NCBI RefSeq assembly: GCF_023347535.1
Contig: NZ_CP094473.1
Coordinates: 1,736,001-1,800,000, forward strand
From: Faecalibacterium sp. HTF-F
Lineage (GTDB): Bacteria > Bacillota > Clostridia > Oscillospirales > Ruminococcaceae
Direction of reading: 5' to 3'
DNA: 64,000 bases
The notes under the pieces are model-generated. The model did not search any database and was not told the DNA's origin. It saw only the letters and a list, made by a program, of their open reading frames with translations. This document shows, one piece after another, positions 1-64,000 of this stretch (position 1 is its first letter; every line of letters starts with the position of its first letter). The translations under genes were made by a program, and so were the position numbers.

Positions 1-1164
1 CGCAAGGAATTTCCGGCTGTACTTCGTCGCCTTATACTGCTCAAAGACTGGACGGGTTTTGGCATACTGAACCGTTGCGGCCTTTAGCCCGGCATTGGTT
101 TTCATGGCCTGCTCCGTCTGCTTGACCTGTTCGGAAATAACATGGAAACGGTCTGCCGCCTCGGTGGCTTTCTTCGCCAACTGCTCATAATCGGTCAGGT
201 TATTGTCCTGTATATAGGCAAGAGCGGCGGCCATCTGCTTAATGTTAAATACCTTCGCCCAGCGTTCATATCCCGGCCCCTTACCGGCAGCCAGCTTTGC
301 TTGAATATCCACCGCCAGACTGATTTTCCGCTCCGAGTGCCCGGGGCGTTTTTCTTTGCCCTCAATGGCGGCCAAAACATCTTGCAAGTCGTAGCCGTCC
401 CCCAGCGTGGAGGCACGCAGACGGGTGAAGCGTTCCTGCCCTTGCCCGGTCAGCCGGAAACTGATACCGCCGCCCCGAACCTTCTTGACTTCATATCCGG
501 CCCGTTTCATCAGGGCAAGAAATTCATCCAGATCGGCGGGGCGCTCGGCCAGTGCGGTATCAATGGCAAGGCGCAGTCGGTCCTGATAGGAAAGCGGCCC
601 TTTCCGGTCTTTCTGCCACTCCCCATAGTTCCGATACTTGCCCTTGCTCCGGGGCTTCGGGTTCTCCACAATGGACAGCCCGTTTTCAAGACACAGCCTG
701 TCAGAGAGCCGACGGAGGGCAAAGCTGGAACCCCAAAAGTTTCGGAATTTCCGGGTACAGTCAAGGATGGTGGAGTTGTAATAAATGTGACAATGGATGT
801 GCTGCTTGTCAGTATGCGTGGTAACGATAAATGCGTGCCGCCCCTTTGTCCAGCGCATAGCCAGCTCATAGCCGATACGGTTCGCCTCCTTCGGGGTGAT
901 CTCACCCGGATAGAAGGATTGTCGTATCTGATAGCACAGCACATCATTTTCTTTTTTCTGTTCTCGGCCCGTCATAGCGGCATAGCTGGCCTTTGCCAAA
1001 AGGAACTCGTCTGCCACGGTGGCCGGATCACATTCATAAGCGGAGATATACTTTCCGCTTTCTGTTTTCTCCGGGTCCTTGCCATAGTCCAGACAATCCC
1101 GGATTGCCTCGGCAATCGTTTCGCCTTCGCCCGCATGGCGCTGCAACAAAGTTGTGGTAGCCAG
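1..1164 (-). CDS. ICE relaxase (MobA/MobL, VirD2-like), C-terminus outside window
   Basis: Relaxase that would nick the ICE at oriT and pilot the single strand into the recipient. The frame is open from the window edge to about 1164, so the C-terminus is missing. The N-terminal half carries the histidine cluster HIHCH (residues about 122-126 counted from the CTG) and the motif NRIGYELAMRWTKGRHAF typical of Tn1549-family relaxases. A long charged helical region follows (GPGYERWAKVFNIKQMAA, then coiled-coil-like sequence). No ATG fits: the codon aligned with the usual family start M-A-T-T is CTG, 8 nt after a perfect AGGAGG. An out-of-frame ATG lies just upstream, so a non-AUG start or a small start-region mutation is possible. 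Family is secure; the start is not. Confidence 0.88.
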   Translation of the reverse strand, partial: MATTTLLQRHAGEGETIAEAIRDCLDYGKDPEKTESGKYISAYECDPATVADEFLLAKASYAAMTGREQKKENDVLCYQIRQSFYPGEITPKEANRIGYELAMRWTKGRHAFIVTTHTDKQHIHCHIYYNSTILDCTRKFRNFWGSSFALRRLSDRLCLENGLSIVENPKPRSKGKYRNYGEWQKDRKGPLSYQDRLRLAIDTALAERPADLDEFLALMKRAGYEVKKVRGGGISFRLTGQGQERFTRLRASTLGDGYDLQDVLAAIEGKEKRPGHSERKISLAVDIQAKLAAGKGPGYERWAKVFNIKQMAAALAYIQDNNLTDYEQLAKKATEAADRFHVISEQVKQTEQAMKTNAGLKAATVQYAKTRPVFEQYKATKYSRKFLA

Positions 1165-1175
1165 AAATCATCCCT

Positions 1176-1216
1176 CCTTTCCATGAGAAAGGGGCGGCCT
1201 ATTCAGACCGCCCCGA
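1176..1216 (-). promoter_or_regulatory. GC hairpin ahead of relaxase start
   Basis: In the transcript, a stem GGGGCGG/CCGCCCC with a short AT loop lies between palindrome copy 1 and the relaxase ribosome binding site, followed by a short pyrimidine run. It could attenuate relaxase expression. No function is shown. Confidence 0.4.
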
Positions 1217-1239
1217 CTTCGGGCCAACATGGCCCGAGG
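1217..1239. repeat. ICE palindrome copy 1
   Basis: Dyad lying 4 nt after the stop of the small membrane gene (1244) and 53 nt before the relaxase start. One arm has CTC in place of TTC. Confidence 0.9.
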
Positions 1240-1243
1240 TTGT

Positions 1244-1534
1244 TTAACTTGCCAGAAACCGGTACAGAGCGGATTTGCCTCCATCCAGCGCCCAAAGAAG
1301 GGAGCCCGCCGCCGCTTGCAGTCCATACGGCGAAAGAAGGAAGGCAAGAAACAGAAATACAATCCCGCCTATGGGCGTCGGCGTGAAAAAGAGAGCGACA
1401 CCCAGCACCGCCAGGATCACAGAGGCAATCGTCAGCAGGACGGCACAAATCTCAAACAGAAACACCAGCAGAGCCGCCAGAAGGGACAGCGCCAAAGCAA
1501 AGGGAGCAACCAATATTTTCAGCAGTATCTTCAT
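1244..1534 (-). CDS. small membrane protein, CD1845 type
   Basis: Protein of 96 aa with two long hydrophobic stretches: residues about 5-50, very Leu/Ala/Val rich, and about 55-75 around PIGGIVFLFLAFLLSPYG. The tail (LLWALDGGKSALYRFLAS) is amphipathic. Small membrane proteins like this sit next to the relaxase gene in many Clostridia conjugative transposons and are usually named after CD1845; their role is unknown to me. The ATG at 1534 is chosen because AAAGGAGG lies 8 nt upstream; a TTG two codons earlier is too close to it. The gene lies between relaxase and mobC, where the opposite-strand HNH gene now interrupts the run. Confidence 0.75.
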   Translation of the reverse strand: MKILLKILVAPFALALSLLAALLVFLFEICAVLLTIASVILAVLGVALFFTPTPIGGIVFLFLAFLLSPYGLQAAAGSLLWALDGGKSALYRFLAS

Positions 1535-1631
1535 CTTCAAAACCTCCTTTATCTATCCTTTCTACCTCTATTTTATCATGCCTGCCCGGGGACATAAATG
1601 TTGCGAAAGATTAGTAAATCCTGTCCTAAAA

Positions 1632-1654
1632 CTTCGGGTCATGCTGGCCCGAAG
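1632..1654. repeat. ICE palindrome copy 2
   Basis: Copy between the CD1845-type gene and the HNH gene, just upstream of the HNH promoter's -35 region. It probably followed mobC before the HNH gene was inserted. Confidence 0.9.
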
Positions 1655-1659
1655 CTTGA

Positions 1660-1688
1660 TGGTTTTATCTAAAAAGTTATGATATAAT
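1660..1688 (+). promoter_or_regulatory. promoter of the HNH cargo gene
   Basis: TGGTTT, 17-bp spacer, TATAAT. The -10 is perfect and the -35 is weak. Palindrome copy 2 ends 5 bp before the -35, so a protein binding it could affect this promoter. Confidence 0.55.
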
Positions 1689-1722
1689 GAAATCAATATT
1701 TTGGTTAGACGAGGTGATGAAC

Positions 1723-2550
1723 ATGGGGAACAGCAGAGACGACTTTACTTCAGCAACAAAGGAATTACTGGCAAATCGGGTTGGTAGAAGATGTAGTAAT
1801 CCTGCTTGCCGAAAGTTGACTTGTGGGGCAAATACCAATCCTGAAAAAATTACAAATATAGGGGTAGCAGCTCATATCTGTGCAGCGGCTCAAGGCGGTC
1901 CACGCTATGACGATTCTATGACACCCGAAGAAAGAAAGTCGTTTGAAAATGGAATTTGGTTATGCCAGTCTTGTTCTAAATTGATTGATACGGATATTAC
2001 TCGTTATCCTAAAGAACTGCTACAAAGTTGGAAGCAGCTTGCAGAACAGACAGCAATTTTGGAAGTCGAAACTACTTCTTCCACACCTGCCTTTGAAAAA
2101 GATAAAGAGCTTGTCCAATTTTATTTGGAGTGCTTTAATCGTCCAGCCTTTCAAGATGACATTTATCAAGAAGGTCGAATGGAGGATTTTGATAAAGCGA
2201 TTGAAGATACGCTGATTGCCTTGAATACAGGGGTACTAAGAACTCGTGATGGCTCCATATTAAAACAGGCTGATGGAAAATCTTCTGTCCAAAACTCTTT
2301 ATGGAGAGAAAAACTCTATACTATCACTGATATGCTAACAGCAATTCGCAGACGATTGAAAATAGCCAAAAAGGAAAAAGCCTATTCGACATATGGCACA
2401 GGCGAAGATGTCGCTTATTGTTTCTATGATCGTGAGCTTGCTGAATGGCTTAATTCTACACGAGAAGAAATACTAAAAATTCTATCGTCTATTTGTAAAG
2501 AGGCTGGACTTCGGGAATTACATTTTCGGAAACATAGATATAGATGGTAA
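1723..2550 (+). CDS. HNH-family nuclease-like cargo protein, probable defence gene
   Basis: Protein of 275 aa. Residues 24-90 form a zinc-ribbon HNH domain: C24/C29, the AAH motif with H51, then GGPRYDDSMTPEERKSFENGIWLC with N76 and the C81/C84 pair. The same HNH type occurs at the N-terminus of anti-phage effectors such as CBASS Cap5. No SAVED domain follows here. Residues about 105-275 are helical, with ECFNRPAF and ALNTGVLRTRDG, which I cannot assign. The start is ATG 1723, with GAGGTG 6 nt upstream; ATG 1717 is an alternative. The gene is AT-rich, on the opposite strand to all conjugation genes, and has its own promoter and terminator, which marks it as acquired cargo. The defence role is inference. 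Confidence 0.7.
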   Translation: MGNSRDDFTSATKELLANRVGRRCSNPACRKLTCGANTNPEKITNIGVAAHICAAAQGGPRYDDSMTPEERKSFENGIWLCQSCSKLIDTDITRYPKELLQSWKQLAEQTAILEVETTSSTPAFEKDKELVQFYLECFNRPAFQDDIYQEGRMEDFDKAIEDTLIALNTGVLRTRDGSILKQADGKSSVQNSLWREKLYTITDMLTAIRRRLKIAKKEKAYSTYGTGEDVAYCFYDRELAEWLNSTREEILKILSSICKEAGLRELHFRKHRYRW

Positions 2551-2559
2551 AAAGAACAA

Positions 2560-2591
2560 GGCGGCAGGTCCCAACATCGGAACCTGCCGCC
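2560..2591. terminator. hairpin between convergent HNH gene and mobC
   Basis: Stem GGCGGCAGGT/ACCTGCCGCC with a 12-nt loop, placed between two convergent stops. There is no strong T-run, so termination strength is uncertain. Confidence 0.6.
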
Positions 2592-2597
2592 CTCGTC

Positions 2598-2939
2598 TTA
2601 CTTTGCCACCAGCTCGGAAAGCTCCCGCAACACCTTTGACACCTCGCCCCACAGCTTTTCATAGTCCCGCTTCAATCCGTCGATTTCCTCCGGGTACACG
2701 CCATAGGTGTGTGCGTGTACGGCGACCTGATTGAGATTGTTGGAACAGCGCCGTTGCAGAGAGATCAGCTCTTTTACGGGCGTAAGGTCGATGTGCAGGA
2801 TATACCCGTTCAGAGCCATTTTCCGTACATAAGCCCCGGCGTTGGAAATGCCCGCCTCGGTCATCCGCTCATGGATGGCCGCCAGCTCGTCCGGCGTTAC
2901 CATAACGTGCAGATGGACATTCCGCTTGCGGTTCTCCAT
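2598..2939 (-). CDS. mobC: MobC-like relaxosome accessory protein
   Basis: Protein of 113 aa that would bind oriT and help load the relaxase. It starts with MENRKRNVHLHVMVTPDELAAIHERM, a ribbon-helix-helix-like beta strand and helix. The MobC hallmark follows: YVRKMALNGYILHIDLTPVKE, then RRCSNNLNQVAVHAHTYGVYPEEI, matching the usual NNLNQ(I/V)A motif. Length is normal for MobC. Its ATG overlaps the stop of the preceding small gene (ATGA), so the two are probably translationally coupled. In other elements of this type mobC lies directly ahead of the small membrane protein and relaxase; here the HNH gene intervenes. Confidence 0.87.
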   Translation of the reverse strand: MENRKRNVHLHVMVTPDELAAIHERMTEAGISNAGAYVRKMALNGYILHIDLTPVKELISLQRRCSNNLNQVAVHAHTYGVYPEEIDGLKRDYEKLWGEVSKVLRELSELVAK

Positions 2940-3121
2940 CAGAGTTCCAGCTCCCGGCCTTTCCGGCGCTCTTTGGGCTCCTTTACCTTGTCCAGCGGCT
3001 TTGCGTCCAGCTCCGGGGGCGTGGGTTGGATGGGCGTGTTGTTGGGTACGCCGTCGATCATGTTGCAGTTCTGCTCTGTGGAGAGCTCGGCGGTTTTCAG
3101 ATAGTTGTCTTTTTCGTGCAT
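2939..3121 (-). CDS. short DUF4316-like protein
   Basis: Protein of 60 aa: DNYLKTAELSTEQNCNMIDG followed by a proline-rich segment and a basic, charged C-terminus. The N-terminal motif resembles DUF4316, which in some ICEs (from memory) is the C-terminal part of a longer protein including the domain encoded just upstream. It has a good ribosome site (AAAGGAGG) before ATG 3121 and overlaps mobC by ATGA. Function unknown. Confidence 0.6.
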   Translation of the reverse strand: MHEKDNYLKTAELSTEQNCNMIDGVPNNTPIQPTPPELDAKPLDKVKEPKERRKGRELEL

Positions 3122-3133
3122 GGCGATCCTCCT

Positions 3134-3724
3134 TTATCGTTCCTCATGGTTTTTATGGCTCCGCTTCTGGCCGGGCTCCTTCGGGGGTTCCTGCCCTCTG
3201 GTTCCATCTTTGAGCCGGGCGGTAATGGATGGGCGCACCCGGTCAGGATTGCCCGGTGCTGGTTTCAGCTCATAATCCTCTATCTGCTTTTCGGTCAGCG
3301 GCTTTGCGTAGGTCAGTTCGCCCCATGCCATCAGCCTGCCGTCTGCCACAGGACGCCGCCTGTCATCATCGTAGTTGACGATGGAAAGAGGCTGGTTATC
3401 CGGCGGCTTCGGGTAGGTGCCTATGTCCACGGGTCGCTGGGTGGAATAATAGCGGTAAACGCCCTCCGGTCCCAGCTCGGTATGCTTGACCGCCGCATGG
3501 TAAAGCTGCTGATAGTCGTCCACCCGGCGGTCAAAGTCCCTCTGCGCCCACGCCTGACTGGTTCCATAGCGGCCCCAGTAGTAATCCCGATGGCCGTTTT
3601 CCCCCTCGGTAAACTGCCAGGTCACAAAGGGGCTCGGTGCTCCCGGATTATGCCCCAGCGCAAAGCCGTGTCCGGTTTCAAAGGCGGCAGTTTTCAAAAT
3701 CACATATCCTTGTACGGTCTCCAA
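3134..3724 (-). CDS. conserved ICE protein, function unknown
   Basis: About 196 aa, soluble. The N-terminal half (ETVQGYVILKTAAFETGHGFALGHN, then PFVTWQFTE and RDYYWGRY) is a conserved block in Tn1549-like conjugation modules. The C-terminal half has LTYAKPLTEKQIEDYELKPAPGNP and a basic tail. In related elements this region can be fused to the DUF4316 segment found here as a separate downstream gene. The TTG at 3724 is chosen because AGGAGG lies 6 nt upstream; the frame continues into the palindrome, which would add an artificial MARG-type leader. No catalytic motif is recognised. Confidence 0.6.
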   Translation of the reverse strand: METVQGYVILKTAAFETGHGFALGHNPGAPSPFVTWQFTEGENGHRDYYWGRYGTSQAWAQRDFDRRVDDYQQLYHAAVKHTELGPEGVYRYYSTQRPVDIGTYPKPPDNQPLSIVNYDDDRRRPVADGRLMAWGELTYAKPLTEKQIEDYELKPAPGNPDRVRPSITARLKDGTRGQEPPKEPGQKRSHKNHEER

Positions 3725-3743
3725 GAGATCCCTCCTTTCTGTG

Positions 3744-3766
3744 CCTCGGGCCAATATGACCCGAAG
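3744..3766. repeat. ICE palindrome copy 3
   Basis: Ends 19 nt before the TTG start of the 3134-3724 gene. Two pairs are G-U wobbles in the transcript, so the RNA hairpin is preserved. Confidence 0.9.
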
Positions 3767-3855
3767 TGCTGGATGTTACGAAATAAGAGGGCAGACCGGG
3801 GAGGAATGTAATAAGATATTCCACCCCGGAAACACCCTCAAAAAAGCCCGGAATG

Positions 3856-4257
3856 TCAAGCCTTTGGAGGCGGCAAATCGTAACAGCCGCCCGGCCTTTT
3901 CTCCCGCATTTTCCTCATGCGTTCCCGGCTTTTCCGTCGGTTCCCTTCGGCCTTGCAGGCGTCGGAGCAGTAGGCTTGACGCCCCTCGGGCAGAAATGCC
4001 TTTCCGCAGACCGCACAGGCCCGCAGCTCCGGGGAGATGCCTTCCGTTGTCAGCGCCGCTTGAAGCTCCGGGTTAAGGGGCAGGACAGCCTCACGGAAGT
4101 AACGGCAGTACGCCCCTGTCCAGCACTTGTGCAGCATATAGCAGGCACAGTCAAGAGGAAGGCACAGGCCGCTTTCCCGGTCATAGTTGGCGCACATCCC
4201 CATGACAAGAGAACGGATTTTCTTCTTCTCGTCACGGGTCAGCTCCCGGGCGTCCAT
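3856..4257 (-). CDS. cysteine-rich VLP-domain protein
   Basis: Protein of 133 aa. The first part (LTRDEKKKIRSLVMGMCANYDRESGLCLPLDCACYMLHKCWTGAYCRYF) is the Cys-rich VLP type found in Firmicute conjugative elements. A second zinc-finger-like unit follows: CAVCGKAFLPEGRQAYCSDACK. The tail is Arg/Lys rich, suggesting nucleic-acid binding. ATG 4257 directly follows the stop of the upstream gene with no ribosome site of its own, so it is probably read by translational coupling. Role in conjugation unknown. Confidence 0.7.
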   Translation of the reverse strand: MDARELTRDEKKKIRSLVMGMCANYDRESGLCLPLDCACYMLHKCWTGAYCRYFREAVLPLNPELQAALTTEGISPELRACAVCGKAFLPEGRQAYCSDACKAEGNRRKSRERMRKMREKRPGGCYDLPPPKA

Positions 4258-4449
4258 TTAAGACTTCGGGCCACGATGGCCCGAAGGGCGGGGCTCCACG
4301 ATCAGCGCCCGGAACTTCTTCCGGCACTGTTTTTTCTTTCCTTTGCACTCCTTGTAGTAACGGCATCCCTTACAAGGGTCGTCATTGTTCCAGCCGGGGT
4401 GCGGTACTTCCTTCATCATTCGTTCAAAAGGGCTGCTTGTAAAATTCAT
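4258..4449 (-). CDS. small Cys-rich protein ending inside a palindrome
   Basis: Protein of 63 aa with a zinc-finger-like core CKGCRYYKECKGKKKQCRKKF. The last nine residues, PSGHRGPKS, are encoded by palindrome copy 4, and the stop follows it directly. ATG 4449 is preferred (GAGGA 6 nt upstream). The gene overlaps its upstream neighbour's stop and abuts the VLP gene. Function unknown; zinc binding is inferred from the cysteine pattern. Confidence 0.6.
   Translation of the reverse strand: MNFTSSPFERMMKEVPHPGWNNDDPCKGCRYYKECKGKKKQCRKKFRALIVEPRPSGHRGPKS
4264..4286. repeat. ICE palindrome copy 4 (coding)
   Basis: Perfect 10-bp arms. It encodes the C-terminal SGHRGPK of the 4258-4449 gene and lies 6 nt from the VLP-gene start. 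Confidence 0.9.
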
Positions 4450-4451
4450 TC

Positions 4452-5099
4452 TCATTCCTCCGTATCTTCCTCCCACGGCGGGGTATCTTCGTCATCGGGT
4501 TCCTCTGCGATCTCCTCCAGCTCCCCGTCCTCATATTCGCAGTAATCATCTTCCAAATCCGGGGCCTCATGCTTCGGCTTGTAAATCTTGAAATAGTAAC
4601 CAATCCCACCGCCGGCCAACACCACCGCACCGATCAGGAGCAGAGAGAGAAGGGGGCTGTCCTTTTTCTCCGGCTTGGGTTCCGGTACTTCCTCCACCGG
4701 TTCGGTGGGCTTTGGCTCTGGCTCAGGGGTCACTTCTTTGGGCGGTTCCTTACCCTGTTCAGCAAGAGGCAGAAGGTCGTCTGTGGTAACGGTATTGAGA
4801 AAATAGACGTTCTCGCTGGTTTTCTGTTTGTCGATCACCAGATAAAACACGCTCTCGTCTGCTGTGGTGATGGTGTAGAACTCCTTTCCATCCTCGTCGG
4901 TGGCGTTGTCCACCACGGTTCCCGTCCCGTCCGGGGTAAAGGGGTTCTGGGTTTCCGGCTCTGCTTCGGTTTCTGCCGGGGAGGGAGCTGTCTCCGGCTG
5001 CGGCTCGCTGCTCTGTGCATAAGCCGGGACTGTAAAGATCAGGCAACACAAAAGGCTGGCAGCCATCGCCGCCAGCCTGCGAAATTTAGTTTTCTTCAT
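4452..5099 (-). CDS. DUF4366-type surface protein of the conjugation module
   Basis: Protein of 215 aa. It has a signal peptide (MKKTKFRRLAAMAASLLCCLIFTVPAYAQ). A small domain follows (about residues 55-110: GTVVDNATDEDGKEFYTITTADESVFYLVIDKQ and NVYFLNTV). Then come a Pro/Glu/Lys-rich spacer, one transmembrane helix (LLSLLLIGAVVLAGGGIGYYF) and a very acidic cytoplasmic tail (DLEDDYCEYEDGELEE). This layout is typical of DUF4366 proteins of Gram-positive ICEs. ATG 5099 overlaps the end of the DUF4315 gene by 14 nt. Probably a membrane-anchored extracellular part of the transfer apparatus; role not known. Confidence 0.78.
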   Translation of the reverse strand: MKKTKFRRLAAMAASLLCCLIFTVPAYAQSSEPQPETAPSPAETEAEPETQNPFTPDGTGTVVDNATDEDGKEFYTITTADESVFYLVIDKQKTSENVYFLNTVTTDDLLPLAEQGKEPPKEVTPEPEPKPTEPVEEVPEPKPEKKDSPLLSLLLIGAVVLAGGGIGYYFKIYKPKHEAPDLEDDYCEYEDGELEEIAEEPDDEDTPPWEEDTEE

Positions 5100-5352
5100 G
5101 GGCCGTGTCCTCCTTTTCGGGTGCCTCCGGCTTCGGGTCAGTATGGCCCGAAGCGGTAAGGCTGTTTTTGGGGTCATTCAGAAAAGCCATAAGCTGGGCG
5201 GGCGTCAGTTTGAGGGAGCGCACCGCCTGCACGATCTGGCTGTTTTCTTCCTCCTGTTTCTGCTTTTCCAGCTCCCGGATTTTGGCCTGCCATTCGGCGG
5301 CCTTCTCCCGGGCTTTTTCCAGTTCCTTATCGAGCTTGTCGATTTTGTTCAT
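5086..5352 (-). CDS. DUF4315 coiled-coil protein
   Basis: Protein of 88 aa. MNKIDKLDKELEKAREKAAEWQAKIRELEKQKQEEEN is an obvious coiled coil, followed by IVQAVRSLKLTPAQLMAFL, a signature of DUF4315 proteins in Tn1549-like modules. The C-terminus (ASGHTDPKPEAPEKED) is written by palindrome copy 5. ATG 5352 follows GGAAAGGAG. It sits between the NlpC/P60 gene and DUF4366, its usual place. Likely a small structural or regulatory partner of the transfer machine. Confidence 0.8.
   Translation of the reverse strand: MNKIDKLDKELEKAREKAAEWQAKIRELEKQKQEEENSQIVQAVRSLKLTPAQLMAFLNDPKNSLTASGHTDPKPEAPEKEDTAHEEN
5131..5153. repeat. ICE palindrome copy 5 (coding)
   Basis: Inside the 3' end of the DUF4315 gene (encodes SGHTDPK) and 31 nt before the DUF4366 start. 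One C/A mismatch in the transcript stem. Confidence 0.88.
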
Positions 5353-5374
5353 GCAAGGACTCCTTTCCTCTGGC

Positions 5375-7273
5375 TCACAAACGCCCGAAGGCATAGAAAT
5401 GTGTCTGCCAGTAGCTTGAATTGATGTTTGCGTATTGGATGGGCGAACCACAATGGAGCATCATCCCGTCGCCCACATAAATCCCCACATGGGATACAGG
5501 GCCGGGGCTGTCATAGGTTCCCGTGAAAAAGATAATGTCGCCGGGCTTTGCCTCGGAGGGAGAAATGATAGCACACTGGTTGTAAATGCCCTGCGCCGTG
5601 GTACGGGGCAGGTTGTGGACGCCGCTGGCCGTGTACACCCAGCAGACAAAGCCCGAACAGTCAAAGGAGGTGGACGGGCTGGAGCCGCCCCACACATAGG
5701 GCCAGCCGATGTACTTTGTGGCTTCTTCCATGAGCGCCGCAAAAGCCGGGTCATCCAGCGCCTCGCCGGGTATCTCATAGCTGGGGCCGGTATCTTCGCC
5801 ACCGTTGTAAATCCCTTCCCACAGATAGGGTTTGTTGCCTTTGAGCTGCTGCATAACGGTGTAGATTTCCCGCTGCTGTTCGTTAAGCCTCGGCAGGATC
5901 ACGGCAGGCAGCGTCTTGTTTGTGAGGGTCACATTGAGAATGTAATACTCATAGGGAACTTCCTCGGTGGTGGTTTCCCCGGTCTCCGGGTCGGTGCTGG
6001 TTTCGGTGCGGTAGCGTATCTCGACTTCCTCCGTCAAGGTCAGTTCATACTGTGCCTCGAAAATCTCCCGCAGCTCGTCCTGCACCTGTTCACGGAAATA
6101 CACATGGTACTTTGCCGAGAGATAGGACGCCAGCTCATAGGGGTTATGGCCGATCTCGTCCACGGAATAGCGGTACTCGTCATAGCCGGGATGGGTGCTT
6201 TCGATGTTCGCTACCGTCTGCGCCAGCTCGTTTTCCAGCGCTGTGTAGTCCTCGTCCACCCCCAGCAGGTCCGTATCCTCCGAGGCGTAGGAGGTGCCGG
6301 ATAACACATTGGCGAGGCCGCTGCCAAGCGTGGGGAAGATGGAACTTACCGCCGACACAAGAAAACAGAGCAGCAACAGCAGGAGCAGGACCAGCACCGC
6401 CACGGGATGACGGGTCACAAACTGCGCCGCCCGACGGGTCGCAGTTCCCGAAGCGGCAGCGGTTTTCTTTGCGGCCTTTGCGCCCTGTTTTGCAGCCGCC
6501 TTTGCTTCTTTGGAATACCGGCGTTTCAGTTTCCATTTCTGCTGCGCACGGGAAAGCGGATTGCTGGCAAGCTCCGGGTGATCGGAGGCCATCTTTTGAA
6601 AATCCACATTGGCCCGGGCTTTTATGTCCTTCCGTTCCCACTTTGCCACCTTCCGGGCCGGGTGTTCCCGGTATCTCCGTTTGGCATACCGGGTCAGTTT
6701 CCGGGCTCCGGCCTCGGCCACAAGTTCCGACTTATGGGCTCCTTCCACACCCACATTTTCATGCTCAACTTCGTGGATTTTGTTGTGGAGATAAAACCAT
6801 GCTTCGGTGCGGGCTCCCCGGACTGCCTTTTTTGCAAGCCCCGGCGGCTTCTTCGCTGCCCGTTTTGCCTCGGTCTTGTCCAGTTTCTCCCGGGCCTTTC
6901 CCAGCTTTTCCCCGGCGTGTTCCGCTTTTGCCTGTGCTTTCTGGTACTTGTCCTTTTTGCTCCCGGCCTTCTCGGCGGAGCCCTCCGGCTCCTGTGCCTT
7001 GCCGGTATCCTGCGGCCCGCCCGCTTCATCTTCCTGCCTCATGCGGTCAGAGGGACGGCTTTTCCGGCTGTCCTCTTGAAACTTGCCGCTTTTGGACTTC
7101 GGGCCATCATGGCCCGAAGGACTGTCCTGCCCGGTATCCTCGTTCTTAAACCGCAGGCGTCGGGATGGTGCGGGGGAAGGCCCTTCCCGTTCAGCCGGTC
7201 CGGGGCGATTGCTCCCGGTATCCTCCGTCGGCCCCGGCCTTTGAAAATTCCGTTTATCCGGTTTCTTTCCGAT
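5375..7273 (-). CDS. NlpC/P60 peptidase of the conjugation machine (CD1108-like)
   Basis: About 632 aa. A long basic, Ala/Lys-rich cytoplasmic region (residues about 1-290) precedes one transmembrane helix (PVAVLVLLLLLLLCFLVSAV). An extracellular stalk domain follows. At the C-terminus is an NlpC/P60 domain with catalytic Cys in FDCSGFVCWVY and His in VSHVGIYVGDGMMLHC. It would open peptidoglycan at the transfer channel, the VirB1/Tgl role. Coding continues beyond ATG 7042 to an AGGAGG site at 7282-7286. The only codon at proper spacing (8 nt) is ATC 7273, so either AUC is used or the start lies elsewhere. Palindrome copy 6 is inside the reading frame. Confidence 0.82.
   Translation of the reverse strand: MGKKPDKRNFQRPGPTEDTGSNRPGPAEREGPSPAPSRRLRFKNEDTGQDSPSGHDGPKSKSGKFQEDSRKSRPSDRMRQEDEAGGPQDTGKAQEPEGSAEKAGSKKDKYQKAQAKAEHAGEKLGKAREKLDKTEAKRAAKKPPGLAKKAVRGARTEAWFYLHNKIHEVEHENVGVEGAHKSELVAEAGARKLTRYAKRRYREHPARKVAKWERKDIKARANVDFQKMASDHPELASNPLSRAQQKWKLKRRYSKEAKAAAKQGAKAAKKTAAASGTATRRAAQFVTRHPVAVLVLLLLLLLCFLVSAVSSIFPTLGSGLANVLSGTSYASEDTDLLGVDEDYTALENELAQTVANIESTHPGYDEYRYSVDEIGHNPYELASYLSAKYHVYFREQVQDELREIFEAQYELTLTEEVEIRYRTETSTDPETGETTTEEVPYEYYILNVTLTNKTLPAVILPRLNEQQREIYTVMQQLKGNKPYLWEGIYNGGEDTGPSYEIPGEALDDPAFAALMEEATKYIGWPYVWGGSSPSTSFDCSGFVCWVYTASGVHNLPRTTAQGIYNQCAIISPSEAKPGDIIFFTGTYDSPGPVSHVGIYVGDGMMLHCGSPIQYANINSSYWQTHFYAFGRL
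7097..7119. repeat. ICE palindrome copy 6 (coding)
   Basis: Perfect copy lying within the upstream part of the NlpC/P60 frame, encoding SGHDGPK. Confidence 0.88.
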
Positions 7274-7294
7274 GATGTATCCCTCCTTTCCAAA

Positions 7295-7317
7295 CCTCGG
7301 GCCATCATGGCCCGAAG
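7295..7317. repeat. ICE palindrome copy 7
   Basis: Lies 4 nt after the VirB4 stop and about 21 nt before the NlpC/P60 start. Confidence 0.92.
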
Positions 7318-7321
7318 TGCG

Positions 7322-9715
7322 TTATGCCCGGTTCATTTCCTGTTTTTTGTCCTCCGGGCGGGTGGTCATAATGGCGTACAGCTCGGTATTCTGCGGGAAG
7401 CGGTCAACAAACGGGATGGTGGTATTCCCGAAGAACAGCAGCCCTTCGCCGGAATTGGTATGGGTCACATAGGAAAGCTGGTGGGGGCTGATCCCAAGCT
7501 GTTTGGCTAAAATCTGCCGGTCCCCCTGTGCCTGCGAGAGCAGCACAAGGAAGTCCGAGTTTTCAAAGATGTTCTCGATCTCCGGGCTTGCCAGAAAATC
7601 CTTCACGTTCTGCGTTAAAGCACTGGGAACGCACCCTTTTTTTCGCAGCATTTTCCAGATCGCCACACAGTAGCTTGCCGTCAGCCGGTCACGGAGCAGC
7701 ACATGGAACTCGTCGAAGTAGCACCATGTAGCGATACCGCGGAGGAAATTCATGGACACCTGTGAGTTTACCAAGTCCTGCATAATGAGCATGGCAATCG
7801 TCCGAAGCCCGGCCCCCAGCTTTTTTAAGTCAAGGCATACCAGACGGCGGTTTAAGTCCACATTGGTTTCATGGTTGAACACGTTAAGGGAACCCGACAC
7901 ATAGATTTCAAGGGCAGTTGCCAGCCGTACCGCCTCGCCCTCCGGCTGGGAACAGAGCAGGTCATACAGGGTTTGGAGGGTCGGCATTTTGCTTGTTTCC
8001 GGGTCCTGCAAATGTTCCCGGTACATCTGGCGTACACAGCGGTCAATGACGGTCCGCTCCACCGGCTGCAAGCCATCCTTGCCGCCAACGATTAGCTCCA
8101 TCAGCGACAGGATAAAGTCGGCTTTCAGCGCCATCGGGTTTTCCTCGTCAAAGCTCAGGTCAATGTCCATCGGATTGATGTGGTGGGGGCTGTCCGGGGC
8201 GATCTCGATGACCTGTCCGCCCAGCCGCTTGATAAGGGGCGAGTATTCGCCCATCGGGTCCACCACAATGATCCGGTCACGGGTGGCAAGGAACACGTTC
8301 ACAAGCTCCCGCTTTGCGGCAAAGGATTTGCCGGAGCCCGGCACGCCGAGGAACAGGCCGTTGGGGTTTTTGAGCTTTTTCCGGTTTGCCATGATGACGT
8401 TATGGGAAAGTGCGTTGAGCCCGTAATAGACGGCTTCGCCATCCATGCGGAGCTCCTGCGTCATAAAGGGAACGAAAATGGCCGTGGAGCTGGTCGTCAT
8501 GCCGCGCTTGATCTCAATGCCGTTATGGCCCAGCGGAAGGCTGGAAAGAAAACCATCCTCCTGCTGGAAGTCCAGCCGCTTCAAGGTGCAGTTGTATTTC
8601 TGGACGATACCCGACACCGTGAACAGGTCATTGTCCAGCTCCCGGCGGGTCGGGGCCATGTTTACCACAAGGAAGGTCAGAAGGAACATTCGCTCATTCC
8701 GGCTCTGTAAATCTTCCAAGAGGGTCTTTGCGTCGTTGCTGTACGTTACAAGGTCGGGTGGAAGTATGTCCATGTCGTACCCTGACCGGGCTGCCTTCTT
8801 TTGTTCCTCCACCTTCATCTTGTCAATGTCGGAGACTTTGGCCTTGATGGATTTTACGGCGGCGGCCTGATCGACGGTTTGGATATGGAGAGTGATGGTC
8901 ATTTCCGCATCCATTTCCAAAAGCTCCGCCAGCAGCTTGTCCGAGAGCTCCGAGGCCAAAATCTGCAAGTAGGAGGCGGCACCCCAAGTCGTCCCCACCC
9001 GGAACAGACGGCTGAAACGGAAGTCGAAGCTGTCCGGGGCGATAAAGTCTTTGGTGGAAAGCCCGGTTTTGGGGATCATATCCCATGAAAACCGGAAGGG
9101 GGAGCCGCTGCCGGGGTGGAGCTGCCCGTGAAGAAGCTCCAGCCGTTCCAGCCCCGAAAGGGAGCGGCACTTGACGCCCAGCTTTTTGAAGTTCCCGCAA
9201 ATGTCCGCCTCTACACGTTCCAGCCTTGCCCTGGCGGTGGGAAGGTCGTCCACATTCACGCCGAAGGTCAGGAGCTTTGTGCGGACAATGCCGTTGTTGC
9301 TTTTGGCGATCTGGTTTTCCAGCATTTCCACATACTCACACCGGACGCTGTTGTAATCATCGTCCTGCATGGGGATGTTCACGCTGTACCGGCTGCCCGG
9401 GCGGCTCCGGTGGTTGAGGAAGGAAAGCTGGAACGGAAGGCTGCTGTCAAAGTAGTTGAGGCAGGCGCTCCACCCGTCAAAGATGGCTGCCTGATCTTCG
9501 GACTGTGCGAGCTGGTAGTTGATGTCCTCGTATTCAATGGTTTTGGTGTAATAGCGGTCCGCTACCCGGCACACGCCGTCCCGGTACATTTCCCGGTAAG
9601 GGAGGGTCTGCTGGGCGGTGGTGGGAATGTTCTTTCCTTTCGTGAACAGGCCGGTAAGGCCCTGTTTTTCAGGCTTTCTGCCTGCGGGCTTTCCGGCCCT
9701 TCTGCTGTTTCGCAA
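7322..9715 (-). CDS. virB4: VirB4/TraE-type conjugation ATPase
   Basis: About 797 aa, the energising ATPase at the cytoplasmic base of the type IV secretion channel. The N-terminal domain (DRYYTKTIEYEDINYQLA onward) is typical of Gram-positive VirB4. Walker A GVPGSGKS lies near residue 457, followed by RIIVVDPMGEYSPLI. Walker B CYFDEFH is near residue 667, then LTQNVKDFL and FLVLLSQAQGDR. The length is full. TTG 9715 fits AGGAGG 9 nt upstream and makes the gene overlap the end of prgI, as is common. A further in-frame ATG at 9781 would overlap prgI more. Confidence 0.93.
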   Translation of the reverse strand: MRNSRRAGKPAGRKPEKQGLTGLFTKGKNIPTTAQQTLPYREMYRDGVCRVADRYYTKTIEYEDINYQLAQSEDQAAIFDGWSACLNYFDSSLPFQLSFLNHRSRPGSRYSVNIPMQDDDYNSVRCEYVEMLENQIAKSNNGIVRTKLLTFGVNVDDLPTARARLERVEADICGNFKKLGVKCRSLSGLERLELLHGQLHPGSGSPFRFSWDMIPKTGLSTKDFIAPDSFDFRFSRLFRVGTTWGAASYLQILASELSDKLLAELLEMDAEMTITLHIQTVDQAAAVKSIKAKVSDIDKMKVEEQKKAARSGYDMDILPPDLVTYSNDAKTLLEDLQSRNERMFLLTFLVVNMAPTRRELDNDLFTVSGIVQKYNCTLKRLDFQQEDGFLSSLPLGHNGIEIKRGMTTSSTAIFVPFMTQELRMDGEAVYYGLNALSHNVIMANRKKLKNPNGLFLGVPGSGKSFAAKRELVNVFLATRDRIIVVDPMGEYSPLIKRLGGQVIEIAPDSPHHINPMDIDLSFDEENPMALKADFILSLMELIVGGKDGLQPVERTVIDRCVRQMYREHLQDPETSKMPTLQTLYDLLCSQPEGEAVRLATALEIYVSGSLNVFNHETNVDLNRRLVCLDLKKLGAGLRTIAMLIMQDLVNSQVSMNFLRGIATWCYFDEFHVLLRDRLTASYCVAIWKMLRKKGCVPSALTQNVKDFLASPEIENIFENSDFLVLLSQAQGDRQILAKQLGISPHQLSYVTHTNSGEGLLFFGNTTIPFVDRFPQNTELYAIMTTRPEDKKQEMNRA

Positions 9716-10055
9716 TCGGCTGCGCCTCCTTTCTGGCGCTAAGCAGCGCATAGAAGTTTTCGGTTTTGTAAGGCCGCACACGGGGATAGAGGAACCGGGT
9801 GCGGATGATGTTTTTCAGCACTTTTTCCAGCGGCAGACCGTCTCGTTCATACATAGCCAGAAAGAAGAACGGGAGCATGAGGCCGATCATCAGGAACATG
9901 GCGGCACTGTTCCCGATACTGCCACGGGAAAACAGGTAGGCCGGGAGGCCCACCGCCGCCGCGCTGGAAAAACAAACAAGCTGGCGCTTCGTCAGATTGA
10001 AGGCCAGCTTTGTCTTGATTTTGGAAAGGTCTTTTGGTACTGGTACATAGGCCAT
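9669..10055 (-). CDS. prgI: PrgI-family membrane protein (VirB3-like)
   Basis: Protein of 128 aa. The start MAYVPVPKDLSKIKTKLAFNLTKRQLVCF is the PrgI signature, followed by two transmembrane helices (SSAAAVGLPAYLF and AAMFLMIGLMLPFFFLAMY), then LEKVLKNIIRTRFLYPRVRPYKTENFY and a basic tail. PrgI proteins are thought to play the VirB3 role beside VirB4. The gene precedes and overlaps virB4. The start has AAGGAGG 9 nt upstream, directly after palindrome copy 8. Confidence 0.9.
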   Translation of the reverse strand: MAYVPVPKDLSKIKTKLAFNLTKRQLVCFSSAAAVGLPAYLFSRGSIGNSAAMFLMIGLMLPFFFLAMYERDGLPLEKVLKNIIRTRFLYPRVRPYKTENFYALLSARKEAQPIAKQQKGRKARRQKA

Positions 10056-10076
10056 TTTGGTACACCTCCTTTATTG

Positions 10077-10099
10077 CTTCGGGCCAGCATGACCCGAGG
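10077..10099. repeat. ICE palindrome copy 8
   Basis: Abuts the stop of the 10100-10720 gene and ends 21 nt before prgI. Confidence 0.92.
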
Positions 10100-10720
10100 T
10101 TATCTTGCGGCCTCTTTGGCCGGGGCTGTGCTGCGGGCAGCTTCGGCGGCCTCTCGTCCGCTCTGCCTTGCCCGCCAGTATTCGGGGTGATACTGCCGGA
10201 TGGACTGATTGAGTTTTTCTTCAAACTGTCCTTTGTCCTTAATGCGGTCAGGGATTTTCCACAGCTTTTTGTCCAGCAGCTCCCGGAGCACTACGCTTTC
10301 CTGTGCGTCCTCCTCATAGCAGATATAGCCCTTGTCCTTGAAGCCGCATTTTTTGGCCGCTGGGGAGAGAACAGCGGCTACCTCGTTTGCCACCATCGTT
10401 CCGCCGTGGCTGGCGGTAGATACCAGAAACGCCCCCGGACAGAGGGTTTCACAATTCTGCACCTCGCCCCACGGGGAGCTTTTCGGCGCATGGAACATTC
10501 CGCCCGTCCGGCTCCGGTCCGCCTGCATGAGCGCCGCCTTTTCCAAGATGGCTTTCAGTTCTGGGGAAAAATAGGCATATTCCCGAAGAACACGGGCAGC
10601 CTCCCCGCCGCAGGCGTTCATCAACAGGGTATAGGCGTCGCTGTCCGCTTTGGTACAGCGGCCCAGCAGTTTTCCGTCGTAATAGCAGGCCGCGTCATAG
10701 CCCGTCCGTTTGCGTGGCAT
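10100..10720 (-). CDS. conserved ICE protein, DUF7007-like
   Basis: Protein of 206 aa, soluble. It begins MPRKRTGYDAACYYDGKLLGRCTKADSDAYTLLMNACGG. A central block, FHAPKSSPWGEVQNCETLCPGAFLVSTASHGGTMV, resembles DUF7007 (SPWG, then STASHGG), which is widespread in ICEs and plasmids without a known role. The tail is Arg/Ala rich. ATG 10720 has AAAGGAGG 8 nt upstream, after palindrome copy 9. It lies between the SpoVG-like gene and prgI within the conjugation operon. Confidence 0.62.
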   Translation of the reverse strand: MPRKRTGYDAACYYDGKLLGRCTKADSDAYTLLMNACGGEAARVLREYAYFSPELKAILEKAALMQADRSRTGGMFHAPKSSPWGEVQNCETLCPGAFLVSTASHGGTMVANEVAAVLSPAAKKCGFKDKGYICYEEDAQESVVLRELLDKKLWKIPDRIKDKGQFEEKLNQSIRQYHPEYWRARQSGREAAEAARSTAPAKEAAR

Positions 10721-10739
10721 GGTTCCCGCCTCCTTTCTG

Positions 10740-10762
10740 CTTCGTGCCAGCATGGCCCGAGG
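10740..10762. repeat. ICE palindrome copy 9 (divergent)
   Basis: The most diverged copy (CGTGCCA in one arm). It abuts the stop of the SpoVG-like gene and ends 19 nt before the next start. Confidence 0.85.
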
Positions 10763-11404
10763 TCAACGCTCTGCACTGCGGCTGGGCTTTTCCTTCGGAG
10801 GCCGCTCTGCCTTTGCCTGTTCGGCAGCCGCTTTTCCGGCTTTGAGCTGGTCGCTGATGGACGCACGCCCCACAGAGCCGCGCTCCGCCATCTGTTCCAG
10901 CTTTGCCTCATAGGCTTGCAGAACAGCGGTGTTGAGCTGTTCTCGGAACTCCTTTGTGACAGGGTAGGCCATATCCCGGTAGCCGCCTTTGCCGTCCGGC
11001 TGGCTGGGCATCCCAAGAAAGAGGCCCTTGCTGCCCTGTACGATTTTCAGATTTTCCACCACAAAGCAGTCATTGAATTTCACGCTGGCAAAGCCCATCA
11101 GATTTTTCATAGGTTCGATGACCCGCACGCTTACATCCAGCTTCAACGGTGCGGCCGGGGTGGTGTTTGCAACCTTTTCCTGCATGGTTTCCTCCTTTCC
11201 GGCGGGAACAAGGTTCCCGTCCTTGTAGGCATAGCCTTCCGCCCGGAGTGCCGCCAGCGTGTCCGCCGATACGCACCCGGACAGTTTCAGATCGGTTTCC
11301 ACCATAAAGCGCATGGTGTCTGCTTTAGAAAATTCTTCGGGGAACTTTCCGTAGAAAGCCGGGTGCGGCTGTCCGTCCGCACCCTGTTTGTAACGCCGGG
11401 GCAT
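10763..11404 (-). CDS. SpoVG-domain protein with an extra N-terminal domain and internal start
   Basis: Protein of 213 aa. Residues about 1-73 (MPRRYKQGADGQPHPAFYGKFPEEFSKADTMRFMVETDLKLSGCVS) form an unrecognised small domain. Residues about 85-175 match SpoVG: VRVIEPMKNLMGFASVKFNDCFVVENLKIVQGSKGLFLGMPSQP, then an Ala/Lys-rich tail. SpoVG proteins bind nucleic acid and regulate expression. A full ribosome site (GGAAAGGAGG) precedes an in-frame ATG at 11185, so a SpoVG-only product of 140 aa can also be made. Two formerly separate genes may have fused by stop loss. Confidence 0.72.
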   Translation of the reverse strand: MPRRYKQGADGQPHPAFYGKFPEEFSKADTMRFMVETDLKLSGCVSADTLAALRAEGYAYKDGNLVPAGKEETMQEKVANTTPAAPLKLDVSVRVIEPMKNLMGFASVKFNDCFVVENLKIVQGSKGLFLGMPSQPDGKGGYRDMAYPVTKEFREQLNTAVLQAYEAKLEQMAERGSVGRASISDQLKAGKAAAEQAKAERPPKEKPSRSAER

Positions 11405-11419
11405 ACCGCCTCCTTTCCG

Positions 11420-11442
11420 CTTCGGGTCAGCATGGCCCGAAG
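11420..11442. repeat. ICE palindrome copy 10
   Basis: Lies 4 nt after the VirB6 stop and 15 nt before the SpoVG-fusion start, directly against its ribosome site. Confidence 0.92.
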
Positions 11443-11446
11443 TCTC

Positions 11447-12313
11447 TTAATGGCAGCCGAAGATGGATTTTGCAAGACTGCCTGTTTTGAATAAGGTAAA
11501 ACACAGCAACACCGTATATCCCACGCATCCCCAGATCGCCCCGATGGGGTCGCCGTCGGCGGCGATACTCTGGATCAGCACCGCATAGATGGCGACACAG
11601 ACTAAGATCAATAGACCTTGAAAGCCCACCGCAAAGAGGGAGCGGAAATAGTTCTGCCCCATGTGTCCGATTTCCCTGTTGGGGACGGTGGCAAACGGGA
11701 TAGGCGCTAAACTTGTGAGTAAATAAATTTCAATCATACGGCCATATACGATGACGAAGATCACGATGTTTAAGGCAATCATGGTAAGCTGGATCAGGAA
11801 GGATTGTAGCCAGAGTCCGAACAGAGGGCCTAACTCCATCGCTTCAAGTTCTGTCCGCAGACTGTCCAGCACATCCGGCGTGATCTCTGTCCCATTCTGG
11901 ATAATGCCCGCTGACTGCTGTATCACATGCTGGCTCACATCAAAGACCGCCAGCACGATATTGAAGGTATTCGTCAGGATCATCACAGCCACAAAGGTTT
12001 TGAACACCCACTTAAAAAACATCCATGTGTCAACTTCATGTAGGTTGTTGCGTTCTATGAGCATCTGTATCAGTTCATAGGTCATAACAAAAGTGAGGAT
12101 GACCCCGGCGATTGGCAGAATGGCAGTTTCGGAGATCTGTCGTATCATGGAAAAGACCCCGGCGTTCCAGTCCGCCGGGGTCGTGCCTACCTGTGTGGCG
12201 ATTTCGCCAACGCTCTGATTGACGTTATCGAAAAGGCCGTCCAGATTTCCCATGATACCATCGACGAGCAGACCTTTCAGCCATTCAACGATTGCGTCGA
12301 TGATAAAGTCCAT
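11447..12313 (-). CDS. VirB6/TrbL-like polytopic membrane protein
   Basis: Protein of 288 aa with about six transmembrane helices, for example TAILPIAGVILTFVMTYELIQM, TFVAVMILTNTFNIVLAVF, LTMIALNIVIFVIVYGRMIEIYLLTSLAPIPFATV and GLLILVCVAIYAVLIQSI. The conserved stretch IEIYLLTSLAPIPFATV-GQNYFRSLFAVGFQG is typical of VirB6-like proteins of Gram-positive ICEs, which form the inner-membrane channel. A good ribosome site (AAAAGGAG) precedes ATG 12313. It follows maff2, as usual, but maff2 is now split by the nested element, so its transcription may depend on the element. Confidence 0.88.
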   Translation of the reverse strand: MDFIIDAIVEWLKGLLVDGIMGNLDGLFDNVNQSVGEIATQVGTTPADWNAGVFSMIRQISETAILPIAGVILTFVMTYELIQMLIERNNLHEVDTWMFFKWVFKTFVAVMILTNTFNIVLAVFDVSQHVIQQSAGIIQNGTEITPDVLDSLRTELEAMELGPLFGLWLQSFLIQLTMIALNIVIFVIVYGRMIEIYLLTSLAPIPFATVPNREIGHMGQNYFRSLFAVGFQGLLILVCVAIYAVLIQSIAADGDPIGAIWGCVGYTVLLCFTLFKTGSLAKSIFGCH

Positions 12314-12354
12314 ACATCAGCTCCTTTTCTGGAAAAAGGGACAACGGGTGACAT

Positions 12355-12450
12355 TTAGCTGAACAGCCCGGACAGCAGAGGGATAAGCTGAAGGCCGATC
12401 AGAACGACACCGCCGCCCGCCATGAGCTGCTTAATGCCCTGGCTTTTTGC
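12355..12450 (-). pseudogene. maff2, 3' half (split by nested element)
   Basis: Reading the minus strand from the junction gives KSQGIKQLMAGGGVVLIG and then LQLIPLLSGLFS-stop, the C-terminal transmembrane part of Maff2. The first half lies at 21738-21857. Joining the halves across the shared TTTGC gives a seamless 71-aa Maff2. As it stands, this half has no start or ribosome site. Confidence 0.92.
12446..12450. repeat. attachment-site core, left copy
   Basis: TTTGC, repeated at 21733-21737. This is the crossover region of the nested element in maff2. The dinucleotide TT at its centre is the likely serine-recombinase exchange site. Confidence 0.8.
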
Positions 12451-12496
12451 TTATGTGTGATAAAGAAGTAATAGAAGTGTAAAAAATTTTGCCGTT

Positions 12497-12529
12497 CCTA
12501 TCCGGCACTTAGCTCTTGTGTCGGATAGG
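12497..12529 (-). terminator. hairpin after serine recombinase
   Basis: 12-bp stem CCTATCCGGCAC/GTGTCGGATAGG with one wobble and a 9-nt loop, downstream of the recombinase stop. A T-rich run follows about 12 nt later in the transcript. Confidence 0.6.
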
Positions 12530-12537
12530 TCGGGCGG

Positions 12538-14148
12538 TTATTCGGGCAAGTCCACCTTGCCAACAAAAGAATAATAAATCTCAATGTCCTGTCTGCGGGT
12601 CTTGTTCTCGTCATAGCTGCACTCATGCACAACGATTTTCTCTACAAACTCCCGCAGCAGAGTGGGGGTAAGTTCTTCAAAGCTGGTATGCCGCCGGACA
12701 ACATTCATAAACTTTTCTGCGTTCACGGTGGCTTCCTGTGCTTTGGAAAGCTCCGCTTGGATAGCAGCGGCTCTTTCTTTCAGCTCCCGTTGCTCTGCTT
12801 CATAGTCTGCCGACAGTTCTGTGAAACGCTCGTCTGATATGCGCCCGGTCACGCTGTCCTCATACAGCCGCTTGAAAATAGCGGAAAGCTCACCGATACG
12901 CTTTTCAGCGGCTTCCAGTTCCTTTTTCTTAGCGGCGTTCCGGCGTTTGCCGCCGTCCTCGTTCTGCTCGATCAGCAGCTTCATAAACCGGGCTTCATGC
13001 TTTGCCGCATAGCTCGTCACTTTCCGCAGATTGGAGAGAACGCCCGCAGTCAAAAGGTCAGTGCGGATAAAATGCGCGGTGCAGTCATGGGTACGCTTCT
13101 TGTAATTCCCACAGATATAGCAGTCCTGTTTTCGCTTATCGGTCTGGTAACGCTGCTGATACATGACGCTGCCGCAGTCCGCGCAAAAGAGCATACCGGA
13201 AAATAAGCCCACTTCATCATAGCGGTTCGGACGCTTGCGCTGTTTGCGTAATTCCTGCACGCGCTCCCATGTCTGGGTGTCAATGATAGGCTCATGGTGG
13301 TTCTCGAAAATCGCCTGTTTCTCAATGGGATTTTCTACGCTGTGTTTGGTCTTGTAGGACGGTTTCTCCGTCTTGAAGTTCACCAGACAGCCCATGTACT
13401 CCCGGTTTTCAAGGATATGCACCACGGTATTTGTCGCCCATTTGCACTCATAGCCGGGGTGATAGCGGCGTGTGCTGCCCGTCCTGCGGTATTCCAGCGT
13501 TCCCGGCGTTGGGATTTCCTGCTCGGTCAGCATACGGGCTATCTTGGTCGGACCGTTCCCGGCAAGGCACAGACGGTATATCTGCTTGACTACGGGTGCG
13601 GCTTCCTCGTCAATGATGAAGTTTTCGTCCTCGTCCATGAGGTAGCCGTACACGGGTTTGCTCGTAACAGGCTTGCCACTCATGCCTTTTGACCGTTTTA
13701 CAGCTTTAATTTTCTTGCTCGTATCTCTCACCAGCCATTCGTTGAAAATGTTCCGCAAAGGGGCAAAATCATTGTCGCCCTGTGCACTGTCCACTCCATC
13801 ATTGATAGCGATGAAGCGGACACCTTTCTGTGGGAAAATCATTTCTGTGTACATTCCCACTTGTAGGTAGTTTCGCCCTAACCTCGACATATCCTTTACG
13901 ATAACTGTCCCGACTTTTCCGGCTTCAATGTCTGCAAGCATGGCTTGAAAACCGGGTCTTTGAAAGTTCGCACCAGAATAACCGTCGTCCGTGTACCAGC
14001 GCAGATTGGAAAAGCCGTTCTGCTTTGCATAGGTTTCAAGGATACGCTTCTGATTGGAAATGGAATTGCTTTCGCCTTGCAGCTCGTCCTCATGGGAAAG
14101 TCTTGGGTAAAGGGCGGTAATTGGTTGTTGGTTGGTCTGTCTTAACAT
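12538..14148 (-). CDS. large serine recombinase (integrase of nested element)
   Basis: Protein of 536 aa. The resolvase catalytic domain begins ITALYPRLSHEDELQGES, with the likely nucleophile Ser18, then NQKRILETYAKQNGF, DDGYSGANFQRPGFQAM and VIVKDMSRLGRNYLQVGMY. A recombinase domain follows (PVYGYLMDEDENF onward), then a zinc ribbon (LFCADCGSVMYQQRYQ plus CYICGNYKKRTHDC) and a long coiled coil (ELEAAEKRIGELSAIFKRLYEDSVTGRISDERF). The length is full and no lesion is visible. It belongs to the Tn4451 TnpX-like group and would excise and insert the element at maff2. Confidence 0.96.
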   Translation of the reverse strand: MLRQTNQQPITALYPRLSHEDELQGESNSISNQKRILETYAKQNGFSNLRWYTDDGYSGANFQRPGFQAMLADIEAGKVGTVIVKDMSRLGRNYLQVGMYTEMIFPQKGVRFIAINDGVDSAQGDNDFAPLRNIFNEWLVRDTSKKIKAVKRSKGMSGKPVTSKPVYGYLMDEDENFIIDEEAAPVVKQIYRLCLAGNGPTKIARMLTEQEIPTPGTLEYRRTGSTRRYHPGYECKWATNTVVHILENREYMGCLVNFKTEKPSYKTKHSVENPIEKQAIFENHHEPIIDTQTWERVQELRKQRKRPNRYDEVGLFSGMLFCADCGSVMYQQRYQTDKRKQDCYICGNYKKRTHDCTAHFIRTDLLTAGVLSNLRKVTSYAAKHEARFMKLLIEQNEDGGKRRNAAKKKELEAAEKRIGELSAIFKRLYEDSVTGRISDERFTELSADYEAEQRELKERAAAIQAELSKAQEATVNAEKFMNVVRRHTSFEELTPTLLREFVEKIVVHECSYDENKTRRQDIEIYYSFVGKVDLPE

Positions 14149-14259
14149 AAAATCCTCCGTTTCCGACAGCCAGCCCCACTATTCCGTACCTTGATTGTAC
14201 CACATGGGGCGGCTGTCTGTATAGCGGCAAAAGCGTCAAATCTGCTTCTTTATGGTCGG

Positions 14260-14448
14260 TCAAATCGCCGTTTTTTGTGTAGCAGCTTCCGCTTCCAGCA
14301 CTTTCATCATCTTGTCTGCTGCGGTATCGGTTGCGCCCTGCTTGAAGAAGCCGGAAACGGTAAGGACGGAGTTGCCCATGCGGATTTCCGTTACACAGTC
14401 CGGGCGGCGGTCTGTTTTGGTGGTGCTTGTCTGTTTGGTTTCTGTCAT
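14260..14448 (-). CDS. TnpW-like transposon-encoded protein
   Basis: Protein of 62 aa. After a polar start (MTETKQTSTTKTDRRPDC) the core VTEIRMGNSVLTVSGFFKQGATDTAADKMMKVLEAE matches the small proteins named TnpW that accompany serine recombinases in this element group. The role is unproven; it may assist excision or regulation. The start overlaps the stop of the DnaC-like gene by 4 nt, suggesting a common transcript. Confidence 0.75.
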   Translation of the reverse strand: MTETKQTSTTKTDRRPDCVTEIRMGNSVLTVSGFFKQGATDTAADKMMKVLEAEAATQKTAI

Positions 14449-15302
14449 AGGCTCTCCTTTCGCTGCTTCATCAGTTGCTTTAAGCGTTCCAGCTTTTCCT
14501 GTGCGGTTTCCTTTCGGAAGTTGCTGCCCGTGAAGCGAACGGGGGCGCACATGGAAGTCAGCCTGTCATAGATACGGGCGTGGGGCGTGTCCTGCGGGTG
14601 CTGCAATTCCTCCAGCGTGAGGTTGGTCGTGGCGATCAGCGGCTTGCCGCTTCGGTAACGGCTGTCAATCACGCTGTAAACCTGTTCCAGCCCGTATTCT
14701 GTCCCTCGCTCCATACCGAAATCATCAAGTATCAGCAGGGGATAGCTGCAAAGGCGGGAAATATATTCGTTCCTGCCCTCAAAGCTGGCGGCAAGGTCAC
14801 CCAGTATCGTTGCAAAGTTTGTCATGCGAACGGCAACCTCTTTTTCCATAAGGGCGTTGGCGATACAGGCGGCAAGGTAGCTTTTTCCTGTCCCCACGCC
14901 GCCTCAAAACAGGTAGCCGATATTTTCAGCCTGCATGGTTTCCCAGCTCTCCACATAAAAGCGGGCGGTTTCGGTCTGTGGGTTTCTGCCGTTGTCATGC
15001 TCAAATGTCCAGTTCCGCATAGCAGGGTCGGTAAAGCCCCGGCGTTTCAAGTCCTCCACTTTTTCAAGGTGCTTCTGTCGGCTTTCGGCGGCTTGCTGCT
15101 TTTCACGGGCTGCTCGCTGACAGTCGCAGTCTGTTGGGTGGCGGTCATACCCTAACCATTGGGCAGTTTCTTTTGAAAAGTAGGCTTCTTTTGGCGTATG
15201 GCACTTGCCACAGTATAAAAGCCCGTCCTCGCCTGTGTAGTCCTCCGCTTCGGCGGTAGTGGTTGTAATGTCCGTAATCATAGCTTCAATCTCGTTTTTC
15301 AT
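14445..15302 (-). pseudogene. DnaC/IstB-like ATPase interrupted by one in-frame TGA
   Basis: The frame runs from ATG 15302 (KNEIEAMITD, zinc-finger-like CGKCHTPKEAYF with CDCQRAAREKQ) to 14445, but has a TGA at 14904-14906. The stop stands exactly where the family has Trp, two residues before Walker A (YLF-stop-GGVGTGKS). After it the ATPase continues intact: LAACIANALMEKEVAVRMTNF, PLLILDDFGMERGTEYGLEQVY, then IATTNLTLEEL. A TGG-to-TGA change or a sequencing error explains it. A GTG at 14897 could restart translation but would lose part of the P-loop. The full protein would be a helicase loader of 285 aa. Confidence 0.85.
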
Positions 15303-16042
15303 AAGCTCTCGCCCTCCTTGCATGAGTAATCGGGTATGCCCTGTTTCGGGGCAGCCTTGCCTTTGGCAACGTCCTCCTGCGCCCACTTGTAAATGGTGGC
15401 TGCATGGCTGTGGTACTGCTTCCCGGTGGAAGCGATATGGCAGGAAAGCCGGTCAATATAATACTCCCACTTGTCGGGCAGCTCTGTTTTCAGCCCGGAA
15501 AGCTCTGTATCGGTCAGTATCACATTGTTGTATCTGCCATAAGCGGCGGGGGCGGGGTGTCCCTTTTCTCCCTCTCTCTCTTTTTCTATCTCTATCTCTT
15601 TCTCTAACTCTATCTCTGGTGGACGAATGTCGGACAAATGTCCGCCTTTTGTCCGGGGCGGTAAAAGTGCCTTGTTTTCCAGCCTTGCAGCCCGTTTCCT
15701 CTCGGCTTCGGTAGAGGACTGTCCTATCATCAGCTCAATGTCGGTCATATAGAAAGCCCCGCTGTCAAGCTGCTCCACAAGCCCCAACTGCCGGAAAATC
15801 TCTAAAGCCCTTTCAACCGTCCCTATCTGGTGGCGGGTCAGTGTCGCTATCATCTGCGCTGTGTAGGGGATATGCTCGTCAAGCTGCAATTTCCCGCCGT
15901 TTTTCAGCGATTTTAAGTACAGCTTCAAGAGGATATTGGAGTATAAAATCCCGTCTTTCATATCTTCCAGCAGCACAATGGAGTCGCTGTCAAAAAAGTT
16001 CTCTTTCAGCTTGAGGTAGTAATATTTGCGGTTATCTGCCAT
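15299..16042 (-). CDS. replication initiator, phage replisome-organizer type
   Basis: Protein of 247 aa. The N-terminal winged-helix domain begins MADNRKYYYLKLKENFFDSDSIVLLEDMKDGILYSNILLKLYLKSLKNGGKL and matches the phage replisome organizer N-terminal family. A Glu/Lys linker (IELEKEIEIEKEREGEKG) follows. The C-terminal DnaD-like part (LTDTELSGLKTELPDKWEYYIDRLS, HAATIYKWAQED) is followed directly by the DnaC-like loader, a normal initiator-loader pair. It would open an element origin, with the iterons at 18637 as candidate binding sites. Confidence 0.82.
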   Translation of the reverse strand: MADNRKYYYLKLKENFFDSDSIVLLEDMKDGILYSNILLKLYLKSLKNGGKLQLDEHIPYTAQMIATLTRHQIGTVERALEIFRQLGLVEQLDSGAFYMTDIELMIGQSSTEAERKRAARLENKALLPPRTKGGHLSDIRPPEIELEKEIEIEKEREGEKGHPAPAAYGRYNNVILTDTELSGLKTELPDKWEYYIDRLSCHIASTGKQYHSHAATIYKWAQEDVAKGKAAPKQGIPDYSCKEGESL

Positions 16043-16244
16043 TGTCCCTGTCCTCCTTTTTCCGGCGTTTGGAGTAGTAGCGGGGGCAGAGTATGATAAC
16101 CGCCCGGAAGCTCTGCTTGCAGCTATGGGTACAGCCCCGACAGAGGTCGTTGTATGTGATACGGTCGCAGGTGGTATTCCCGACTTTCACTTGCCGCAGG
16201 AAAAAAGACCATTCCAGCCGCCGTTTCTTGCTCATTCTTGGCAT
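16032..16244 (-). CDS. small Cys-rich protein of mobilizable element
   Basis: Protein of 70 aa: KKRRLEWSFFLRQVKVGNTTCDRITYNDLCRGCTHSCKQSF, then a basic tail. The cysteine pattern (C, CRGCTHSC, C) suggests zinc binding. The same small protein is usual between the relaxase and initiator genes of this element group, but its role is unknown to me. Its end overlaps the start of the initiator gene by 11 nt. Confidence 0.62.
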   Translation of the reverse strand: MPRMSKKRRLEWSFFLRQVKVGNTTCDRITYNDLCRGCTHSCKQSFRAVIILCPRYYSKRRKKEDRDNGR

Positions 16245-16428
16245 GGGTGCGCTCCTTTCTGCCGTTTCCGCTGGTGTGACGGTATCGGCGGTAATTCTGT
16301 ATCATCTCGGTATCATTTTCGGGGTTTTTCTGCCCTGTAAGCCCGTTAAAAAATCCTTTGGTATTGCGGATAGGGTACGGGGCAGCCCCCTTGTTCGGTA
16401 TGGGTTCGGGTACATTTTGGGGTGGTTT

Positions 16429-18051
16429 TTATCGATCCTGTTCCTGCCTTTTCACAGGCTTGCGTTCCCGGCGTAAAATCTGGTCGATATTGCCCTTGAC
16501 AGTCTGTAAGCGGCGGTATTCCTCCCGTTTTGCCCGGTAATCGTTGTAGCCGCTGTTTTTCTCTTTGATAAGGGTTTCAATCTCTGCTTGCAGGGCTTTA
16601 TGGCTCGGCAGCTTGGAAATGCCGTTCTCCCTGAAATAGCGGGCGGCTGCGTCTGCTATAATAAAGTCGCTTTCGTGCTTCTGACGGTAGGCTGCTTTTG
16701 CTTTGGCGTTTTTCTGCTGTTTCAGCCCGTCCCGGACAGGGCGGGTCTTGGAATAGGCAAGCACCTGCCGTTGCAGCTCCTTTTTTCCGTTCAGCGTCTT
16801 TTCCACCTGCTTCAGCTCTGCAAGGCTTTCCTGCATGGTGGTATAAGCGGCAAAACAGACTTCGTCCAGTTCCTCCGGGGAAGAAAAGCCGTACTGCTGA
16901 TAGGCGGTAACGGTAGCCGCCATTTGCTTTAGATTGTGCTTTGCCGCCCAACGGTCATAGCCCACGCCCTTGCCCTCGGCTCGCTTTGCTTCCCGGTCAA
17001 CCATGCGCTGCAAGGTGTTGTCTGCCGGGGTGGTTTTTGTGGTTTTTTCCCCTTGTGACAGCTTTTTAACTGCGGCAGGGTATTCGGGTATGGCTTTGCT
17101 CTGTTCGGCGGCTCTGTGGGCGTTCTGCGTGAGCAGGGCAAGGACAGCAGCCTTGTCAAAATCGTCCCCCAGCTTCCGGGCTGTGATAGGCTTTGTCCTG
17201 TCCGGCGTGAGGTAGGAAAGCCGCCCCCGGCTCTCCTTGACGGTCACACCCTCCCGCAGCAAAAGGGAAGAAAATTCGTCAAAGCTGGTAGCTTGGGAAA
17301 GTGCCTGCCGTATCGTCCGGCGCAGCTTCGCCTTGTCCGTTTCAAACTTGGTGGGCTTGGTCGGCTGTCCTGCGGCTTCTCTGGCAGCGTTCTCTTTATC
17401 AAGGGCAAGCTGCCCTTTCTTTGCCGCCCAGTATTCCCGTTCCGTTATCCGTTCCTTGCTGCCGTTCAAAAGGTCGATTTGGTAAAGCCCCTCCCGGTGG
17501 CACATCTCCATGACTTCACTCTTGAAATATTCCATAGCGGCATTGGTGCAGCGGTGCTTGCAGCCCTCCCGTGTGTCGGCTGGTCTGTCCATGTAGGGCA
17601 GAAGCGGGACTTCATAAATCCGCAGGGAGTTGATGACGATATGCACATGGATATTGCCGCTGTGGTTATGCCCGTCCGGGTGGGTGCAGACTAAGGCTTG
17701 GTGTCCGGGAAAATGCTCTTTACAGAACTGCTCGCCCAGCTCCTGCGCCCGGTCTACGGTCAAGCCGTTGTCTGTCCCGTCCCGTGGGTCAAAGCTGATG
17801 ATATAGTGGTGGCTTTTCACATCTTCCCGTTTTTGGTTTTTCTCATAGTGGAGATTGGCTCGCATACAGGAAACGGCGAAATCCTCGCCCCCGCAGTTGA
17901 GGGAAGAAATGCGGTAATCCTCCCTCGGTATCAGCCGCCCGTTTTCATCAAGGGTGGGCTTCATGGTAAACTCGTCATGCTCAAATGTGAGATAGGCTTC
18001 CGCTGCGCCATAGTCAGCATTTTTAGAGCTGATATGTTTGAATGTTGCCAA
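16429..18051 (-). CDS. relaxase of nested element (MobA/MobL family)
   Basis: About 540 aa. The family start (A)TFKHISSKNADYGAAEAYLTFEHDEFTMKP lines up with TTG 18051 as first codon. GTG 18060 is an alternative. The MobL core contains NLHYEKNQKREDVKSHHYIISFDPRD and the metal-binding histidines HNHSGNIHVHIV near residue 140. The second half is helical, with GVGYDRWAAKHNLKQMAATVTAYQQYG, which resembles the same region of the ICE relaxase, so the two are distant relatives. It overlaps the end of the mobC-like gene. It would mobilise the nested element independently of the ICE's own oriT. Confidence 0.92.
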   Translation of the reverse strand: MATFKHISSKNADYGAAEAYLTFEHDEFTMKPTLDENGRLIPREDYRISSLNCGGEDFAVSCMRANLHYEKNQKREDVKSHHYIISFDPRDGTDNGLTVDRAQELGEQFCKEHFPGHQALVCTHPDGHNHSGNIHVHIVINSLRIYEVPLLPYMDRPADTREGCKHRCTNAAMEYFKSEVMEMCHREGLYQIDLLNGSKERITEREYWAAKKGQLALDKENAAREAAGQPTKPTKFETDKAKLRRTIRQALSQATSFDEFSSLLLREGVTVKESRGRLSYLTPDRTKPITARKLGDDFDKAAVLALLTQNAHRAAEQSKAIPEYPAAVKKLSQGEKTTKTTPADNTLQRMVDREAKRAEGKGVGYDRWAAKHNLKQMAATVTAYQQYGFSSPEELDEVCFAAYTTMQESLAELKQVEKTLNGKKELQRQVLAYSKTRPVRDGLKQQKNAKAKAAYRQKHESDFIIADAAARYFRENGISKLPSHKALQAEIETLIKEKNSGYNDYRAKREEYRRLQTVKGNIDQILRRERKPVKRQEQDR

Positions 18052-18421
18052 CAGCGTCACCCACTTTCTGCAAGACTTCAAACTTTAGGGCAGCAAGGTC
18101 GGAAAACGCCGCCCGTACCTCCCCGGCAAGCTGCGGGTAGGGGCTGTGCCACTCGTTCAGCGTCCGGGCTATCTGGTTTAAGTTGCCGCCGATCCTGCCG
18201 TATTCGGCGGTCAGCTTCCCAACAGCGGCAAGCAGCTCATCATTGACGGGAGAAACGGTTATGATGGGGCGTATGGCTGCCCCGGTTATGGCTTGCCGGA
18301 TAAACTCGGCTTGGCTCATGTTGTAGGCAGAAAGCCTTTCTGCAAACTCGGCGTATTCTTCCTCGGTCATGCGTGTCTTGACTACCCGGCTGCGGTGCGG
18401 CGTGTTGTATCGTTTTCGCAT
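18023..18421 (-). CDS. mobC: MobC-like protein of nested element
   Basis: Protein of 132 aa. A basic N-terminus (MRKRYNTPHRSRVVKTRMTEEEYAEFAERLSAYNMSQAEFIRQAI) of ribbon-helix-helix character is followed by GRIGGNLNQIARTLNEW, the MobC hallmark. It would bind the oriT that probably lies just upstream (18480-18711). The relaxase gene overlaps its end by 29 nt in another frame, so the two are likely coupled. Confidence 0.87.
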   Translation of the reverse strand: MRKRYNTPHRSRVVKTRMTEEEYAEFAERLSAYNMSQAEFIRQAITGAAIRPIITVSPVNDELLAAVGKLTAEYGRIGGNLNQIARTLNEWHSPYPQLAGEVRAAFSDLAALKFEVLQKVGDAVGNIQTYQL

Positions 18422-18531
18422 GGTAAAACCTCCTTTCTGTGCGTGGTGTCCTCTCACTAATAGGAGAAAAACGGGGTGTGAAGCGGAACTGTTTTTGAAA
18501 AATCCGAAAAAATATTTTGAGGGATTTTTAA

Positions 18532-18576
18532 GCGGCGCAAGCCGCATAAGCAGGGTTTGGGGAAGGCACTCCCCAA
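18532..18576. other. candidate oriT: two adjacent hairpins upstream of mobC
   Basis: A perfect GCGGC-GCAA-GCCGC stem-loop (18532-18545) is followed by a TTGGGGA/TCCCCAA stem-loop (18557-18576). Paired inverted repeats directly upstream of mobC and relaxase genes are the usual form of oriT in mobilizable elements. No nick site was identified. Confidence 0.5.
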
Positions 18577-18636
18577 CAAGATTCCCGCAGGGGCAAAATG
18601 AGCGAAAAGCGAATTTTGGTACTGCGGTAGAATCTT

Positions 18637-18711
18637 GCTCTAAAAAACTACCGCTTTCCTCGCTCTAAAAAACTACCGCTTTCCTCGCTCTAAAAAACTA
18701 CCGCTTTCCTC
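18637..18711. repeat. three perfect 25-bp tandem repeats (iterons)
   Basis: Copies at 18637-18661, 18662-18686 and 18687-18711, each starting GCTCTAAAAAACTACCGC. Tandem, spacerless and identical, they look like initiator or relaxosome binding iterons. They lie beside the oriT-like hairpins and in an element that encodes a replication initiator. Confidence 0.85.
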
Positions 18712-18908
18712 GGCGGCTCTGGTTTGCGGATATACTGGCTTGCTCCACCAATATAGCGATTGCGGCGGCGTGTTCTGCCCGCTGTTCACCACTACAACGG
18801 TGAAAAGGGGTCGTTTTGGCAAACGCAGCGGAAATTTTTTTGTTTTTCCTGTCTGCTCCCTACAACAATCCGGCGGTGTGGTTTGCCAAAGATTTTTGAA
18901 AATGGGCG

Positions 18909-18944
18909 CAAAAAAAGCAGTAAACCTTTTCAAGATTTACTGCT
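18909..18944 (-). terminator. intrinsic terminator after the 19002-19412 gene
   Basis: Perfect 9-bp stem AGCAGTAAA/TTTACTGCT, followed in the minus-strand transcript by a run of T residues. It separates the sigma/cargo genes from the mobilisation genes. Confidence 0.85.
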
Positions 18945-19001
18945 TATCTGCCGCTGTGATGGGCGGCGGTATTAAATTGTCAGCCGTTTTTCAAATGGAA
19001 T

Positions 19002-19412
19002 TTATCTGCAATCGCTTTCTTTCCGCTTTCCAATTCCTTTTCTGTAATCTTCCATAATCCTAACGCAATGATCTGCTATCTTTTGCATTCCGAGTTCTTC
19101 AAAAAAGGCAATTTGTATTTTCATCAGTTCTTCACAAACAGTCAACTTCTGCTCATCCATATTGCTAATAGCAAGCCATGGGAACGCTTTATATTTCTTA
19201 GTGTCCCCAATGAGAAAATTGTACCCTATCAACTCATTTTCACGGAAAACGAAATAGAATTGTGGGCCTGAACCTGGAACTGACTTTTCCATAATTTGCT
19301 GCATTGTTCTCACGCCGCCGTATGCCGGAAAAAAACCTATTCGCTCAAGAGCATTTAATATGTCAATCCTTTTATCTGTGGGTATGTCTCTATAATTGAT
19401 AATCTGTTCCAT
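19002..19412 (-). CDS. hypothetical protein, weakly GNAT-like
   Basis: Protein of 136 aa, AT-richer than its neighbours. The segment QFYFVFRENELIGYNFLIGDTKKYKAFPWLAISNMDE has the alternating beta pattern of an acetyltransferase fold. The second half is helical (ELMKIQIAFFEELGMQKIADHCVRIMEDY). I do not recognise the family, and the usual GNAT acetyl-CoA loop is not obvious. ATG 19412 has GAGGG upstream; ATG 19427 does not. It is followed by a strong terminator and may be cargo of the nested element. Confidence 0.5.
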   Translation of the reverse strand: MEQIINYRDIPTDKRIDILNALERIGFFPAYGGVRTMQQIMEKSVPGSGPQFYFVFRENELIGYNFLIGDTKKYKAFPWLAISNMDEQKLTVCEELMKIQIAFFEELGMQKIADHCVRIMEDYRKGIGKRKESDCR

Positions 19413-19469
19413 TTGCTCTACCCTCATTGAAGTTTAATTTGTCAGGCTCTAATTATACAACTTTTCTGT

Positions 19470-19667
19470 TTAGCGGTCAAAGCGGAACTTCAACAGGCTT
19501 TCTATCAGTTGCCTGACGATATGCTCCTGCATATCCGTGTTAATCTGTCCGTCCATTTTCGCACAAGAGCGGACATATCCCGCATAATGGGATAGGACGG
19601 CGGCAACAGCTTCCGGGTCGCCCTCGCTTGCCTTAACGATTGTCTCATAGGGAAGTAGCTGGCTCAT
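19470..19667 (-). CDS. small helix-turn-helix protein (conjugative-transposon type)
   Basis: Protein of 65 aa: LLPYETIVKASEGDPEAVAAVLSHYAGYVRSCAKMDGQINTDMQEHIVRQLIESLLKFRF. This matches the small HTH protein encoded beside a sigma-like factor in Tn916-like and Tn4451-like elements. It overlaps the end of the sigma-like gene by 23 nt. It probably works with that protein in controlling element genes. Confidence 0.75.
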   Translation of the reverse strand: MSQLLPYETIVKASEGDPEAVAAVLSHYAGYVRSCAKMDGQINTDMQEHIVRQLIESLLKFRFDR

Positions 19668-20103
19668 AGGACAAACCCTCCAACTCTGCCCGTAGCCGCC
19701 GTAAAATCATCTGAATACGCCGCCCGGTTGTGTTGCCAGCCCGTCCATATCTCCGTCCAATCTCCCTATGCGTCAATCGTTGGAAGTAGTACAAGAAAAT
19801 GATTTCCTGTTCCATCTGTGATAGTGCGGACAGGGCTGCGGCAAGCTCTGGACTTTCCAAAAGCACCATCTGACCACAGACGAAAAGCGGATAGCTGGTC
19901 ATGCCGGATTGCTCCGCAAAGTATTTATCTGTGGTACTGAATGGATAGTGTTTTTCTTCTATCAGATATTCAAGCGAGATTTCCCGCTTGCGGCGGCTCC
20001 GTATGCTCCGGGCTGCGTCTATGGCAGCGTGGCGAATAACAGTCTTGCAAAAGGCATCGTGTGTATGCCGGATATGTTCTTGATACTTTTCGTGTTCGGT
20101 CAT
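19645..20103 (-). CDS. sigma-70-like regulator of mobile element
   Basis: Protein of 152 aa. RHAAIDAARSIRSRRKREISLEYLIEE resembles the region 2 part. The C-terminal half, LSQMEQEIIFLYYFQRLTHREIGRRYGRAGNTTGRRIQMILRRLRAEL, is a clear region 4 helix-turn-helix. This is the conjugative-transposon sigma-like family that usually partners the small HTH protein. ATG 20103 has a good ribosome site. Likely a regulator of element transcription. Confidence 0.8.
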   Translation of the reverse strand: MTEHEKYQEHIRHTHDAFCKTVIRHAAIDAARSIRSRRKREISLEYLIEEKHYPFSTTDKYFAEQSGMTSYPLFVCGQMVLLESPELAAALSALSQMEQEIIFLYYFQRLTHREIGRRYGRAGNTTGRRIQMILRRLRAELEGLSYEPATSL

Positions 20104-20192
20104 GGAAAATCCCCCTTTCTGAATAATGGCAGAGGGCGGCAGCATCTTGTGCTGTCGCCCTCTTGATTACCGAACAGCAAAGACGGGCGGGG

Positions 20193-20238
20193 CTGTCAAC
20201 GGCGGCGCATTTGCGCCGTTCATCTTGACCGTTGACAG
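20193..20238. other. nested hairpin downstream of the anti-sigma gene
   Basis: An outer stem CTGTCAACGG/CCGTTGACAG encloses a 7-bp CGGCGCA/TGCGCCG hairpin. It follows the anti-sigma stop (20262). Without a T-run it may be an RNA structure or a protein site. Confidence 0.5.
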
Positions 20239-20261
20239 GCTCGGCTGGGTTTGCTATCTGC

Positions 20262-20975
20262 TCACGGCAATTCACTCTCATTGATAGGAATTGCCTCAAG
20301 TTCCGTATTCAAATTGTTCCAATAAGAGCCGATATCCGCACTTGTGAAATACTTAAAACCGCCTGCTGCTGACTTCAATTCGCCGTTTTTAACCCCATAG
20401 CAGGCGTAAATCAAATCGTAGCTTGTTCCATCTGAGAGGTTAAATCTAAAGCTGGTCACATCTGCTCCGGCAGTTTCCTCAGTCGTTTTGTCTTTTAGGG
20501 ATAAGCCCTTGAACTTATCATACAGGGTCTTTATATCATTTTCAGCAACAACTACTTTCTTTTCTGCTGATGCAGGCACTCCGTCATAGTGGTACATTTC
20601 AACGTTTTCGACATCTTCAACCTCAAATGGGAAGTCGATTTTGACAGGCTCATAAGCAATGTTTATAGGTAACAGAAAGAGAGCTGTAAAAATTGCAATG
20701 ATACAAAGAGCGATGGAAACGAGAACAGCAATCGTTATCTTTTTTCTGCCTCTCTGCTTTTCTTTTGCCTCATGGCGCATAATAACGCTTTCGCTTTCTT
20801 CGTGAAGAACATCTTCGCTCGTGTGAGAAAGCAATTTTTGATAAATTGCGTTACAGTCAGCACAGGCGTTCAAATGCTCTTTTACCATCTCTGCGCTTGC
20901 TTCGCTGCAAGCACCGTCAACATACAGCGGAAGAATATCTCGAACAATATCGCATTGTTTACTCATGCTTTTCAT
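20262..20975 (-). CDS. anti-sigma factor with zinc-finger (zf-HC2-like)
   Basis: About 237 aa. The N-terminal anti-sigma zinc finger has CDIVRDILPLYVDGACSEAS and HLNACADCNAIY (H-x3-C-x2-C). A single transmembrane helix follows (ITIAVLVSIALCIIAIFTALFLLP). The roughly 130-residue outer domain (VEMYHYDGVPASAEKKVVVAENDIKTLYDKF) is otherwise unrecognised. It overlaps the upstream sigma gene by 17 nt, the usual coupled arrangement, and would hold that sigma factor at the membrane until a signal is sensed. Confidence 0.85.
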   Translation of the reverse strand: MKSMSKQCDIVRDILPLYVDGACSEASAEMVKEHLNACADCNAIYQKLLSHTSEDVLHEESESVIMRHEAKEKQRGRKKITIAVLVSIALCIIAIFTALFLLPINIAYEPVKIDFPFEVEDVENVEMYHYDGVPASAEKKVVVAENDIKTLYDKFKGLSLKDKTTEETAGADVTSFRFNLSDGTSYDLIYACYGVKNGELKSAAGGFKYFTSADIGSYWNNLNTELEAIPINESELP

Positions 20976-21444
20976 CCATCCTTTCTTGAATTTTTAGCTT
21001 TGCACGATGATAAGTAACTCTCGCCCATGATTCTGTTTTTCCAAAAATTGCAGCGATTTGTGAAAAAGATAGTTCCCCGAATACGCGAAGCTGAAAGACT
21101 TCTTTGTATGGTTCTTCCAAACGGTGAAGAACGAGGTGTATGCGGAACGCCATGTCAGAATCTGCAACTGAGTTCTCAACATTTTCATTTGATGGCAAGT
21201 CATTGATTTCACTCACATCAGCTACTCGCTGACGGCTTCGCATTTCATCATGGTAAAGGTTTTTTGCTATGGAGCAGAGCCATGTCAATTCATCTGACTT
21301 ACCTTTGAATTGTGATGTTGTAGAAACAGCCTTATAGAATGTGTTCTGCGTGATTTCCTCTGCTATCTCACGATTTTTGGCAAGAGAAATAGTATACGAG
21401 TATACCTGTAAATAGTAGGCTTTATAGAGCTTTTCATAGTCCAT
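20959..21444 (-). CDS. ECF sigma factor
   Basis: Protein of 161 aa. Region 2: YKAYYLQVYSYTISLAKNREIAEEITQNTFYKAVSTTSQFKGKSDELTWLCSIAKNLYHDEMR. Region 4: LEEPYKEVFQLRVFGELSFSQIAAIFGKTESWARVTYHRAKLKIQE. ATG 21444 is preferred because AAGGAGG is 11 nt upstream; ATG 21453 is too close. It is the first gene at the right end of the nested element and forms a pair with the anti-sigma gene. Targets unknown. Confidence 0.9.
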   Translation of the reverse strand: MDYEKLYKAYYLQVYSYTISLAKNREIAEEITQNTFYKAVSTTSQFKGKSDELTWLCSIAKNLYHDEMRSRQRVADVSEINDLPSNENVENSVADSDMAFRIHLVLHRLEEPYKEVFQLRVFGELSFSQIAAIFGKTESWARVTYHRAKLKIQERMDEKHE

Positions 21445-21732
21445 ACTTGTCATCACCTCCTTCAGCTTCATAGGTTAGACGGAGAAATCGGAATTTCGTT
21501 ACAAAGAAGTTTGAAATTATTATACCTTTACGCTACTCTTGCTTTGTGCGGACTATTGGTAGACGCGCATTAACGGCAAGTAAAGAGATTGCTGTGTCAG
21601 CTTGATATGTTCAAATGCTAATTAAGTATAGCATACAGCTATGAATTTTTCTATTGCGTTCCCCTGACTTCGGAATAGTGGCAGGGCTGGCTATCCTTGT
21701 TTTGCTTTGTGCTTCTCTACCGTACATGAGCA
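21445..21732. other. right-end intergenic region of nested element
   Basis: About 290 nt between the ECF gene and the right attachment core. I see no gene. It probably holds the ECF operon promoter and the attachment arm. Confidence 0.4.
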
Positions 21733-21737
21733 TTTGC
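21733..21737. repeat. attachment-site core, right copy
   Basis: TTTGC, matching 12446-12450. Here it joins the element's right end to the 5' half of maff2. Confidence 0.8.
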
Positions 21738-21857
21738 CGCAGGGTTGTCCGACCCGTAACCTTCCAGAAGGTTGATGACGCCCCATACCGCCAGACCAGC
21801 GCCAAGAGCCATGACCAGAATTTTAAGAATGTCGATTGCCTGATTGAAAAATTCCAT
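21738..21857 (-). pseudogene. maff2, 5' half (split by nested element)
   Basis: ATG 21857 (site GGAGG, 5 nt) encodes MEFFNQAIDILKILVMALGA and GLAVWGVINLLEGYGSDNPAA, then runs four codons into the element and stops. A truncated peptide of about 46 aa can still be made. It lacks the second transmembrane segment left at 12355-12450. Maff2 is a small membrane protein of Tn1549-type transfer machines, possibly VirB2-like. Confidence 0.93.
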
Positions 21858-21896
21858 ATACGTTCCTCCATTTTGTTTGTTTGATGGTTTTGGGTA

Positions 21897-21922
21897 CAAA
21901 AAAAGCCGCCCACATCGGCGGC
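21897..21922 (-). terminator. intrinsic terminator between virD4 and maff2
   Basis: GCCGCC/GGCGGC stem with a 6-nt loop, followed in the transcript by seven T residues. It directly follows palindrome copy 11 and would reduce read-through from virD4 into maff2. Confidence 0.85.
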
Positions 21923-21923
21923 G

Positions 21924-21946
21924 CTTCGGGTCATCATGGCCCGAAG
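21924..21946. repeat. ICE palindrome copy 11
   Basis: Abuts the virD4 stop (21947-21949) and is followed by the terminator hairpin. Confidence 0.92.
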
Positions 21947-23770
21947 TTACACAAACTCGTCGCTGTCCAGATCATCGAAATTCAACAGGTCAGCTTCTTC
22001 GTCCGTGTCGGAGCCGTCCACTTCGTACACCGTGTATTCGTCCTCCGGCTTTAGTCTCAATGGCCGGTGGCGGAACAGGCTTTCCAAGCGGAAGGCGTTT
22101 TTCTTTTTATCAAATTCGGCTGTGTACTTGTAATTCGGGTGCTTTTTCAAGTCATACTTCGGGGACAGGAAGGGCGGGAGCCCCCGAAGCTGCAAGATAC
22201 ATTTATCCCCGGGCATGGTGGTGATCTCGCTGGTGGTCATCAGTTCCCGGCCAAGCCGCTGCATATTCTGGCTGTAACTTTCAGACTGTCCCCGGCTTCG
22301 GCCCTCGGTCTGCATGGAGATGGTGGCCTTGCCCAGCCAGTTTTCCGAAATATCCTTTAGGGTGGAAGCCTCCCGGCCTCCGAGGAACACGATGCTGTCC
22401 ATGTTTCCCATGATGGTTTCGGAATGGTCTTTGTACAATGCCTTGCACTGGCTCATAGCCTGATAAAAGAGCGTCAGGCTGATCTCCCGGGAGCGAATGA
22501 CGGCCACGATCTTTTCCAGCCCCGGCACCTGCCCGGTGTTGGCAGCCTCGTCCCACAGCACCCGCACATGGTAGGGCAGACGCCCGCCATAGGTGTTGTC
22601 AGCCCGTTCACACAGAAGATTGAACATCTGCGAGAAAGCAAGGGCAACCAAAAAGTTGTAGGTGGTGTCCGTGTCGCTGATAAGGAAGAACAGAGCCGAT
22701 TTTTCATCCCCCAGCTTATCCAGTTCCAGCTCGTCATAGGACATGATCTCCCGGAGCTGTGGAATGTCAAAGGGAGCCAGCCTTGCACCGCAGGAAATCA
22801 AAATGCTTTTGGCTGTCTTGCCGCTGGCGAGCTTGTATTTCTTATACTGCCTCACGGCGAAGTGCTGGGGGCTGCGGCGTTCCAGCCCGTCAAACATATA
22901 GTCCACCGCATTTTTGAAGGTTTCGTCATCCTCCCGGACTTCCATGCTGTTTATCATTTCCACCAGCGTATTCATGTTGCGTTCTTCTTCCGGCCCCTCA
23001 AAGACGATGTAGGCCACAAGGGCGCAGTATAAGAGGGTTTCGGCTTTGGTCCAGAACTCGTCGCCCTCCTTGCCGTCGCCTTTGGTGTTGGCGATCAGAG
23101 CGGTAACGAATTTCAAAACATCGCTTTCCGTCTTGATATAGGCCAGCGGATTGTAGTGCATGGATTTTGAAAAGTCGATACTGTTGAACACCCGCACCCT
23201 GTATTTCTCCCGTTGCAGAAACCGCCCGCACTGGTCGAGGGTGCCGCCCTTCGGGTCTACCACCACATACGAGGAATGGGCTTGAAGGAGCTGCGGGGTC
23301 AGCCAGAACCTTGTCTTTCCCGAGCCGGACGAGCCGATGACACAGGCGTTTAGGTTCCGGGCATTGGCGGGAATCTTCGGGCGGGTGTTCATGGTAAGGA
23401 ACTCCGTCCCGGTCAGAATGACATTGTTCTGAAATTTAGGGTCAACAAACGGCTTTATATCCTCCTTTGTTCCAAAGCGGGCGGTGCCGTACTCCGCATC
23501 CCGCCGGAATTTTTTCGCCTGCCTGATCTTTGACTGTATCAGCAGATACACCCCAGCCGCACCGGCAAGGCCCACCAGGAGGTCAATACCTCCCAGCCCC
23601 GGCCAGTAGGTTTCACAGGCTTTGGGGAAGGTATCGAGCATCCCCATGAGCTTTGTCCCGAAGTCTGTGCCGGGGGCGATCCGGTAGGCCGTCCCGATTT
23701 TGGAGAAGAACCAGAACACAAAGAGGTACGGCAGGTTTGGGAGCACATATTTTCTGATCTTGTCACTCAA
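21947..23770 (-). CDS. virD4: VirD4/TraG coupling protein
   Basis: Protein of 607 aa that links the relaxosome to the secretion channel. Two N-terminal transmembrane segments (LPYLFVFWFFSKIG; GIDLLVGLAGAAGVYLLI) are followed by the ATPase. Walker A GSSGSGKT lies near residue 147, then SSYVVVDPKGGTL. Walker B VLWDEAANTGQVPGLEKIV is near residue 407, with EISLTLFYQAMSQ and IVFLGGREASTL. The tail is acidic. The TTG start overlaps the pcfB stop (TTGA), so the two are coupled. Complete. Confidence 0.95.
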   Translation of the reverse strand: MSDKIRKYVLPNLPYLFVFWFFSKIGTAYRIAPGTDFGTKLMGMLDTFPKACETYWPGLGGIDLLVGLAGAAGVYLLIQSKIRQAKKFRRDAEYGTARFGTKEDIKPFVDPKFQNNVILTGTEFLTMNTRPKIPANARNLNACVIGSSGSGKTRFWLTPQLLQAHSSYVVVDPKGGTLDQCGRFLQREKYRVRVFNSIDFSKSMHYNPLAYIKTESDVLKFVTALIANTKGDGKEGDEFWTKAETLLYCALVAYIVFEGPEEERNMNTLVEMINSMEVREDDETFKNAVDYMFDGLERRSPQHFAVRQYKKYKLASGKTAKSILISCGARLAPFDIPQLREIMSYDELELDKLGDEKSALFFLISDTDTTYNFLVALAFSQMFNLLCERADNTYGGRLPYHVRVLWDEAANTGQVPGLEKIVAVIRSREISLTLFYQAMSQCKALYKDHSETIMGNMDSIVFLGGREASTLKDISENWLGKATISMQTEGRSRGQSESYSQNMQRLGRELMTTSEITTMPGDKCILQLRGLPPFLSPKYDLKKHPNYKYTAEFDKKKNAFRLESLFRHRPLRLKPEDEYTVYEVDGSDTDEEADLLNFDDLDSDEFV

Positions 23771-24237
23771 CGTCCGTCCTTCACCGCCTCTCTGGTTCGC
23801 TGCTTTTCCTTTGCCTGTGTCCTGATCTGCTCCGTGAATTTCCGAAGCTGGCCGAAGATGGAAGCCTTGTCCTGCTCTTTGTTCAGCACCTTTGCGCTGT
23901 ACTTCTGGAAGGCCGCCGTGATAGCGTCCGCCTGATTGGCTTTGAAAAACAGCAGGTAATGACCGGGGCTCACTTTATGGAAAGCGTAGTCCACATGGAA
24001 CTCCTTCGCGATCCGGTCAAAATCCTTTGGAGCTCCCACATAGGGCATGGCACTTTTGCCGCCATAGTGGTTCATCAGCTTTTTCACGCTCTGGCGTCCC
24101 TGCGGGGTCAGCGCCTTCTGGTGGTGCTTTTGCAGCGCCCGAACCACCTTGCCAAGAGCGGCAGCCAGCACTTTTCCCGTGAGTTTCGTTGTCCTGATCG
24201 AAAGGGCAACCGTTTTTTGGTTTACTTCTTCCTGCAT
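23767..24237 (-). CDS. pcfB: PcfB-family protein (DUF3801)
   Basis: Protein of 156 aa. TVALSIRTTKLTGKVLAAALGKVVRALQKH opens the protein. YGGKSAMPYVGAPKDFDRIAKEFHVDYAFHKVSPGHYLLFFKANQADAITAAFQKYSAKVL is the PcfB core, followed by a basic tail. In enterococcal pCF10 (from memory) PcfB helps bring the relaxosome to the coupling protein, and here it is encoded directly before virD4. ATG 24237 has AAAGGAGG 4 nt upstream. Confidence 0.87.
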   Translation of the reverse strand: MQEEVNQKTVALSIRTTKLTGKVLAAALGKVVRALQKHHQKALTPQGRQSVKKLMNHYGGKSAMPYVGAPKDFDRIAKEFHVDYAFHKVSPGHYLLFFKANQADAITAAFQKYSAKVLNKEQDKASIFGQLRKFTEQIRTQAKEKQRTREAVKDGR

Positions 24238-24304
24238 AAAACCTCCTTTCCGTCGGGGTTCCCGCTATCCGGGAGGCCCCCGTACAATCTCGGGGAACAG
24301 AAAA

Positions 24305-24327
24305 CCTCGGGCCAATGTGGCCCGAGG
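24305..24327. repeat. ICE palindrome copy 12
   Basis: Both arms carry the CTC/GAG variant, so the second base pair is changed compensatorily. It lies 1 nt after the 24329 gene's stop. Confidence 0.92.
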
Positions 24328-24328
24328 C

Positions 24329-25366
24329 TTACCGCTCGGCATCTCTGCCGGACGGAGCTTTCTTTTCCGGCTCCGTCTGGACTTTTTCGTCCTGTTCCCG
24401 CATGGTCTGCAAGATAGAGGGCTTCTTTTGAAGTTGGGAGGGCTTTTCGCCGGACAGCGGCTTGATACATTCCAGACGGTCAGCCGCCCGGATGGCGTTG
24501 TCCGTGAGCTGCCTCTGCCATGCGCCCACGCTGGGAGCCCAACGAAAGCCGCTGCTTTTCAGCTCGGCCCGGGTGTCCGCGTCAGGCTTTCCGTCAAAGA
24601 ACACCTGCAAGCGGTTGTCCTCCCGGTTCATTTCCACACGACCCCCATCGAACTCCCAGCCGGAAAATTCCTGCTGTGCCTGTTTGGAAAGCTGTTCGAT
24701 ACGGGCCTTTACCCGGCGGATCTCCGCATTGTTGTTGGTTAGCTGGTAACTTTCAAAGGGCCTCGGGTCGCTTCGCCAACTTGACGCCATGCTTGCTTTC
24801 AGCTTTTCAATCTGGTCCGGCGACAGCAGCGCACAGCCGTCCAGCTTGCCATGCTTGCGGTAATAGGCGTTGACCTCCTTCATAATGAGCTGGGAGCGTT
24901 CCAGCCCGTCCAGCTTCTTCTGGAGCTTTTCAATCGCTGCCGGGTCATCGGCGCTGATCCCGCCCATGCCGGTGCTGCGTATCTTATCCAGCAGCCCTTG
25001 AATATGCCGCCATTCCTCCATGTTGCTGTCCCGCGCCCGGTTCTGTTTATCCTTCTTTCCCACCGGGAAATTGGAAGGCCCGGCGATCAGCACAGAGGGA
25101 ACCCTCGCGTCAATGGCAAAGCCTTGGTTCATGTTTTCGGCCAGCTTGCGGGCGTAGGTGTCTAACAGATGGTCGATCTTCTCATGGTACATGGGGTCCA
25201 CCCGGGATTTCTGCTTTTCCGCTATGGCAGCGGCCTTGTCCACCATTGCCCGGTATTCCGCCGTTGCGCTCCCTTCCTTGTAGTCGGAAAAGCTGTTCAT
25301 TTCTTTTGCCCGGCGGGCGGCTCCTTCATTGATAGGGTAATAGTTGATGGTATGCACCTCCTTCAT
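24329..25366 (-). CDS. conserved ICE protein of unknown function
   Basis: About 345 aa, soluble. It opens with INYYPINEGAARRAKEMNSFSDYKEGSATAEYRAMVDKAAAIAE. A helical region follows (DHLLDTYARKLAENMNQGF, SVLIAGPSNFPVGKKDKQNRARD). The C-terminal domain has RLQVFFDGKPDADTRAELKSSGFRWAPSVGAWQRQLTDNA, also seen in large ICE and phage proteins. Homologues I remember start with M-N-Y-Y-P. Here that first codon is ATC 25348, 8 nt after AAGGAGG. ATG 25366 is in frame but overlaps the ribosome site, so the true start is uncertain. Function unknown. Confidence 0.62.
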   Translation of the reverse strand: MKEVHTINYYPINEGAARRAKEMNSFSDYKEGSATAEYRAMVDKAAAIAEKQKSRVDPMYHEKIDHLLDTYARKLAENMNQGFAIDARVPSVLIAGPSNFPVGKKDKQNRARDSNMEEWRHIQGLLDKIRSTGMGGISADDPAAIEKLQKKLDGLERSQLIMKEVNAYYRKHGKLDGCALLSPDQIEKLKASMASSWRSDPRPFESYQLTNNNAEIRRVKARIEQLSKQAQQEFSGWEFDGGRVEMNREDNRLQVFFDGKPDADTRAELKSSGFRWAPSVGAWQRQLTDNAIRAADRLECIKPLSGEKPSQLQKKPSILQTMREQDEKVQTEPEKKAPSGRDAER

Positions 25367-25367
25367 G

Positions 25368-25390
25368 CTTCGGGCCATGCTGGCCCGAAG
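25368..25390. repeat. ICE palindrome copy 13
   Basis: Perfect arms, 2 nt after the ardA stop and about 20 nt before the likely start region of the next gene. Confidence 0.92.
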
Positions 25391-25392
25391 TC

Positions 25393-26106
25393 TTACCGTT
25401 CTTCATGGGAAGGCCCCGCCTTGTCCTTTTTCGGAGCGGGCGGGGCTTCTTGAAACCGTTTGAGTGCAGCGAGAATGGAGTGGACAGGCTCGGCCTTTTC
25501 GGGATAGGCAAATATCCGGTGTTCCGGCGGGATGTCCTGCGATCCGTGGTAATACTCCTTGAAGCCCTCCGGGACTGCCGACACATACCCACCGGGAGCG
25601 AATACGCCGCCTTCGTTGATACGCACATCCCGCCCGTATGCCTCATAATCGAAGTAGTTCTGAATGTGCTCCGGTATGTCGATAGTCCCAAGCTCGTCGG
25701 CGTAAAGACGGCCCAGCCCTTCATCATCGGAAATATCCGGGTAAAAGCGGTACAGGTCAAGGTTCTGCGTCAGGTTTATCAAATCCTTCACGCTCCTTGT
25801 GTAGTTTCCCAAGACAAGAGCGGCTTCAAAGGTTTCCAGTCCGCCCTTATCCCGTACTTCCAGCAGGGCGTGGCCCAGCTCGTTCAGCTCGTCGATGTTC
25901 TCACATTCGTAGAGATGATCGTAGAGCCCCAGCACATCGCTGTCAAAGCTGGTAAAGAACACTTCGCTGTACCGTTTCCCATCTATCCCGATTTTGGCAA
26001 GGGCGGCCTGCAACTCCTGTGTCGTCATGGGGAAATGTACCGTTGTCCCTACCTCAATCCCCATCAAGGGGTACAGGGCGGTGTTGGTTATATAGGCTTC
26101 AAACAT
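25393..26106 (-). CDS. ardA: ArdA antirestriction protein
   Basis: Protein of 237 aa. The start MFEAYITNTALYPLMGIEVGTTVHFPMTTQELQAAL and the acidic sequence ECENIDELNELGHALLEV, LDLYRFYPDISDDEGLGR, IPEHIQNYFDYEAYGRDVRINEGGVFAPGGYV match ArdA. ArdA mimics B-form DNA and blocks type I restriction enzymes, protecting the incoming single-strand-derived DNA. The protein is acid-rich as expected, and a short basic tail is added. It lies 4 nt from the methyltransferase stop. Confidence 0.88.
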   Translation of the reverse strand: MFEAYITNTALYPLMGIEVGTTVHFPMTTQELQAALAKIGIDGKRYSEVFFTSFDSDVLGLYDHLYECENIDELNELGHALLEVRDKGGLETFEAALVLGNYTRSVKDLINLTQNLDLYRFYPDISDDEGLGRLYADELGTIDIPEHIQNYFDYEAYGRDVRINEGGVFAPGGYVSAVPEGFKEYYHGSQDIPPEHRIFAYPEKAEPVHSILAALKRFQEAPPAPKKDKAGPSHEER

Positions 26107-26110
26107 GGGC

Positions 26111-27196
26111 TCATTCCTCCTTTCCGGCCCGGTCAGCCAGCACCTCATAGATCCCGGCCATAATGTAATCGGCGCAAGGGAGGGCAATCGCATTTCCCAG
26201 CGCCTTGTAGCGTTGCAGAGGCCGGATCTCCATGCCGTCCGCCCCGTACTTTGTCCAGCCCTCCGGCAGCCCCATCAGCCGTTCACTTTCTGTTTCCGTC
26301 AGAAAACGGATACAGCCGCCCTCCGGGTCGCCCTCATACCAGAAGGCAAAGGGCGTTACATCACTGGCTAAAAGAGTGGGAAAAGGGTCAGTTGGTAATC
26401 CGAAGCTGTTTCGGAAGGCCGTTTCTTCCTGCCTTTTTGCCGCTCCCCGCATACGGAAGCACTGAAAGGGGTGGATGACTGGTATCTGCCGCCCTGTTTC
26501 AAAAGAAGCTGTTCGATTTCCTTCGGCGGCGGCCCGCCCGCCCTCTCCGCAAGGCGGAGGAAGTGGGAGCATTGGACGGGGCTTAAATAGTATGTCTGCG
26601 GCACGTCTGCCTCCAAAATCCGCCACGACGAAAATCCGCTGCCTTCGTGCCAGCCTTCGGGAGCCTGCCCAATACTGGGCGTCCATGAGCCGCCAGCACA
26701 CATCAGGCGTTCCCCCTCGCACCATTCCGGCGTTTCCCCATCTTCCCGAAGGAGGCATTGGAACTTCGGTGTCCGAGAAGGCGGATAGGACGGCTCTAAA
26801 GTCCATCCGGTCATTTGTAGAAAACGCTCCCATGACGTTTTCCCAAACAGCGATAGCTGGATATAGGTTATCAGTAGCATCCCTCATTTCCTGTATGATA
26901 CGAAACGCCTGATAGAACAGGCTTGATTTTGCCCCGGCAAGGCCGGAGCGGTTGCCGATCAGAGAAAGGTTCTGACAGGGAGAGCCGAAGGTTATCACAT
27001 GGACCGGCGGGATTTTCCCGCCGTCCACCTTCGTAATATCCCCCAAATGCACCATGTCGGGAAAGTGCCTTTTGGTTATGGAGATGGGTGCTTTTTCAAT
27101 CTCGCTGGCCCATACCGGACGGATACCGCAACGGGAAGCCGCCAGAGGGAACACACCAATCCCGTCGAAAAGGCTCCCCAGCTTAACGTCCGGCAT
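26111..27196 (-). CDS. DNA (cytosine-5) methyltransferase
   Basis: Protein of 361 aa. Motif I SLFDGIGVFPLAA; catalytic motif IV GSPCQNLS with Cys74; motif VI VWENVMG; motif VIII QRIFVVADF; motif X YKALGNAIALPCADYIMAG. The target-recognition region between VIII and X is complete (TLLASDVTPFAFWYEGDPEGG). No restriction endonuclease lies beside it, so it is probably an orphan methylase that masks the ICE from host enzymes, complementing ArdA. It overlaps the upstream small gene by 14 nt. Confidence 0.95.
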   Translation of the reverse strand: MPDVKLGSLFDGIGVFPLAASRCGIRPVWASEIEKAPISITKRHFPDMVHLGDITKVDGGKIPPVHVITFGSPCQNLSLIGNRSGLAGAKSSLFYQAFRIIQEMRDATDNLYPAIAVWENVMGAFSTNDRMDFRAVLSAFSDTEVPMPPSGRWGNAGMVRGGTPDVCWRLMDAQYWAGSRRLARRQRIFVVADFGGRRAADILFKPRPMLPLPPPCGEGGRAAAEGNRTASFETGRQIPVIHPFQCFRMRGAAKRQEETAFRNSFGLPTDPFPTLLASDVTPFAFWYEGDPEGGCIRFLTETESERLMGLPEGWTKYGADGMEIRPLQRYKALGNAIALPCADYIMAGIYEVLADRAGKEE

Positions 27197-27539
27197 GGCC
27201 CGGGGTGCCGTGTCCCTTCACGGCAAGCACCCCTTCCAGCGTTGTCGCCGCAATGCCCAGCCGTCCGGCAACCGCAATATCGTTTTTCACATCCTCGTCC
27301 ACAGCGCTGCCGCAGACGATCAGGGTGTGGGAGCGCCGCAGCATATCCCGGCGCATATCGATCCCGGCCTTATGTTCCTCGGGAACGCTGTCATTCAAAA
27401 ACAGCGGCAGATACAAGAGCGGGCAGATCGGGGAAAAGCCCGCCTCATAAGCAAGGCGGCAGTAGTGGGCCGCCAGCTCCATATCAACATCCGGCTCACC
27501 GCTCCATGCGGCGGTCAGGTATGCTAAAGGTCGTTTCAT
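27183..27539 (-). CDS. DUF4406-like small protein
   Basis: Protein of 118 aa: RPLAYLTAAWSGEPDVDMELAAHYCRLAYEAGFSPICPLLYLPLFLNDS, then AGIDMRRDMLRRSHTLIVCGSAVDEDVKNDIAVAGRLGI. The pattern resembles the nucleoside 2-deoxyribosyltransferase-like fold of DUF4406/DUF7768 proteins, frequent in ICEs and phages. The substrate is unknown. It precedes the methyltransferase in the same transcript. Confidence 0.65.
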   Translation of the reverse strand: MKRPLAYLTAAWSGEPDVDMELAAHYCRLAYEAGFSPICPLLYLPLFLNDSVPEEHKAGIDMRRDMLRRSHTLIVCGSAVDEDVKNDIAVAGRLGIAATTLEGVLAVKGHGTPGHAGR

Positions 27540-27600
27540 TGGTTGAACCTCCATTTCTGTTTTGGTTTAGGGAAAAGCAAGGTATCGCCTAACCCCTCCG

Positions 27601-27620
27601 CCCCTTCCCCCGGGAAGGGG
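27601..27620. other. short GC hairpin
   Basis: CCCCTTCCC/GGGAAGGGG stem with a 2-nt loop, directly before the long inverted repeat. Confidence 0.6.
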
Positions 27621-27624
27621 AACG

Positions 27625-27790
27625 GCTCTGGAGAATTTATATCCCCGTCGCTTGATCGGGAAAAAGCATAACCGGGAGAAATCCGTCAAGGGTGCCTCTG
27701 GCACCGCCTGCGGCGGCGCTGCCCTTGACTGATTTTCCCGGCTATGCTACGGAATAACTGGCGACGGGGAATAATTTATATCTCCAGAGC
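27625..27790. other. long imperfect inverted repeat, possible structured RNA or origin
   Basis: Arms 27625-27693 and 27721-27790 pair in blocks: GCTCTGGAGA with TCTCCAGAGC, CCCCGTCGC with GCGACGGGG, and GTCAAGGG with CCCTTGAC, with partial pairing between. Two small stems, GGTGCC-TCT-GGCACC (27691-27705) and CCGCC-TGC-GGCGG, sit in the tip. There is no gene in the 27540-27848 gap. The size and block conservation suggest a folded RNA or a recombination or replication site. Confidence 0.7.
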
Positions 27791-27818
27791 TTCGGGGCGC
27801 GGGGCAGAGCCCAGCAAT

Positions 27819-27841
27819 CCTCGGGCCACGTTGACCCGAAG
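27819..27841. repeat. ICE palindrome copy 14
   Basis: Lies 7 nt after the parB-like stop. Two wobble pairs in the transcript. Confidence 0.9.
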
Positions 27842-27848
27842 TTTCGGC

Positions 27849-29222
27849 TTACTTTTCCTGTTCGTTTTTCTTCTCCGGCTTTTCGTGTTCCCTCTGCTGG
27901 CCCTTCCAGTCGTCCAGCAGCTTGATGATCTGGTCCTTCATTTCCCTCGGCGTAGTTTCCTTGCCGAAATACTTGCTCAGTTCCGCACCTGTCAAAATCA
28001 CTTTGTCTACCTCCTTTTTGTCCTCCATCATAATGCCGTCGATCACATCCCCGTTGAGCAGCTTCTTTTCGTCCAACTCACGCATACGCTTTGCCTGCGC
28101 CTGTGAAGGCGAGGACTGCTGGCTGTCAATGGCGACGGCGATATAGTTCTGGTTCTTCTTGCCGATATAGGAAAGCTCCACCGCCGTAGTAAAACCCAGC
28201 TTTTTTTCATCCATCAGCTTCATCAGGTCTGGAACCAGCTCATTGAGACGGATATACCGCTGCACCTGCTTGACCGCCATCTTATTGCGCTCGGCTACAA
28301 TTTCGTTGGAGCGTTTTCCTGCGTCCTTCGGGTCAATCTGGCCCGAAGTGCGGGAGCCCTGGTGCTTGATGGCCTCAAGCTGCATTTTCAAGGCTTTGGC
28401 CCGCTCACTGGGGAGGATTTCTTCACGCTGGTTGAGATTGTCCTCGACCATCTGCGTGATGGCTTCATCGTCCGTCAGATTGCGAACAATACAGGGCATA
28501 TCCGCATATCCGGCAAGCTCGCTGGCCTTCTGGCGGCGGTGGCCGGACACGATCTCATAGCCGCCATCCTCACGGGGACGGACGATAGCGGGCTGGGTCA
28601 CGCCCTTGTCCTTGACGCTGGACACCATAGCCCGCATTTCTTCATCATCCCGAACCTCAAAGGGATGGTTCTTGAAGGCGTGAAGCTCGTTCAGCTTGAT
28701 ATAGACGATCTGTTCCTTGCCCCGGCGTGGTGCATCCTTCGGTTTTTCGGGTTCCTTCGGAGCGGGAGCGGCCTGTACCGTTGGCGCCGTTTTTTTCTCC
28801 GGTTCCTTTTTGACCGCATTTTCCGGTTTCTGTGCGGGAGCTTCGGGCTTCGGGGTTGCGGCCTTGTCCTTATCTGCTTTCGGGGGACGGCCCCGGCGCT
28901 TCGGCTGTTCCGGCTCTTTGTGTTTTTCCTCCGCTTTCTTCGGAGCCTCCGGCTGCTTTTCCGGTTTTTCCGTTTTTGCCGGGGCAGGCTTTTCCCCGCT
29001 GGGAGCTGCCGCCCGTTCCTCGACCTTCTTTTCCTTCATAATTTCAGCGAAGTTATAGACGGAAACCTGCGGGTTCTTTACCTCCGGTTCCGTCTTTTTT
29101 TCCGGCTCCGGAGAAACGGAAACCTTCTCCGGCTCTTTTGGGGGAGCGGGAGGCGTTTCCTTGCCCGGCCCGCTATCCGTTACCGGCTGTTCCGGCGTTT
29201 TTGTGGTTTTATCATCTGCCAT
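27849..29222 (-). CDS. ParB/Spo0J-like DNA-binding protein with long disordered N-terminus
   Basis: About 457 aa. Residues 1-180 are Pro/Lys/Glu-rich and likely unstructured, with an AT-hook-like KRRGRPPK. The ParB nuclease-like domain follows (IVYIKLNELHAFKNHPFEV, MVSSVKDKGVTQPAIVRP, YEIVSGHRRQKASELAG), then MVEDNLNQREEILPSERAKALKMQLEAIKHQG and an HTH (VAERNKMAVKQVQRYIRLNELV). Palindrome copy 15 lies in frame between these parts (RTSGQIDPKD). ATG 29222 has AGGAGG 9 nt upstream. Such genes begin the conjugation region of Tn1549-like ICEs and may maintain or regulate the element. Confidence 0.87.
   Translation of the reverse strand: MADDKTTKTPEQPVTDSGPGKETPPAPPKEPEKVSVSPEPEKKTEPEVKNPQVSVYNFAEIMKEKKVEERAAAPSGEKPAPAKTEKPEKQPEAPKKAEEKHKEPEQPKRRGRPPKADKDKAATPKPEAPAQKPENAVKKEPEKKTAPTVQAAPAPKEPEKPKDAPRRGKEQIVYIKLNELHAFKNHPFEVRDDEEMRAMVSSVKDKGVTQPAIVRPREDGGYEIVSGHRRQKASELAGYADMPCIVRNLTDDEAITQMVEDNLNQREEILPSERAKALKMQLEAIKHQGSRTSGQIDPKDAGKRSNEIVAERNKMAVKQVQRYIRLNELVPDLMKLMDEKKLGFTTAVELSYIGKKNQNYIAVAIDSQQSSPSQAQAKRMRELDEKKLLNGDVIDGIMMEDKKEVDKVILTGAELSKYFGKETTPREMKDQIIKLLDDWKGQQREHEKPEKKNEQEK
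28326..28348. repeat. ICE palindrome copy 15 (coding)
   Basis: Within the parB-like gene, encoding TSGQIDPK in the same phase as the other coding copies. Confidence 0.88.
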
Positions 29223-29320
29223 AAGCATTTACCTCCTGTTTTTTGGCATGAAAAAAGAGGCTCAACTTTTCAGTCAAGCCCCCGTGGGAAGTTCCTCCTT
29301 TCTCCGCCATGATACAAAAA

Positions 29321-29348
29321 TACCGCCCGTAGTCTCGTTTGGGCGGTA
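29321..29348. terminator. hairpin between parB-like gene and kinase gene
   Basis: TACCGCCC/GGGCGGTA stem with a 12-nt loop. A T-run follows on the minus-strand side. It lies upstream of both divergent genes. Confidence 0.65.
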
Positions 29349-29388
29349 CTTTGTGTAAGATTGGCAGTCCATTATTAAGTTTTTTATT

Positions 29389-30123
29389 ATGTTCCCTTTG
29401 TACACCGTTGCTATGGGATATGAAGGTTTATCCGAGGTTTTGGTATCCCATCTTTTGCAGAAAAGCACTATACAACATTCTTTTGTTCTATACCATCCGG
29501 TTCAAATAGAGTATAACAATACCCTTTATACTGGATGCACCAGCACAGATTTTTTGAAAGAAGATCAGATGTTGATTCCTCTTGAGAAACTATATCGTCA
29601 ATTCACAGGTGAGAGCCTCGCCATCAAACTATCAGAACTTGATGGTTCGTCCGAACGGATTCCATTCCTTGTGGGTGAGGTTGAGCGCATCACCGGTCTA
29701 ACAAACTTCGGCGCATATCTAACCGCTATGCTCGAAATTGATGCTTTCTTTTTGAATGAAGATCGGCATACAAACAACATCGCCGTCCTCTATAACGATA
29801 AAATACAGGAATATGCTTTAAGTCCGCTTTTCGATCAAGGACTTTGCTTATTTGCGGATACAAGTAACGATTATCCGTTAGAGTTACCTTTGGATGCTTG
29901 TTTGAAGAAAATCGAAGCAAAACCTTTTAGCCTTAGCTTTGATGAACAGTTAGATGCCGCAGAAGAGTTATACGGCATACAGTTGCATTTCAACTTTACG
30001 ATAAAAGATGTACATAATGAATTGGAGCAACTGGTTCCATACTATGCTCCAGAAATTCGGCAGCGCATAGAGCAGCTGCTCCGGATACAAATTCGCAAAT
30101 ATGCTTATCTGATGGACAATTGA
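29389..30123 (+). CDS. HipA-like kinase-domain protein, probably short at the N-terminus
   Basis: Protein of 244 aa. MLEIDAFFLNEDRHTNNIAVL has the catalytic Asp and metal-binding Asn of the HipA C-terminal kinase fold. SPLFDQGLCLF is the DFG-like metal site. The upstream part (MGYEGLSEVLVSHLLQKS, TGCTSTDFL) corresponds to the middle of related stand-alone HipA-like proteins, but their first 20 or more residues are missing. There is no ribosome site before ATG 29389. AT-rich and opposite to the ICE genes. It may be a cargo toxin-like kinase or a truncated remnant; no antitoxin partner is visible. Confidence 0.62.
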   Translation: MFPLYTVAMGYEGLSEVLVSHLLQKSTIQHSFVLYHPVQIEYNNTLYTGCTSTDFLKEDQMLIPLEKLYRQFTGESLAIKLSELDGSSERIPFLVGEVERITGLTNFGAYLTAMLEIDAFFLNEDRHTNNIAVLYNDKIQEYALSPLFDQGLCLFADTSNDYPLELPLDACLKKIEAKPFSLSFDEQLDAAEELYGIQLHFNFTIKDVHNELEQLVPYYAPEIRQRIEQLLRIQIRKYAYLMDN

Positions 30124-30359
30124 TAGATATTCATTGCAATCACAAAGCGTTTGCAGTATATTATTTTATAATAAAATGGTTGCTCTGTTCCCCAGAACGA
30201 GCCACTTTTCTCCTCCTCCCCTGCCCCATCCCCAAATCCGCATTACTTTGTTTCCGAGAACGAATCCCCAAAATGTATGATTATGACATCATTTCGCAGG
30301 TATCGAGCCATTGCGAGGTTGTGAGTTGTTATACCAAAACGATGTAACAAACGCAACCC
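30124..30359 (+). other. ICE-end junction region
   Basis: No independent gene. At 30273-30347 a short frame ends SSHCEVVSCYTKTM, resembling the C-terminus of an rRNA methyltransferase. It appears to be an attachment-site-derived tail. Confidence 0.5.
30306..30316. repeat. candidate ICE attachment repeat, copy A
   Basis: AGCCATTGCGA, repeated exactly at 30363-30373. Both copies encode S-H-C-E in the same frame and lie 57 bp apart. Confidence 0.6.
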
Positions 30360-30677
30360 TCAAGCCATTGCGAAGCGGTTCTCCTTTTGACCAAACTCAA
30401 TGTCGAGCGGCACATCGAAGTGGACGTCAGCATGGATGAACTGGATGTGACTGCTGCGGAAAGCAAGGCGACTTACAATGAGATTCGGGATTATGTATGG
30501 GAGCATCATCAGTTGAAGGCCTCCAATCTCTATATCGCACAGGTGAAGCAGAAGTACGGCATTATTGAGCGAGAGAATTACCATAAAGCGAAAAATGAAA
30601 ATGCGAAGCAGCCCAAGTGTCCGAAGGAGAAAGAGGATGCGATTGTGGAGGCTTTGAAGCATTTTCAGATGATTTGA
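30360..30677 (+). pseudogene. 3' fragment of an RlmD-like 23S rRNA uracil methyltransferase gene
   Basis: The open frame SSHCEAVLLLTKLNVERHIEVDV, then ELDVTAAESKATYNEIRDYVWEHHQLKASNLYIAQVKQKYGI, ends CPKEKEDAIVEALKHFQMI. This is the C-terminal part of clostridial RlmD-type methyltransferases as I remember them. The catalytic domain and start are absent from the window. The fragment begins exactly at attachment-like copy B, so the ICE probably inserted into the 3' part of this gene and the 5' part lies beyond the other ICE end. Confidence 0.72.
30363..30373. repeat. candidate ICE attachment repeat, copy B
   Basis: Second AGCCATTGCGA. The chromosomal methyltransferase remnant continues directly from it. 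Confidence 0.6.
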
Positions 30678-30684
30678 TACGCAA

Positions 30685-30724
30685 TCCCCAGTCTAAACCG
30701 ACTAGAATCAGTATAGACTGGGGA
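30685..30724. terminator. bidirectional terminator
   Basis: 11-bp stem TCCCCAGTCTA/TAGACTGGGGA with a short T-run, between the convergent methyltransferase fragment and the next gene. Confidence 0.85.
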
Positions 30725-30728
30725 CTTT

Positions 30729-31286
30729 TCAATCATCCGTTGGATTCATGATTGCATTCAGATTGTCTATCACGAATTCCTGTGCATTCTCATCGTAGAC
30801 AACGCACGGATATTCTCCATGTACTCCTGTACGGATTTCAGTAGTGATTCCCATCGCAATACCACTGGCAGTTGGAACCTTGCGACATTTTCCATCTGAA
30901 ATATCTTCCTCCTCCATAAGTCCAACTTTTACCAGCCACGTGGTGATGGTTCGATAAGATACCTTCCGCATTTTCTTTTTGTCCAGAATCTCATTTACTT
31001 TATAGCTGATTCCACTGGCAGGTATCGGTGTTTTTGACGGTACATATTGCAGCTTTTCTTCTTCCGTAATGTAAAACAGTTTCTTATCCTTCTCGGACAC
31101 CTTTTTAGGTTCATGACCATCAAGCTGTTTTCTCAGGACATCGGATACAAAGAACAGGCATCGAGAAATCTTTACGTTATTCACGATGTCCTGTTCTGGA
31201 ATCGGTGTTCCATCCAGTGGATTCAACCCATTGGCAAGGCTGTCAATATAGTGTTTTGCGTGGTGGAGTTTTTCCTGTTCAGTCAT
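30729..31286 (-). CDS. hypothetical protein, conserved type
   Basis: Protein of 185 aa, soluble. YIDSLANGLNPLDGTPIPEQDIVNNVKISRCLFFVSDVLRKQL is followed by a middle part with SGISYKVNEILDKKKMRKVSYRTITTWLVKVGLMEEE, which looks like a winged helix. The LANGLNPLDG motif occurs in small Firmicute proteins of unknown role. It stands just outside the ICE, in chromosomal DNA, preceded by AGGAG and followed by a strong terminator. Confidence 0.65.
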   Translation of the reverse strand: MTEQEKLHHAKHYIDSLANGLNPLDGTPIPEQDIVNNVKISRCLFFVSDVLRKQLDGHEPKKVSEKDKKLFYITEEEKLQYVPSKTPIPASGISYKVNEILDKKKMRKVSYRTITTWLVKVGLMEEEDISDGKCRKVPTASGIAMGITTEIRTGVHGEYPCVVYDENAQEFVIDNLNAIMNPTDD

Positions 31287-31336
31287 CGAGCACACTCTCC
31301 TGTACACTTTACATAATATAGAGTTCTATTGTCTTA

Positions 31337-31516
31337 TCAGACATTCAAAATCTTCTGAACTGCATACGACTTTGCATATTGTCCGCACAATTCACACATA
31401 AAAAGCCCACTGCGTGCAGATACCGATTCTCCCGGATGGCTACGGGCGACTTCTTCAGGTGCGATATGAGTCCAGCCCTTAGAAGACCACACACATACAT
31501 GCGTTAGTGATCCCAT
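31337..31516 (-). CDS. short zinc-finger-like protein, possibly a gene remnant
   Basis: Protein of 59 aa: MGSLTHVCVWSSKGWTHIAPEEVARSHPGESVSARSGLFMCELCGQY. The CELC pair suggests half of a zinc site, and the text ends abruptly after it, as if a longer protein had been cut. GAGGAG precedes ATG 31516. It lies in an AT-rich gap beside the ICE end and may be decayed. Confidence 0.45.
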   Translation of the reverse strand: MGSLTHVCVWSSKGWTHIAPEEVARSHPGESVSARSGLFMCELCGQYAKSYAVQKILNV

Positions 31517-31912
31517 AATAGTTCTCCTCATACACTTTGTCGAACCCAATTATAATAGATTAATATTACCACTAATAGTTCAACAATAAAATAGAAATTC
31601 CAAACAGCCGCATTTTATCCAAATCATTCGGTTGAAATTTGTTTGTTATACCAGTTTTTTCGGTACATCAGCCTGCATCCGGCGGATGCAGTTCACGGGT
31701 TTTGGTGTCCCCCAACAAGCATTTTGCAATGAAAAAGTTGCCGTTGTATATCTCATCTCTGAAATTCTGGAGAAAACATTTTGTTTTTTCGTCTGTCTAC
31801 TTGACAGGGAGCGGTTCACTATCCTTGTGCAACAGCCTCTTGTCTTTCTGTGGGCGTGCTTTCACTGGGCGGTTACCTATGAAGCCTCTCAACGTGCTTC
31901 CCGTATTTGAAA
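31517..31912. other. intergenic region without a recognisable gene
   Basis: About 400 nt. Short frames exist on both strands but none has a ribosome site and a plausible protein. It contains one CTGCATCC/GGATGCAG hairpin near 31675. Confidence 0.5.
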
Positions 31913-31956
31913 AAAGGACGCCTGTCCTCGGTTTTTCCCGAGGGCAGGCGTCCTTT
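31913..31956 (-). terminator. terminator of the ABC importer operon
   Basis: Stem of about 19 bp (AAAGGACGCCTG... with ...CAGGCGTCCTTT), followed in the transcript by T residues. Confidence 0.92.
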
Positions 31957-31982
31957 GATTTTTGCGGGCAACGAAATTTTTA

Positions 31983-32777
31983 TTAGGACAGGATCATGCG
32001 GTCGTTTGCAAACTCACCGCCGCTGGCGATCTGGAATTTGGCCAGCAGGTCAGAAACATGCAGATTCTTCTTTTCCTCACCGGCCACGTCATAGATGATG
32101 TGGCCCTCGTGCATCATGATGAGGCGGTTGCCATACTTGATGGCATCCTTCATGTTATGGGTGATCATCATGGTGGTCAGGTGGTTTTCCTCCACGATCT
32201 TGGCTGACAAGGTCAGCACCTTTAATGCCGTCTTGGGGTCCAATGCCGCCGTGTGCTCGTCCAGCAGCAGCAGCTTGGGCTTGTTCATGGTAGCCATCAG
32301 CAGGGTCAGTGCCTGACGCTGACCGCCGGAAAGCAGGCCTACACGGGCGGTCAGACGATTTTCAAGGCCCAGATCAAGGGTCTTGAGCAGCTCACGGTAC
32401 TGCTCACGCTCGGCCTTTGTGATGCCGATGCGCAGGGTACGTGGCTTGCCACGGCGGGCTGCCAGCGCAAGGTTTTCTTCGATCTGCATGGTGGCGGCGG
32501 TGCCGGTCATGGGATCCTGAAATACACGGCCGATATAGGCTGCGCGCTGATGCTCGCTCAGGCGGGTGACATCCACACCATCAATGATGATCTTGCCCTC
32601 ATCCACCGGCCACACACCGGCAACAGCATTGAGCATCGTAGATTTGCCCGCACCATTGCCGCCGATCACAGTGACAAAATCGCCCTCATTCAGCTTCAGG
32701 TTCAGGCCGTTCAGGGCAGTTTTCTGGTTGACCGTGCCAGCGTTAAAGGTCTTGGAAACGTTCTGGATCTCAAGCAT
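31983..32777 (-). CDS. ABC importer ATPase
   Basis: Protein of 264 aa. Walker A GGNGAGKSTM, signature LSGGQRQALTLLMA, Walker B KLLLLDEHTAALDP and the switch histidine MMITHNM are all present. It is the energising subunit for the adjacent permease and binding protein. ATG 32777 is preferred over 32786 because AAGGAGG then lies 9 nt upstream. The permease gene overlaps its start by 8 nt. The trio resembles the TrpXYZ/YufO-type importers of Firmicutes. Confidence 0.93.
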   Translation of the reverse strand: MLEIQNVSKTFNAGTVNQKTALNGLNLKLNEGDFVTVIGGNGAGKSTMLNAVAGVWPVDEGKIIIDGVDVTRLSEHQRAAYIGRVFQDPMTGTAATMQIEENLALAARRGKPRTLRIGITKAEREQYRELLKTLDLGLENRLTARVGLLSGGQRQALTLLMATMNKPKLLLLDEHTAALDPKTALKVLTLSAKIVEENHLTTMMITHNMKDAIKYGNRLIMMHEGHIIYDVAGEEKKNLHVSDLLAKFQIASGGEFANDRMILS

Positions 32778-33711
32778 TTTTTGCATCCTCCTTTGCCTTC
32801 TTCACCGGCTTCGAGAAGTACTTGCCCTTCCAGTACGGCACGGCAAGGAAAATTGCCACCACGGAGGCGCTCAGCAGCTTGAGCAGGTTTGCATCAAAGC
32901 CCAGCGTCAGCACCAGCTGGATCACAATGTAGTAGATGATGGCACCCAGAGAAACGGCAGCCATCTTGAGTGCAAAGTTGTGGAAGATGCGGCTGAACAG
33001 TGCCTCGCCGATGATAACCGCAGCCAGACCAATGACGATGGCGCCACGGCCCATGCCGACATCTGCAAAGCCCTGATACTGGCTCAGCAACGCACCGGAC
33101 AGAGCCACAAGACCATTGGAGACCGCCAGACCCATCACAATATTGAAGTTGGTGTTGATGCCCTGCGCCCGGGACATTGCGGGGTTGGAGCCGGTAGCAC
33201 GGATGGCGCAGCCCAGCTCGGTGCCAAAGAACCAGTACAGGATACCGATGAGCGCAGCGGTAACGATGATGACCATGATAATGGGGTTATGGAGTGCAAA
33301 TTCCTTGACCCAGCGCAGGGAGATCAGCAGACTGTACTTATCCACATTGATAGCCTGATTGGCCTTGCCCATGATTTTGAGGTTGATGGAATACAGCGAA
33401 AGCTGGGTCAGGATACCGGCAAGGATAGCCGGGATTCCCATAAAAGTGTGCAGGATGCCGGTGACAAAGCCTGCCAGCAAGCCTGCCAACAGCGCCATGA
33501 ACAGCGAGACCCAGACATTCTGGCCGGACAGCAGGCACATGACGCACACTGCGCCGCCGGTGCCAAAGGAACCATCCACGGTCAGGTCAGCCACATCCAA
33601 AATGCGGTAGGTCAGATACACGCCAATGGCCATGATGCCCCAGATAAGGCCCTGTGCGCAGGCACCCGGCAAAGCGCCCGGCAGATTTGCCAATCTTGCA
33701 ATAACGTCCAA
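32770..33711 (-). CDS. ABC importer permease (branched-chain/TrpY-like fold)
   Basis: Protein of 313 aa with eight or more transmembrane helices (LIWGIMAIGVYLTYRILDVADLTVDGSFGTGGAV; FNIVMGLAVSNGLVALSGALLSQYQGFADVGMGRGAIVIGLAAVIIGEAL). The latter stretch is the coupling-loop region. The family is the LivH-like permeases. TTG 33711 is the start, with AGGAGG 7 nt upstream. It is the middle gene of a three-gene importer. Confidence 0.9.
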   Translation of the reverse strand: MDVIARLANLPGALPGACAQGLIWGIMAIGVYLTYRILDVADLTVDGSFGTGGAVCVMCLLSGQNVWVSLFMALLAGLLAGFVTGILHTFMGIPAILAGILTQLSLYSINLKIMGKANQAINVDKYSLLISLRWVKEFALHNPIIMVIIVTAALIGILYWFFGTELGCAIRATGSNPAMSRAQGINTNFNIVMGLAVSNGLVALSGALLSQYQGFADVGMGRGAIVIGLAAVIIGEALFSRIFHNFALKMAAVSLGAIIYYIVIQLVLTLGFDANLLKLLSASVVAIFLAVPYWKGKYFSKPVKKAKEDAKNA

Positions 33712-33827
33712 AACAATTCCTCCTGATTCTGATACACTTTTTTATTCGCCCGTTTGAATACGGGAAAGCGGAGAAGAGCGTTCTCAGCCCTTCTCCGCTG
33801 ATTTTCTATTTTGTTTTCCGAAATACT

Positions 33828-34859
33828 TTAGCCTTCGATTTCCTCGTAGCCATCGGGAACGGTCAGGCCCAGATCGTCGCAGATGGCCTTGTTGTACTTC
33901 TTGGTTACATCGGTGTACTCGATGGGCATAGAAGAAATATCAGCCTCGCCATTCAGGATCTTGACTGCCATCTCACCGGTGGTGTAGCCCAGATCGTAGT
34001 AGCTGATGGAAAGGGTGGCCACACCGCAGCCGGCGCAGATGCCCTCTTCGCCTGCGAACACAGGCTTCTTTGCCGGGCGGCAGATACCGTCCACGATGCC
34101 GGTGTTGGCAGCGACCGTATTATCGGTAGGAACGTACAGAGCATCGTTCTCGTCCGCAGCCTTCTGGCAGACAGAGGACAGGTCGTTGGAATCAGAGAAA
34201 GCGTACTGAGTAACGGTGACACCCTTTTCCTCCAGATACTTCTGAACCTCGTCCACCTGATACTGGCTGTTGGCCTCAGCAGAGCAGTACAGCAGGCCAA
34301 CCTTCTTGGCTTCAGGCATCCACTCCACGATCATCTCAGCCTGCTGATCCAGCGGGGCCAGATCGGAAGTGCCGGAGATATTGCCGCCCACAACGCCGTC
34401 GAAATCGGTCAGGCCCAAAGCCACACCGTACTCGGTAACAGAGGTGCCCAGCACCGGGATAGTGTTGGTGGCAGACTGTGCAGCCTGCAGGGCAGGAGTG
34501 GCGTTTGCCATGATCAGATCCACACCAGCAGAAACAAAGCCGTTGGTGATGGTAGCGCAGGTTGCAGAATCGCCCTGTGCGTTCTGGAAATCGAAAGTAA
34601 CATTCTCACCGAAGGACGCAGTCAAAGCATCTTCAAAACCCTGAGTGGCGGCATCCAGAGCGGCATGCTGCACCAGCTGGCAGATACCAATGGTGAACTT
34701 CTGGCCGTCAGCTGCAGCAGAGGTTGCTGCAGAAGATGCAGGGGCGGCAGAAGAAGCAGCTGCAGAAGATGCAGAAGAACCGCCGCAGGCAGTCAGAGCA
34801 GCTGCAGCACCGCAGGCAGCGGCTGCTGCCAGAAACGAACGACGAGTGATTTTACGCAT
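33828..34859 (-). CDS. ABC substrate-binding lipoprotein (TrpX-like)
   Basis: Protein of 343 aa. The signal MRKITRRSFLAAAAACGAAA ends in lipobox LTAC, with a twin-arginine motif, then an Ala/Ser linker. The binding domain begins KFTIGICQLVQHAALDAATQGFEDALTASFG, the ABC_sub_bind pattern, with DLIMANATPALQAAQ and EGICAGCGVATLSISYYDLGYTTGEMAVKIL. Related proteins bind tryptophan or other small ligands, but the ligand here is not shown. First gene of the importer operon. Confidence 0.9.
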   Translation of the reverse strand: MRKITRRSFLAAAAACGAAAALTACGGSSASSAAASSAAPASSAATSAAADGQKFTIGICQLVQHAALDAATQGFEDALTASFGENVTFDFQNAQGDSATCATITNGFVSAGVDLIMANATPALQAAQSATNTIPVLGTSVTEYGVALGLTDFDGVVGGNISGTSDLAPLDQQAEMIVEWMPEAKKVGLLYCSAEANSQYQVDEVQKYLEEKGVTVTQYAFSDSNDLSSVCQKAADENDALYVPTDNTVAANTGIVDGICRPAKKPVFAGEEGICAGCGVATLSISYYDLGYTTGEMAVKILNGEADISSMPIEYTDVTKKYNKAICDDLGLTVPDGYEEIEG

Positions 34860-34964
34860 AATGATCTATCTCCTCTATCTCTTTGCTTACGCGGCCTACA
34901 GGTGCCGCGCCAGAAAGCATAGTCTTGTATGCGGGACTTGTACAGTCTCGCTTTACACTCGTGA

Positions 34965-34993
34965 AGTATAACACACATTTCGCGGTAAAACAA
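34965..34993 (-). promoter_or_regulatory. promoter of the ABC importer operon
   Basis: TTGTTT, 17-bp spacer, TATACT. The spacer contains CCGCGAAATGTG, also present in the pheS promoter. The leader of about 100 nt has a CGCGGC/GCCGCG hairpin. Confidence 0.7.
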
Positions 34994-35049
34994 CTCACTT
35001 TTGTTCAAAAACGGCCTTTATTATCGATTGCATCAAATATATCTATCGA

Positions 35050-35775
35050 TTATTTTGATTTGTTATTTTGCTTTTTCTGATATTCCGTCAATTTTATAAT
35101 TTCGCCATTCAGCCAATCGAGATTGCGCTCCAACTGCGGCAGAAACAGCTGTGCGTAATCGTAGTTAAAGTACAGCGCCTGCCAGAGTTTCGCCTGCATC
35201 CGCCGTACCAGCACCGGGCTGAGCAGCATCTCGGCCTGTTCCACTACATCTTCCAGCTCCATACAGCCCAGTGCCCAGCGCACGTCCGTCTGCTCCCGGG
35301 CGGGAACATCATAGCGGGACAGGTAATCCTCCACCTTCGCTTCGATCACCCGTCCGCCGCAGGCAGTAGGCTGCAGAAAATAACTCACCTCCCCTTCCCT
35401 GCTGATCTCCTGCGCCAGCGGGTAAAGTGCACACACCAGCGGCTCAGCATCATGGATGGCGCAGTGATTCCCGGTGAGGAAAGGACAATTGTTTCGGTTT
35501 TCTTTCACCGGGGCCAGCCGCAGCACCGGCAGATGGCTCACTGTGCCGATGCTTGCCCGGCAGAACCCCCGCGCCACTATTAGCGGTGGCAGACGCAGCC
35601 GGGCCGCAATGCGCCAGAGATCAAAGCCCGACAGCACGATATCCTCCCGCCCCCGGCAGCAATCGCCACAGCCATTGCACGCAAAGCTGAAATGCGCGTC
35701 CCGTGCCAGCAGAGGCATGGCATCCGTACGTGTGAAATCAATCTGTCCGCAAAGGTCGATATGATGGTTCCTCAT
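35050..35775 (-). CDS. YkgJ-family cysteine cluster protein
   Basis: Protein of 241 aa. FACNGCGDCCRG and NNCPFLTGNHCAIHDAEPLVCALYPL give the cysteine cluster of YkgJ-like proteins, which probably bind zinc or an iron-sulfur cluster. ACGG forms a further cysteine. The C-terminal part is helical. Function unknown. It stands alone between the importer and the rRNA operon; the rRNA terminator region lies upstream. Confidence 0.82.
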   Translation of the reverse strand: MRNHHIDLCGQIDFTRTDAMPLLARDAHFSFACNGCGDCCRGREDIVLSGFDLWRIAARLRLPPLIVARGFCRASIGTVSHLPVLRLAPVKENRNNCPFLTGNHCAIHDAEPLVCALYPLAQEISREGEVSYFLQPTACGGRVIEAKVEDYLSRYDVPAREQTDVRWALGCMELEDVVEQAEMLLSPVLVRRMQAKLWQALYFNYDYAQLFLPQLERNLDWLNGEIIKLTEYQKKQNNKSK

Positions 35776-35856
35776 TTGTTCTTCCTTCTTTCCCTGCAAT
35801 CCTGCCCACATAAATTCAAAAAAGCCCTGAGACATCCATCTCAGAGCTTTCTGTTC

Positions 35857-35973
<117 letters not shown>

Positions 35974-36099
35974 CCGATTTGACTGGCCTAGTATAACATA
36001 CATGTTGTACTTTGTCCAGTGTTTCTTAGAAGGACGTGCCTTCAAAACTGAATAATCACTGCTAGCATTTTTTCGTTGACTCTCAGAGTCTCAAGCGAA

Positions 36100-40727
<4,628 letters not shown>

Positions 40728-40913
40728 GATATTTATCACTTAAAAGTGTTAAATCTTGTTCGCTCAGCACGCAATCGCTTGCGTCCTGTGTGAATTACTT
40801 TTGGAATTGTTTTAAGTGTTTTTCCAAACACATAAAGGTTCCTTACAAGTTTTTCGATATTGTTCAATTTTCAAGGTCCTGTGCGCCTCAGCCTTGCGGC
40901 TGACGACCTGTTT
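40728..40913 (-). other. rRNA operon leader
   Basis: About 190 nt between promoter P2 and 16S. It holds no gene, only the processing-type motif GGACCTTGAAAATTGAAC (40863-40880). Confidence 0.6.
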
Positions 40914-40942
40914 ATTGTACCACCGAAGTGGTTTTTTGTCAA
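40914..40942 (-). promoter_or_regulatory. rRNA promoter P2
   Basis: TTGACA, 17-bp spacer, TACAAT. The spacer is CCAC-TTCG-GTGG-like. Confidence 0.85.
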
Positions 40943-41101
40943 GCCTTATTTTTTAGAAGCTTTTGAACTTTCTGAACTTGGACGCTCAAGAAGTTTCTCA
41001 GAACAAACTGGAACTTTTTTCAGCGTCTATTGGTTCTTTTCAAGGGCTTCCTGCTGTGGCTTCGGAAGTCATTCTTTTGCCTCAGCGCTTGGCGCTCAAG
41101 T

Positions 41102-41130
41102 ATAATACCACACCCCCGCCCCCTTGTCAA
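41102..41130 (-). promoter_or_regulatory. rRNA promoter P1
   Basis: TTGACA, 17-bp GC-rich spacer ending TGTGG, TATTAT, about 190 bp upstream of P2. Confidence 0.85.
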
Positions 41131-41271
41131 CACTTTTTGACAACTTTTTTCATCTTTTTTCTTGCGCTGCTGAAAAACGTTCATTTTCTTGTATTCAACG
41201 TTCTCTTTTTACGCAAAAAAGCCGCCTGCACATTCCTGCACAGACGGCCTTATATTACTTATATAATAAAG

Positions 41272-43683
41272 TTAGCGGATCTCGATGCCAAGCTTGAACT
41301 TCAGGTTGCCGAGGATCTTCTTGACCACACGCTCCACTTCCTCAGCGGAAACTTCCTTCTTCGGGTCGGACAGAGACAGGGTGAATGCCATGCTCTTCTT
41401 ACCCTCGCCCAGATTTGCGCCGCGGTAGATATCGAACAGCTTGATCTCACCCACCAGAGGGCTGGCCTTCTTGATGGTTTCTTCAATCTCGCCGCAGGTA
41501 GTCTTTTCATCGCAGACCAGTGCCAAATCACGCTTGACAGCAGCATAGGGGCTGAGCGGCTGATAGCGCAGCTCGCCGTCCACGCAGGACATCAGGGCCT
41601 CGTAATCCAGCTCGCCCAGATAAATATTCTGGCTGTCTTTCTGATCCTTTGCAATTTCCAGCTCGCCGTTGATCTCGTTGGACAGCTTGCCGAATACACC
41701 CAGACGCTTGTCACCGCAGTAAACAGCAGCACTGATGCCGGGGTGCAGCCAAGAGGTGGTCTCGCGCTTGTAGTCAAAGCTCAGGCCAAAGCCGGCTGCC
41801 AGTGCTTCCAGTGCACCCTTGACGGTGAAGAAATCTTCTTCAGGGCCGAATGCGCCGATGCACAGGGTCTGGCGCTCGTGCGGATGCTCGTTGATGGGCA
41901 GTTCCTTGGCAAGATACACCGGTGCCATCTCGAACAGACGGCCTTCCGTGTTGCCCTTCTTGAGATTGTCCACAATGACATTCAGCATGGAGGGAGCCAG
42001 CAGGGTACGCATGATGGACAGATTCTCACTGATGGGGTTCAGGATGCGAATGGCCTTGCGGGCAGCATCGTCCGCCGGGATGTGCAGCATATCCAGTTCT
42101 GCGTTGGAGTAGAAGGCCAGCGTGGAGGCCTCGTAGAAGCCCTGCGCAGCCAGCAGACGCTTGGTCTTGAGCTGCTGCTTCTGGTCGTAGTTCAGACCGC
42201 CGTTTGTAACGGAGGCGGTGTTCAGGAAGGTGGGCACGATGTGGTCGTAGCCGTACTCACGGATGACCTCCTCGGCCAGATCCGGGAAGCTCTCCACGTC
42301 CTCGCGGTACAGGGGTGCGGACACGTCCCAGCTGCCATCGGCCTGTACATCCACCGTGAACTCCAGACGCTGCAGAATGTCGATCATGGTCTGATCCGGC
42401 ACGGTAATGCCCAGCACGCCGCAGATCTTAGCCGGGGTGGTAACGATGTGCTTGCGCTCCATCGGGCGGCCATCGGTCAGGTCATATTCCAGCGTGGTGA
42501 TGTCGCCGCAGTCCAGCTCCTGGATCAGGTGCAGGGCACGGGCAAGACCCAGTTCAGGAGAGTGGCGGTCCACACCCTTCTCGTAGCGGGCGGATGAGTC
42601 GCTGTTCTGGCCCAGAGCGCGGCTGGTCTTACGCACGCAGTCGCGGGCGAAGGTGGCACACTCAAACAGCAGGCTGGTGGTGTTCTCGTCCATGCCGGAG
42701 TTTGCGCCGCCCATGATGCCGGCAAGTGCCACCGGCTTTTCGGCATCGCAGATGACCAGATTGTTGGGGTTCAGGGTAAATTCCTTCTCGTCCAGTGTGA
42801 CGATCTTCTCACCCTCATGGGCACGGCGCACATCGATGGTGCGGCCGGCGACCTTGTTCAGGTCAAAGGCGTGCATGGGCTGACCCATTTCCAGCAGGGT
42901 GTGGTTGGTGATATCCACCACGTTGCTGATGGAGCGCAGGCCGCACAGAGCCAGATGGCGCTTCATCCAGCGGGGAGACTCGCCCATGCGGATGTTGCGC
43001 ACATAGTGTGCCATGTAGCGGGGGCACAGGTCCGGTGCCTCCACCTTGACGGTGATGGGCGCATCCGGCTCGCAGGCAGTCTTGTAGTCCATGGCGGGCA
43101 TGTGCAGGGGCTTACCCAGAACGGCAGCCACCTCGCGGGCGATGCCCAGAACGGACTGGCAGTCCGGACGGTTTGCGGTGATGGAGATATCAAAGATATA
43201 GTCATCAAGACCCACCACGGGAGCAATGTCGGTGCCGGGGACAGAATCCTCGGGCAGGATGAGCAGGCCGTAGACCTCAGAGCCCGGGAACAGATCGTCG
43301 TTCAGACCCAGCTCTTCGCCGGAGCACAGCATACCGTTGGACTCCACGCCCTGCATCTTGCGGGCCTTGATCTTGATGCCGCCGGGCAGGGTGGAGCCAT
43401 CCAGAGCAGCGGGCACGCAGTCGCCCAGCTTCATGTTGGCGGCACCGGTGCTGATGCGGATGTCGTGGCCGTAGTCGCCGCAGTCCACCACACACTTGGT
43501 CAGGTGGGTGCCCTCCTGCTTTTCCATCTCCACGATCTTGCCGACGACAACCTTGCTGATGCCGGCATCCAGCGGGATCAGCTCTTCGACCTCAAAGCCG
43601 CAGGAGAAGAGCTTTTCCTCCAGTTCCTGCGCAGTAACGTCGATGTCTACAAATTCTTTTAACCAGCTGAAAGGTACTTTCAT
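41272..43683 (-). CDS. pheT: phenylalanyl-tRNA synthetase beta subunit
   Basis: Protein of 803 aa, full length. The tRNA-binding EMAP domain is N-terminal (VGKIVEMEKQEGTHLTKCVVDCGD). The B3/B4 editing domain and the B5 helicase-like domain follow. The catalytic-like core contains YEKGVDRHSPELGLARALHLI and EVIREYGYDHIVPT. The C-terminus is the FDX-ACB anticodon-binding domain (LSPYAAVKRDLALVCDEKTTCGEIEETI). It pairs with PheS as an alpha2-beta2 enzyme that charges tRNA-Phe. It lies 18 nt downstream of pheS, in the T-box-controlled operon. Confidence 0.98.
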   Translation of the reverse strand: MKVPFSWLKEFVDIDVTAQELEEKLFSCGFEVEELIPLDAGISKVVVGKIVEMEKQEGTHLTKCVVDCGDYGHDIRISTGAANMKLGDCVPAALDGSTLPGGIKIKARKMQGVESNGMLCSGEELGLNDDLFPGSEVYGLLILPEDSVPGTDIAPVVGLDDYIFDISITANRPDCQSVLGIAREVAAVLGKPLHMPAMDYKTACEPDAPITVKVEAPDLCPRYMAHYVRNIRMGESPRWMKRHLALCGLRSISNVVDITNHTLLEMGQPMHAFDLNKVAGRTIDVRRAHEGEKIVTLDEKEFTLNPNNLVICDAEKPVALAGIMGGANSGMDENTTSLLFECATFARDCVRKTSRALGQNSDSSARYEKGVDRHSPELGLARALHLIQELDCGDITTLEYDLTDGRPMERKHIVTTPAKICGVLGITVPDQTMIDILQRLEFTVDVQADGSWDVSAPLYREDVESFPDLAEEVIREYGYDHIVPTFLNTASVTNGGLNYDQKQQLKTKRLLAAQGFYEASTLAFYSNAELDMLHIPADDAARKAIRILNPISENLSIMRTLLAPSMLNVIVDNLKKGNTEGRLFEMAPVYLAKELPINEHPHERQTLCIGAFGPEEDFFTVKGALEALAAGFGLSFDYKRETTSWLHPGISAAVYCGDKRLGVFGKLSNEINGELEIAKDQKDSQNIYLGELDYEALMSCVDGELRYQPLSPYAAVKRDLALVCDEKTTCGEIEETIKKASPLVGEIKLFDIYRGANLGEGKKSMAFTLSLSDPKKEVSAEEVERVVKKILGNLKFKLGIEIR

Positions 43684-43701
43684 TGTCTCTTCTCTCCCCT
43701 C

Positions 43702-44724
43702 TTATTCGTGAAACTGCTTGAGGAACTGCAGGTTGTTCTCGAACATCAGGCCGATGTTGTTGATGCCATACTTCAGCATGGCGATACGCTCGATGCCGAT
43801 GCCGAAGGCGAAACCGGAATACTCGTCCGGGTCGATATTGCAGTTCTCCAGCACCTTGCGGTTGACAACGCCGCCGCCCAGCACCTCGATCCAGCCGGTG
43901 TGCTTGCACAGCGGGCAGCCCTTGCCGTGGCACTCGAAGCAGCTCACGTCCACCTCCACGCTGGGCTCGGTGAACGGGAAGTAGGAGGGACGCAGGCGGG
44001 TGCGGGTGTCAGCGCCGAACAGCTTCTGCACGAAGGTGTTCAGTGCGCCCTGCAGGTCGCCCAGCGTGATGCCCTTATCCACCACCAGACCTTCCATCTG
44101 GTGGAACATGGGGCTGTGGGTGGCGTCGGAGTCGGAGCGGAACACACGGCCGGGCATCAGGATCTTGATGGGCGGCTTCTGAACGTCCATGGTGCGGATC
44201 TGGCCGCCGGAAGTCTGGGTACGCAGCAGGAACTCCTCCGACAGGTAGAAGGTGTCCTGCATGTCGCGTGCCGGGTGATCCTTGGGCACGTTCAGGCGGG
44301 TAAAGTTGTGGTCATCGTCCTCGATCTCCGGGAAGGTGCCCACCGAAAAGCCCATGCCGGAGAACACGTCGATGATCTGGTTGGTGATCAGGGTCAGCGG
44401 GTGCAGGCCGCCCATGGGGCGGGTCTTGGCAGGCAGCGTGATATCCACCGTCTCCGCAGCATTGCGGGCAGCAAGCTCTGCCTGCTTCACCTGTTCTGCG
44501 GCAGCGTCATAGTCTGCCTGCACCTTGGCCTTAAGTTCGTTGATGATCTTGCCCATGGCAGGACGCTCTTCCGGCGCAACGGTGCGCAGGTTCTTCATCA
44601 GGGCAGGGATCTTGCCGTTTTTGCTGAGGTACTCCTGCCAGAAGGAGGCCAGCGTTTCCTTGCCGGACACCTGACCAAGGCTTTCAGCGGCCTGTTTTGC
44701 CAGCTCGTCGATCATTGCTTGCAT
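43702..44724 (-). CDS. pheS: phenylalanyl-tRNA synthetase alpha subunit
   Basis: Protein of 340 aa. An N-terminal coiled coil (MQAMIDELAKQAAESLGQVSGK) is followed by the class II core: motif 1 HPLTLITNQIIDVFSGMGF, motif 2 FRSDSDATHSPMFHQMEGLVVDKGIT, and a Cys cluster CFECHGKGCPLCKHTGWIEVLGGG. Motif 3 is GFAFGIGIERIAMLKYGINNI. ATG 44724 follows GGAGAG. The T-box leader precedes it. Confidence 0.98.
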   Translation of the reverse strand: MQAMIDELAKQAAESLGQVSGKETLASFWQEYLSKNGKIPALMKNLRTVAPEERPAMGKIINELKAKVQADYDAAAEQVKQAELAARNAAETVDITLPAKTRPMGGLHPLTLITNQIIDVFSGMGFSVGTFPEIEDDDHNFTRLNVPKDHPARDMQDTFYLSEEFLLRTQTSGGQIRTMDVQKPPIKILMPGRVFRSDSDATHSPMFHQMEGLVVDKGITLGDLQGALNTFVQKLFGADTRTRLRPSYFPFTEPSVEVDVSCFECHGKGCPLCKHTGWIEVLGGGVVNRKVLENCNIDPDEYSGFAFGIGIERIAMLKYGINNIGLMFENNLQFLKQFHE

Positions 44725-44768
44725 GGATGTTCTCTCCTTTATTCTTCGTGTTGATGAGCGGAGTGCAA

Positions 44769-45065
44769 CAAAAAAGCTCCGTCCCCCTGCCCGATTTCTC
44801 AGGCAAAAGGGACGAAGCCGTAATTCTTCTGCTCCGCGGTACCACCCGGTTTCCACCCGTGCACAGATGCCGGGCGGCTCTCAGAACGCCGTAACGGGGC
44901 GCAACCGTTCTGTGCTAGTGAGCTTCCGCCTTTCGCACAGACCGCTCAGGAGCGAACTTCAGCCAGCCCGCACACGGAAGCCCTTTCAGCCGGTGAAGCT
45001 TCTCTCTTTGCCGTGCGGTACAGACCTACTCTCTCCGTCGCTGCGTTTGGGAGTATTCAGGTTTA
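44769..45065 (-). promoter_or_regulatory. T-box riboswitch of pheST
   Basis: The conserved T-box GGGTGGTACCGCGG is at 44834-44847. A terminator hairpin (GCTCCGTCCCC... with ...GGGACGAAGC and T-run) lies at 44769-44818. A candidate specifier TTC (Phe) is at 44954-44956 in stem I, uncertain without folding. Uncharged tRNA-Phe would favour read-through into pheS. Confidence 0.93.
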
Positions 45066-45076
45066 TAACCGTATGT

Positions 45077-45105
45077 ATACTACCACATTTCGCGGAAGTT
45101 TGCAA
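45077..45105 (-). promoter_or_regulatory. promoter of pheST
   Basis: TTGCAA, 17-bp spacer, TAGTAT. The spacer carries CCGCGAAATGTG, as does the importer promoter. Confidence 0.75.
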
Positions 45106-45134
45106 GGGGTTGTATCATTTCCGCCCAAACAGGA

Positions 45135-46790
45135 TCAGTCATATTCGCCGCTCATCATTTTATTTTTCCAGTCTGCATCCAGATGATATTCTTCTGAGAC
45201 CTTTATCACAAGCACACCATCCATTTTCCGGATGGAACCTTCCTGCGGGAATGTCGGCATCTCTGCGATTTCCTCCGTTTCAAGAAGTTTCTGATAAGTT
45301 TTGTCATCACACAGATTCAGCCAGATCGGCGTATAATCGCGGAAAGCTGCATCCCAGGAAAAACGGATCGTACCCGCCGTCTCTGCCATAAACAGTCCCA
45401 CTCTCGCATACGGGTTTGCCGTGTGGTATAGCTCATGGGTGCGGAACAACGGGCTGCTGCTTGCATTTCCCACAAGCATCACCGGGATCTCGTTATCGTA
45501 ATATCCTTCGCTCACCAGCGTCTGTGCGATCAGGTCAGAGAGTTCTTTCGTTGCCTGCCTGCCCTCATACATCGCCTGCTGATCGACCGCCGACATGAAT
45601 ACGCTCCCGTAAACGACAGCAGCCGCCGTCAGCAGGATCAGTGCTTTTTCTGCTTTATTCCAGCATTTGCGGAACGCATCACAGGCTGTTTCTCCCTCCC
45701 GGCTGCTGTCCAATAGCCAGAAACAGACCGGCAGGAACAAGGCCAGACCTCCGGACATGGGAATATAAAACGACGCCTGCGAGGTTGCCACCATAAATAC
45801 CGTGCACATCATGGGTAGCACCAGCAGCGCTGCCGTGCCATAGAAAACGTTTTCCCAATCTTTCCGGCGTATGAGCCGAACCATTCTGCACGCAAGCGCG
45901 GCACCCACCACACAAAAAATCAAAACAAATACAACTGCAGTTTCCTGCAGCATATTGTGTTTTACAAGGGTGCCAAAGAAATACCGATAAAAAAGCTCAT
46001 AGCACTTTGCAACGCTGGAAGGAAGATTTTTCAGGATTCCAGACACTGAAATATCTGCTCCGCCCTGATAATTCGTCATTGCAACACCTGAAATCTTCAG
46101 AATAATCTGCAATATTCCCCAGTACAGCGCCGCGCCACACACCGCACTGCCCAGACATTTTGCGATATAGCACCGGAGCTTTATCCCTTCTTCACCTCGG
46201 AACAACAGTACCAGAAACCACGCCAGCAGCACCATGCAGAAGCAAGCAAGGTCTGTCTGATAGAGTCCAAGACTCAACGCAAGTAAAAATGCTCCCTGCG
46301 CAACGCCTGCCGCAATGCTGCGGCTTCTGATCACACAGACCGCTGCCAGCACCGACAAATAAAATGCCAAACCAAACTCGACCGATTGATGTGCAAACGA
46401 GAGGTAACAACCGATCACGGTATTAGCCAAATAGCATAATCCTGCGAGCCAGTCAATGCAGGATGTTCTCATCCATGCCGGTTTGAAGAGCATATGAAGT
46501 CTGGTGACTCCAAGAGAAACCAGCATCAGACACACCACTGCGTTGATGGGTTCCAGCTGCAGGCTAAACCGTAAAAAGCTGAACGCTGGCCAAAGCCATC
46601 GTCCGTTGGAAAGCTCCCACCCGCCTACCCGGTATTCCGCCGTTGTCCACATTCCGTCATAAGCATTTGTCAAACGCTGGCTGACAAGCGGAAAAAACAC
46701 AAAGGATGAAAAAAGCAGCATTCCCAAAAAATATTTTTTATCCAGTTCATTCCACCATTGCAGTATATTCCGCTTTATTGTTTTTAACAT
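45135..46790 (-). CDS. GtrII-like glucosyltransferase-domain membrane protein
   Basis: Protein of 551 aa with about ten to twelve transmembrane helices. GMLLFSSFVFFPLVSQRLTNAYDGMWTTAEYRVGGWELSNGRWLWP opens it, including the charged residues expected near the outer catalytic loop of GtrII (PF14264)-type enzymes. The last 150 residues form a soluble domain outside the membrane. It may transfer glucosyl groups to a surface polymer; substrate unknown. AT-richer than the neighbours. ATG 46790 has GGAGG 9 nt upstream. Confidence 0.75.
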   Translation of the reverse strand: MLKTIKRNILQWWNELDKKYFLGMLLFSSFVFFPLVSQRLTNAYDGMWTTAEYRVGGWELSNGRWLWPAFSFLRFSLQLEPINAVVCLMLVSLGVTRLHMLFKPAWMRTSCIDWLAGLCYLANTVIGCYLSFAHQSVEFGLAFYLSVLAAVCVIRSRSIAAGVAQGAFLLALSLGLYQTDLACFCMVLLAWFLVLLFRGEEGIKLRCYIAKCLGSAVCGAALYWGILQIILKISGVAMTNYQGGADISVSGILKNLPSSVAKCYELFYRYFFGTLVKHNMLQETAVVFVLIFCVVGAALACRMVRLIRRKDWENVFYGTAALLVLPMMCTVFMVATSQASFYIPMSGGLALFLPVCFWLLDSSREGETACDAFRKCWNKAEKALILLTAAAVVYGSVFMSAVDQQAMYEGRQATKELSDLIAQTLVSEGYYDNEIPVMLVGNASSSPLFRTHELYHTANPYARVGLFMAETAGTIRFSWDAAFRDYTPIWLNLCDDKTYQKLLETEEIAEMPTFPQEGSIRKMDGVLVIKVSEEYHLDADWKNKMMSGEYD

Positions 46791-46857
46791 CCGCAATTTC
46801 CTCCGACCCAAATTTTAATTGTATTATATCAGGCTTCTTTCGATTGTTCAATTGCTG

Positions 46858-46901
46858 CAAAAAGGCCGCTACCCGCCGAGGCTCTTCGGCAGGCAGCGGC
46901 C
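46858..46901 (-). terminator. terminator of the FprA gene
   Basis: GGCCGCT/AGCGGCC stem with an inner GCCGA-rich hairpin, followed by T residues. Confidence 0.85.
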
Positions 46902-46919
46902 CTGTACAGACCATTCTGT

Positions 46920-48101
46920 TTACTTTTCCGTGATCTCCGCAGCCAGAGCATCCATCTGGGCTTCTGCAGCGGCATTGGCGGCAGAACGGATGGTGACCAC
47001 ATTCTCACAGACCGTGATGTTCTTCATGCCTTCCAGCTCGGCGCGCATGAGCTTTGCGGCCATGGGTGCCCAGGTGCCATTCTCCATCAGGCCGACCGTG
47101 CGGTTCTGGAAGCTCTTGGTCTTGAGGTGGGTCAGCAGATTCTCCATCGGCGGGAAGAGGAAACCGTCGTAGGTGGCGCAGGCCAGCACGATCTTTCCGC
47201 AGCGGAAGGCTTCGGTGACGGCATAGGACACATCGGTGCGGGTCAGATCCATCTCCACTACCTTTGCGCCCTTTGCACGCAGCTTTTCTGCCATGAGGTG
47301 GGCTGCTGCACGGGTGTGGCCGTGGATGGAAGCACTTGCCACAAGAATCTTTTCCGGCTCCTCGGGCTTGTAGCTGGACCAGATGTCATAGTAATTCAGG
47401 TACTTGCCCAGATCTCCGGTCAGCACCGGGCCGTGCAGCGGGCAGATGGTCTGGATGTCCAGCGCCGCTGCCTTTTTCAGCAGCGCCTGTACCTGCGGGC
47501 CGTACTTGCCTACGATGTTCAGGTAGTAGCGGCGGGCTTCGCTGGCCCAGTCGGCCTTTTCGTCAAACTTTGCCACGGCGCCAAAGCGGCCGAAGCCATC
47601 AGCGGAGAACAGCACCTTCTCGCTGCTCTCATAGCTGACCATGACCTCCGGCCAGTGCACCATGGGGGCAAAGACAAAGGTCAGGGTGTGGGTGCCAAGG
47701 CTCAGGCTCTCGCCGTCCTTCACCACCACGCGGCGCTCCTTTGCCACAGCATCAGCACCAAAGAACTGATCCATATACAGGAAAGTCTTGGCGTTGCCCA
47801 CCACCTGCATCTCCGGATAGAGTGCCGCCAGCTTTGCGATATTTGCGCCGTGGTCTGGCTCCATGTGGGAGACCACCAGATAATCCGGCTTACGGCCTGC
47901 CAGAGCTTCGGTCAGGTTTTCCAGCCACGGCTCGGTGGCGCGGGCATCCACCGTATCCAGAACGGCGGTCTTCTCGTCCAGAATGACATAGGAATTATAG
48001 CTGACACCGGTGGGCACCGGATACTGGCTCTCGAACAGGTCGATGGTGGTATCATCCACACCAACGCCCAGAATGGCTTCACTGATCTTGTTTACGCTCA
48101 T
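46920..48101 (-). CDS. FprA-family A-type flavoprotein (NO/O2 reductase-like)
   Basis: Protein of 393 aa. The metallo-beta-lactamase domain has the diiron motif HMEPDHGAN plus SADGFGRFGA and CPLHGPVL. From about residue 250 a flavodoxin domain binds FMN (ILVASASIHGHTRAAAHLMAE, VLACATYDGFLFPPMENLL). Such enzymes reduce oxygen or nitric oxide to protect anaerobes. The product is the two-domain form, without a fused rubredoxin. Single gene with its own terminator. Confidence 0.93.
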   Translation of the reverse strand: MSVNKISEAILGVGVDDTTIDLFESQYPVPTGVSYNSYVILDEKTAVLDTVDARATEPWLENLTEALAGRKPDYLVVSHMEPDHGANIAKLAALYPEMQVVGNAKTFLYMDQFFGADAVAKERRVVVKDGESLSLGTHTLTFVFAPMVHWPEVMVSYESSEKVLFSADGFGRFGAVAKFDEKADWASEARRYYLNIVGKYGPQVQALLKKAAALDIQTICPLHGPVLTGDLGKYLNYYDIWSSYKPEEPEKILVASASIHGHTRAAAHLMAEKLRAKGAKVVEMDLTRTDVSYAVTEAFRCGKIVLACATYDGFLFPPMENLLTHLKTKSFQNRTVGLMENGTWAPMAAKLMRAELEGMKNITVCENVVTIRSAANAAAEAQMDALAAEITEK

Positions 48102-48230
48102 AATGCTCGGTCTCCTTATTTATATTTTTATGCAGTGCCGCGTTTTTGCGGCGGTTGTTTCTGAGAACAGTTCCTATCATACCACATCGTCAGAAAAATC
48201 GCAAGGGATAACGCGGGAATATTCTGCACA

Positions 48231-49568
48231 TCAGAGCTCTTCCCCATTCTCCGGCAGATGTGCCGCCACCGGTCTGCCCGGCTCGTTGTCCAGCTCCAGC
48301 AGCGCGGCGGCAGCGCCCTCGTCCATGGTCTGCACCGCCCGCAGCTTGCGGCTGATGGCACGGCTGCGCACCCCGATGAGGTTATCCAGCTCTTCGTCGG
48401 TCTGGCGCAGACGCTGCTGCATCTTGGAAAGTCCCTGCCCGAACTTGTCAAATTCGGTCTTTACCGCACCCAGCAGCTGCCACACCTCGCCGGAGCGCTT
48501 CTGGATGGCAAGGGTCTTGAAGCCCATCTGCAGACTGTTGAGCAGCGCCGCCATGGTGCTGGGGCCCGCGATGTTCACCTGATAGTCCCGCTGCAGCACT
48601 TCCAGCAGACCGGCGTTCACCACCTCGGCATACAGGCCCTCAAACGGCAGGAACAGGATGCCGAAGGCCGTGGTATAGGGCGGCTCCACATATTTTTCCC
48701 GGATGTCCTTGGCCTCGCTGCGCAGCACCAGTTCCAGTGCATGGCGGGCATTCTCCACGGCCTGTGCGTCGCCGGAAGCCTGCGCGTCCTGCAGATGGGC
48801 ATAGGTGTCGCCCGGGAACTTGGAATCGATGGGCAGCCAGACCGTGCTGCCGTCCGCGCCGGGCATCCGGATGGCATATTCCACCCGCTGGGTACTGCCC
48901 GGGATGGTGGCCACATTGGTGTCGTACTGTTCCGGGGCAAGGATCTCTTCCAGGATCGCACCCAGCTGGATCTCGCCCAGAATGCCGCGGGTCTTCACGC
49001 CGGAAAGCACCTGTTTCAGCCCGCCCACATCGGCGGCAAGGTTCTGCATCTCGCCAAGACCCTTATATACCTGTTCCAGCTGGTCATTGACCGCTTTGAA
49101 GCTCTCGGTCACCCGCTTTTGCAGGGCATCCTGCAGCTGCTCGTCCACGGTATGCCGGATCTCGTCCAGCTTCTGGGCGTTCTGGGTCTGCAAGGTGGTC
49201 AGGCCCTCGGCAAGGGTGCGGCGCATCTCTTCCAGCTTACGGGAATTAGAGGCTTCCAGCCCCTGCAGCCGCTGCTCCATGGTCTGCTGCTGACTGCCCT
49301 GCCCGGCAGCAAGGGCAGTGCTCATGCTCTGCACCGAAGCCTGCAGCGTCTCGCTGATCTGCCCCATGGCGGCAAGGTTTTGCTGAGACATCTCTGCCAG
49401 CTTCGCTTCCATCTGACGGTTCTGCGCATCCAGCTGCTGGCGCAGCCATTCCTTCAGTTCCGTATCGTCCCGGCTGGCCGTCGGCTTTGCCGAGCGGTAG
49501 AGCAGCAGCGCCATCATCAGGCAGATGGCCACCAGCAGCACCGTGTAAAGAAATGCCAGAAATTCCAT
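48231..49568 (-). CDS. rmuC: RmuC-family DNA recombination protein
   Basis: Protein of 445 aa. An N-terminal transmembrane helix (FLAFLYTVLLVAICLMMALLLY) is followed by a long coiled coil (residues about 35-160) and the RmuC nuclease-like core: RGILGEIQLGAILEEILAPEQYDTNV, YAIRMPGADGSTVWLPIDSKFPGDTY, TTAFGILFLPFEGLYAEVV. RmuC limits rearrangements at inverted repeats. ATG 49568 follows GGGAG; GTG-like alternatives upstream lack one. Confidence 0.93.
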   Translation of the reverse strand: MEFLAFLYTVLLVAICLMMALLLYRSAKPTASRDDTELKEWLRQQLDAQNRQMEAKLAEMSQQNLAAMGQISETLQASVQSMSTALAAGQGSQQQTMEQRLQGLEASNSRKLEEMRRTLAEGLTTLQTQNAQKLDEIRHTVDEQLQDALQKRVTESFKAVNDQLEQVYKGLGEMQNLAADVGGLKQVLSGVKTRGILGEIQLGAILEEILAPEQYDTNVATIPGSTQRVEYAIRMPGADGSTVWLPIDSKFPGDTYAHLQDAQASGDAQAVENARHALELVLRSEAKDIREKYVEPPYTTAFGILFLPFEGLYAEVVNAGLLEVLQRDYQVNIAGPSTMAALLNSLQMGFKTLAIQKRSGEVWQLLGAVKTEFDKFGQGLSKMQQRLRQTDEELDNLIGVRSRAISRKLRAVQTMDEGAAAALLELDNEPGRPVAAHLPENGEEL

Positions 49569-49628
49569 TTTCGTCTCCCATTGCAAAATCCGGGCTGTGC
49601 AGCTGCAAAGCCCGGATCTGCGTGTTTT

Positions 49629-50705
49629 TTATTTTGTCTGTTCTTCCCAGAATGCAACAGCCTCGTTCAGCCAGCCTTCTGCATCGGTGCCGCGTCCTGT
49701 AGAAATCGAATGCGGCGCGTTATCATACACATGGCTGACATAGGGCACGCCGTTCTTCTCCATCGCTTTTTGAAGCTGCGGAATTTGTGCGTACCAGTCC
49801 ATCAGCATAAGAGTCAGGTCATTTTTGCCACACCAGAAAAAGGTCGGTGGGTAATCCGGCGTTATATAGTCCGACACATTCATATCGTAATACCGCTGTG
49901 CAAGCACACCGGGATCCAGCAGGATCCGATAGCCCGGTTTCAGTTCCCGGAATGTATTTACCGGATAACCCAGCAGCAGAGCACCAGGCTTTGGCAAGCC
50001 GTAGTTCCGGTATCCCACTGCATCTGTACCGAACAGACCGGTGATCTGTCCGCCGGAAGAGTATCCGATCACCGCATACTGCTCCGGCTGCACATCAAAC
50101 TGCTCTGCATGTGCGGTGATATACTGCACTGCCCGCGCCACATCTTCCATAGGTGCGTTGCCGCCTGCCCGTATCCCGATACGGTAGCGCAGCACAAACG
50201 TAGTATAGCCCATCTGGTTCATCTGCCACGCCGTAGATATGCCCTCGCGGATCTCGGCGCTGGTGATCAGGGCATTTCCACCCAGCACCAGTGCATATTT
50301 CCGGTTTTTCGTTTCTCCCTGCGCCGGAAAATAGTACAGCTCCACAACATCCCGGCTGGTGTCCTGCGCAATTTCCTCTGCCGTATACAGCGGGTAGGTG
50401 ATCTGGATGCCCGCATTATAATTCCGGATCAGCTGATTGAGGCCCTCTGCCGCATCCTGTGCCGTCCACTGATTGGAGAACTTTTCAAGTTCCTGTGTAC
50501 CCCAGTAGGCTTGTTTCAGGGTGCAGTCCTGCTCACGCGAGTAGGTGTACAGGCCGGAGCCCACGATGCTGGGATTTTCCCTCAGCTCATTCATCGTGGT
50601 CTGCGGGGTAATATTGGCTTTGCCGTATTCTGCCGCCCATGCGGGCAGTGCCAGAGCCAGCAGCATCCCGATGCACACTGCAGCCGTACAGAGTTTGTGT
50701 CTCAT
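49629..50705 (-). CDS. secreted alpha/beta hydrolase, paralogue 1
   Basis: Protein of 358 aa. The signal peptide ends LALALPAWAAE. The mature start YGKANITPQTTMNELRENPSIVGSGLYTY is shared with two neighbours. Hydrolase motifs: nucleophile elbow VIGYSSGGQ, oxyanion-like GGNALI, late Asp region WCGKNDLTLM and catalytic His NAPHS. Probably an extracellular esterase, substrate unknown. It is the third of three tandem minus-strand copies. ATG 50705 has AAGGAG 8 nt upstream. Confidence 0.85.
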   Translation of the reverse strand: MRHKLCTAAVCIGMLLALALPAWAAEYGKANITPQTTMNELRENPSIVGSGLYTYSREQDCTLKQAYWGTQELEKFSNQWTAQDAAEGLNQLIRNYNAGIQITYPLYTAEEIAQDTSRDVVELYYFPAQGETKNRKYALVLGGNALITSAEIREGISTAWQMNQMGYTTFVLRYRIGIRAGGNAPMEDVARAVQYITAHAEQFDVQPEQYAVIGYSSGGQITGLFGTDAVGYRNYGLPKPGALLLGYPVNTFRELKPGYRILLDPGVLAQRYYDMNVSDYITPDYPPTFFWCGKNDLTLMLMDWYAQIPQLQKAMEKNGVPYVSHVYDNAPHSISTGRGTDAEGWLNEAVAFWEEQTK

Positions 50706-50720
50706 TGCCACATCTCCTTT

Positions 50721-51797
50721 TTATCCGACCTGTTCTTCCCAGAACGCAGCTGCCTCCGTCAGCCAGCCTTCTGCATCGGTGCCCTTACCCGCACCTACCG
50801 CATGCGGTGCATTATCATACACATGATAAATATGGGCAACACCGTTCCGGACCAGCGCTTTTTCCAGCACCGGTCCCTGTGCCCACCAGCACATGCTCAT
50901 TAGGGTCAGGTCGTTCTTACCGCACCAGTGGTAGGTAGGGGGATAGTCCGGCGTGATGTAATCCGACAGCGTCATCTTATAATAGCGCTGCTGACACACA
51001 CCGGTATCCAGCAGAACATTATAGAGCGGCTCGAACTCCAGAAAGGTATTTACCGGGTAGCCCAGCAGCATTGCGCCCGGCTTCGGCAGGCCGTAGTTTT
51101 TATAGCCCACCGCATCGGTGCCGAACAGGCCAGAGATCTGTCCACCGGAGGAATAGCTCAGGATCGCGTAATCCTGTGCCCGTACACCAAACTGCTCTGC
51201 ATGCTCAGTGATATACTGCACGGCACGGGCCACATCCTCCAGCGGCGCATTGTTGGTCGCTTTTATGCCGATCCGGTAGCGCAGCACGAACACCGGGTAG
51301 CCCATTTCGTGCAGGTTCCATGCCGTGGAAATGCCTTCGCGGATTTCCGCGCTGACCACAATGGCATTTCCTCCGATCACCAGCACATATTTCTGGTTCG
51401 GCTGTGCATTTTCTGTCGGCATATAATACAGTTCTACACCATCCCTGCTGGTATCCTGAGCGATTTCTTCTGCCGTATAGAGCGGAAAAGTCACCTGTTG
51501 TCCGGCATTGTATGTTCGGATCAGGTAATTCAGTCCATCTGCCGCATCCTGCGCCGTCCAGTGATTGGAAAGGCGGCTCAACGGCTGTGCATCCCAGTAC
51601 AACCGATCCAGCGCACGATCCTGGTCCAGTGAATATGTGTAGATGCCCGCCCCCACAATGCTGGGGTTGGAGCGGATCTCCTCCATTTTGGTCTGCGGTG
51701 TGATATTGGGCTCGCCCAGCTCTGCCGCAAATGCAGGCTGTGCCAGCAGGAACAGGAGTCCCAGACTCAGCAGCACCGCACGAAATCGTTTTTTCAC
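50721..51797 (-). CDS. secreted alpha/beta hydrolase, paralogue 2
   Basis: Protein of 358 aa, exactly as long as paralogue 1. The signal peptide ends LLFLLAQPAFAAE, with ELGEPNITPQTKMEEIRSNPSIVGAGIYTY after it. Motifs: ILSYSSGGQISGLFGTDAVGYKNYGLPKPGAMLLGYPVNTF, WCGKNDLTLM and DNAPHAVG. Clearly closer to paralogue 1 than to paralogue 3 by eye. GTG 51797 is the start (AAGGGG upstream). It ends 15 nt before paralogue 1 starts. Confidence 0.86.
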   Translation of the reverse strand: MKKRFRAVLLSLGLLFLLAQPAFAAELGEPNITPQTKMEEIRSNPSIVGAGIYTYSLDQDRALDRLYWDAQPLSRLSNHWTAQDAADGLNYLIRTYNAGQQVTFPLYTAEEIAQDTSRDGVELYYMPTENAQPNQKYVLVIGGNAIVVSAEIREGISTAWNLHEMGYPVFVLRYRIGIKATNNAPLEDVARAVQYITEHAEQFGVRAQDYAILSYSSGGQISGLFGTDAVGYKNYGLPKPGAMLLGYPVNTFLEFEPLYNVLLDTGVCQQRYYKMTLSDYITPDYPPTYHWCGKNDLTLMSMCWWAQGPVLEKALVRNGVAHIYHVYDNAPHAVGAGKGTDAEGWLTEAAAFWEEQVG

Positions 51798-51819
51798 AGC
51801 AATCCCCTTTTTCTGTCGG

Positions 51820-52887
51820 TTATTTACACTGTTCCTCCCAGAACTCAGTAGCCAGCTTGATCCATCCGTCCGCATCGGTGTGACGGCCCGGGCCAATGGC
51901 GTGCGGGGCGTCCTCATACACCACGCACTGATAGGTCGCACCGCTCTCCTTCAGGGTCTTTTCCAGCAGGGGGCCCTGCTTTTCGTAGTTCATGCACTCC
52001 ATGTAATAATCGTTTTTGCCGTACCAGAAGAAGGTGGGGGTGTAATTCTTGTTTACCACATCCGAGATGTTGGTCCAGTAGTAACGCCAGCTGATCATGA
52101 GCGGGTCGATGGCAATGTGGTACAGCGGCTTTACCTCATAGAAATCGTTGATGGGATAACCCAGCAGCAGTGCTGCCGGCTGAGGAATGCCAAAGGCCTT
52201 GTAGCCGAACCGCTCGTTGTCCGAGCCGATCAGTCCCACGATGTGTCCGCCGGACGAGAAGCCCATCAGGGCGTAGTTCTCGCGCTGGACACCGAACTGC
52301 TCTGCATTTTTGGTCAGATACTTCACGGCATTGGCAATGTCGTACAGCGGCGCGTTGTCGGAAGCATTCAGGAACGAACGGTACCGCAGCACGAACACCG
52401 CATAGCCCAGATCGTGCAACTGGTTCGCGATGGATGCGCCCTCGTTCAGCTCTGCCGTGGTGTTGCCTCCGTTGCCGGGCACCACGACCACATATTTGGC
52501 GTTTTCCGTTTTTGCCGGGAAATAAAACAGCTGCACCATGCCCAGCGCCGGGTCTGCCTCGATCTCTTCCGGTGTATACACCTGCCATGTGACCTGCACG
52601 CCCTTGTTGTAGTTCTCGATCACAAGGTTCATGCCCTCGGCGGCATCCTCAGAGGCCGCCCAGCTCACATAGCCCTTAATAGGCGTGTTGTCGTATTTTG
52701 TGCTGCCCTCGATCCACTCGTTGCAGTAGGTGTAAAAGCCCGAACCCTTGATACTGGGGTTTTCACGCAGCTCCTTCATCGTGGTCTGCTCTGTGATGTT
52801 CGGCTCTCCAAGCTCTGCTGCAAAAGCCGAAAGTGAAAGGCACGCCAGCATTCCCAGCGCACATAGTGCCGTTCTGATCCATTTCAT
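51820..52887 (-). CDS. secreted alpha/beta hydrolase, paralogue 3
   Basis: Protein of 355 aa, first of the three. The signal peptide ends LSLSAFAAE, then LGEPNITEQTTMKELRENPSIKGSGFYTYCNEW. Motifs: LMGFSSGGHIVGLIGSDNERFGYKAFGIPQPAALLLGYPIN, FWYGKNDYYME and DAPHAIGPGRH. More diverged, so the array probably formed by two successive duplications. It follows a long upstream gap that should hold the promoter. Confidence 0.86.
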   Translation of the reverse strand: MKWIRTALCALGMLACLSLSAFAAELGEPNITEQTTMKELRENPSIKGSGFYTYCNEWIEGSTKYDNTPIKGYVSWAASEDAAEGMNLVIENYNKGVQVTWQVYTPEEIEADPALGMVQLFYFPAKTENAKYVVVVPGNGGNTTAELNEGASIANQLHDLGYAVFVLRYRSFLNASDNAPLYDIANAVKYLTKNAEQFGVQRENYALMGFSSGGHIVGLIGSDNERFGYKAFGIPQPAALLLGYPINDFYEVKPLYHIAIDPLMISWRYYWTNISDVVNKNYTPTFFWYGKNDYYMECMNYEKQGPLLEKTLKESGATYQCVVYEDAPHAIGPGRHTDADGWIKLATEFWEEQCK

Positions 52888-53095
52888 GTGTCAATGTCCT
52901 CCGTTCTGCAGCGGCGGTCTCTGCGCCGTGCCCTTGTTTATATGTTTTATTGTATCACAAACCTGCCTGATGTCAAAGAAATTTCTGTGCAGTGCGGCGC
53001 TTGTACCGCACTGCAAATTCTGCTATACTGAAATCGGTCATTTTTGAGAGTTGAGGGTATGGGCAGGCTTCTGCCTGTCCGCTGGGAAATTGCAT

Positions 53096-53614
53096 ATGAG
53101 CAAGATCACGATCCGGCCCATGGAGCCGGAAGACTGGGACGCCGTTTCCAGAATCTATTTAGAGGGCATCGCCACAGAACATGCCACCTTTCAGACTACC
53201 TGCCCCCCATACGCTGCGTGGGATGCCTCCCACACAAAGGACTGTCGGCTGGTGCTGCTGGTGGATGATGTCATTGCCGGGTGGACCGCACTGCACCGGG
53301 TAGACCCGCGCTGGTGCTACCGCGGCGTAGCGGAGGTGAGCATCTATGTGGGGGAGCAGTTCCGCGGCCATGGACTGGGCTGTCATCTGCTGGCCGAGCT
53401 GTGCCGTCAGGCCGAAGAGGCCGGCTACTGGACCCTGCAGTCCACCGTGCTGCAGGATAATGCTGCCAGCCGTGCCCTGCACACCAAGTGTGGCTTCCGC
53501 CTGGTAGGCCGCCGCGAGCGCATTGCACGGGACTGTCATGGCCGCTGGCTGGACACCTTCCTCATGGAGCGCCGCGCCGCTGCGGATGAGCCGGAGGGCT
53601 ACAAAAAGCTGTGA
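53096..53614 (+). CDS. GNAT acetyltransferase, phosphinothricin-acetyltransferase-like
   Basis: Protein of 172 aa. ITIRPMEPEDWDAVSRIYLEGIATEHATFQ is a typical Pat/bar-like start. The acetyl-CoA loop is VSIYVGEQFRGHGLGCHLL, with the late LQDNAASRALHTKCGFRLVGRRERIARDCHGRWLDTFLMER. It acetylates a small amine such as methionine sulfoximine or phosphinothricin, unproven here. Length normal. A perfect terminator follows. Confidence 0.85.
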   Translation: MSKITIRPMEPEDWDAVSRIYLEGIATEHATFQTTCPPYAAWDASHTKDCRLVLLVDDVIAGWTALHRVDPRWCYRGVAEVSIYVGEQFRGHGLGCHLLAELCRQAEEAGYWTLQSTVLQDNAASRALHTKCGFRLVGRRERIARDCHGRWLDTFLMERRAAADEPEGYKKL

Positions 53615-53620
53615 GATGCA

Positions 53621-53660
53621 AAAAAGGACTCTGCACCTTGACGATGCAGAGTCCTTTTTT
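53621..53660. terminator. bidirectional terminator
   Basis: GGACTCTGCA/TGCAGAGTCC stem with A and T runs on the two sides, between convergent genes. Confidence 0.95.
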
Positions 53661-53688
53661 TGTTTCGCTTATTTACCAGCAGGCAGGC

Positions 53689-54219
53689 TTACCACTCTTC
53701 GCCATCGACTTCCACGCTGCCGTCTACCACAGCACCGGCGTGGGAGCGCTGGAACATGCTCTCCACCACAGCGCAGTACTTATCTGCCAGACAGACGATA
53801 ATGGCCTCACGGCAGGTGGGTACATGACGGAAGGTCAGCGGCCACATGTGGCTGGAAATGATGCTCTGTTCCTTTTTGGTGATGCCGAACACACGCTCTG
53901 CATTGATGCAGGCACAGCCCGGGTGCGAGAAGCCGTGCATCTCAAACAACCGGCGCAGGCCGTGGAAGGTGCCCTTGTTATGCCAGTCATACAGATAAAA
54001 ATCATGCAGCAAGGCCCCCACCGCCAGCGAGGTCTCGTCGGCGTGCAGATGCAGACGGCGGTTGAGCCAGAAGCTCACCAGCGCCACATTCTTGCAATGC
54101 TGGTAGGTGGTGACAGAACCGTGCTGGATATACTCCCGCATCCGCTGTACATCCGGGTGATGATCGTACTTTTCTACGATGGCATAAAGCTGTTCGCGCT
54201 CGATCTCAGAAAGCTGCAT
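53689..54219 (-). CDS. HD-domain phosphohydrolase-like protein
   Basis: Protein of 176 aa. The metal-binding pattern is TTYQHCKNVALVSFWLN, then AVGALLHDFYLYDW (HD) and GFSHPGCACINAE. The last histidine region is SSHMWPLTF. An HD hydrolase of the YedJ/putative phosphohydrolase group; substrate unknown. The C-terminus is short and acidic. Confidence 0.85.
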   Translation of the reverse strand: MQLSEIEREQLYAIVEKYDHHPDVQRMREYIQHGSVTTYQHCKNVALVSFWLNRRLHLHADETSLAVGALLHDFYLYDWHNKGTFHGLRRLFEMHGFSHPGCACINAERVFGITKKEQSIISSHMWPLTFRHVPTCREAIIVCLADKYCAVVESMFQRSHAGAVVDGSVEVDGEEW

Positions 54220-54254
54220 GCTGCAAAATTTCCTTTCGCTTTAAGGTGATGTTT

Positions 54255-54695
54255 TCAGGAACGAAGCTGGACCGGATTGGAATTGCCGAAGTTTTCTGCG
54301 CTGGAAGGGTTCTCCCGCTTGAGGGAAAGATCTACCAGATACTGCTTGCCGTCGCCCAGTTCTTCCAGCTGGGCCAGCTTTGCGTTTGCAGCCGCTTTGT
54401 CCGGATACCACTGGATCAGGAAGAAGTTCTCTTCCTCCACCCCGTAGTACAGCCACTGGCCGTCGGCACGCAGCCAATCGTCCAGATGATCCACCTCTTC
54501 GCCGTCCGGCAGGCCAAGGCCTTCTTCGGCATAAAGGTTTTCCGGTTCCACCTGCAGCATTTCGATCACCTGAATGGAGCTTTGCAGGTATTCGTCCTGC
54601 GAGACTGTCTTGTCCGAAAGCTCCCATCCGGTAAGAAATGCCTGCATGAGCAGGTCGCGCACAGAAACACGCGGCAGGGTCGGGTCCATAACCAT
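54255..54695 (-). CDS. hypothetical protein
   Basis: Protein of 146 aa, acidic and soluble, no signal. It reads VSVRDLLMQAFLTGWELSDKTVSQDEYLQSSIQVIEMLQ then LRADGQWLYYGVEEENFFLIQWYPDKAAANAKLAQLEELGDGKQYLVDLSL. I do not recognise a family. The mixed alpha/beta pattern suggests one compact domain. ATG 54695 has GGAGG 7 nt upstream. Stand-alone. Confidence 0.6.
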   Translation of the reverse strand: MVMDPTLPRVSVRDLLMQAFLTGWELSDKTVSQDEYLQSSIQVIEMLQVEPENLYAEEGLGLPDGEEVDHLDDWLRADGQWLYYGVEEENFFLIQWYPDKAAANAKLAQLEELGDGKQYLVDLSLKRENPSSAENFGNSNPVQLRS

Positions 54696-54803
54696 AGGTA
54701 TTCCTCCTTGAGTTTGTCCCTGCTGACCAGTATACGTCAAAGGTTTATGCAAGTCAACAGTTTAATTGTAAATTTTTTGTAGGTTCGTTCAAATATGTCA
54801 GAT

Positions 54804-55583
54804 TTATCCAACCGACCAGTCAAAAGTGTCTCCCAGCCATTCCACTGCCAGTTCCACCCAGTGATGCCGGTGGCGGCTGGGCTGATCCACCTCTGCGGTG
54901 CTGATGCTGGTGCCGTGCACCCCCTTTTCAAACAGATGCGCCTCGCAGGGCACACCTGCCCTGTGCAGAGCGCTCACCAGCATCAGCGTATTCTCCACCG
55001 GAACAGTGGCGTCCTCCATGGTGGCCCACACAAACACCGGCGGCGTCTGCGGCGTGATCTTATCCTCCAGACCGAATGCCTGCTGTGCCGCCGGGTCGGT
55101 GCTGCCCGCCAGCTGCACAAAGCTGCCGCGGTGGGCATACTGTCCTGCGGTGATCACCGGATAGCCCAGGATCACCGCATCGGGCCGGGGCTGGGCGCGC
55201 TCCCCGGGAATGTCCAGCACAGCACCGGAAAGTGCCAGATGGCCGCCCGCCGAAAAGCCGCACACTGCGATCTTTTCCGGCAGGATATGCCATTCGGCCG
55301 CGTGCTGCCGCACAAGGCCGATGGCCTGTGCCAGCTGGCGCAGCGGCAGACCGTCCTTCGCCTGTTCGCAGATGGCGTAGTCCAGCACAGCGGCATGATA
55401 ACCCGCTGCTGCAAACTGCAGTGCCACCGGGTCGCCCTCCCGGGCGCTGACGTGGGTATAGCCGCCGCCGGGCACCACCAGCACCAAAGGCCGGTCGATG
55501 GCCTTCGGCATCCGTTCGCAGGATTCCCGCAGATAAACAGTCAGCGTTCCGCCGCCCTCCAGTTCCAGCTGCTTCAGCTGCAT
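54804..55583 (-). CDS. alpha/beta hydrolase (esterase/lipase-like)
   Basis: Protein of 259 aa, no signal peptide. VLVVPGGGYTHVSAREGDPVALQFAAAGYHAAVLDY gives the oxyanion loop; the nucleophile elbow is VCGFSAGGHLALSG. The acid FVWATMEDATVPVENTLMLV and His LFEKGVHGTS complete the triad. It resembles the BD-FAE-like cytoplasmic esterases found in gut Firmicutes. ATG 55583 is followed by a clean N-terminus MQLKQLELEGGGTLTVYLRE. It is not closely similar to the secreted trio. Confidence 0.85.
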   Translation of the reverse strand: MQLKQLELEGGGTLTVYLRESCERMPKAIDRPLVLVVPGGGYTHVSAREGDPVALQFAAAGYHAAVLDYAICEQAKDGLPLRQLAQAIGLVRQHAAEWHILPEKIAVCGFSAGGHLALSGAVLDIPGERAQPRPDAVILGYPVITAGQYAHRGSFVQLAGSTDPAAQQAFGLEDKITPQTPPVFVWATMEDATVPVENTLMLVSALHRAGVPCEAHLFEKGVHGTSISTAEVDQPSRHRHHWVELAVEWLGDTFDWSVG

Positions 55584-55776
55584 GATATTTTCCCCCTTCG
55601 GAAATGATCTTCGGGGTTCATTATAGCACAAAACGCTTTCATTTGAAATACGATTTAAACCCGTCTTTGTGTGCACCACGGTCATCTATAATGGCAGTTC
55701 CGTTTTTATTGGCAGGCACAAAAGGTCTGCACAGACCGCAGGCCGCTTCCGATTTTTAAACTTTTTATGAAAGCCC

Positions 55777-55805
55777 TTGATTTTTGCCGGGAAGCGGTGT
55801 ATATT
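55777..55805 (+). promoter_or_regulatory. promoter of htpG
   Basis: TTGATT, 17-bp spacer, TATATT. The -10 overlaps the CIRCE operator by 2 bp. Confidence 0.85.
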
Positions 55806-55830
55806 AGCACTCGAAAGTTATGAGTGCTAA
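55804..55830 (+). promoter_or_regulatory. perfect CIRCE operator (HrcA site)
   Basis: TTAGCACTC-N9-GAGTGCTAA, no mismatch, located just after the -10 of htpG. HrcA repressor bound here would block transcription until heat or misfolding stress. Confidence 0.97.
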
Positions 55831-55897
55831 GCATTTCGAAGTGTTTCAGCTTCCCGAGTGCCCGGCGCTGAATACAGATAAAAAGAGGTCTTGCATT

Positions 55898-57826
55898 ATG
55901 GCTAAGAAAGAATTTCAGGCTGAAAGCAAAAAACTGATGGATATGATGATCAACTCCATCTACACCAATAAGGAGATCTTCCTGCGGGAGCTGATCTCCA
56001 ACGCATCGGATGCCATTGATAAGCTCTACTATAAGAGTCTGACCGATCCCTCCGTGGGCATGAACAAGGGCGATTTCCGCATCCTCATCACCCGCGACAA
56101 GGATAACCGCATCCTGACCATCGAGGATAACGGCATCGGCATGACCAAAGAGGAACTGGAACAGAATCTGGGCACCATCGCCCACTCCGGTTCTCTGGAC
56201 TTCAAGAAAGACAACAAGGACGAGAACATCGACATCATCGGTCAGTTCGGCGTGGGCTTCTACTCCTCCTTCATGGTCGCCGACAAGGTCACGGTCATTT
56301 CCAAGGCCTATGGCTCGGATGAAGCATGGCAGTGGGAGTCCTCCGGCGTGGACGGCTACGAAATGACCCCCGCCCAGAAGGACACCGCCGGCACCCAGAT
56401 CATCCTGCACATCAAGCCGGACACCGAGACCGACCACTACGATAATTTCCTGGATGAATACGGCATTGTTGCCATCGTCAAGAAGTACAGCGACTATGTG
56501 CGCTACCCCATCCAGATGGAGCGCCAGCACGAGCGCCAGAAGCCGGAACCGGACCCCAAGCCCGAGGATTACAAGCCCGAGTGGGAGAGCTACACCGAGC
56601 TGGAGACCCTGAACAGCATGGTGCCCATCTGGAAAAAGCAGAAGAGCGAAGTGACCGACGAAGAGTACGCCAGCTTCTATAAAGAGAAGTTCAACGATTA
56701 TACCGATCCTGCCCGTGTCATCGTCAGCCGCACCGAGGGCACCGCGAACTACAACGCCCTGCTGTTTGTTCCCAGCCACCGCCCCTACGATTTCTACACC
56801 AAGGATTACGAGAAGGGTCTGGCCCTGTACGCATCCGGCGTGCTCATCATGGAGAAGTGCGCTGACCTGCTGCCCGATTACTTCAGCTTCGTCAAGGGCA
56901 TCGTGGACAGTCAGGATCTGAGCCTGAATATCAGCCGCGAGATGCTGCAGAAGGACAACCAGCTCAAGCTGATCCACAACGCTCTGGAAAAGAAGATCAA
57001 GAACGAGCTGCACGCCATGCTGGCCAACGACCGCCAGAAGTACGAGGAATTCTGGAAGGAGTTCGGCCGTCAGATCAAGTTCGGCGCTTACTCCGACTAC
57101 GGCATGCACGCCGAGCTGCTGCGCGACCTGCTGCTGTTCTGGTCTGCCAAGGAGCAGAAGATGGTCACCCTGCAGGAGTATGTGGACAAGATGCCCGCTG
57201 AGCAGAAGTATATCTACTTTGCTGCCGGTGATTCTACCGACCGTCTGGCAAAGCTGCCCGCCGCTGAGTTGGTCATGGATAAGGGCTATGACGTCCTGCT
57301 GCTGACCGAGGATGTGGATGAGTTCTGCCTGCAGATCCTGCGCAGCTATCCCCGCAAGGATGCTGAGGGCAAGGACGGCATTGTGGAGTTCAAGAATGTC
57401 AACAGCGGCGATCTGGGCCTTGAGACCGAGGAAGAGAAGAAGGCCGCCGAGGATGCCACCGCCGAGAACAAGGCTCTGTTCGACACTATGAAGGATGCTC
57501 TGGACGGCAAGGTGAAGGAGGTCAAGGTCTCCACCCGTCTGAAGGATCACCCCGTGTGTCTGAGTGCCGACGGCCCGCTGTCCATCGAAATGGAAAAGGT
57601 GCTGTCCAAGCAGCCCGGCAGCGAGGGCGTAAAGAGCGACAAGGTGCTGGAGCTGAATGTCAACCATCCCGTGTTTGCCGTGCTCAAGGCCGCACAGGAG
57701 GCCGGTGACACCGACAAGCTCAAGAAGTACAGCGCTCTGCTGTATGCACAGGCACAGCTCATTGAAGGTCTGCCGGTGGATGACCCTGCCGCTTACGCGG
57801 AGGCCGTCTGTAGCCTGATGAAGTAA
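55898..57826 (+). CDS. htpG: Hsp90-family chaperone HtpG
   Basis: Protein of 642 aa. The GHKL ATPase has FLRELISNASDAIDKLYY, the ATP-lid region EDNGIGMTKEELEQNLGTIAHSG and IGQFGVGFYSSFMVADKV. The middle domain includes SHRPYDFYTKDYEKGLALYASGVLIMEK and VDSQDLSLNISREMLQ. A dimerisation region closes the protein. It is full length. ATG 55898 is preceded by AGAGG. Unlike Bacillus subtilis htpG, it carries a CIRCE operator. Confidence 0.97.
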   Translation: MAKKEFQAESKKLMDMMINSIYTNKEIFLRELISNASDAIDKLYYKSLTDPSVGMNKGDFRILITRDKDNRILTIEDNGIGMTKEELEQNLGTIAHSGSLDFKKDNKDENIDIIGQFGVGFYSSFMVADKVTVISKAYGSDEAWQWESSGVDGYEMTPAQKDTAGTQIILHIKPDTETDHYDNFLDEYGIVAIVKKYSDYVRYPIQMERQHERQKPEPDPKPEDYKPEWESYTELETLNSMVPIWKKQKSEVTDEEYASFYKEKFNDYTDPARVIVSRTEGTANYNALLFVPSHRPYDFYTKDYEKGLALYASGVLIMEKCADLLPDYFSFVKGIVDSQDLSLNISREMLQKDNQLKLIHNALEKKIKNELHAMLANDRQKYEEFWKEFGRQIKFGAYSDYGMHAELLRDLLLFWSAKEQKMVTLQEYVDKMPAEQKYIYFAAGDSTDRLAKLPAAELVMDKGYDVLLLTEDVDEFCLQILRSYPRKDAEGKDGIVEFKNVNSGDLGLETEEEKKAAEDATAENKALFDTMKDALDGKVKEVKVSTRLKDHPVCLSADGPLSIEMEKVLSKQPGSEGVKSDKVLELNVNHPVFAVLKAAQEAGDTDKLKKYSALLYAQAQLIEGLPVDDPAAYAEAVCSLMK

Positions 57827-57893
57827 CGTTTCCCGGAAAACAGCGGTCTTACTCCCCTGCTGTTTTCGCACGCATCGATATTTACCCCTTAAC

Positions 57894-57939
57894 AAAAAGA
57901 CCGTGCTCCGCTATAATAGAGTGGAACGCGGTCTTTTTC
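57894..57939. terminator. terminator after htpG
   Basis: AAAAGACCG(T/C)G.. stem with ..CGCGGTCTTTTT, T-run on the plus side. The loop contains TATAAT, which could by chance act as a -10 for the next gene. Confidence 0.85.
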
Positions 57940-57978
57940 TGTTTTGAACTGTTTTTGATACATTGAGAGGTCTTATCC

Positions 57979-59076
57979 ATGCAGCCAAAGAAGCACTATT
58001 TTGCGCATATCCCTACCATTGCCATTTTTATTGTGTTTGCCATGTCGGCACCGCTGGGCGTGCTGCTGTTCATCTTAAAAAGCATCGATAAAAACGCTGA
58101 AAAAGAAGAAAAAGCCGCTGCACAGGCGCAGGCAGACTATCGTTCCGACCTCGGCCCCGCCCCTGCGCAGACGGCACCCCGGCAGGAAACCGAGCCAACT
58201 TACGGCCACGATGTTCCCACCAAAGAGCAGAAGGATGCCAAGGAGCGGCACAAGCTCCTTACCACCCTGTGCACCATCGGCGGTGCCGTCTTTCTGTTTG
58301 CAGGCTTCAGCACCCTGTTCATGGATGATGCTGACAGCATGATGGAGGCGTTTACAGCCATCGCCCAGATGCTGGGCGGCGGCGCTGCTCTGCTGACCGG
58401 CCTGCGCATGGACCGCACCCGCAAGCTGGAACGCCTGCTGGACAAGATCGCAGGCGACCGCGACAACATCCCGCTGGACGAGCTGTTTGCCGCCGCAGGC
58501 ATCGATGCCGCAAAGGGGCGTGCTGCGGTGGAAAGTGCCATTTCCCACGGTTACTTTGGTGCCGACGCCTACATCGACAACCGCACCGCTACCCTTGTGG
58601 TGCGCGGTGCTGCGCCCCAGCCGCCCAAGCAGCCGGAACCGAAGCCCGCACCGGCACCAGCGGACCAGTACGCCGCCCTTCTGCAGCAGCTGCGGCAGGC
58701 CAACGATGCCATTCCTGACCCGGTGATGACCGCCAAGATCAGCCGTCTGGAAGCGGTCAGCGCCCGCATCTTTGAGCTGGCAAAGCAGGACCCCGGCAAA
58801 AAGGCGCAGCTGCAGAAATTTATGGACTACTATCTGCCCACCGCTCTCAAGCTGCTGAACACCTATGCCAGCCTTCCTGCGCAGGATGTACAAGGGGAAA
58901 ACATCGCCGATGCCAAAAAGAACATCGAGCGCAGCATGGACCTGCTGGTGACCGCCTTTGAAAACCAGCTGGACAAGCTGTTCCAGTCCGACGCGCTGGA
59001 TGTCTCCGCCGATGTGGCTGCACTGGAAGGAATGCTGAACATGGACGGCCTGACCGGCAGCGATTTTGCAAAATAA
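57979..59076 (+). CDS. XpaC-like (5-bromo-4-chloroindolyl phosphate hydrolysis family) protein
   Basis: Protein of 365 aa. Two transmembrane regions (IPTIAIFIVFAMSAPLGVLLFIL; LLTTLCTIGGAVFLFAGFSTLF) plus a further hydrophobic segment. The C-terminal helical domain (ISRLEAVSARIFELAKQDPGKKAQLQKFMDYYLPTALKLLNTYASL, NIERSMDLLVTAFENQLDKLF) is the XpaC pattern. Its neighbour TelA is not present. The middle part (NIPLDELFAAAGIDAAKGRAAVESAISHGYFGADAYIDNRTATLVVR) looks like a winged helix, an unusual addition. Confidence 0.8.
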   Translation: MQPKKHYFAHIPTIAIFIVFAMSAPLGVLLFILKSIDKNAEKEEKAAAQAQADYRSDLGPAPAQTAPRQETEPTYGHDVPTKEQKDAKERHKLLTTLCTIGGAVFLFAGFSTLFMDDADSMMEAFTAIAQMLGGGAALLTGLRMDRTRKLERLLDKIAGDRDNIPLDELFAAAGIDAAKGRAAVESAISHGYFGADAYIDNRTATLVVRGAAPQPPKQPEPKPAPAPADQYAALLQQLRQANDAIPDPVMTAKISRLEAVSARIFELAKQDPGKKAQLQKFMDYYLPTALKLLNTYASLPAQDVQGENIADAKKNIERSMDLLVTAFENQLDKLFQSDALDVSADVAALEGMLNMDGLTGSDFAK

Positions 59077-59107
59077 CCGCTCAGGCGGGATCTTATATCA
59101 TAGGAGG

Positions 59108-59155
59108 CCGGGACTGCCGCACCAGACGATGTGCAGCAGCCCCGGTTTTTTTATT
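59108..59155 (+). terminator. terminator after the XpaC-like gene
   Basis: CCGGGACTGCCGCA with TGCAGCAGCCCCGG, 7 T residues after. Confidence 0.88.
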
Positions 59156-59485
59156 TCACCGGAAGGGTCATGGCCGTCAACGGCATTGTCCCATCTGTCC
59201 GACGCAAATCTCCATGCCGTGCAGTGTTTGTCCACCTTGCGCAAAGCACCCGATTCACAGGCGTTTTCCACAATGGTTTTTCCGTTTCTAAATTGATTTT
59301 ATTTCAATCGTCCATTTCCCTTCCGATGCCGGATTTTACACTTTTTGCAACTTTTCATTCAGATGCAACAATAACACATGGTTTTTTCTGTCCGGATTTT
59401 ATATGATAAAGGCAGAAGTGTGCAGAGCGTCCTGTATGCTGCCCTGTACTTGCAGTTCCAACCCGCTCAAAAGGAGGACTATCCT
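59156..59485 (+). other. upstream region of galK
   Basis: About 330 nt without a gene. ATTGATTTTATTTCAAT (59295-59311) is a near-palindrome that could bind a LacI- or AraC-type regulator. No convincing -35/-10 pair was found. The ribosome site AAGGAGG is at 59471-59477. Confidence 0.5.
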
Positions 59486-60772
59486 ATGATGAAATCTGTT
59501 TCCACATGGAAGCAGGAGCTTTCCAGCGGCGCACACGCTGCCCGTCTGGCATCGCTGTACTGCTGCGCACCCGAAGAGACCGCCCCGCAGGCTGCCCGCT
59601 ACGAAGCAGCCCTGAATGGTCTGGAGACCACCTTTGGCCCCCACGCCGAAGCCGGCCTTTACAGCGCCCCCGGCCGCACCGAGATCGGCGGCAACCACAC
59701 CGACCACCAGCACGGCCGCGTTCTGGCCGGCAGCGTGAACATTGATATGATCGCCGCCGCCGCGCCCAACAGCCTGAACCAGCTGCGGGTGCAGAGCGAG
59801 GGCTACGACCTGTGCGTTATCAGCCTTGACGACCTGACCGCCCGTAAGGAAGAGGAAAACACCACCATCTCCCTTCTGCGCGGCGAGTGTGAGGCGTTCC
59901 GTCAGCGGGGCGCAGAGCTGGCCGGTCTGGATGTGTACATTTCTTCCAACGTGCCCAAGGGCAGCGGCGTTTCTTCCTCTGCCGCCTTCGAGGTGCTGAT
60001 CGGCGTCATTCTGAACGACTGCTTCATGACCGATAAGGTCTCCCCCATCGAGATCGCGCAGATCGGCCAGTGGGCAGAAAATGTCTACTTTGGCAAGCCC
60101 TGCGGCCTGATGGATCAGATGGCTTCCAGCGTGGGCAACATCATCACCATTGATTTTGCCGACCCTGCCCACCCCGATGTGGAGCCGGTGCCGGTGGATT
60201 TCTCCAAGGCCGGCCTTGCACTGTGCATTCTGGACTCCTGCGCAGACCATGCCGACCTGACCGACGAATACGCCGCTGTCCCCGCCGAATGCCGCGCTGT
60301 GGCCGCTGTGTGCGGCGGCGAGGTGCTGCGGGATGTGCCCTTTGAGACCTTCCTTGCAAAGCTGCCGGAATGCCGCAGGCAGTGCGGCGACCGCGCGGTG
60401 CTGCGTGCCTTCCATATTTATGCCGACAACGATCGTGTGGCAAAACAGGTCACCGCTCTGCGCGAGGGCGATTTCGGCACCTTCCTGCGTCTGGTCAACG
60501 AATCCGGCCACAGCAGCTGGGAATACCTGCAGAACGTCATCCCCGCCGGGTATAAGGAGCATCAGGAAATGGGCGTGACCATTGCTGCCGCCAAGCATTA
60601 CCTGAACGGCAAGGGCGCGGTCCGCGTGCACGGCGGCGGCTTTGCCGGTACCGCGCAGGCTTTTGTGCCGGTGGAAATGCTGGCTGATTTTAAGAAAAAC
60701 ATGGAGGCCATCCTCGGCGAGGGCCGCTGCCATGTGCTGAGCATCCGTCCCGAAGGAGGCGCTGTCCTGTGA
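59486..60772 (+). CDS. galK: galactokinase
   Basis: Protein of 428 aa. The galactokinase signature YSAPGRTEIGGNHTDHQHGRVLAG, the ATP motif NVPKGSGVSSSAAFEVLIG and the late VRVHGGGFAGTAQAFVP are all complete. It phosphorylates galactose in the Leloir pathway. AAGGAGG lies 8 nt before ATG 59486. The stop overlaps the start of galT. Confidence 0.97.
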   Translation: MMKSVSTWKQELSSGAHAARLASLYCCAPEETAPQAARYEAALNGLETTFGPHAEAGLYSAPGRTEIGGNHTDHQHGRVLAGSVNIDMIAAAAPNSLNQLRVQSEGYDLCVISLDDLTARKEEENTTISLLRGECEAFRQRGAELAGLDVYISSNVPKGSGVSSSAAFEVLIGVILNDCFMTDKVSPIEIAQIGQWAENVYFGKPCGLMDQMASSVGNIITIDFADPAHPDVEPVPVDFSKAGLALCILDSCADHADLTDEYAAVPAECRAVAAVCGGEVLRDVPFETFLAKLPECRRQCGDRAVLRAFHIYADNDRVAKQVTALREGDFGTFLRLVNESGHSSWEYLQNVIPAGYKEHQEMGVTIAAAKHYLNGKGAVRVHGGGFAGTAQAFVPVEMLADFKKNMEAILGEGRCHVLSIRPEGGAVL

Positions 60773-62268
60773 TCTCTACCGCCATCCAGCAGCTCGTGAA
60801 TTACGGGCTGGACACCGGGCTCATCCTGCCCGACGACGAAATCTATATCCGCAACCAGCTGCTCATGACCATGCAGCTGGACGATTTTACGGCACCCGAG
60901 GGCGAGGTATGCTACACTGATCTGGAAAGCATCCTGAAAACGTTGGTGGACGACGCCGCAGCCCGCGGCGTGTGCGAGGACAATTCCACCGCCCGCGATT
61001 TGTTCGACACCAAACTCATGGGTGTGCTGACTCCGCGTCCCAGCATCGTGCGCGCCAATTTTGAGGAACGCTACGAAAACGAAGGCCCGCAGGCTGCTAC
61101 CGACTGGTTCTATAAGTTCAGTCAGGATACCGATTATATCCGACGCTACCGTATCAAGCGGGATCTGAAATGGGTCACCCGGACTCCCTACGGCGATCTG
61201 GACATCACCATCAACCTCTCGAAGCCGGAGAAGGACCCCAAGGCCATTGCCGCCGCAAAGCTGGCCCCCCAGAGCGCCTATCCCAAGTGCCAGCTCTGCG
61301 CTGAGAACGAGGGCTATGCAGGCCGCATGAACCACCCTGCCCGCGAGAACCACCGCATCATCCCGCTCACCATCAACGACAGCGCATGGAACCTGCAGTA
61401 CAGCCCTTACGTCTACTACAACGAGCACTGCATCGTGTTCAATAATCTGCACACCCCCATGAAGATCGAGCGCGCCACCTTCCGCAAGCTGCTGGACTTC
61501 GTGGGCCTGTTCCCTCACTATTTCGTGGGCAGCAACGCCGACCTGCCCATCGTGGGCGGCAGCATCCTGAGCCACGACCATTTTCAGGGCGGTCATTACG
61601 AGTTTGCCATGGCCAAGGCTCCCATTGAAAAGAAGTGGGTGTTCCCCGGTTTTGAGGACGTGGATGCCGGTATCGTGCACTGGCCCATGAGCTGCATCCG
61701 TCTGACAAGTGAGGACGACAGCCGCCTTGTGGAGCTGGCGGACAAGATCCTGACCGCATGGCGCGGCTACTCTGACGAGAGCTGTTTTGTCTTTGCCGAG
61801 ACGGACGGCGAACCCCACAACACCATCACTCCCATCGCCCGGATGCGGGACGGCAGATACCAGCTGGATCTGGTGCTGCGCAACAACATCACCACCCCGG
61901 AACATCCGCTGGGCGTGTTCCACCCTCATGCAAAGCTGCACCACATCAAAAAGGAGAACATCGGTCTGATCGAGGTCATGGGCCTTGCCGTGCTGCCCAG
62001 CCGCCTGAAAAAGGAAATGGCTGAGCTTGCCGATGTGCTGGTCTCCCGCACACCTGCAGCCCAGTACCCCGAAGAGCTGCAGAAGCATGCCGAGTGGGCC
62101 GGGGACATTCTTGCCCGTCACCCTGAACTCAGCGCCGACAATGTGCACCCCATCCTGCAGGATGAGATCGGTCAGGTGTTCGCCGAGGTCCTCGCCGACG
62201 CCGGCGTCTACAAACTGGACGAGGCTGGCCGTGCAGGCTTTGTGCGGTTCCTCGCAAGCGTACAATGA
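60769..62268 (+). CDS. galT: UDP-glucose--hexose-1-phosphate uridylyltransferase (Firmicute type)
   Basis: Protein of 499 aa. It belongs to the long GalT type 2 family: CQLCAENEGYAGRMNHPARENHRIIPL, SPYVYYNEHCIVFNNLHTPM, and the active-site VGGSILSHDHFQGGHYEFAM. The late HPHAKLHHIKKENIGLIEVMGLAVLPSRLKKEM completes it. GTG start overlapping the galK stop (GTGA), so the two are co-translated. A GalE gene is not in the window. Confidence 0.96.
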   Translation: MISTAIQQLVNYGLDTGLILPDDEIYIRNQLLMTMQLDDFTAPEGEVCYTDLESILKTLVDDAAARGVCEDNSTARDLFDTKLMGVLTPRPSIVRANFEERYENEGPQAATDWFYKFSQDTDYIRRYRIKRDLKWVTRTPYGDLDITINLSKPEKDPKAIAAAKLAPQSAYPKCQLCAENEGYAGRMNHPARENHRIIPLTINDSAWNLQYSPYVYYNEHCIVFNNLHTPMKIERATFRKLLDFVGLFPHYFVGSNADLPIVGGSILSHDHFQGGHYEFAMAKAPIEKKWVFPGFEDVDAGIVHWPMSCIRLTSEDDSRLVELADKILTAWRGYSDESCFVFAETDGEPHNTITPIARMRDGRYQLDLVLRNNITTPEHPLGVFHPHAKLHHIKKENIGLIEVMGLAVLPSRLKKEMAELADVLVSRTPAAQYPEELQKHAEWAGDILARHPELSADNVHPILQDEIGQVFAEVLADAGVYKLDEAGRAGFVRFLASVQ

Positions 62269-62296
62269 TCTTTTAAGATAGTCGCTCTCCCCCTTT

Positions 62297-62330
62297 CCCC
62301 CGCCGGTATGCCTTGCCGGCGGGGGATTTT
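62297..62330 (+). terminator. terminator after galT
   Basis: CCCCCGCCGG/CCGGCGGGGG stem with T-run. Confidence 0.95.
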
Positions 62331-62379
62331 TATTGCTCAGCGAAGATATCGGGCCGATCTTCATTCCGCAACACAGCAC

Positions 62380-62426
62380 AAAAAAGCCGCCTTTCGTGCC
62401 AATCAGCACAAAAAGCGGCTTTTTAT
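62380..62426. terminator. bidirectional terminator between galT and yebC
   Basis: AAAAAGCCGC/GCGGCTTTTT stem, useful for both convergent genes. Confidence 0.9.
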
Positions 62427-62461
62427 CGTCTTATTTCAGGAGCAAAGAGCCTTGCGGAAGC

Positions 62462-63199
62462 TTATTCCGGCAGGTCCTCTTCGTTCTCCAGGCTGTGCCA
62501 GACGTTCTGGACGTCATCATTGTCTTCCAGTGCATCCAGCAGCTTGCCCATCAGCTTCAGCTGATCGGGGTCGGTCAGGCGGGTGGTGGTCATGGGCACC
62601 ATAGCCAGATCGTCGGACAGGATCTCGTAGCCCTTCTCCTCCATGGCCTTGACCACGGCAGAGTAGTTCTCGGGGTCGGTGGTGATCTCAGCTGCATCCT
62701 CGCTGGCGTCGAAGTCCTCGGCACCGGCATCCAAAGCATCCATCATAGCCTCGTCGGCATCCTTATCTTCCAGAGAGATATCAATGACACCCTTCTGGCT
62801 GAACAGGAAGCCCACGCAGCCCATAGCACCCAGATTGCCGCCGTTCTTATCGAAGTAATGACGCAGATCGGCAGCGGTACGGTTGCGGTTGTCGGTCAGG
62901 GTCTCGACCATGACAGCAACGCCGCCGGGGCCGTAGCCTTCGTAGGTGATTGCTTCGTACTCGGTCTTATCGCCGCCCTCAGCCTTCTTGATGATGCGCT
63001 GGATGTTATCGTTGGGCACGCTCATGCGCTTTGCCTTGGCGATCAGGTCAGCCAGCTTGCTGTTGGAAGCAGGGTTCGGGCCGCCGGTACGGACGGCAAC
63101 GCTGATCTCGCGGCCGATCTTGGTAAAGACCTTCGCCTTTGCGCCGTCGGTCTTTTCCTTCTTGCGCTTAATGTTGTTCCATTTGCTATGTCCAGACAT
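62462..63199 (-). CDS. YebC/PmpR-family transcriptional regulator
   Basis: Protein of 245 aa. SGHSKWNNIKRKKEKTDGAKAKVFTKIGREISVAVRTGGPNPASNSKLADLIAKAKRMSVPNDNIQRIIKKA is the near-invariant start of the family. TYEGYGPGGVAVMVETLTDNRNRTAADLRHYFDKNGGNLG and the acidic C-terminus follow. Recent work on family members links them to translation of polyproline stretches as well as transcription. ATG 63199 is followed by the standard length. Confidence 0.97.
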   Translation of the reverse strand: MSGHSKWNNIKRKKEKTDGAKAKVFTKIGREISVAVRTGGPNPASNSKLADLIAKAKRMSVPNDNIQRIIKKAEGGDKTEYEAITYEGYGPGGVAVMVETLTDNRNRTAADLRHYFDKNGGNLGAMGCVGFLFSQKGVIDISLEDKDADEAMMDALDAGAEDFDASEDAAEITTDPENYSAVVKAMEEKGYEILSDDLAMVPMTTTRLTDPDQLKLMGKLLDALEDNDDVQNVWHSLENEEDLPE

Positions 63200-63380
63200 G
63201 GGAAAGAGCCTCCTGTATATTCTCAAATCTCCGCCTGCGGGCAGACGGGCTGTGGTCGCCCGCATTGTGGCAGCACACAAAATCTAACTCTATTATTGTA
63301 GCACAACCGGGCAGAGCGTTCAAGTCTTATCGGCCCGGTTTTCGGCGGGTCGTGGAGAAAAATGCGCTTTTTCTGCCTGT

Positions 63381-64000
63381 TTACAGCAGACGCAGGGCCT
63401 TGGGGTAGTGGTTTTTCACCCGCCCGCCGGACACCTTGCCGCCGCCCAGCGGCCAGCCGTCCACCGTCACACAGCACCAGCTGTCTGCGGCAGTGCGGGC
63501 CTCCACCTCACGGCCGGAAAGGTACTCTGTCGTGCGCGGGTCGGCAAGGGTCAGCTGCTCGCAGTTCGTACACTGCGCGCCGAACGCCGTGAACAGGTGG
63601 TGCTCCGGCACAAAGCGGCCCTTCTGCACGCTGCCCACGAACACGCCCGCCCGCAGCACATGCAGGTTCGTCTGCGGGAAGGGCACCGGCAGCAGCACAC
63701 CGCCGCCATGCACCACAGCCGGGCGGTCTGCCAGCGCCGGGAAATACTGCCCGGCAAATTCATGCCACGCTGCAAGGCTCTGGGCAGGGCTTGTCTCCCC
63801 TGCCTGTGCTTCGCGGCTGCGCTTGCTGCCCTGCACCGCCTCACGGCAGGCGCGGGCATTCTCGCGGCGGGCGCTGCGGGCGTCCGGGGTCTTGGCAGGC
63901 TTACCGTTCTTCCCCTTGGCCTTTTTGCCTGCGGCTTCCGCTGCGGCCAGCCAGAGCTGCTCCTCCGGGGTGTATTCTCCTTCCGGCGGCAGGGCGCGAG
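63381..64000 (-). CDS. RsmF-like rRNA cytosine methyltransferase, C-terminal part
   Basis: The frame is open to the window edge, so the catalytic domain lies outside. The visible part has VLRAGVFVGSVQKGRFVPEHHLFTAFGAQC, TEYLSGREVEARTAADSWCCVTVDGWPLGGGKVSGGRVKNHYPKALR, typical of the RsmF/NOL1-NOP2-Sun C-terminal PUA-like region. Between this and the catalytic part lies an Ala/Lys/Arg-rich low-complexity stretch (63850-63960: AAEAAGKKAKGKNGKPAKTP). It would methylate a cytosine in 16S rRNA. Confidence 0.78.
   Translation of the reverse strand, partial: RALPPEGEYTPEEQLWLAAAEAAGKKAKGKNGKPAKTPDARSARRENARACREAVQGSKRSREAQAGETSPAQSLAAWHEFAGQYFPALADRPAVVHGGGVLLPVPFPQTNLHVLRAGVFVGSVQKGRFVPEHHLFTAFGAQCTNCEQLTLADPRTTEYLSGREVEARTAADSWCCVTVDGWPLGGGKVSGGRVKNHYPKALRLL

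Follow-up and report, generated by a model that had tools for sequence, protein, structure and literature searches.

Dispersed palindromes in a Faecalibacterium ICE are putative sites for the element's own ParB

The palindromes that recur along an ICE of Faecalibacterium sp. HTF-F are putative dispersed parS-like sites for the ParB that the element itself encodes, a reading of sequence comparisons to which a probability of about 0.85 is assigned. ParB is the candidate reader because the bases of the palindrome covary with residues of its HTH over many independent switches, and the palindromes are read as its sites also because several gene junctions keep a site across diverged ICEs. The covariation points to the HTH as the part of the protein that would recognise the palindrome.

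Palindromes of the element

The window is the whole stretch of DNA that was analysed (64,000 nucleotides). A scan of it matched all 15 palindromes listed in an earlier note, each with at most three mismatches to CTTCGGGCCA-N3-TGGCCCGAAG; 100 dinucleotide shuffles gave no match. Features are listed in window coordinates, the palindromes without strand; the names VirB4, VirB6, PrgI, relaxase and recombinase were given by reading, without a family search.

1217..1239, palindrome, 5' of the relaxase gene (by reading); stop of a 98-aa ORF 4 nt before
1632..1654, palindrome, upstream of the 98-aa ORF
3744..3766, palindrome, immediately 5' of the ribosome site of a 196-aa ORF
4264..4286, palindrome, within the 3' end of a 65-aa gene (SGHRGPK)
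5131..5153, palindrome, within an 88-aa gene (SGHTDPK)
7097..7119, palindrome, in an open frame into the NlpC/P60 gene (SGHDGPK)
7295..7317, palindrome, virB4 stop 4 nt before
10077..10099, palindrome, stop 0 nt before; then a 128-aa PrgI-like gene (by reading)
10740..10762, palindrome, stop 0 nt before; then a DUF7007 gene
11420..11442, palindrome, stop of the VirB6-like gene (by reading) 4 nt before; then a SpoVG/LPD26 gene
21924..21946, palindrome, virD4 stop 0 nt before
24305..24327, palindrome with both arms altered, stop 1 nt before
25368..25390, palindrome, stop of an ArdA-family gene 2 nt before
27819..27841, palindrome, parB stop 7 nt before
28326..28348, palindrome within parB, bordering the HTH codons on their 5' side
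27849..29228, minus strand, parB (459 aa), ParB_N domain and HTH; candidate reader of the palindromes
28239..28331, minus strand, codons of ParB residues 300-330, the two HTH helices of the model

The whole genome holds 18 palindromes, all at contig positions 1729043-1764348 (window -6957 to 28348), a span of less than 36 kb in a single ICE; three lie outside the window, at -6957, -6388 and -308. As the earlier note had it, both the nested element and the chromosome beyond 30 kb are free of them, and the copy at 24305 is altered in both arms. The arms are perfect over 10 bp in five of the 18. Their sense-strand mismatches amount to eight A.C, eight G.T and one other.

The claim that most copies lie 0-7 nt beyond a stop codon holds, on reading by eye, for 9 of the 15 in the window. 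Three are within genes, the one at 28326 in parB and those at 4264 and 5131 in small coding sequences, and a fourth (7097) is in an open frame running into the NlpC/P60 gene; these four share one reading frame, SG[HQ]xx[DG]PK. Such distances to stops and starts were read by eye for the 18 copies of this ICE only, automated distances in the relatives being unreliable (229 of 481 sites fall within called ORFs, a likely result of start codons being set too far upstream). In and around the stretch from mobC to the VirB6-like gene, three of seven site-bearing junctions have a gap of only 42-44 nt, as against overlapping genes or gaps of 12-22 nt at the six neighbouring junctions without a site. The position between stop and ribosome site is thus probably just the space left over in a gene-dense element; some palindromes instead lie within coding sequence, in one tolerated frame.

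ParB and the residue-to-base code

The ICE ParB matches Pfam ParB_N (PF02195) with an E value of 2.4e-19 and has sequence or structure matches to ParB, Noc, Spo0J and KorB, the last by sequence (E 1.6e-6) as well as fold. A long N-terminal part, modelled with low confidence, precedes the ParB_N domain and an HTH domain with the ParB fold (model and PDB matches). The modelled recognition helix begins at V319-K320; model confidence is just 58-73 for residues 291-310, which include R306. ParBs of the ICE clade are longer than the short members of the family; the motif G[HEA]RR is found in all 23 long ParBs and a P-motif-like pattern in 16 of them. A plasmid search returned 349 records, all below 60% identity and none covering 80% of the query.

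R306, V319 and K320 covary with bases of the palindrome. In ICE ParB numbering these are the residues which we take to be 160, 173 and 174, from our own alignment to a ParB sequence. Residue 173 of the ParB/Noc family is described as touching base 1 (PMC7383237). An arginine at 160 is matched by a G at position 5 of the half-site in 29 of 29 cases, against 5/56 for other residues (Fisher p = 6e-18), and lysine or arginine at 174 with G7 in 36/36, against 0/45 (p = 8e-24); both p values are nominal since the rows are related. Aspartate at 174 accompanies G8 in 11/11, against 0/74. Residues other than arginine at 160 set the base loosely, as T5 is found with lysine in only 12/16 and with leucine in 6/10.

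In a ParB tree built without the HTH, R160 changes 21 times. Supported independent tree pairs for R160-G5 numbered 11 in the same direction, none opposite and 3 unchanged, and those for K/R174-G7 10, 0 and 0. The tree has 89 rows, up to 11 of them long ParBs labelled by element-wide rather than intragenic sites. The nonredundant set of 79 ParBs derives from 120 with C9/G15, themselves from 139 in which eight or more of the ten arm positions pair; locus L088, left out of the tree and of the position counts, stays in the tables for K160/L160 and codon 160. In 77 of 79 parB genes (one count per locus with a placeable HTH) the palindrome stops no later than codon 160, so that its DNA does not itself encode the covarying residues there.

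Predictions stated in advance held for type D sites and half held for type E, whose ParB has Thr-Gly in place of the predicted Asn-Tyr. An element consensus derived without ParB agrees with the code at position 5 in 37 of 37 loci and at positions 7-8 in 36/37; these loci are of types A, A', B and C, which helped to suggest the rules, and 15 more loci gave no consensus. For L207, with T5 and GA7-8 predicted, one of three candidate repeats fits, 10 nt after the parB stop.

Applied unchanged to newly drawn ParBs, the rules passed 49 of 51 checks, 30 of the 51 being negative and weak (17 non-Arg, 13 non-Lys/Arg). The positive checks gave 19/21: 2/3 for R160-G5, 4/5 for K/R174-G7 and 13/13 for residue 174 and base 8. 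One failure (L363) is a true miss, with R160 and no G5; in the other (L347) the top-ranking inverted repeat departs from the family form, so that the one check passed by L347, which makes up half of the R160 passes, is void as well. This set had a usable site in only 20 of 26 rows and contains one HTH twice (L353, L369); four loci already seen were removed by hand and the locus of the Faecalibacterium ICE was also excluded.

Sites in related elements and short ParB relatives

Each related ICE lineage has a palindrome of its own, uniform within the element. The half-sites are CTTCGGGCCA (type A), CTTYGGGACA (B), CTTCTGGACA (C), CTTCTGGYCA (D), GTTGTGGACA (E) and CTTCTGGCCA (F). In total 574 sites were counted over 80 loci, with none in one block-shuffle per locus. 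The ICE clade has 4-16 sites per 20-kb locus, and 14 other stretches of type A or A', partial ones included, have 4-18 dispersed sites each. Conservation in related ICEs, on which the earlier note had staked its proposal, is thus seen as sites that are kept while the palindrome is specific to the lineage.

One such ICE is G127, in which several junctions keep the site although the proteins are only 43-77% identical to those of the Faecalibacterium ICE; a palindrome also lies within its parB at the same place as the 28326 copy, 477 nt from the gene end. Among relatives of types A, A', B and C, a site follows virB4 in 59/61 and virD4 in 31/31, with none inside either gene (0/61 and 0/31). It is in or near the 88-aa gene (orf88) in all 37 relatives of the same four types where that gene was found, before the 128-aa PrgI-like gene in 54/61, after the VirB6-like gene in 35/53 (type C 0/7) and before orf196 in 24/51 (types A, A', B, C). 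In the junction test, loci with fewer than two sites were typed as none (12/80), a definition that partly accounts for their low junction counts, and types D and E lay outside the test. Type B parB genes had a site in or just after the gene in 0/15; the best intragenic repeat of the type B loci L088, L092 and L093 is spurious, which is why they are shown with one copy. In the loci viewed, neighbouring sites lie about 1.5 kb from each other. Their spacing is more even than a random choice of junctions in 16 of 26 loci and no more even in the other ten, six of which are type A or A'.

Among short ParBs, 76 of 106 have one such site inside parB (codon-shuffled control 0/106). Tblastn places a ParA gene within about 1.5 kb of 28 of 47 short ParBs, and PF13614 found ParA near 4 of 11 (G000, G518, G293, G230). 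On balance, these comparisons favour a family of mobile-element ParBs whose cognate site lies in parB beside the codons of the reading helices. Protein and address would then move as one unit and change in step with each other, following a residue-to-base code that is close to deterministic. In the ICE clade, whose ParB has a long N-terminus and no ParA found nearby, the site would have multiplied to roughly ten or more spaced copies, mostly at gene junctions; what began as a partition system would have become a ParB coat along the whole element, with control over the ICE.

Roles of ParB and known systems

By analogy with other ParBs, a dimer may sit on each 23-bp site, one HTH per half-site, load there as a CTP clamp and then slide; with so many loading points ParB would spread over the whole transfer region. 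The most likely role, by analogy with KorB and BisD, is control of the element's expression or nucleoprotein state.

Upkeep of the excised circle is the second choice: rather than controlling genes, the same sites and ParB may keep the excised ICE stably inherited or compact, as a partition system without its own ParA and perhaps with host factors. This is possible but doubtful. The family membership of ParB, the short relatives often found beside ParA with one site, and the tendency towards even spacing favour it; against it, no ParA was found near long ParBs, either with PF13614, the only profile used (0/9 within 30 kb on the same contig, some contigs ending nearby), or by tblastn (0/13 loci). 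One or a few sites are enough in known partition systems, which also counts against it. A search for a ParA-binding motif is uninformative, as neither long nor short ParBs match the expression.

That the palindromes are operators of another ICE regulator is very unlikely. Genes for an XRE protein, a SpoVG-domain protein and MobC/NikA are present in the ICE, but XRE does not track the palindrome type, and the XRE protein was rejected as the reader since an A-like XRE occurs in elements with B and C palindromes. The earlier note's operator for an ICE regulator came close, ParB being DNA-binding and encoded by the ICE; its two other options fared poorly. RNA hairpins that protect, process or insulate the mRNAs between cistrons would suit the order of stop, palindrome and ribosome site and the compensatory changes across lineages. 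This is highly improbable, because an excess of G.U over A.C is expected in a transcribed strand and the counts are equal (200 G.U-type and 202 A.C-type of 449 mismatches, virB4 strand); some sites also lie within coding sequence, and the site covaries with a DNA-binding HTH. A REP-like or MITE-like repeat spreading in one ICE lineage, suggested by many near-identical copies confined to the ICE, can practically be dismissed, as no copies lie across chromosomal loci (18/18 in one ICE), junction sites persist in G127, all copies switch in concert with ParB and spacing is often even.

As for known systems, RK2 carries about 12 dispersed OB sites, the OB of KorB being 13 bp. KorB resembles the ICE ParB in sequence, in fold and in its many dispersed sites in one mobile element; it is a ParB-family CTP clamp that loads at operators, slides and silences promoters at a distance (PMC11790492). 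It differs in acting with a partner, KorA, and the ICE differs in its HTH code and in where its sites lie, for the most part at gene junctions and at intervals of about 1.5 kb in the loci viewed. BisD of ICEclc is a ParB-domain ICE protein that regulates ICE genes (PMC7423338) and is named among CTP-dependent regulators (PMC12704722). However, it is proteobacterial and acts with BisC, ICEclc also has a gene called parA, and dispersed junction sites are not mentioned for it in the consulted parts of PMC7423338. Noc, a ParB relative outside parAB with many scattered chromosomal sites and a 16-bp NBS (PMC12704722), differs in its role in chromosomal nucleoid occlusion and in the sequence and length of its site. 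That the 23-bp site exceeds the NBS of Noc is a point against reading the palindromes as ParB sites. The ParABS system of B. subtilis is chromosomal and includes ParA, whereas no adjacent ParA was found for the long ParBs of the ICE clade. Its parS-359 is a cognate site within parB (PMC4442127), as in the ICE, but of another sequence. Titles and abstract openings in a mostly open-access literature without preprints gave no description of these palindromes or of the site-bearing ICE ParB family.

Sites can be predicted from the ParB sequence, and the claim that they belong to ParB is therefore cheap to test. If true, it would turn natural, self-paired examples into a residue-to-base code from which ParB specificity can be read, and would name a likely regulator and its target sites for an ICE clade in many gut Clostridia. 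It would also offer a comparative route from a partition ParB to an orphan, element-wide ParB.

Palindrome copies and surrounding genes

All 15 palindrome copies reported in the earlier note were recovered where it had placed them, and 100 shuffled sequences gave no match. The whole genome contains 18 copies, all within the single ICE; three lie to the left of the window. A stop codon lies 0–7 nt ahead of the palindrome in 9/15 window copies; three window copies lie within genes and a fourth in an open frame, and all four share one reading frame. The claim that the nested element (12451–21737) lacks palindromes was borne out by a scan of the window. The features are as follows.

ICE, named by reading: serine recombinase, relaxase, VirB4-, VirB6- and PrgI-like genes
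ICE, by Pfam: VirD4-type coupling protein, MobC/NikA-like, NlpC/P60, ArdA-family and SpoVG-domain proteins
27849–29228, minus strand, right end of the ICE: ParB, 459 residues (Pfam)
-5867 to -858, plus strand, left of the window: cargo genes read as ABC transporter, permease, sensor kinase and response regulator; no palindromes among them
1723–2550, plus strand: putative HNH-like protein (by eye)
6995–7330, minus strand: NlpC/P60 lead-in frame, which stays open from the end of virB4 and has a strong ribosome site; the usual start codon is absent near that site (candidates ATC/ATA)
5590–5612, within the NlpC/P60 gene: imperfect inverted repeat CCTGCGCCGTGGTACGGGGCAGG, conserved in two related ICEs (G027 and G006)

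Palindrome types and conserved junctions in related ICEs

Matches with at most two mismatches were found in 33/199 genomes including its own, some with a single match only. Scanning of 80 loci around VirB4 relatives, kept from at least 426 confirmed, gave consensus types B (39), A (13), C (7), A′ (4), D (4) and E (1), with none in 12; an additional type, F, was also found. Each typed element uses a single palindrome throughout, with 4–16 sites (median 10) per typed locus longer than 20 kb (strict scan, n = 37 loci). Among VirB4 relatives near ~60% identity, 9/10 had no sites and one locus (L131) had one off-type match.

In types A, A′, B and C, a site is found after virB4 in 59/61 loci, in or near orf88 in 37/37, after virD4 in 31/31 and before the PrgI-like gene in 54/61; retention is weaker at two junctions, with 35/53 after the VirB6-like gene and 24/51 before orf196, and no site lies inside virB4 (0/61) or virD4 (0/31). 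The corresponding counts in untyped loci, low partly by definition, are 1/12 after virB4, 0/10 for orf88, 0/5 after virD4 and 0/11 before the PrgI-like gene. Among the same four types, a site in or just after parB occurs in 7/7 loci outside type B, whereas type B has 0/15.

The reading of the palindrome as an RNA hairpin was rejected: the 481 distinct sites have 449 arm mismatches, and on the virB4 strand A.C-type (202) are as frequent as G.U-type (200), with 47 others.

ParB as the candidate reader

The palindrome type switches in concert, which indicates a trans-acting protein. An XRE protein was rejected as reader, as it does not track palindrome type; the ParB HTH varies with it. HTH predictions for types D and E were set down ahead of inspection: that for type D was correct (GKLS, MSVK) and that for type E half correct, with GKKS non-Arg as expected and Thr-Gly found where Asn-Tyr was predicted.

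In a class-wide search, which gave a match in 75/391 genomes, short ParBs of the wider family often had one 23-bp palindrome in the parB gene itself, located at the 5′ edge of the HTH codons (76/106 distinct short ParBs; codon-shuffled controls 0/106). These, with a few intragenic sites of long ParBs (the ICE clade), gave 79 nonredundant protein-site pairs, in which the top mutual information links were residue 174 with half-site position 8 (z = 17.1), 160 with 5 (15.6) and 174 with 7 (15.6). R160 pairs with G5 in 24/24, Q160 with A in 4/4, E160 with C in 4/4 and T160 with T in 6/6; K160 (T in only 12/16) and L160 (T in 6/10) are looser. N174 pairs with C8 (18/18) and D174 with G8 (11/11). The palindrome ends at or ahead of codon 160 in 77/79 placed genes, so there the residue-base link is no coding artefact. 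On a tree of 89 ParBs built without the HTH, R160 changes 21 times, and of the supported independent pairs 11 agree, none are opposed and three are unchanged. For ParBs drawn phylum-wide, rules fixed beforehand held in 49/51 checks (positive 19/21, negative 30/30), the misses being L347, which lacks a family-form site, and L363. The predicted binding of the palindrome by ParB is strongly supported by sequence covariation.

The LTSxQVxxK stretch of the short-family ParBs is the palindrome in translation, and its conservation may reflect constraint on DNA rather than protein. The genome's own second ParB, a short one (locus L287, G000:C1:119256-120969), adjoins ParA and has one intragenic palindrome of different sequence.

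The AlphaFold2 model of the 459-residue ParB has a mean pLDDT of 69.9, with block means of 83–94 across most of ParB_N and the HTH, dropping to 58–73 at residues 291–310. R306 (160 in family numbering) is placed within helix 300–314, and V319-K320 (173/174) open helix 319–330. In the PDB, the protein matches ParB, Noc, Spo0J and KorB. V319 was equated by our own alignment with R173 of Caulobacter ParB, which contacts parS base 1 according to PMC7383237.

Proposed clamp loading and regulatory role

At loci of 9 kb or more, the intragenic site is the sole site for the short ParBs that have one (8/8), whereas long type A/A′ ParBs have 4–18 (14 stretches; low counts are partial stretches). The G[HEA]RR motif is preceded by ~247 residues in long ParBs versus 72 in short ones. 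No ParA (PF13614) lies within 30 kb of long ParBs (0/9), although some contigs may end sooner; in G200, a relative's genome, a sub-threshold PF13614 match lies 38 kb from the long ParB. By tblastn, none was found near long ParBs at 13/13 loci, and 28/47 short ParBs have one nearby.

Clamp loading and sliding are described as ParB-family behaviour in PMC12704722 and PMC11790492 and, as in the rest of the family, the ICE ParB would load at the sites and slide. In 16/26 loci, but not in the other 10, the sites are spaced more evenly than in 95% or more of random junction choices, the loci being related and not independent; the even spacing is more in keeping with loading points spread over the element than with promoter operators. 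For the role of ParB, regulation is preferred over maintenance by analogy, because ParA was not found and because the related mobile-element clamps KorB and BisD have a regulatory role.
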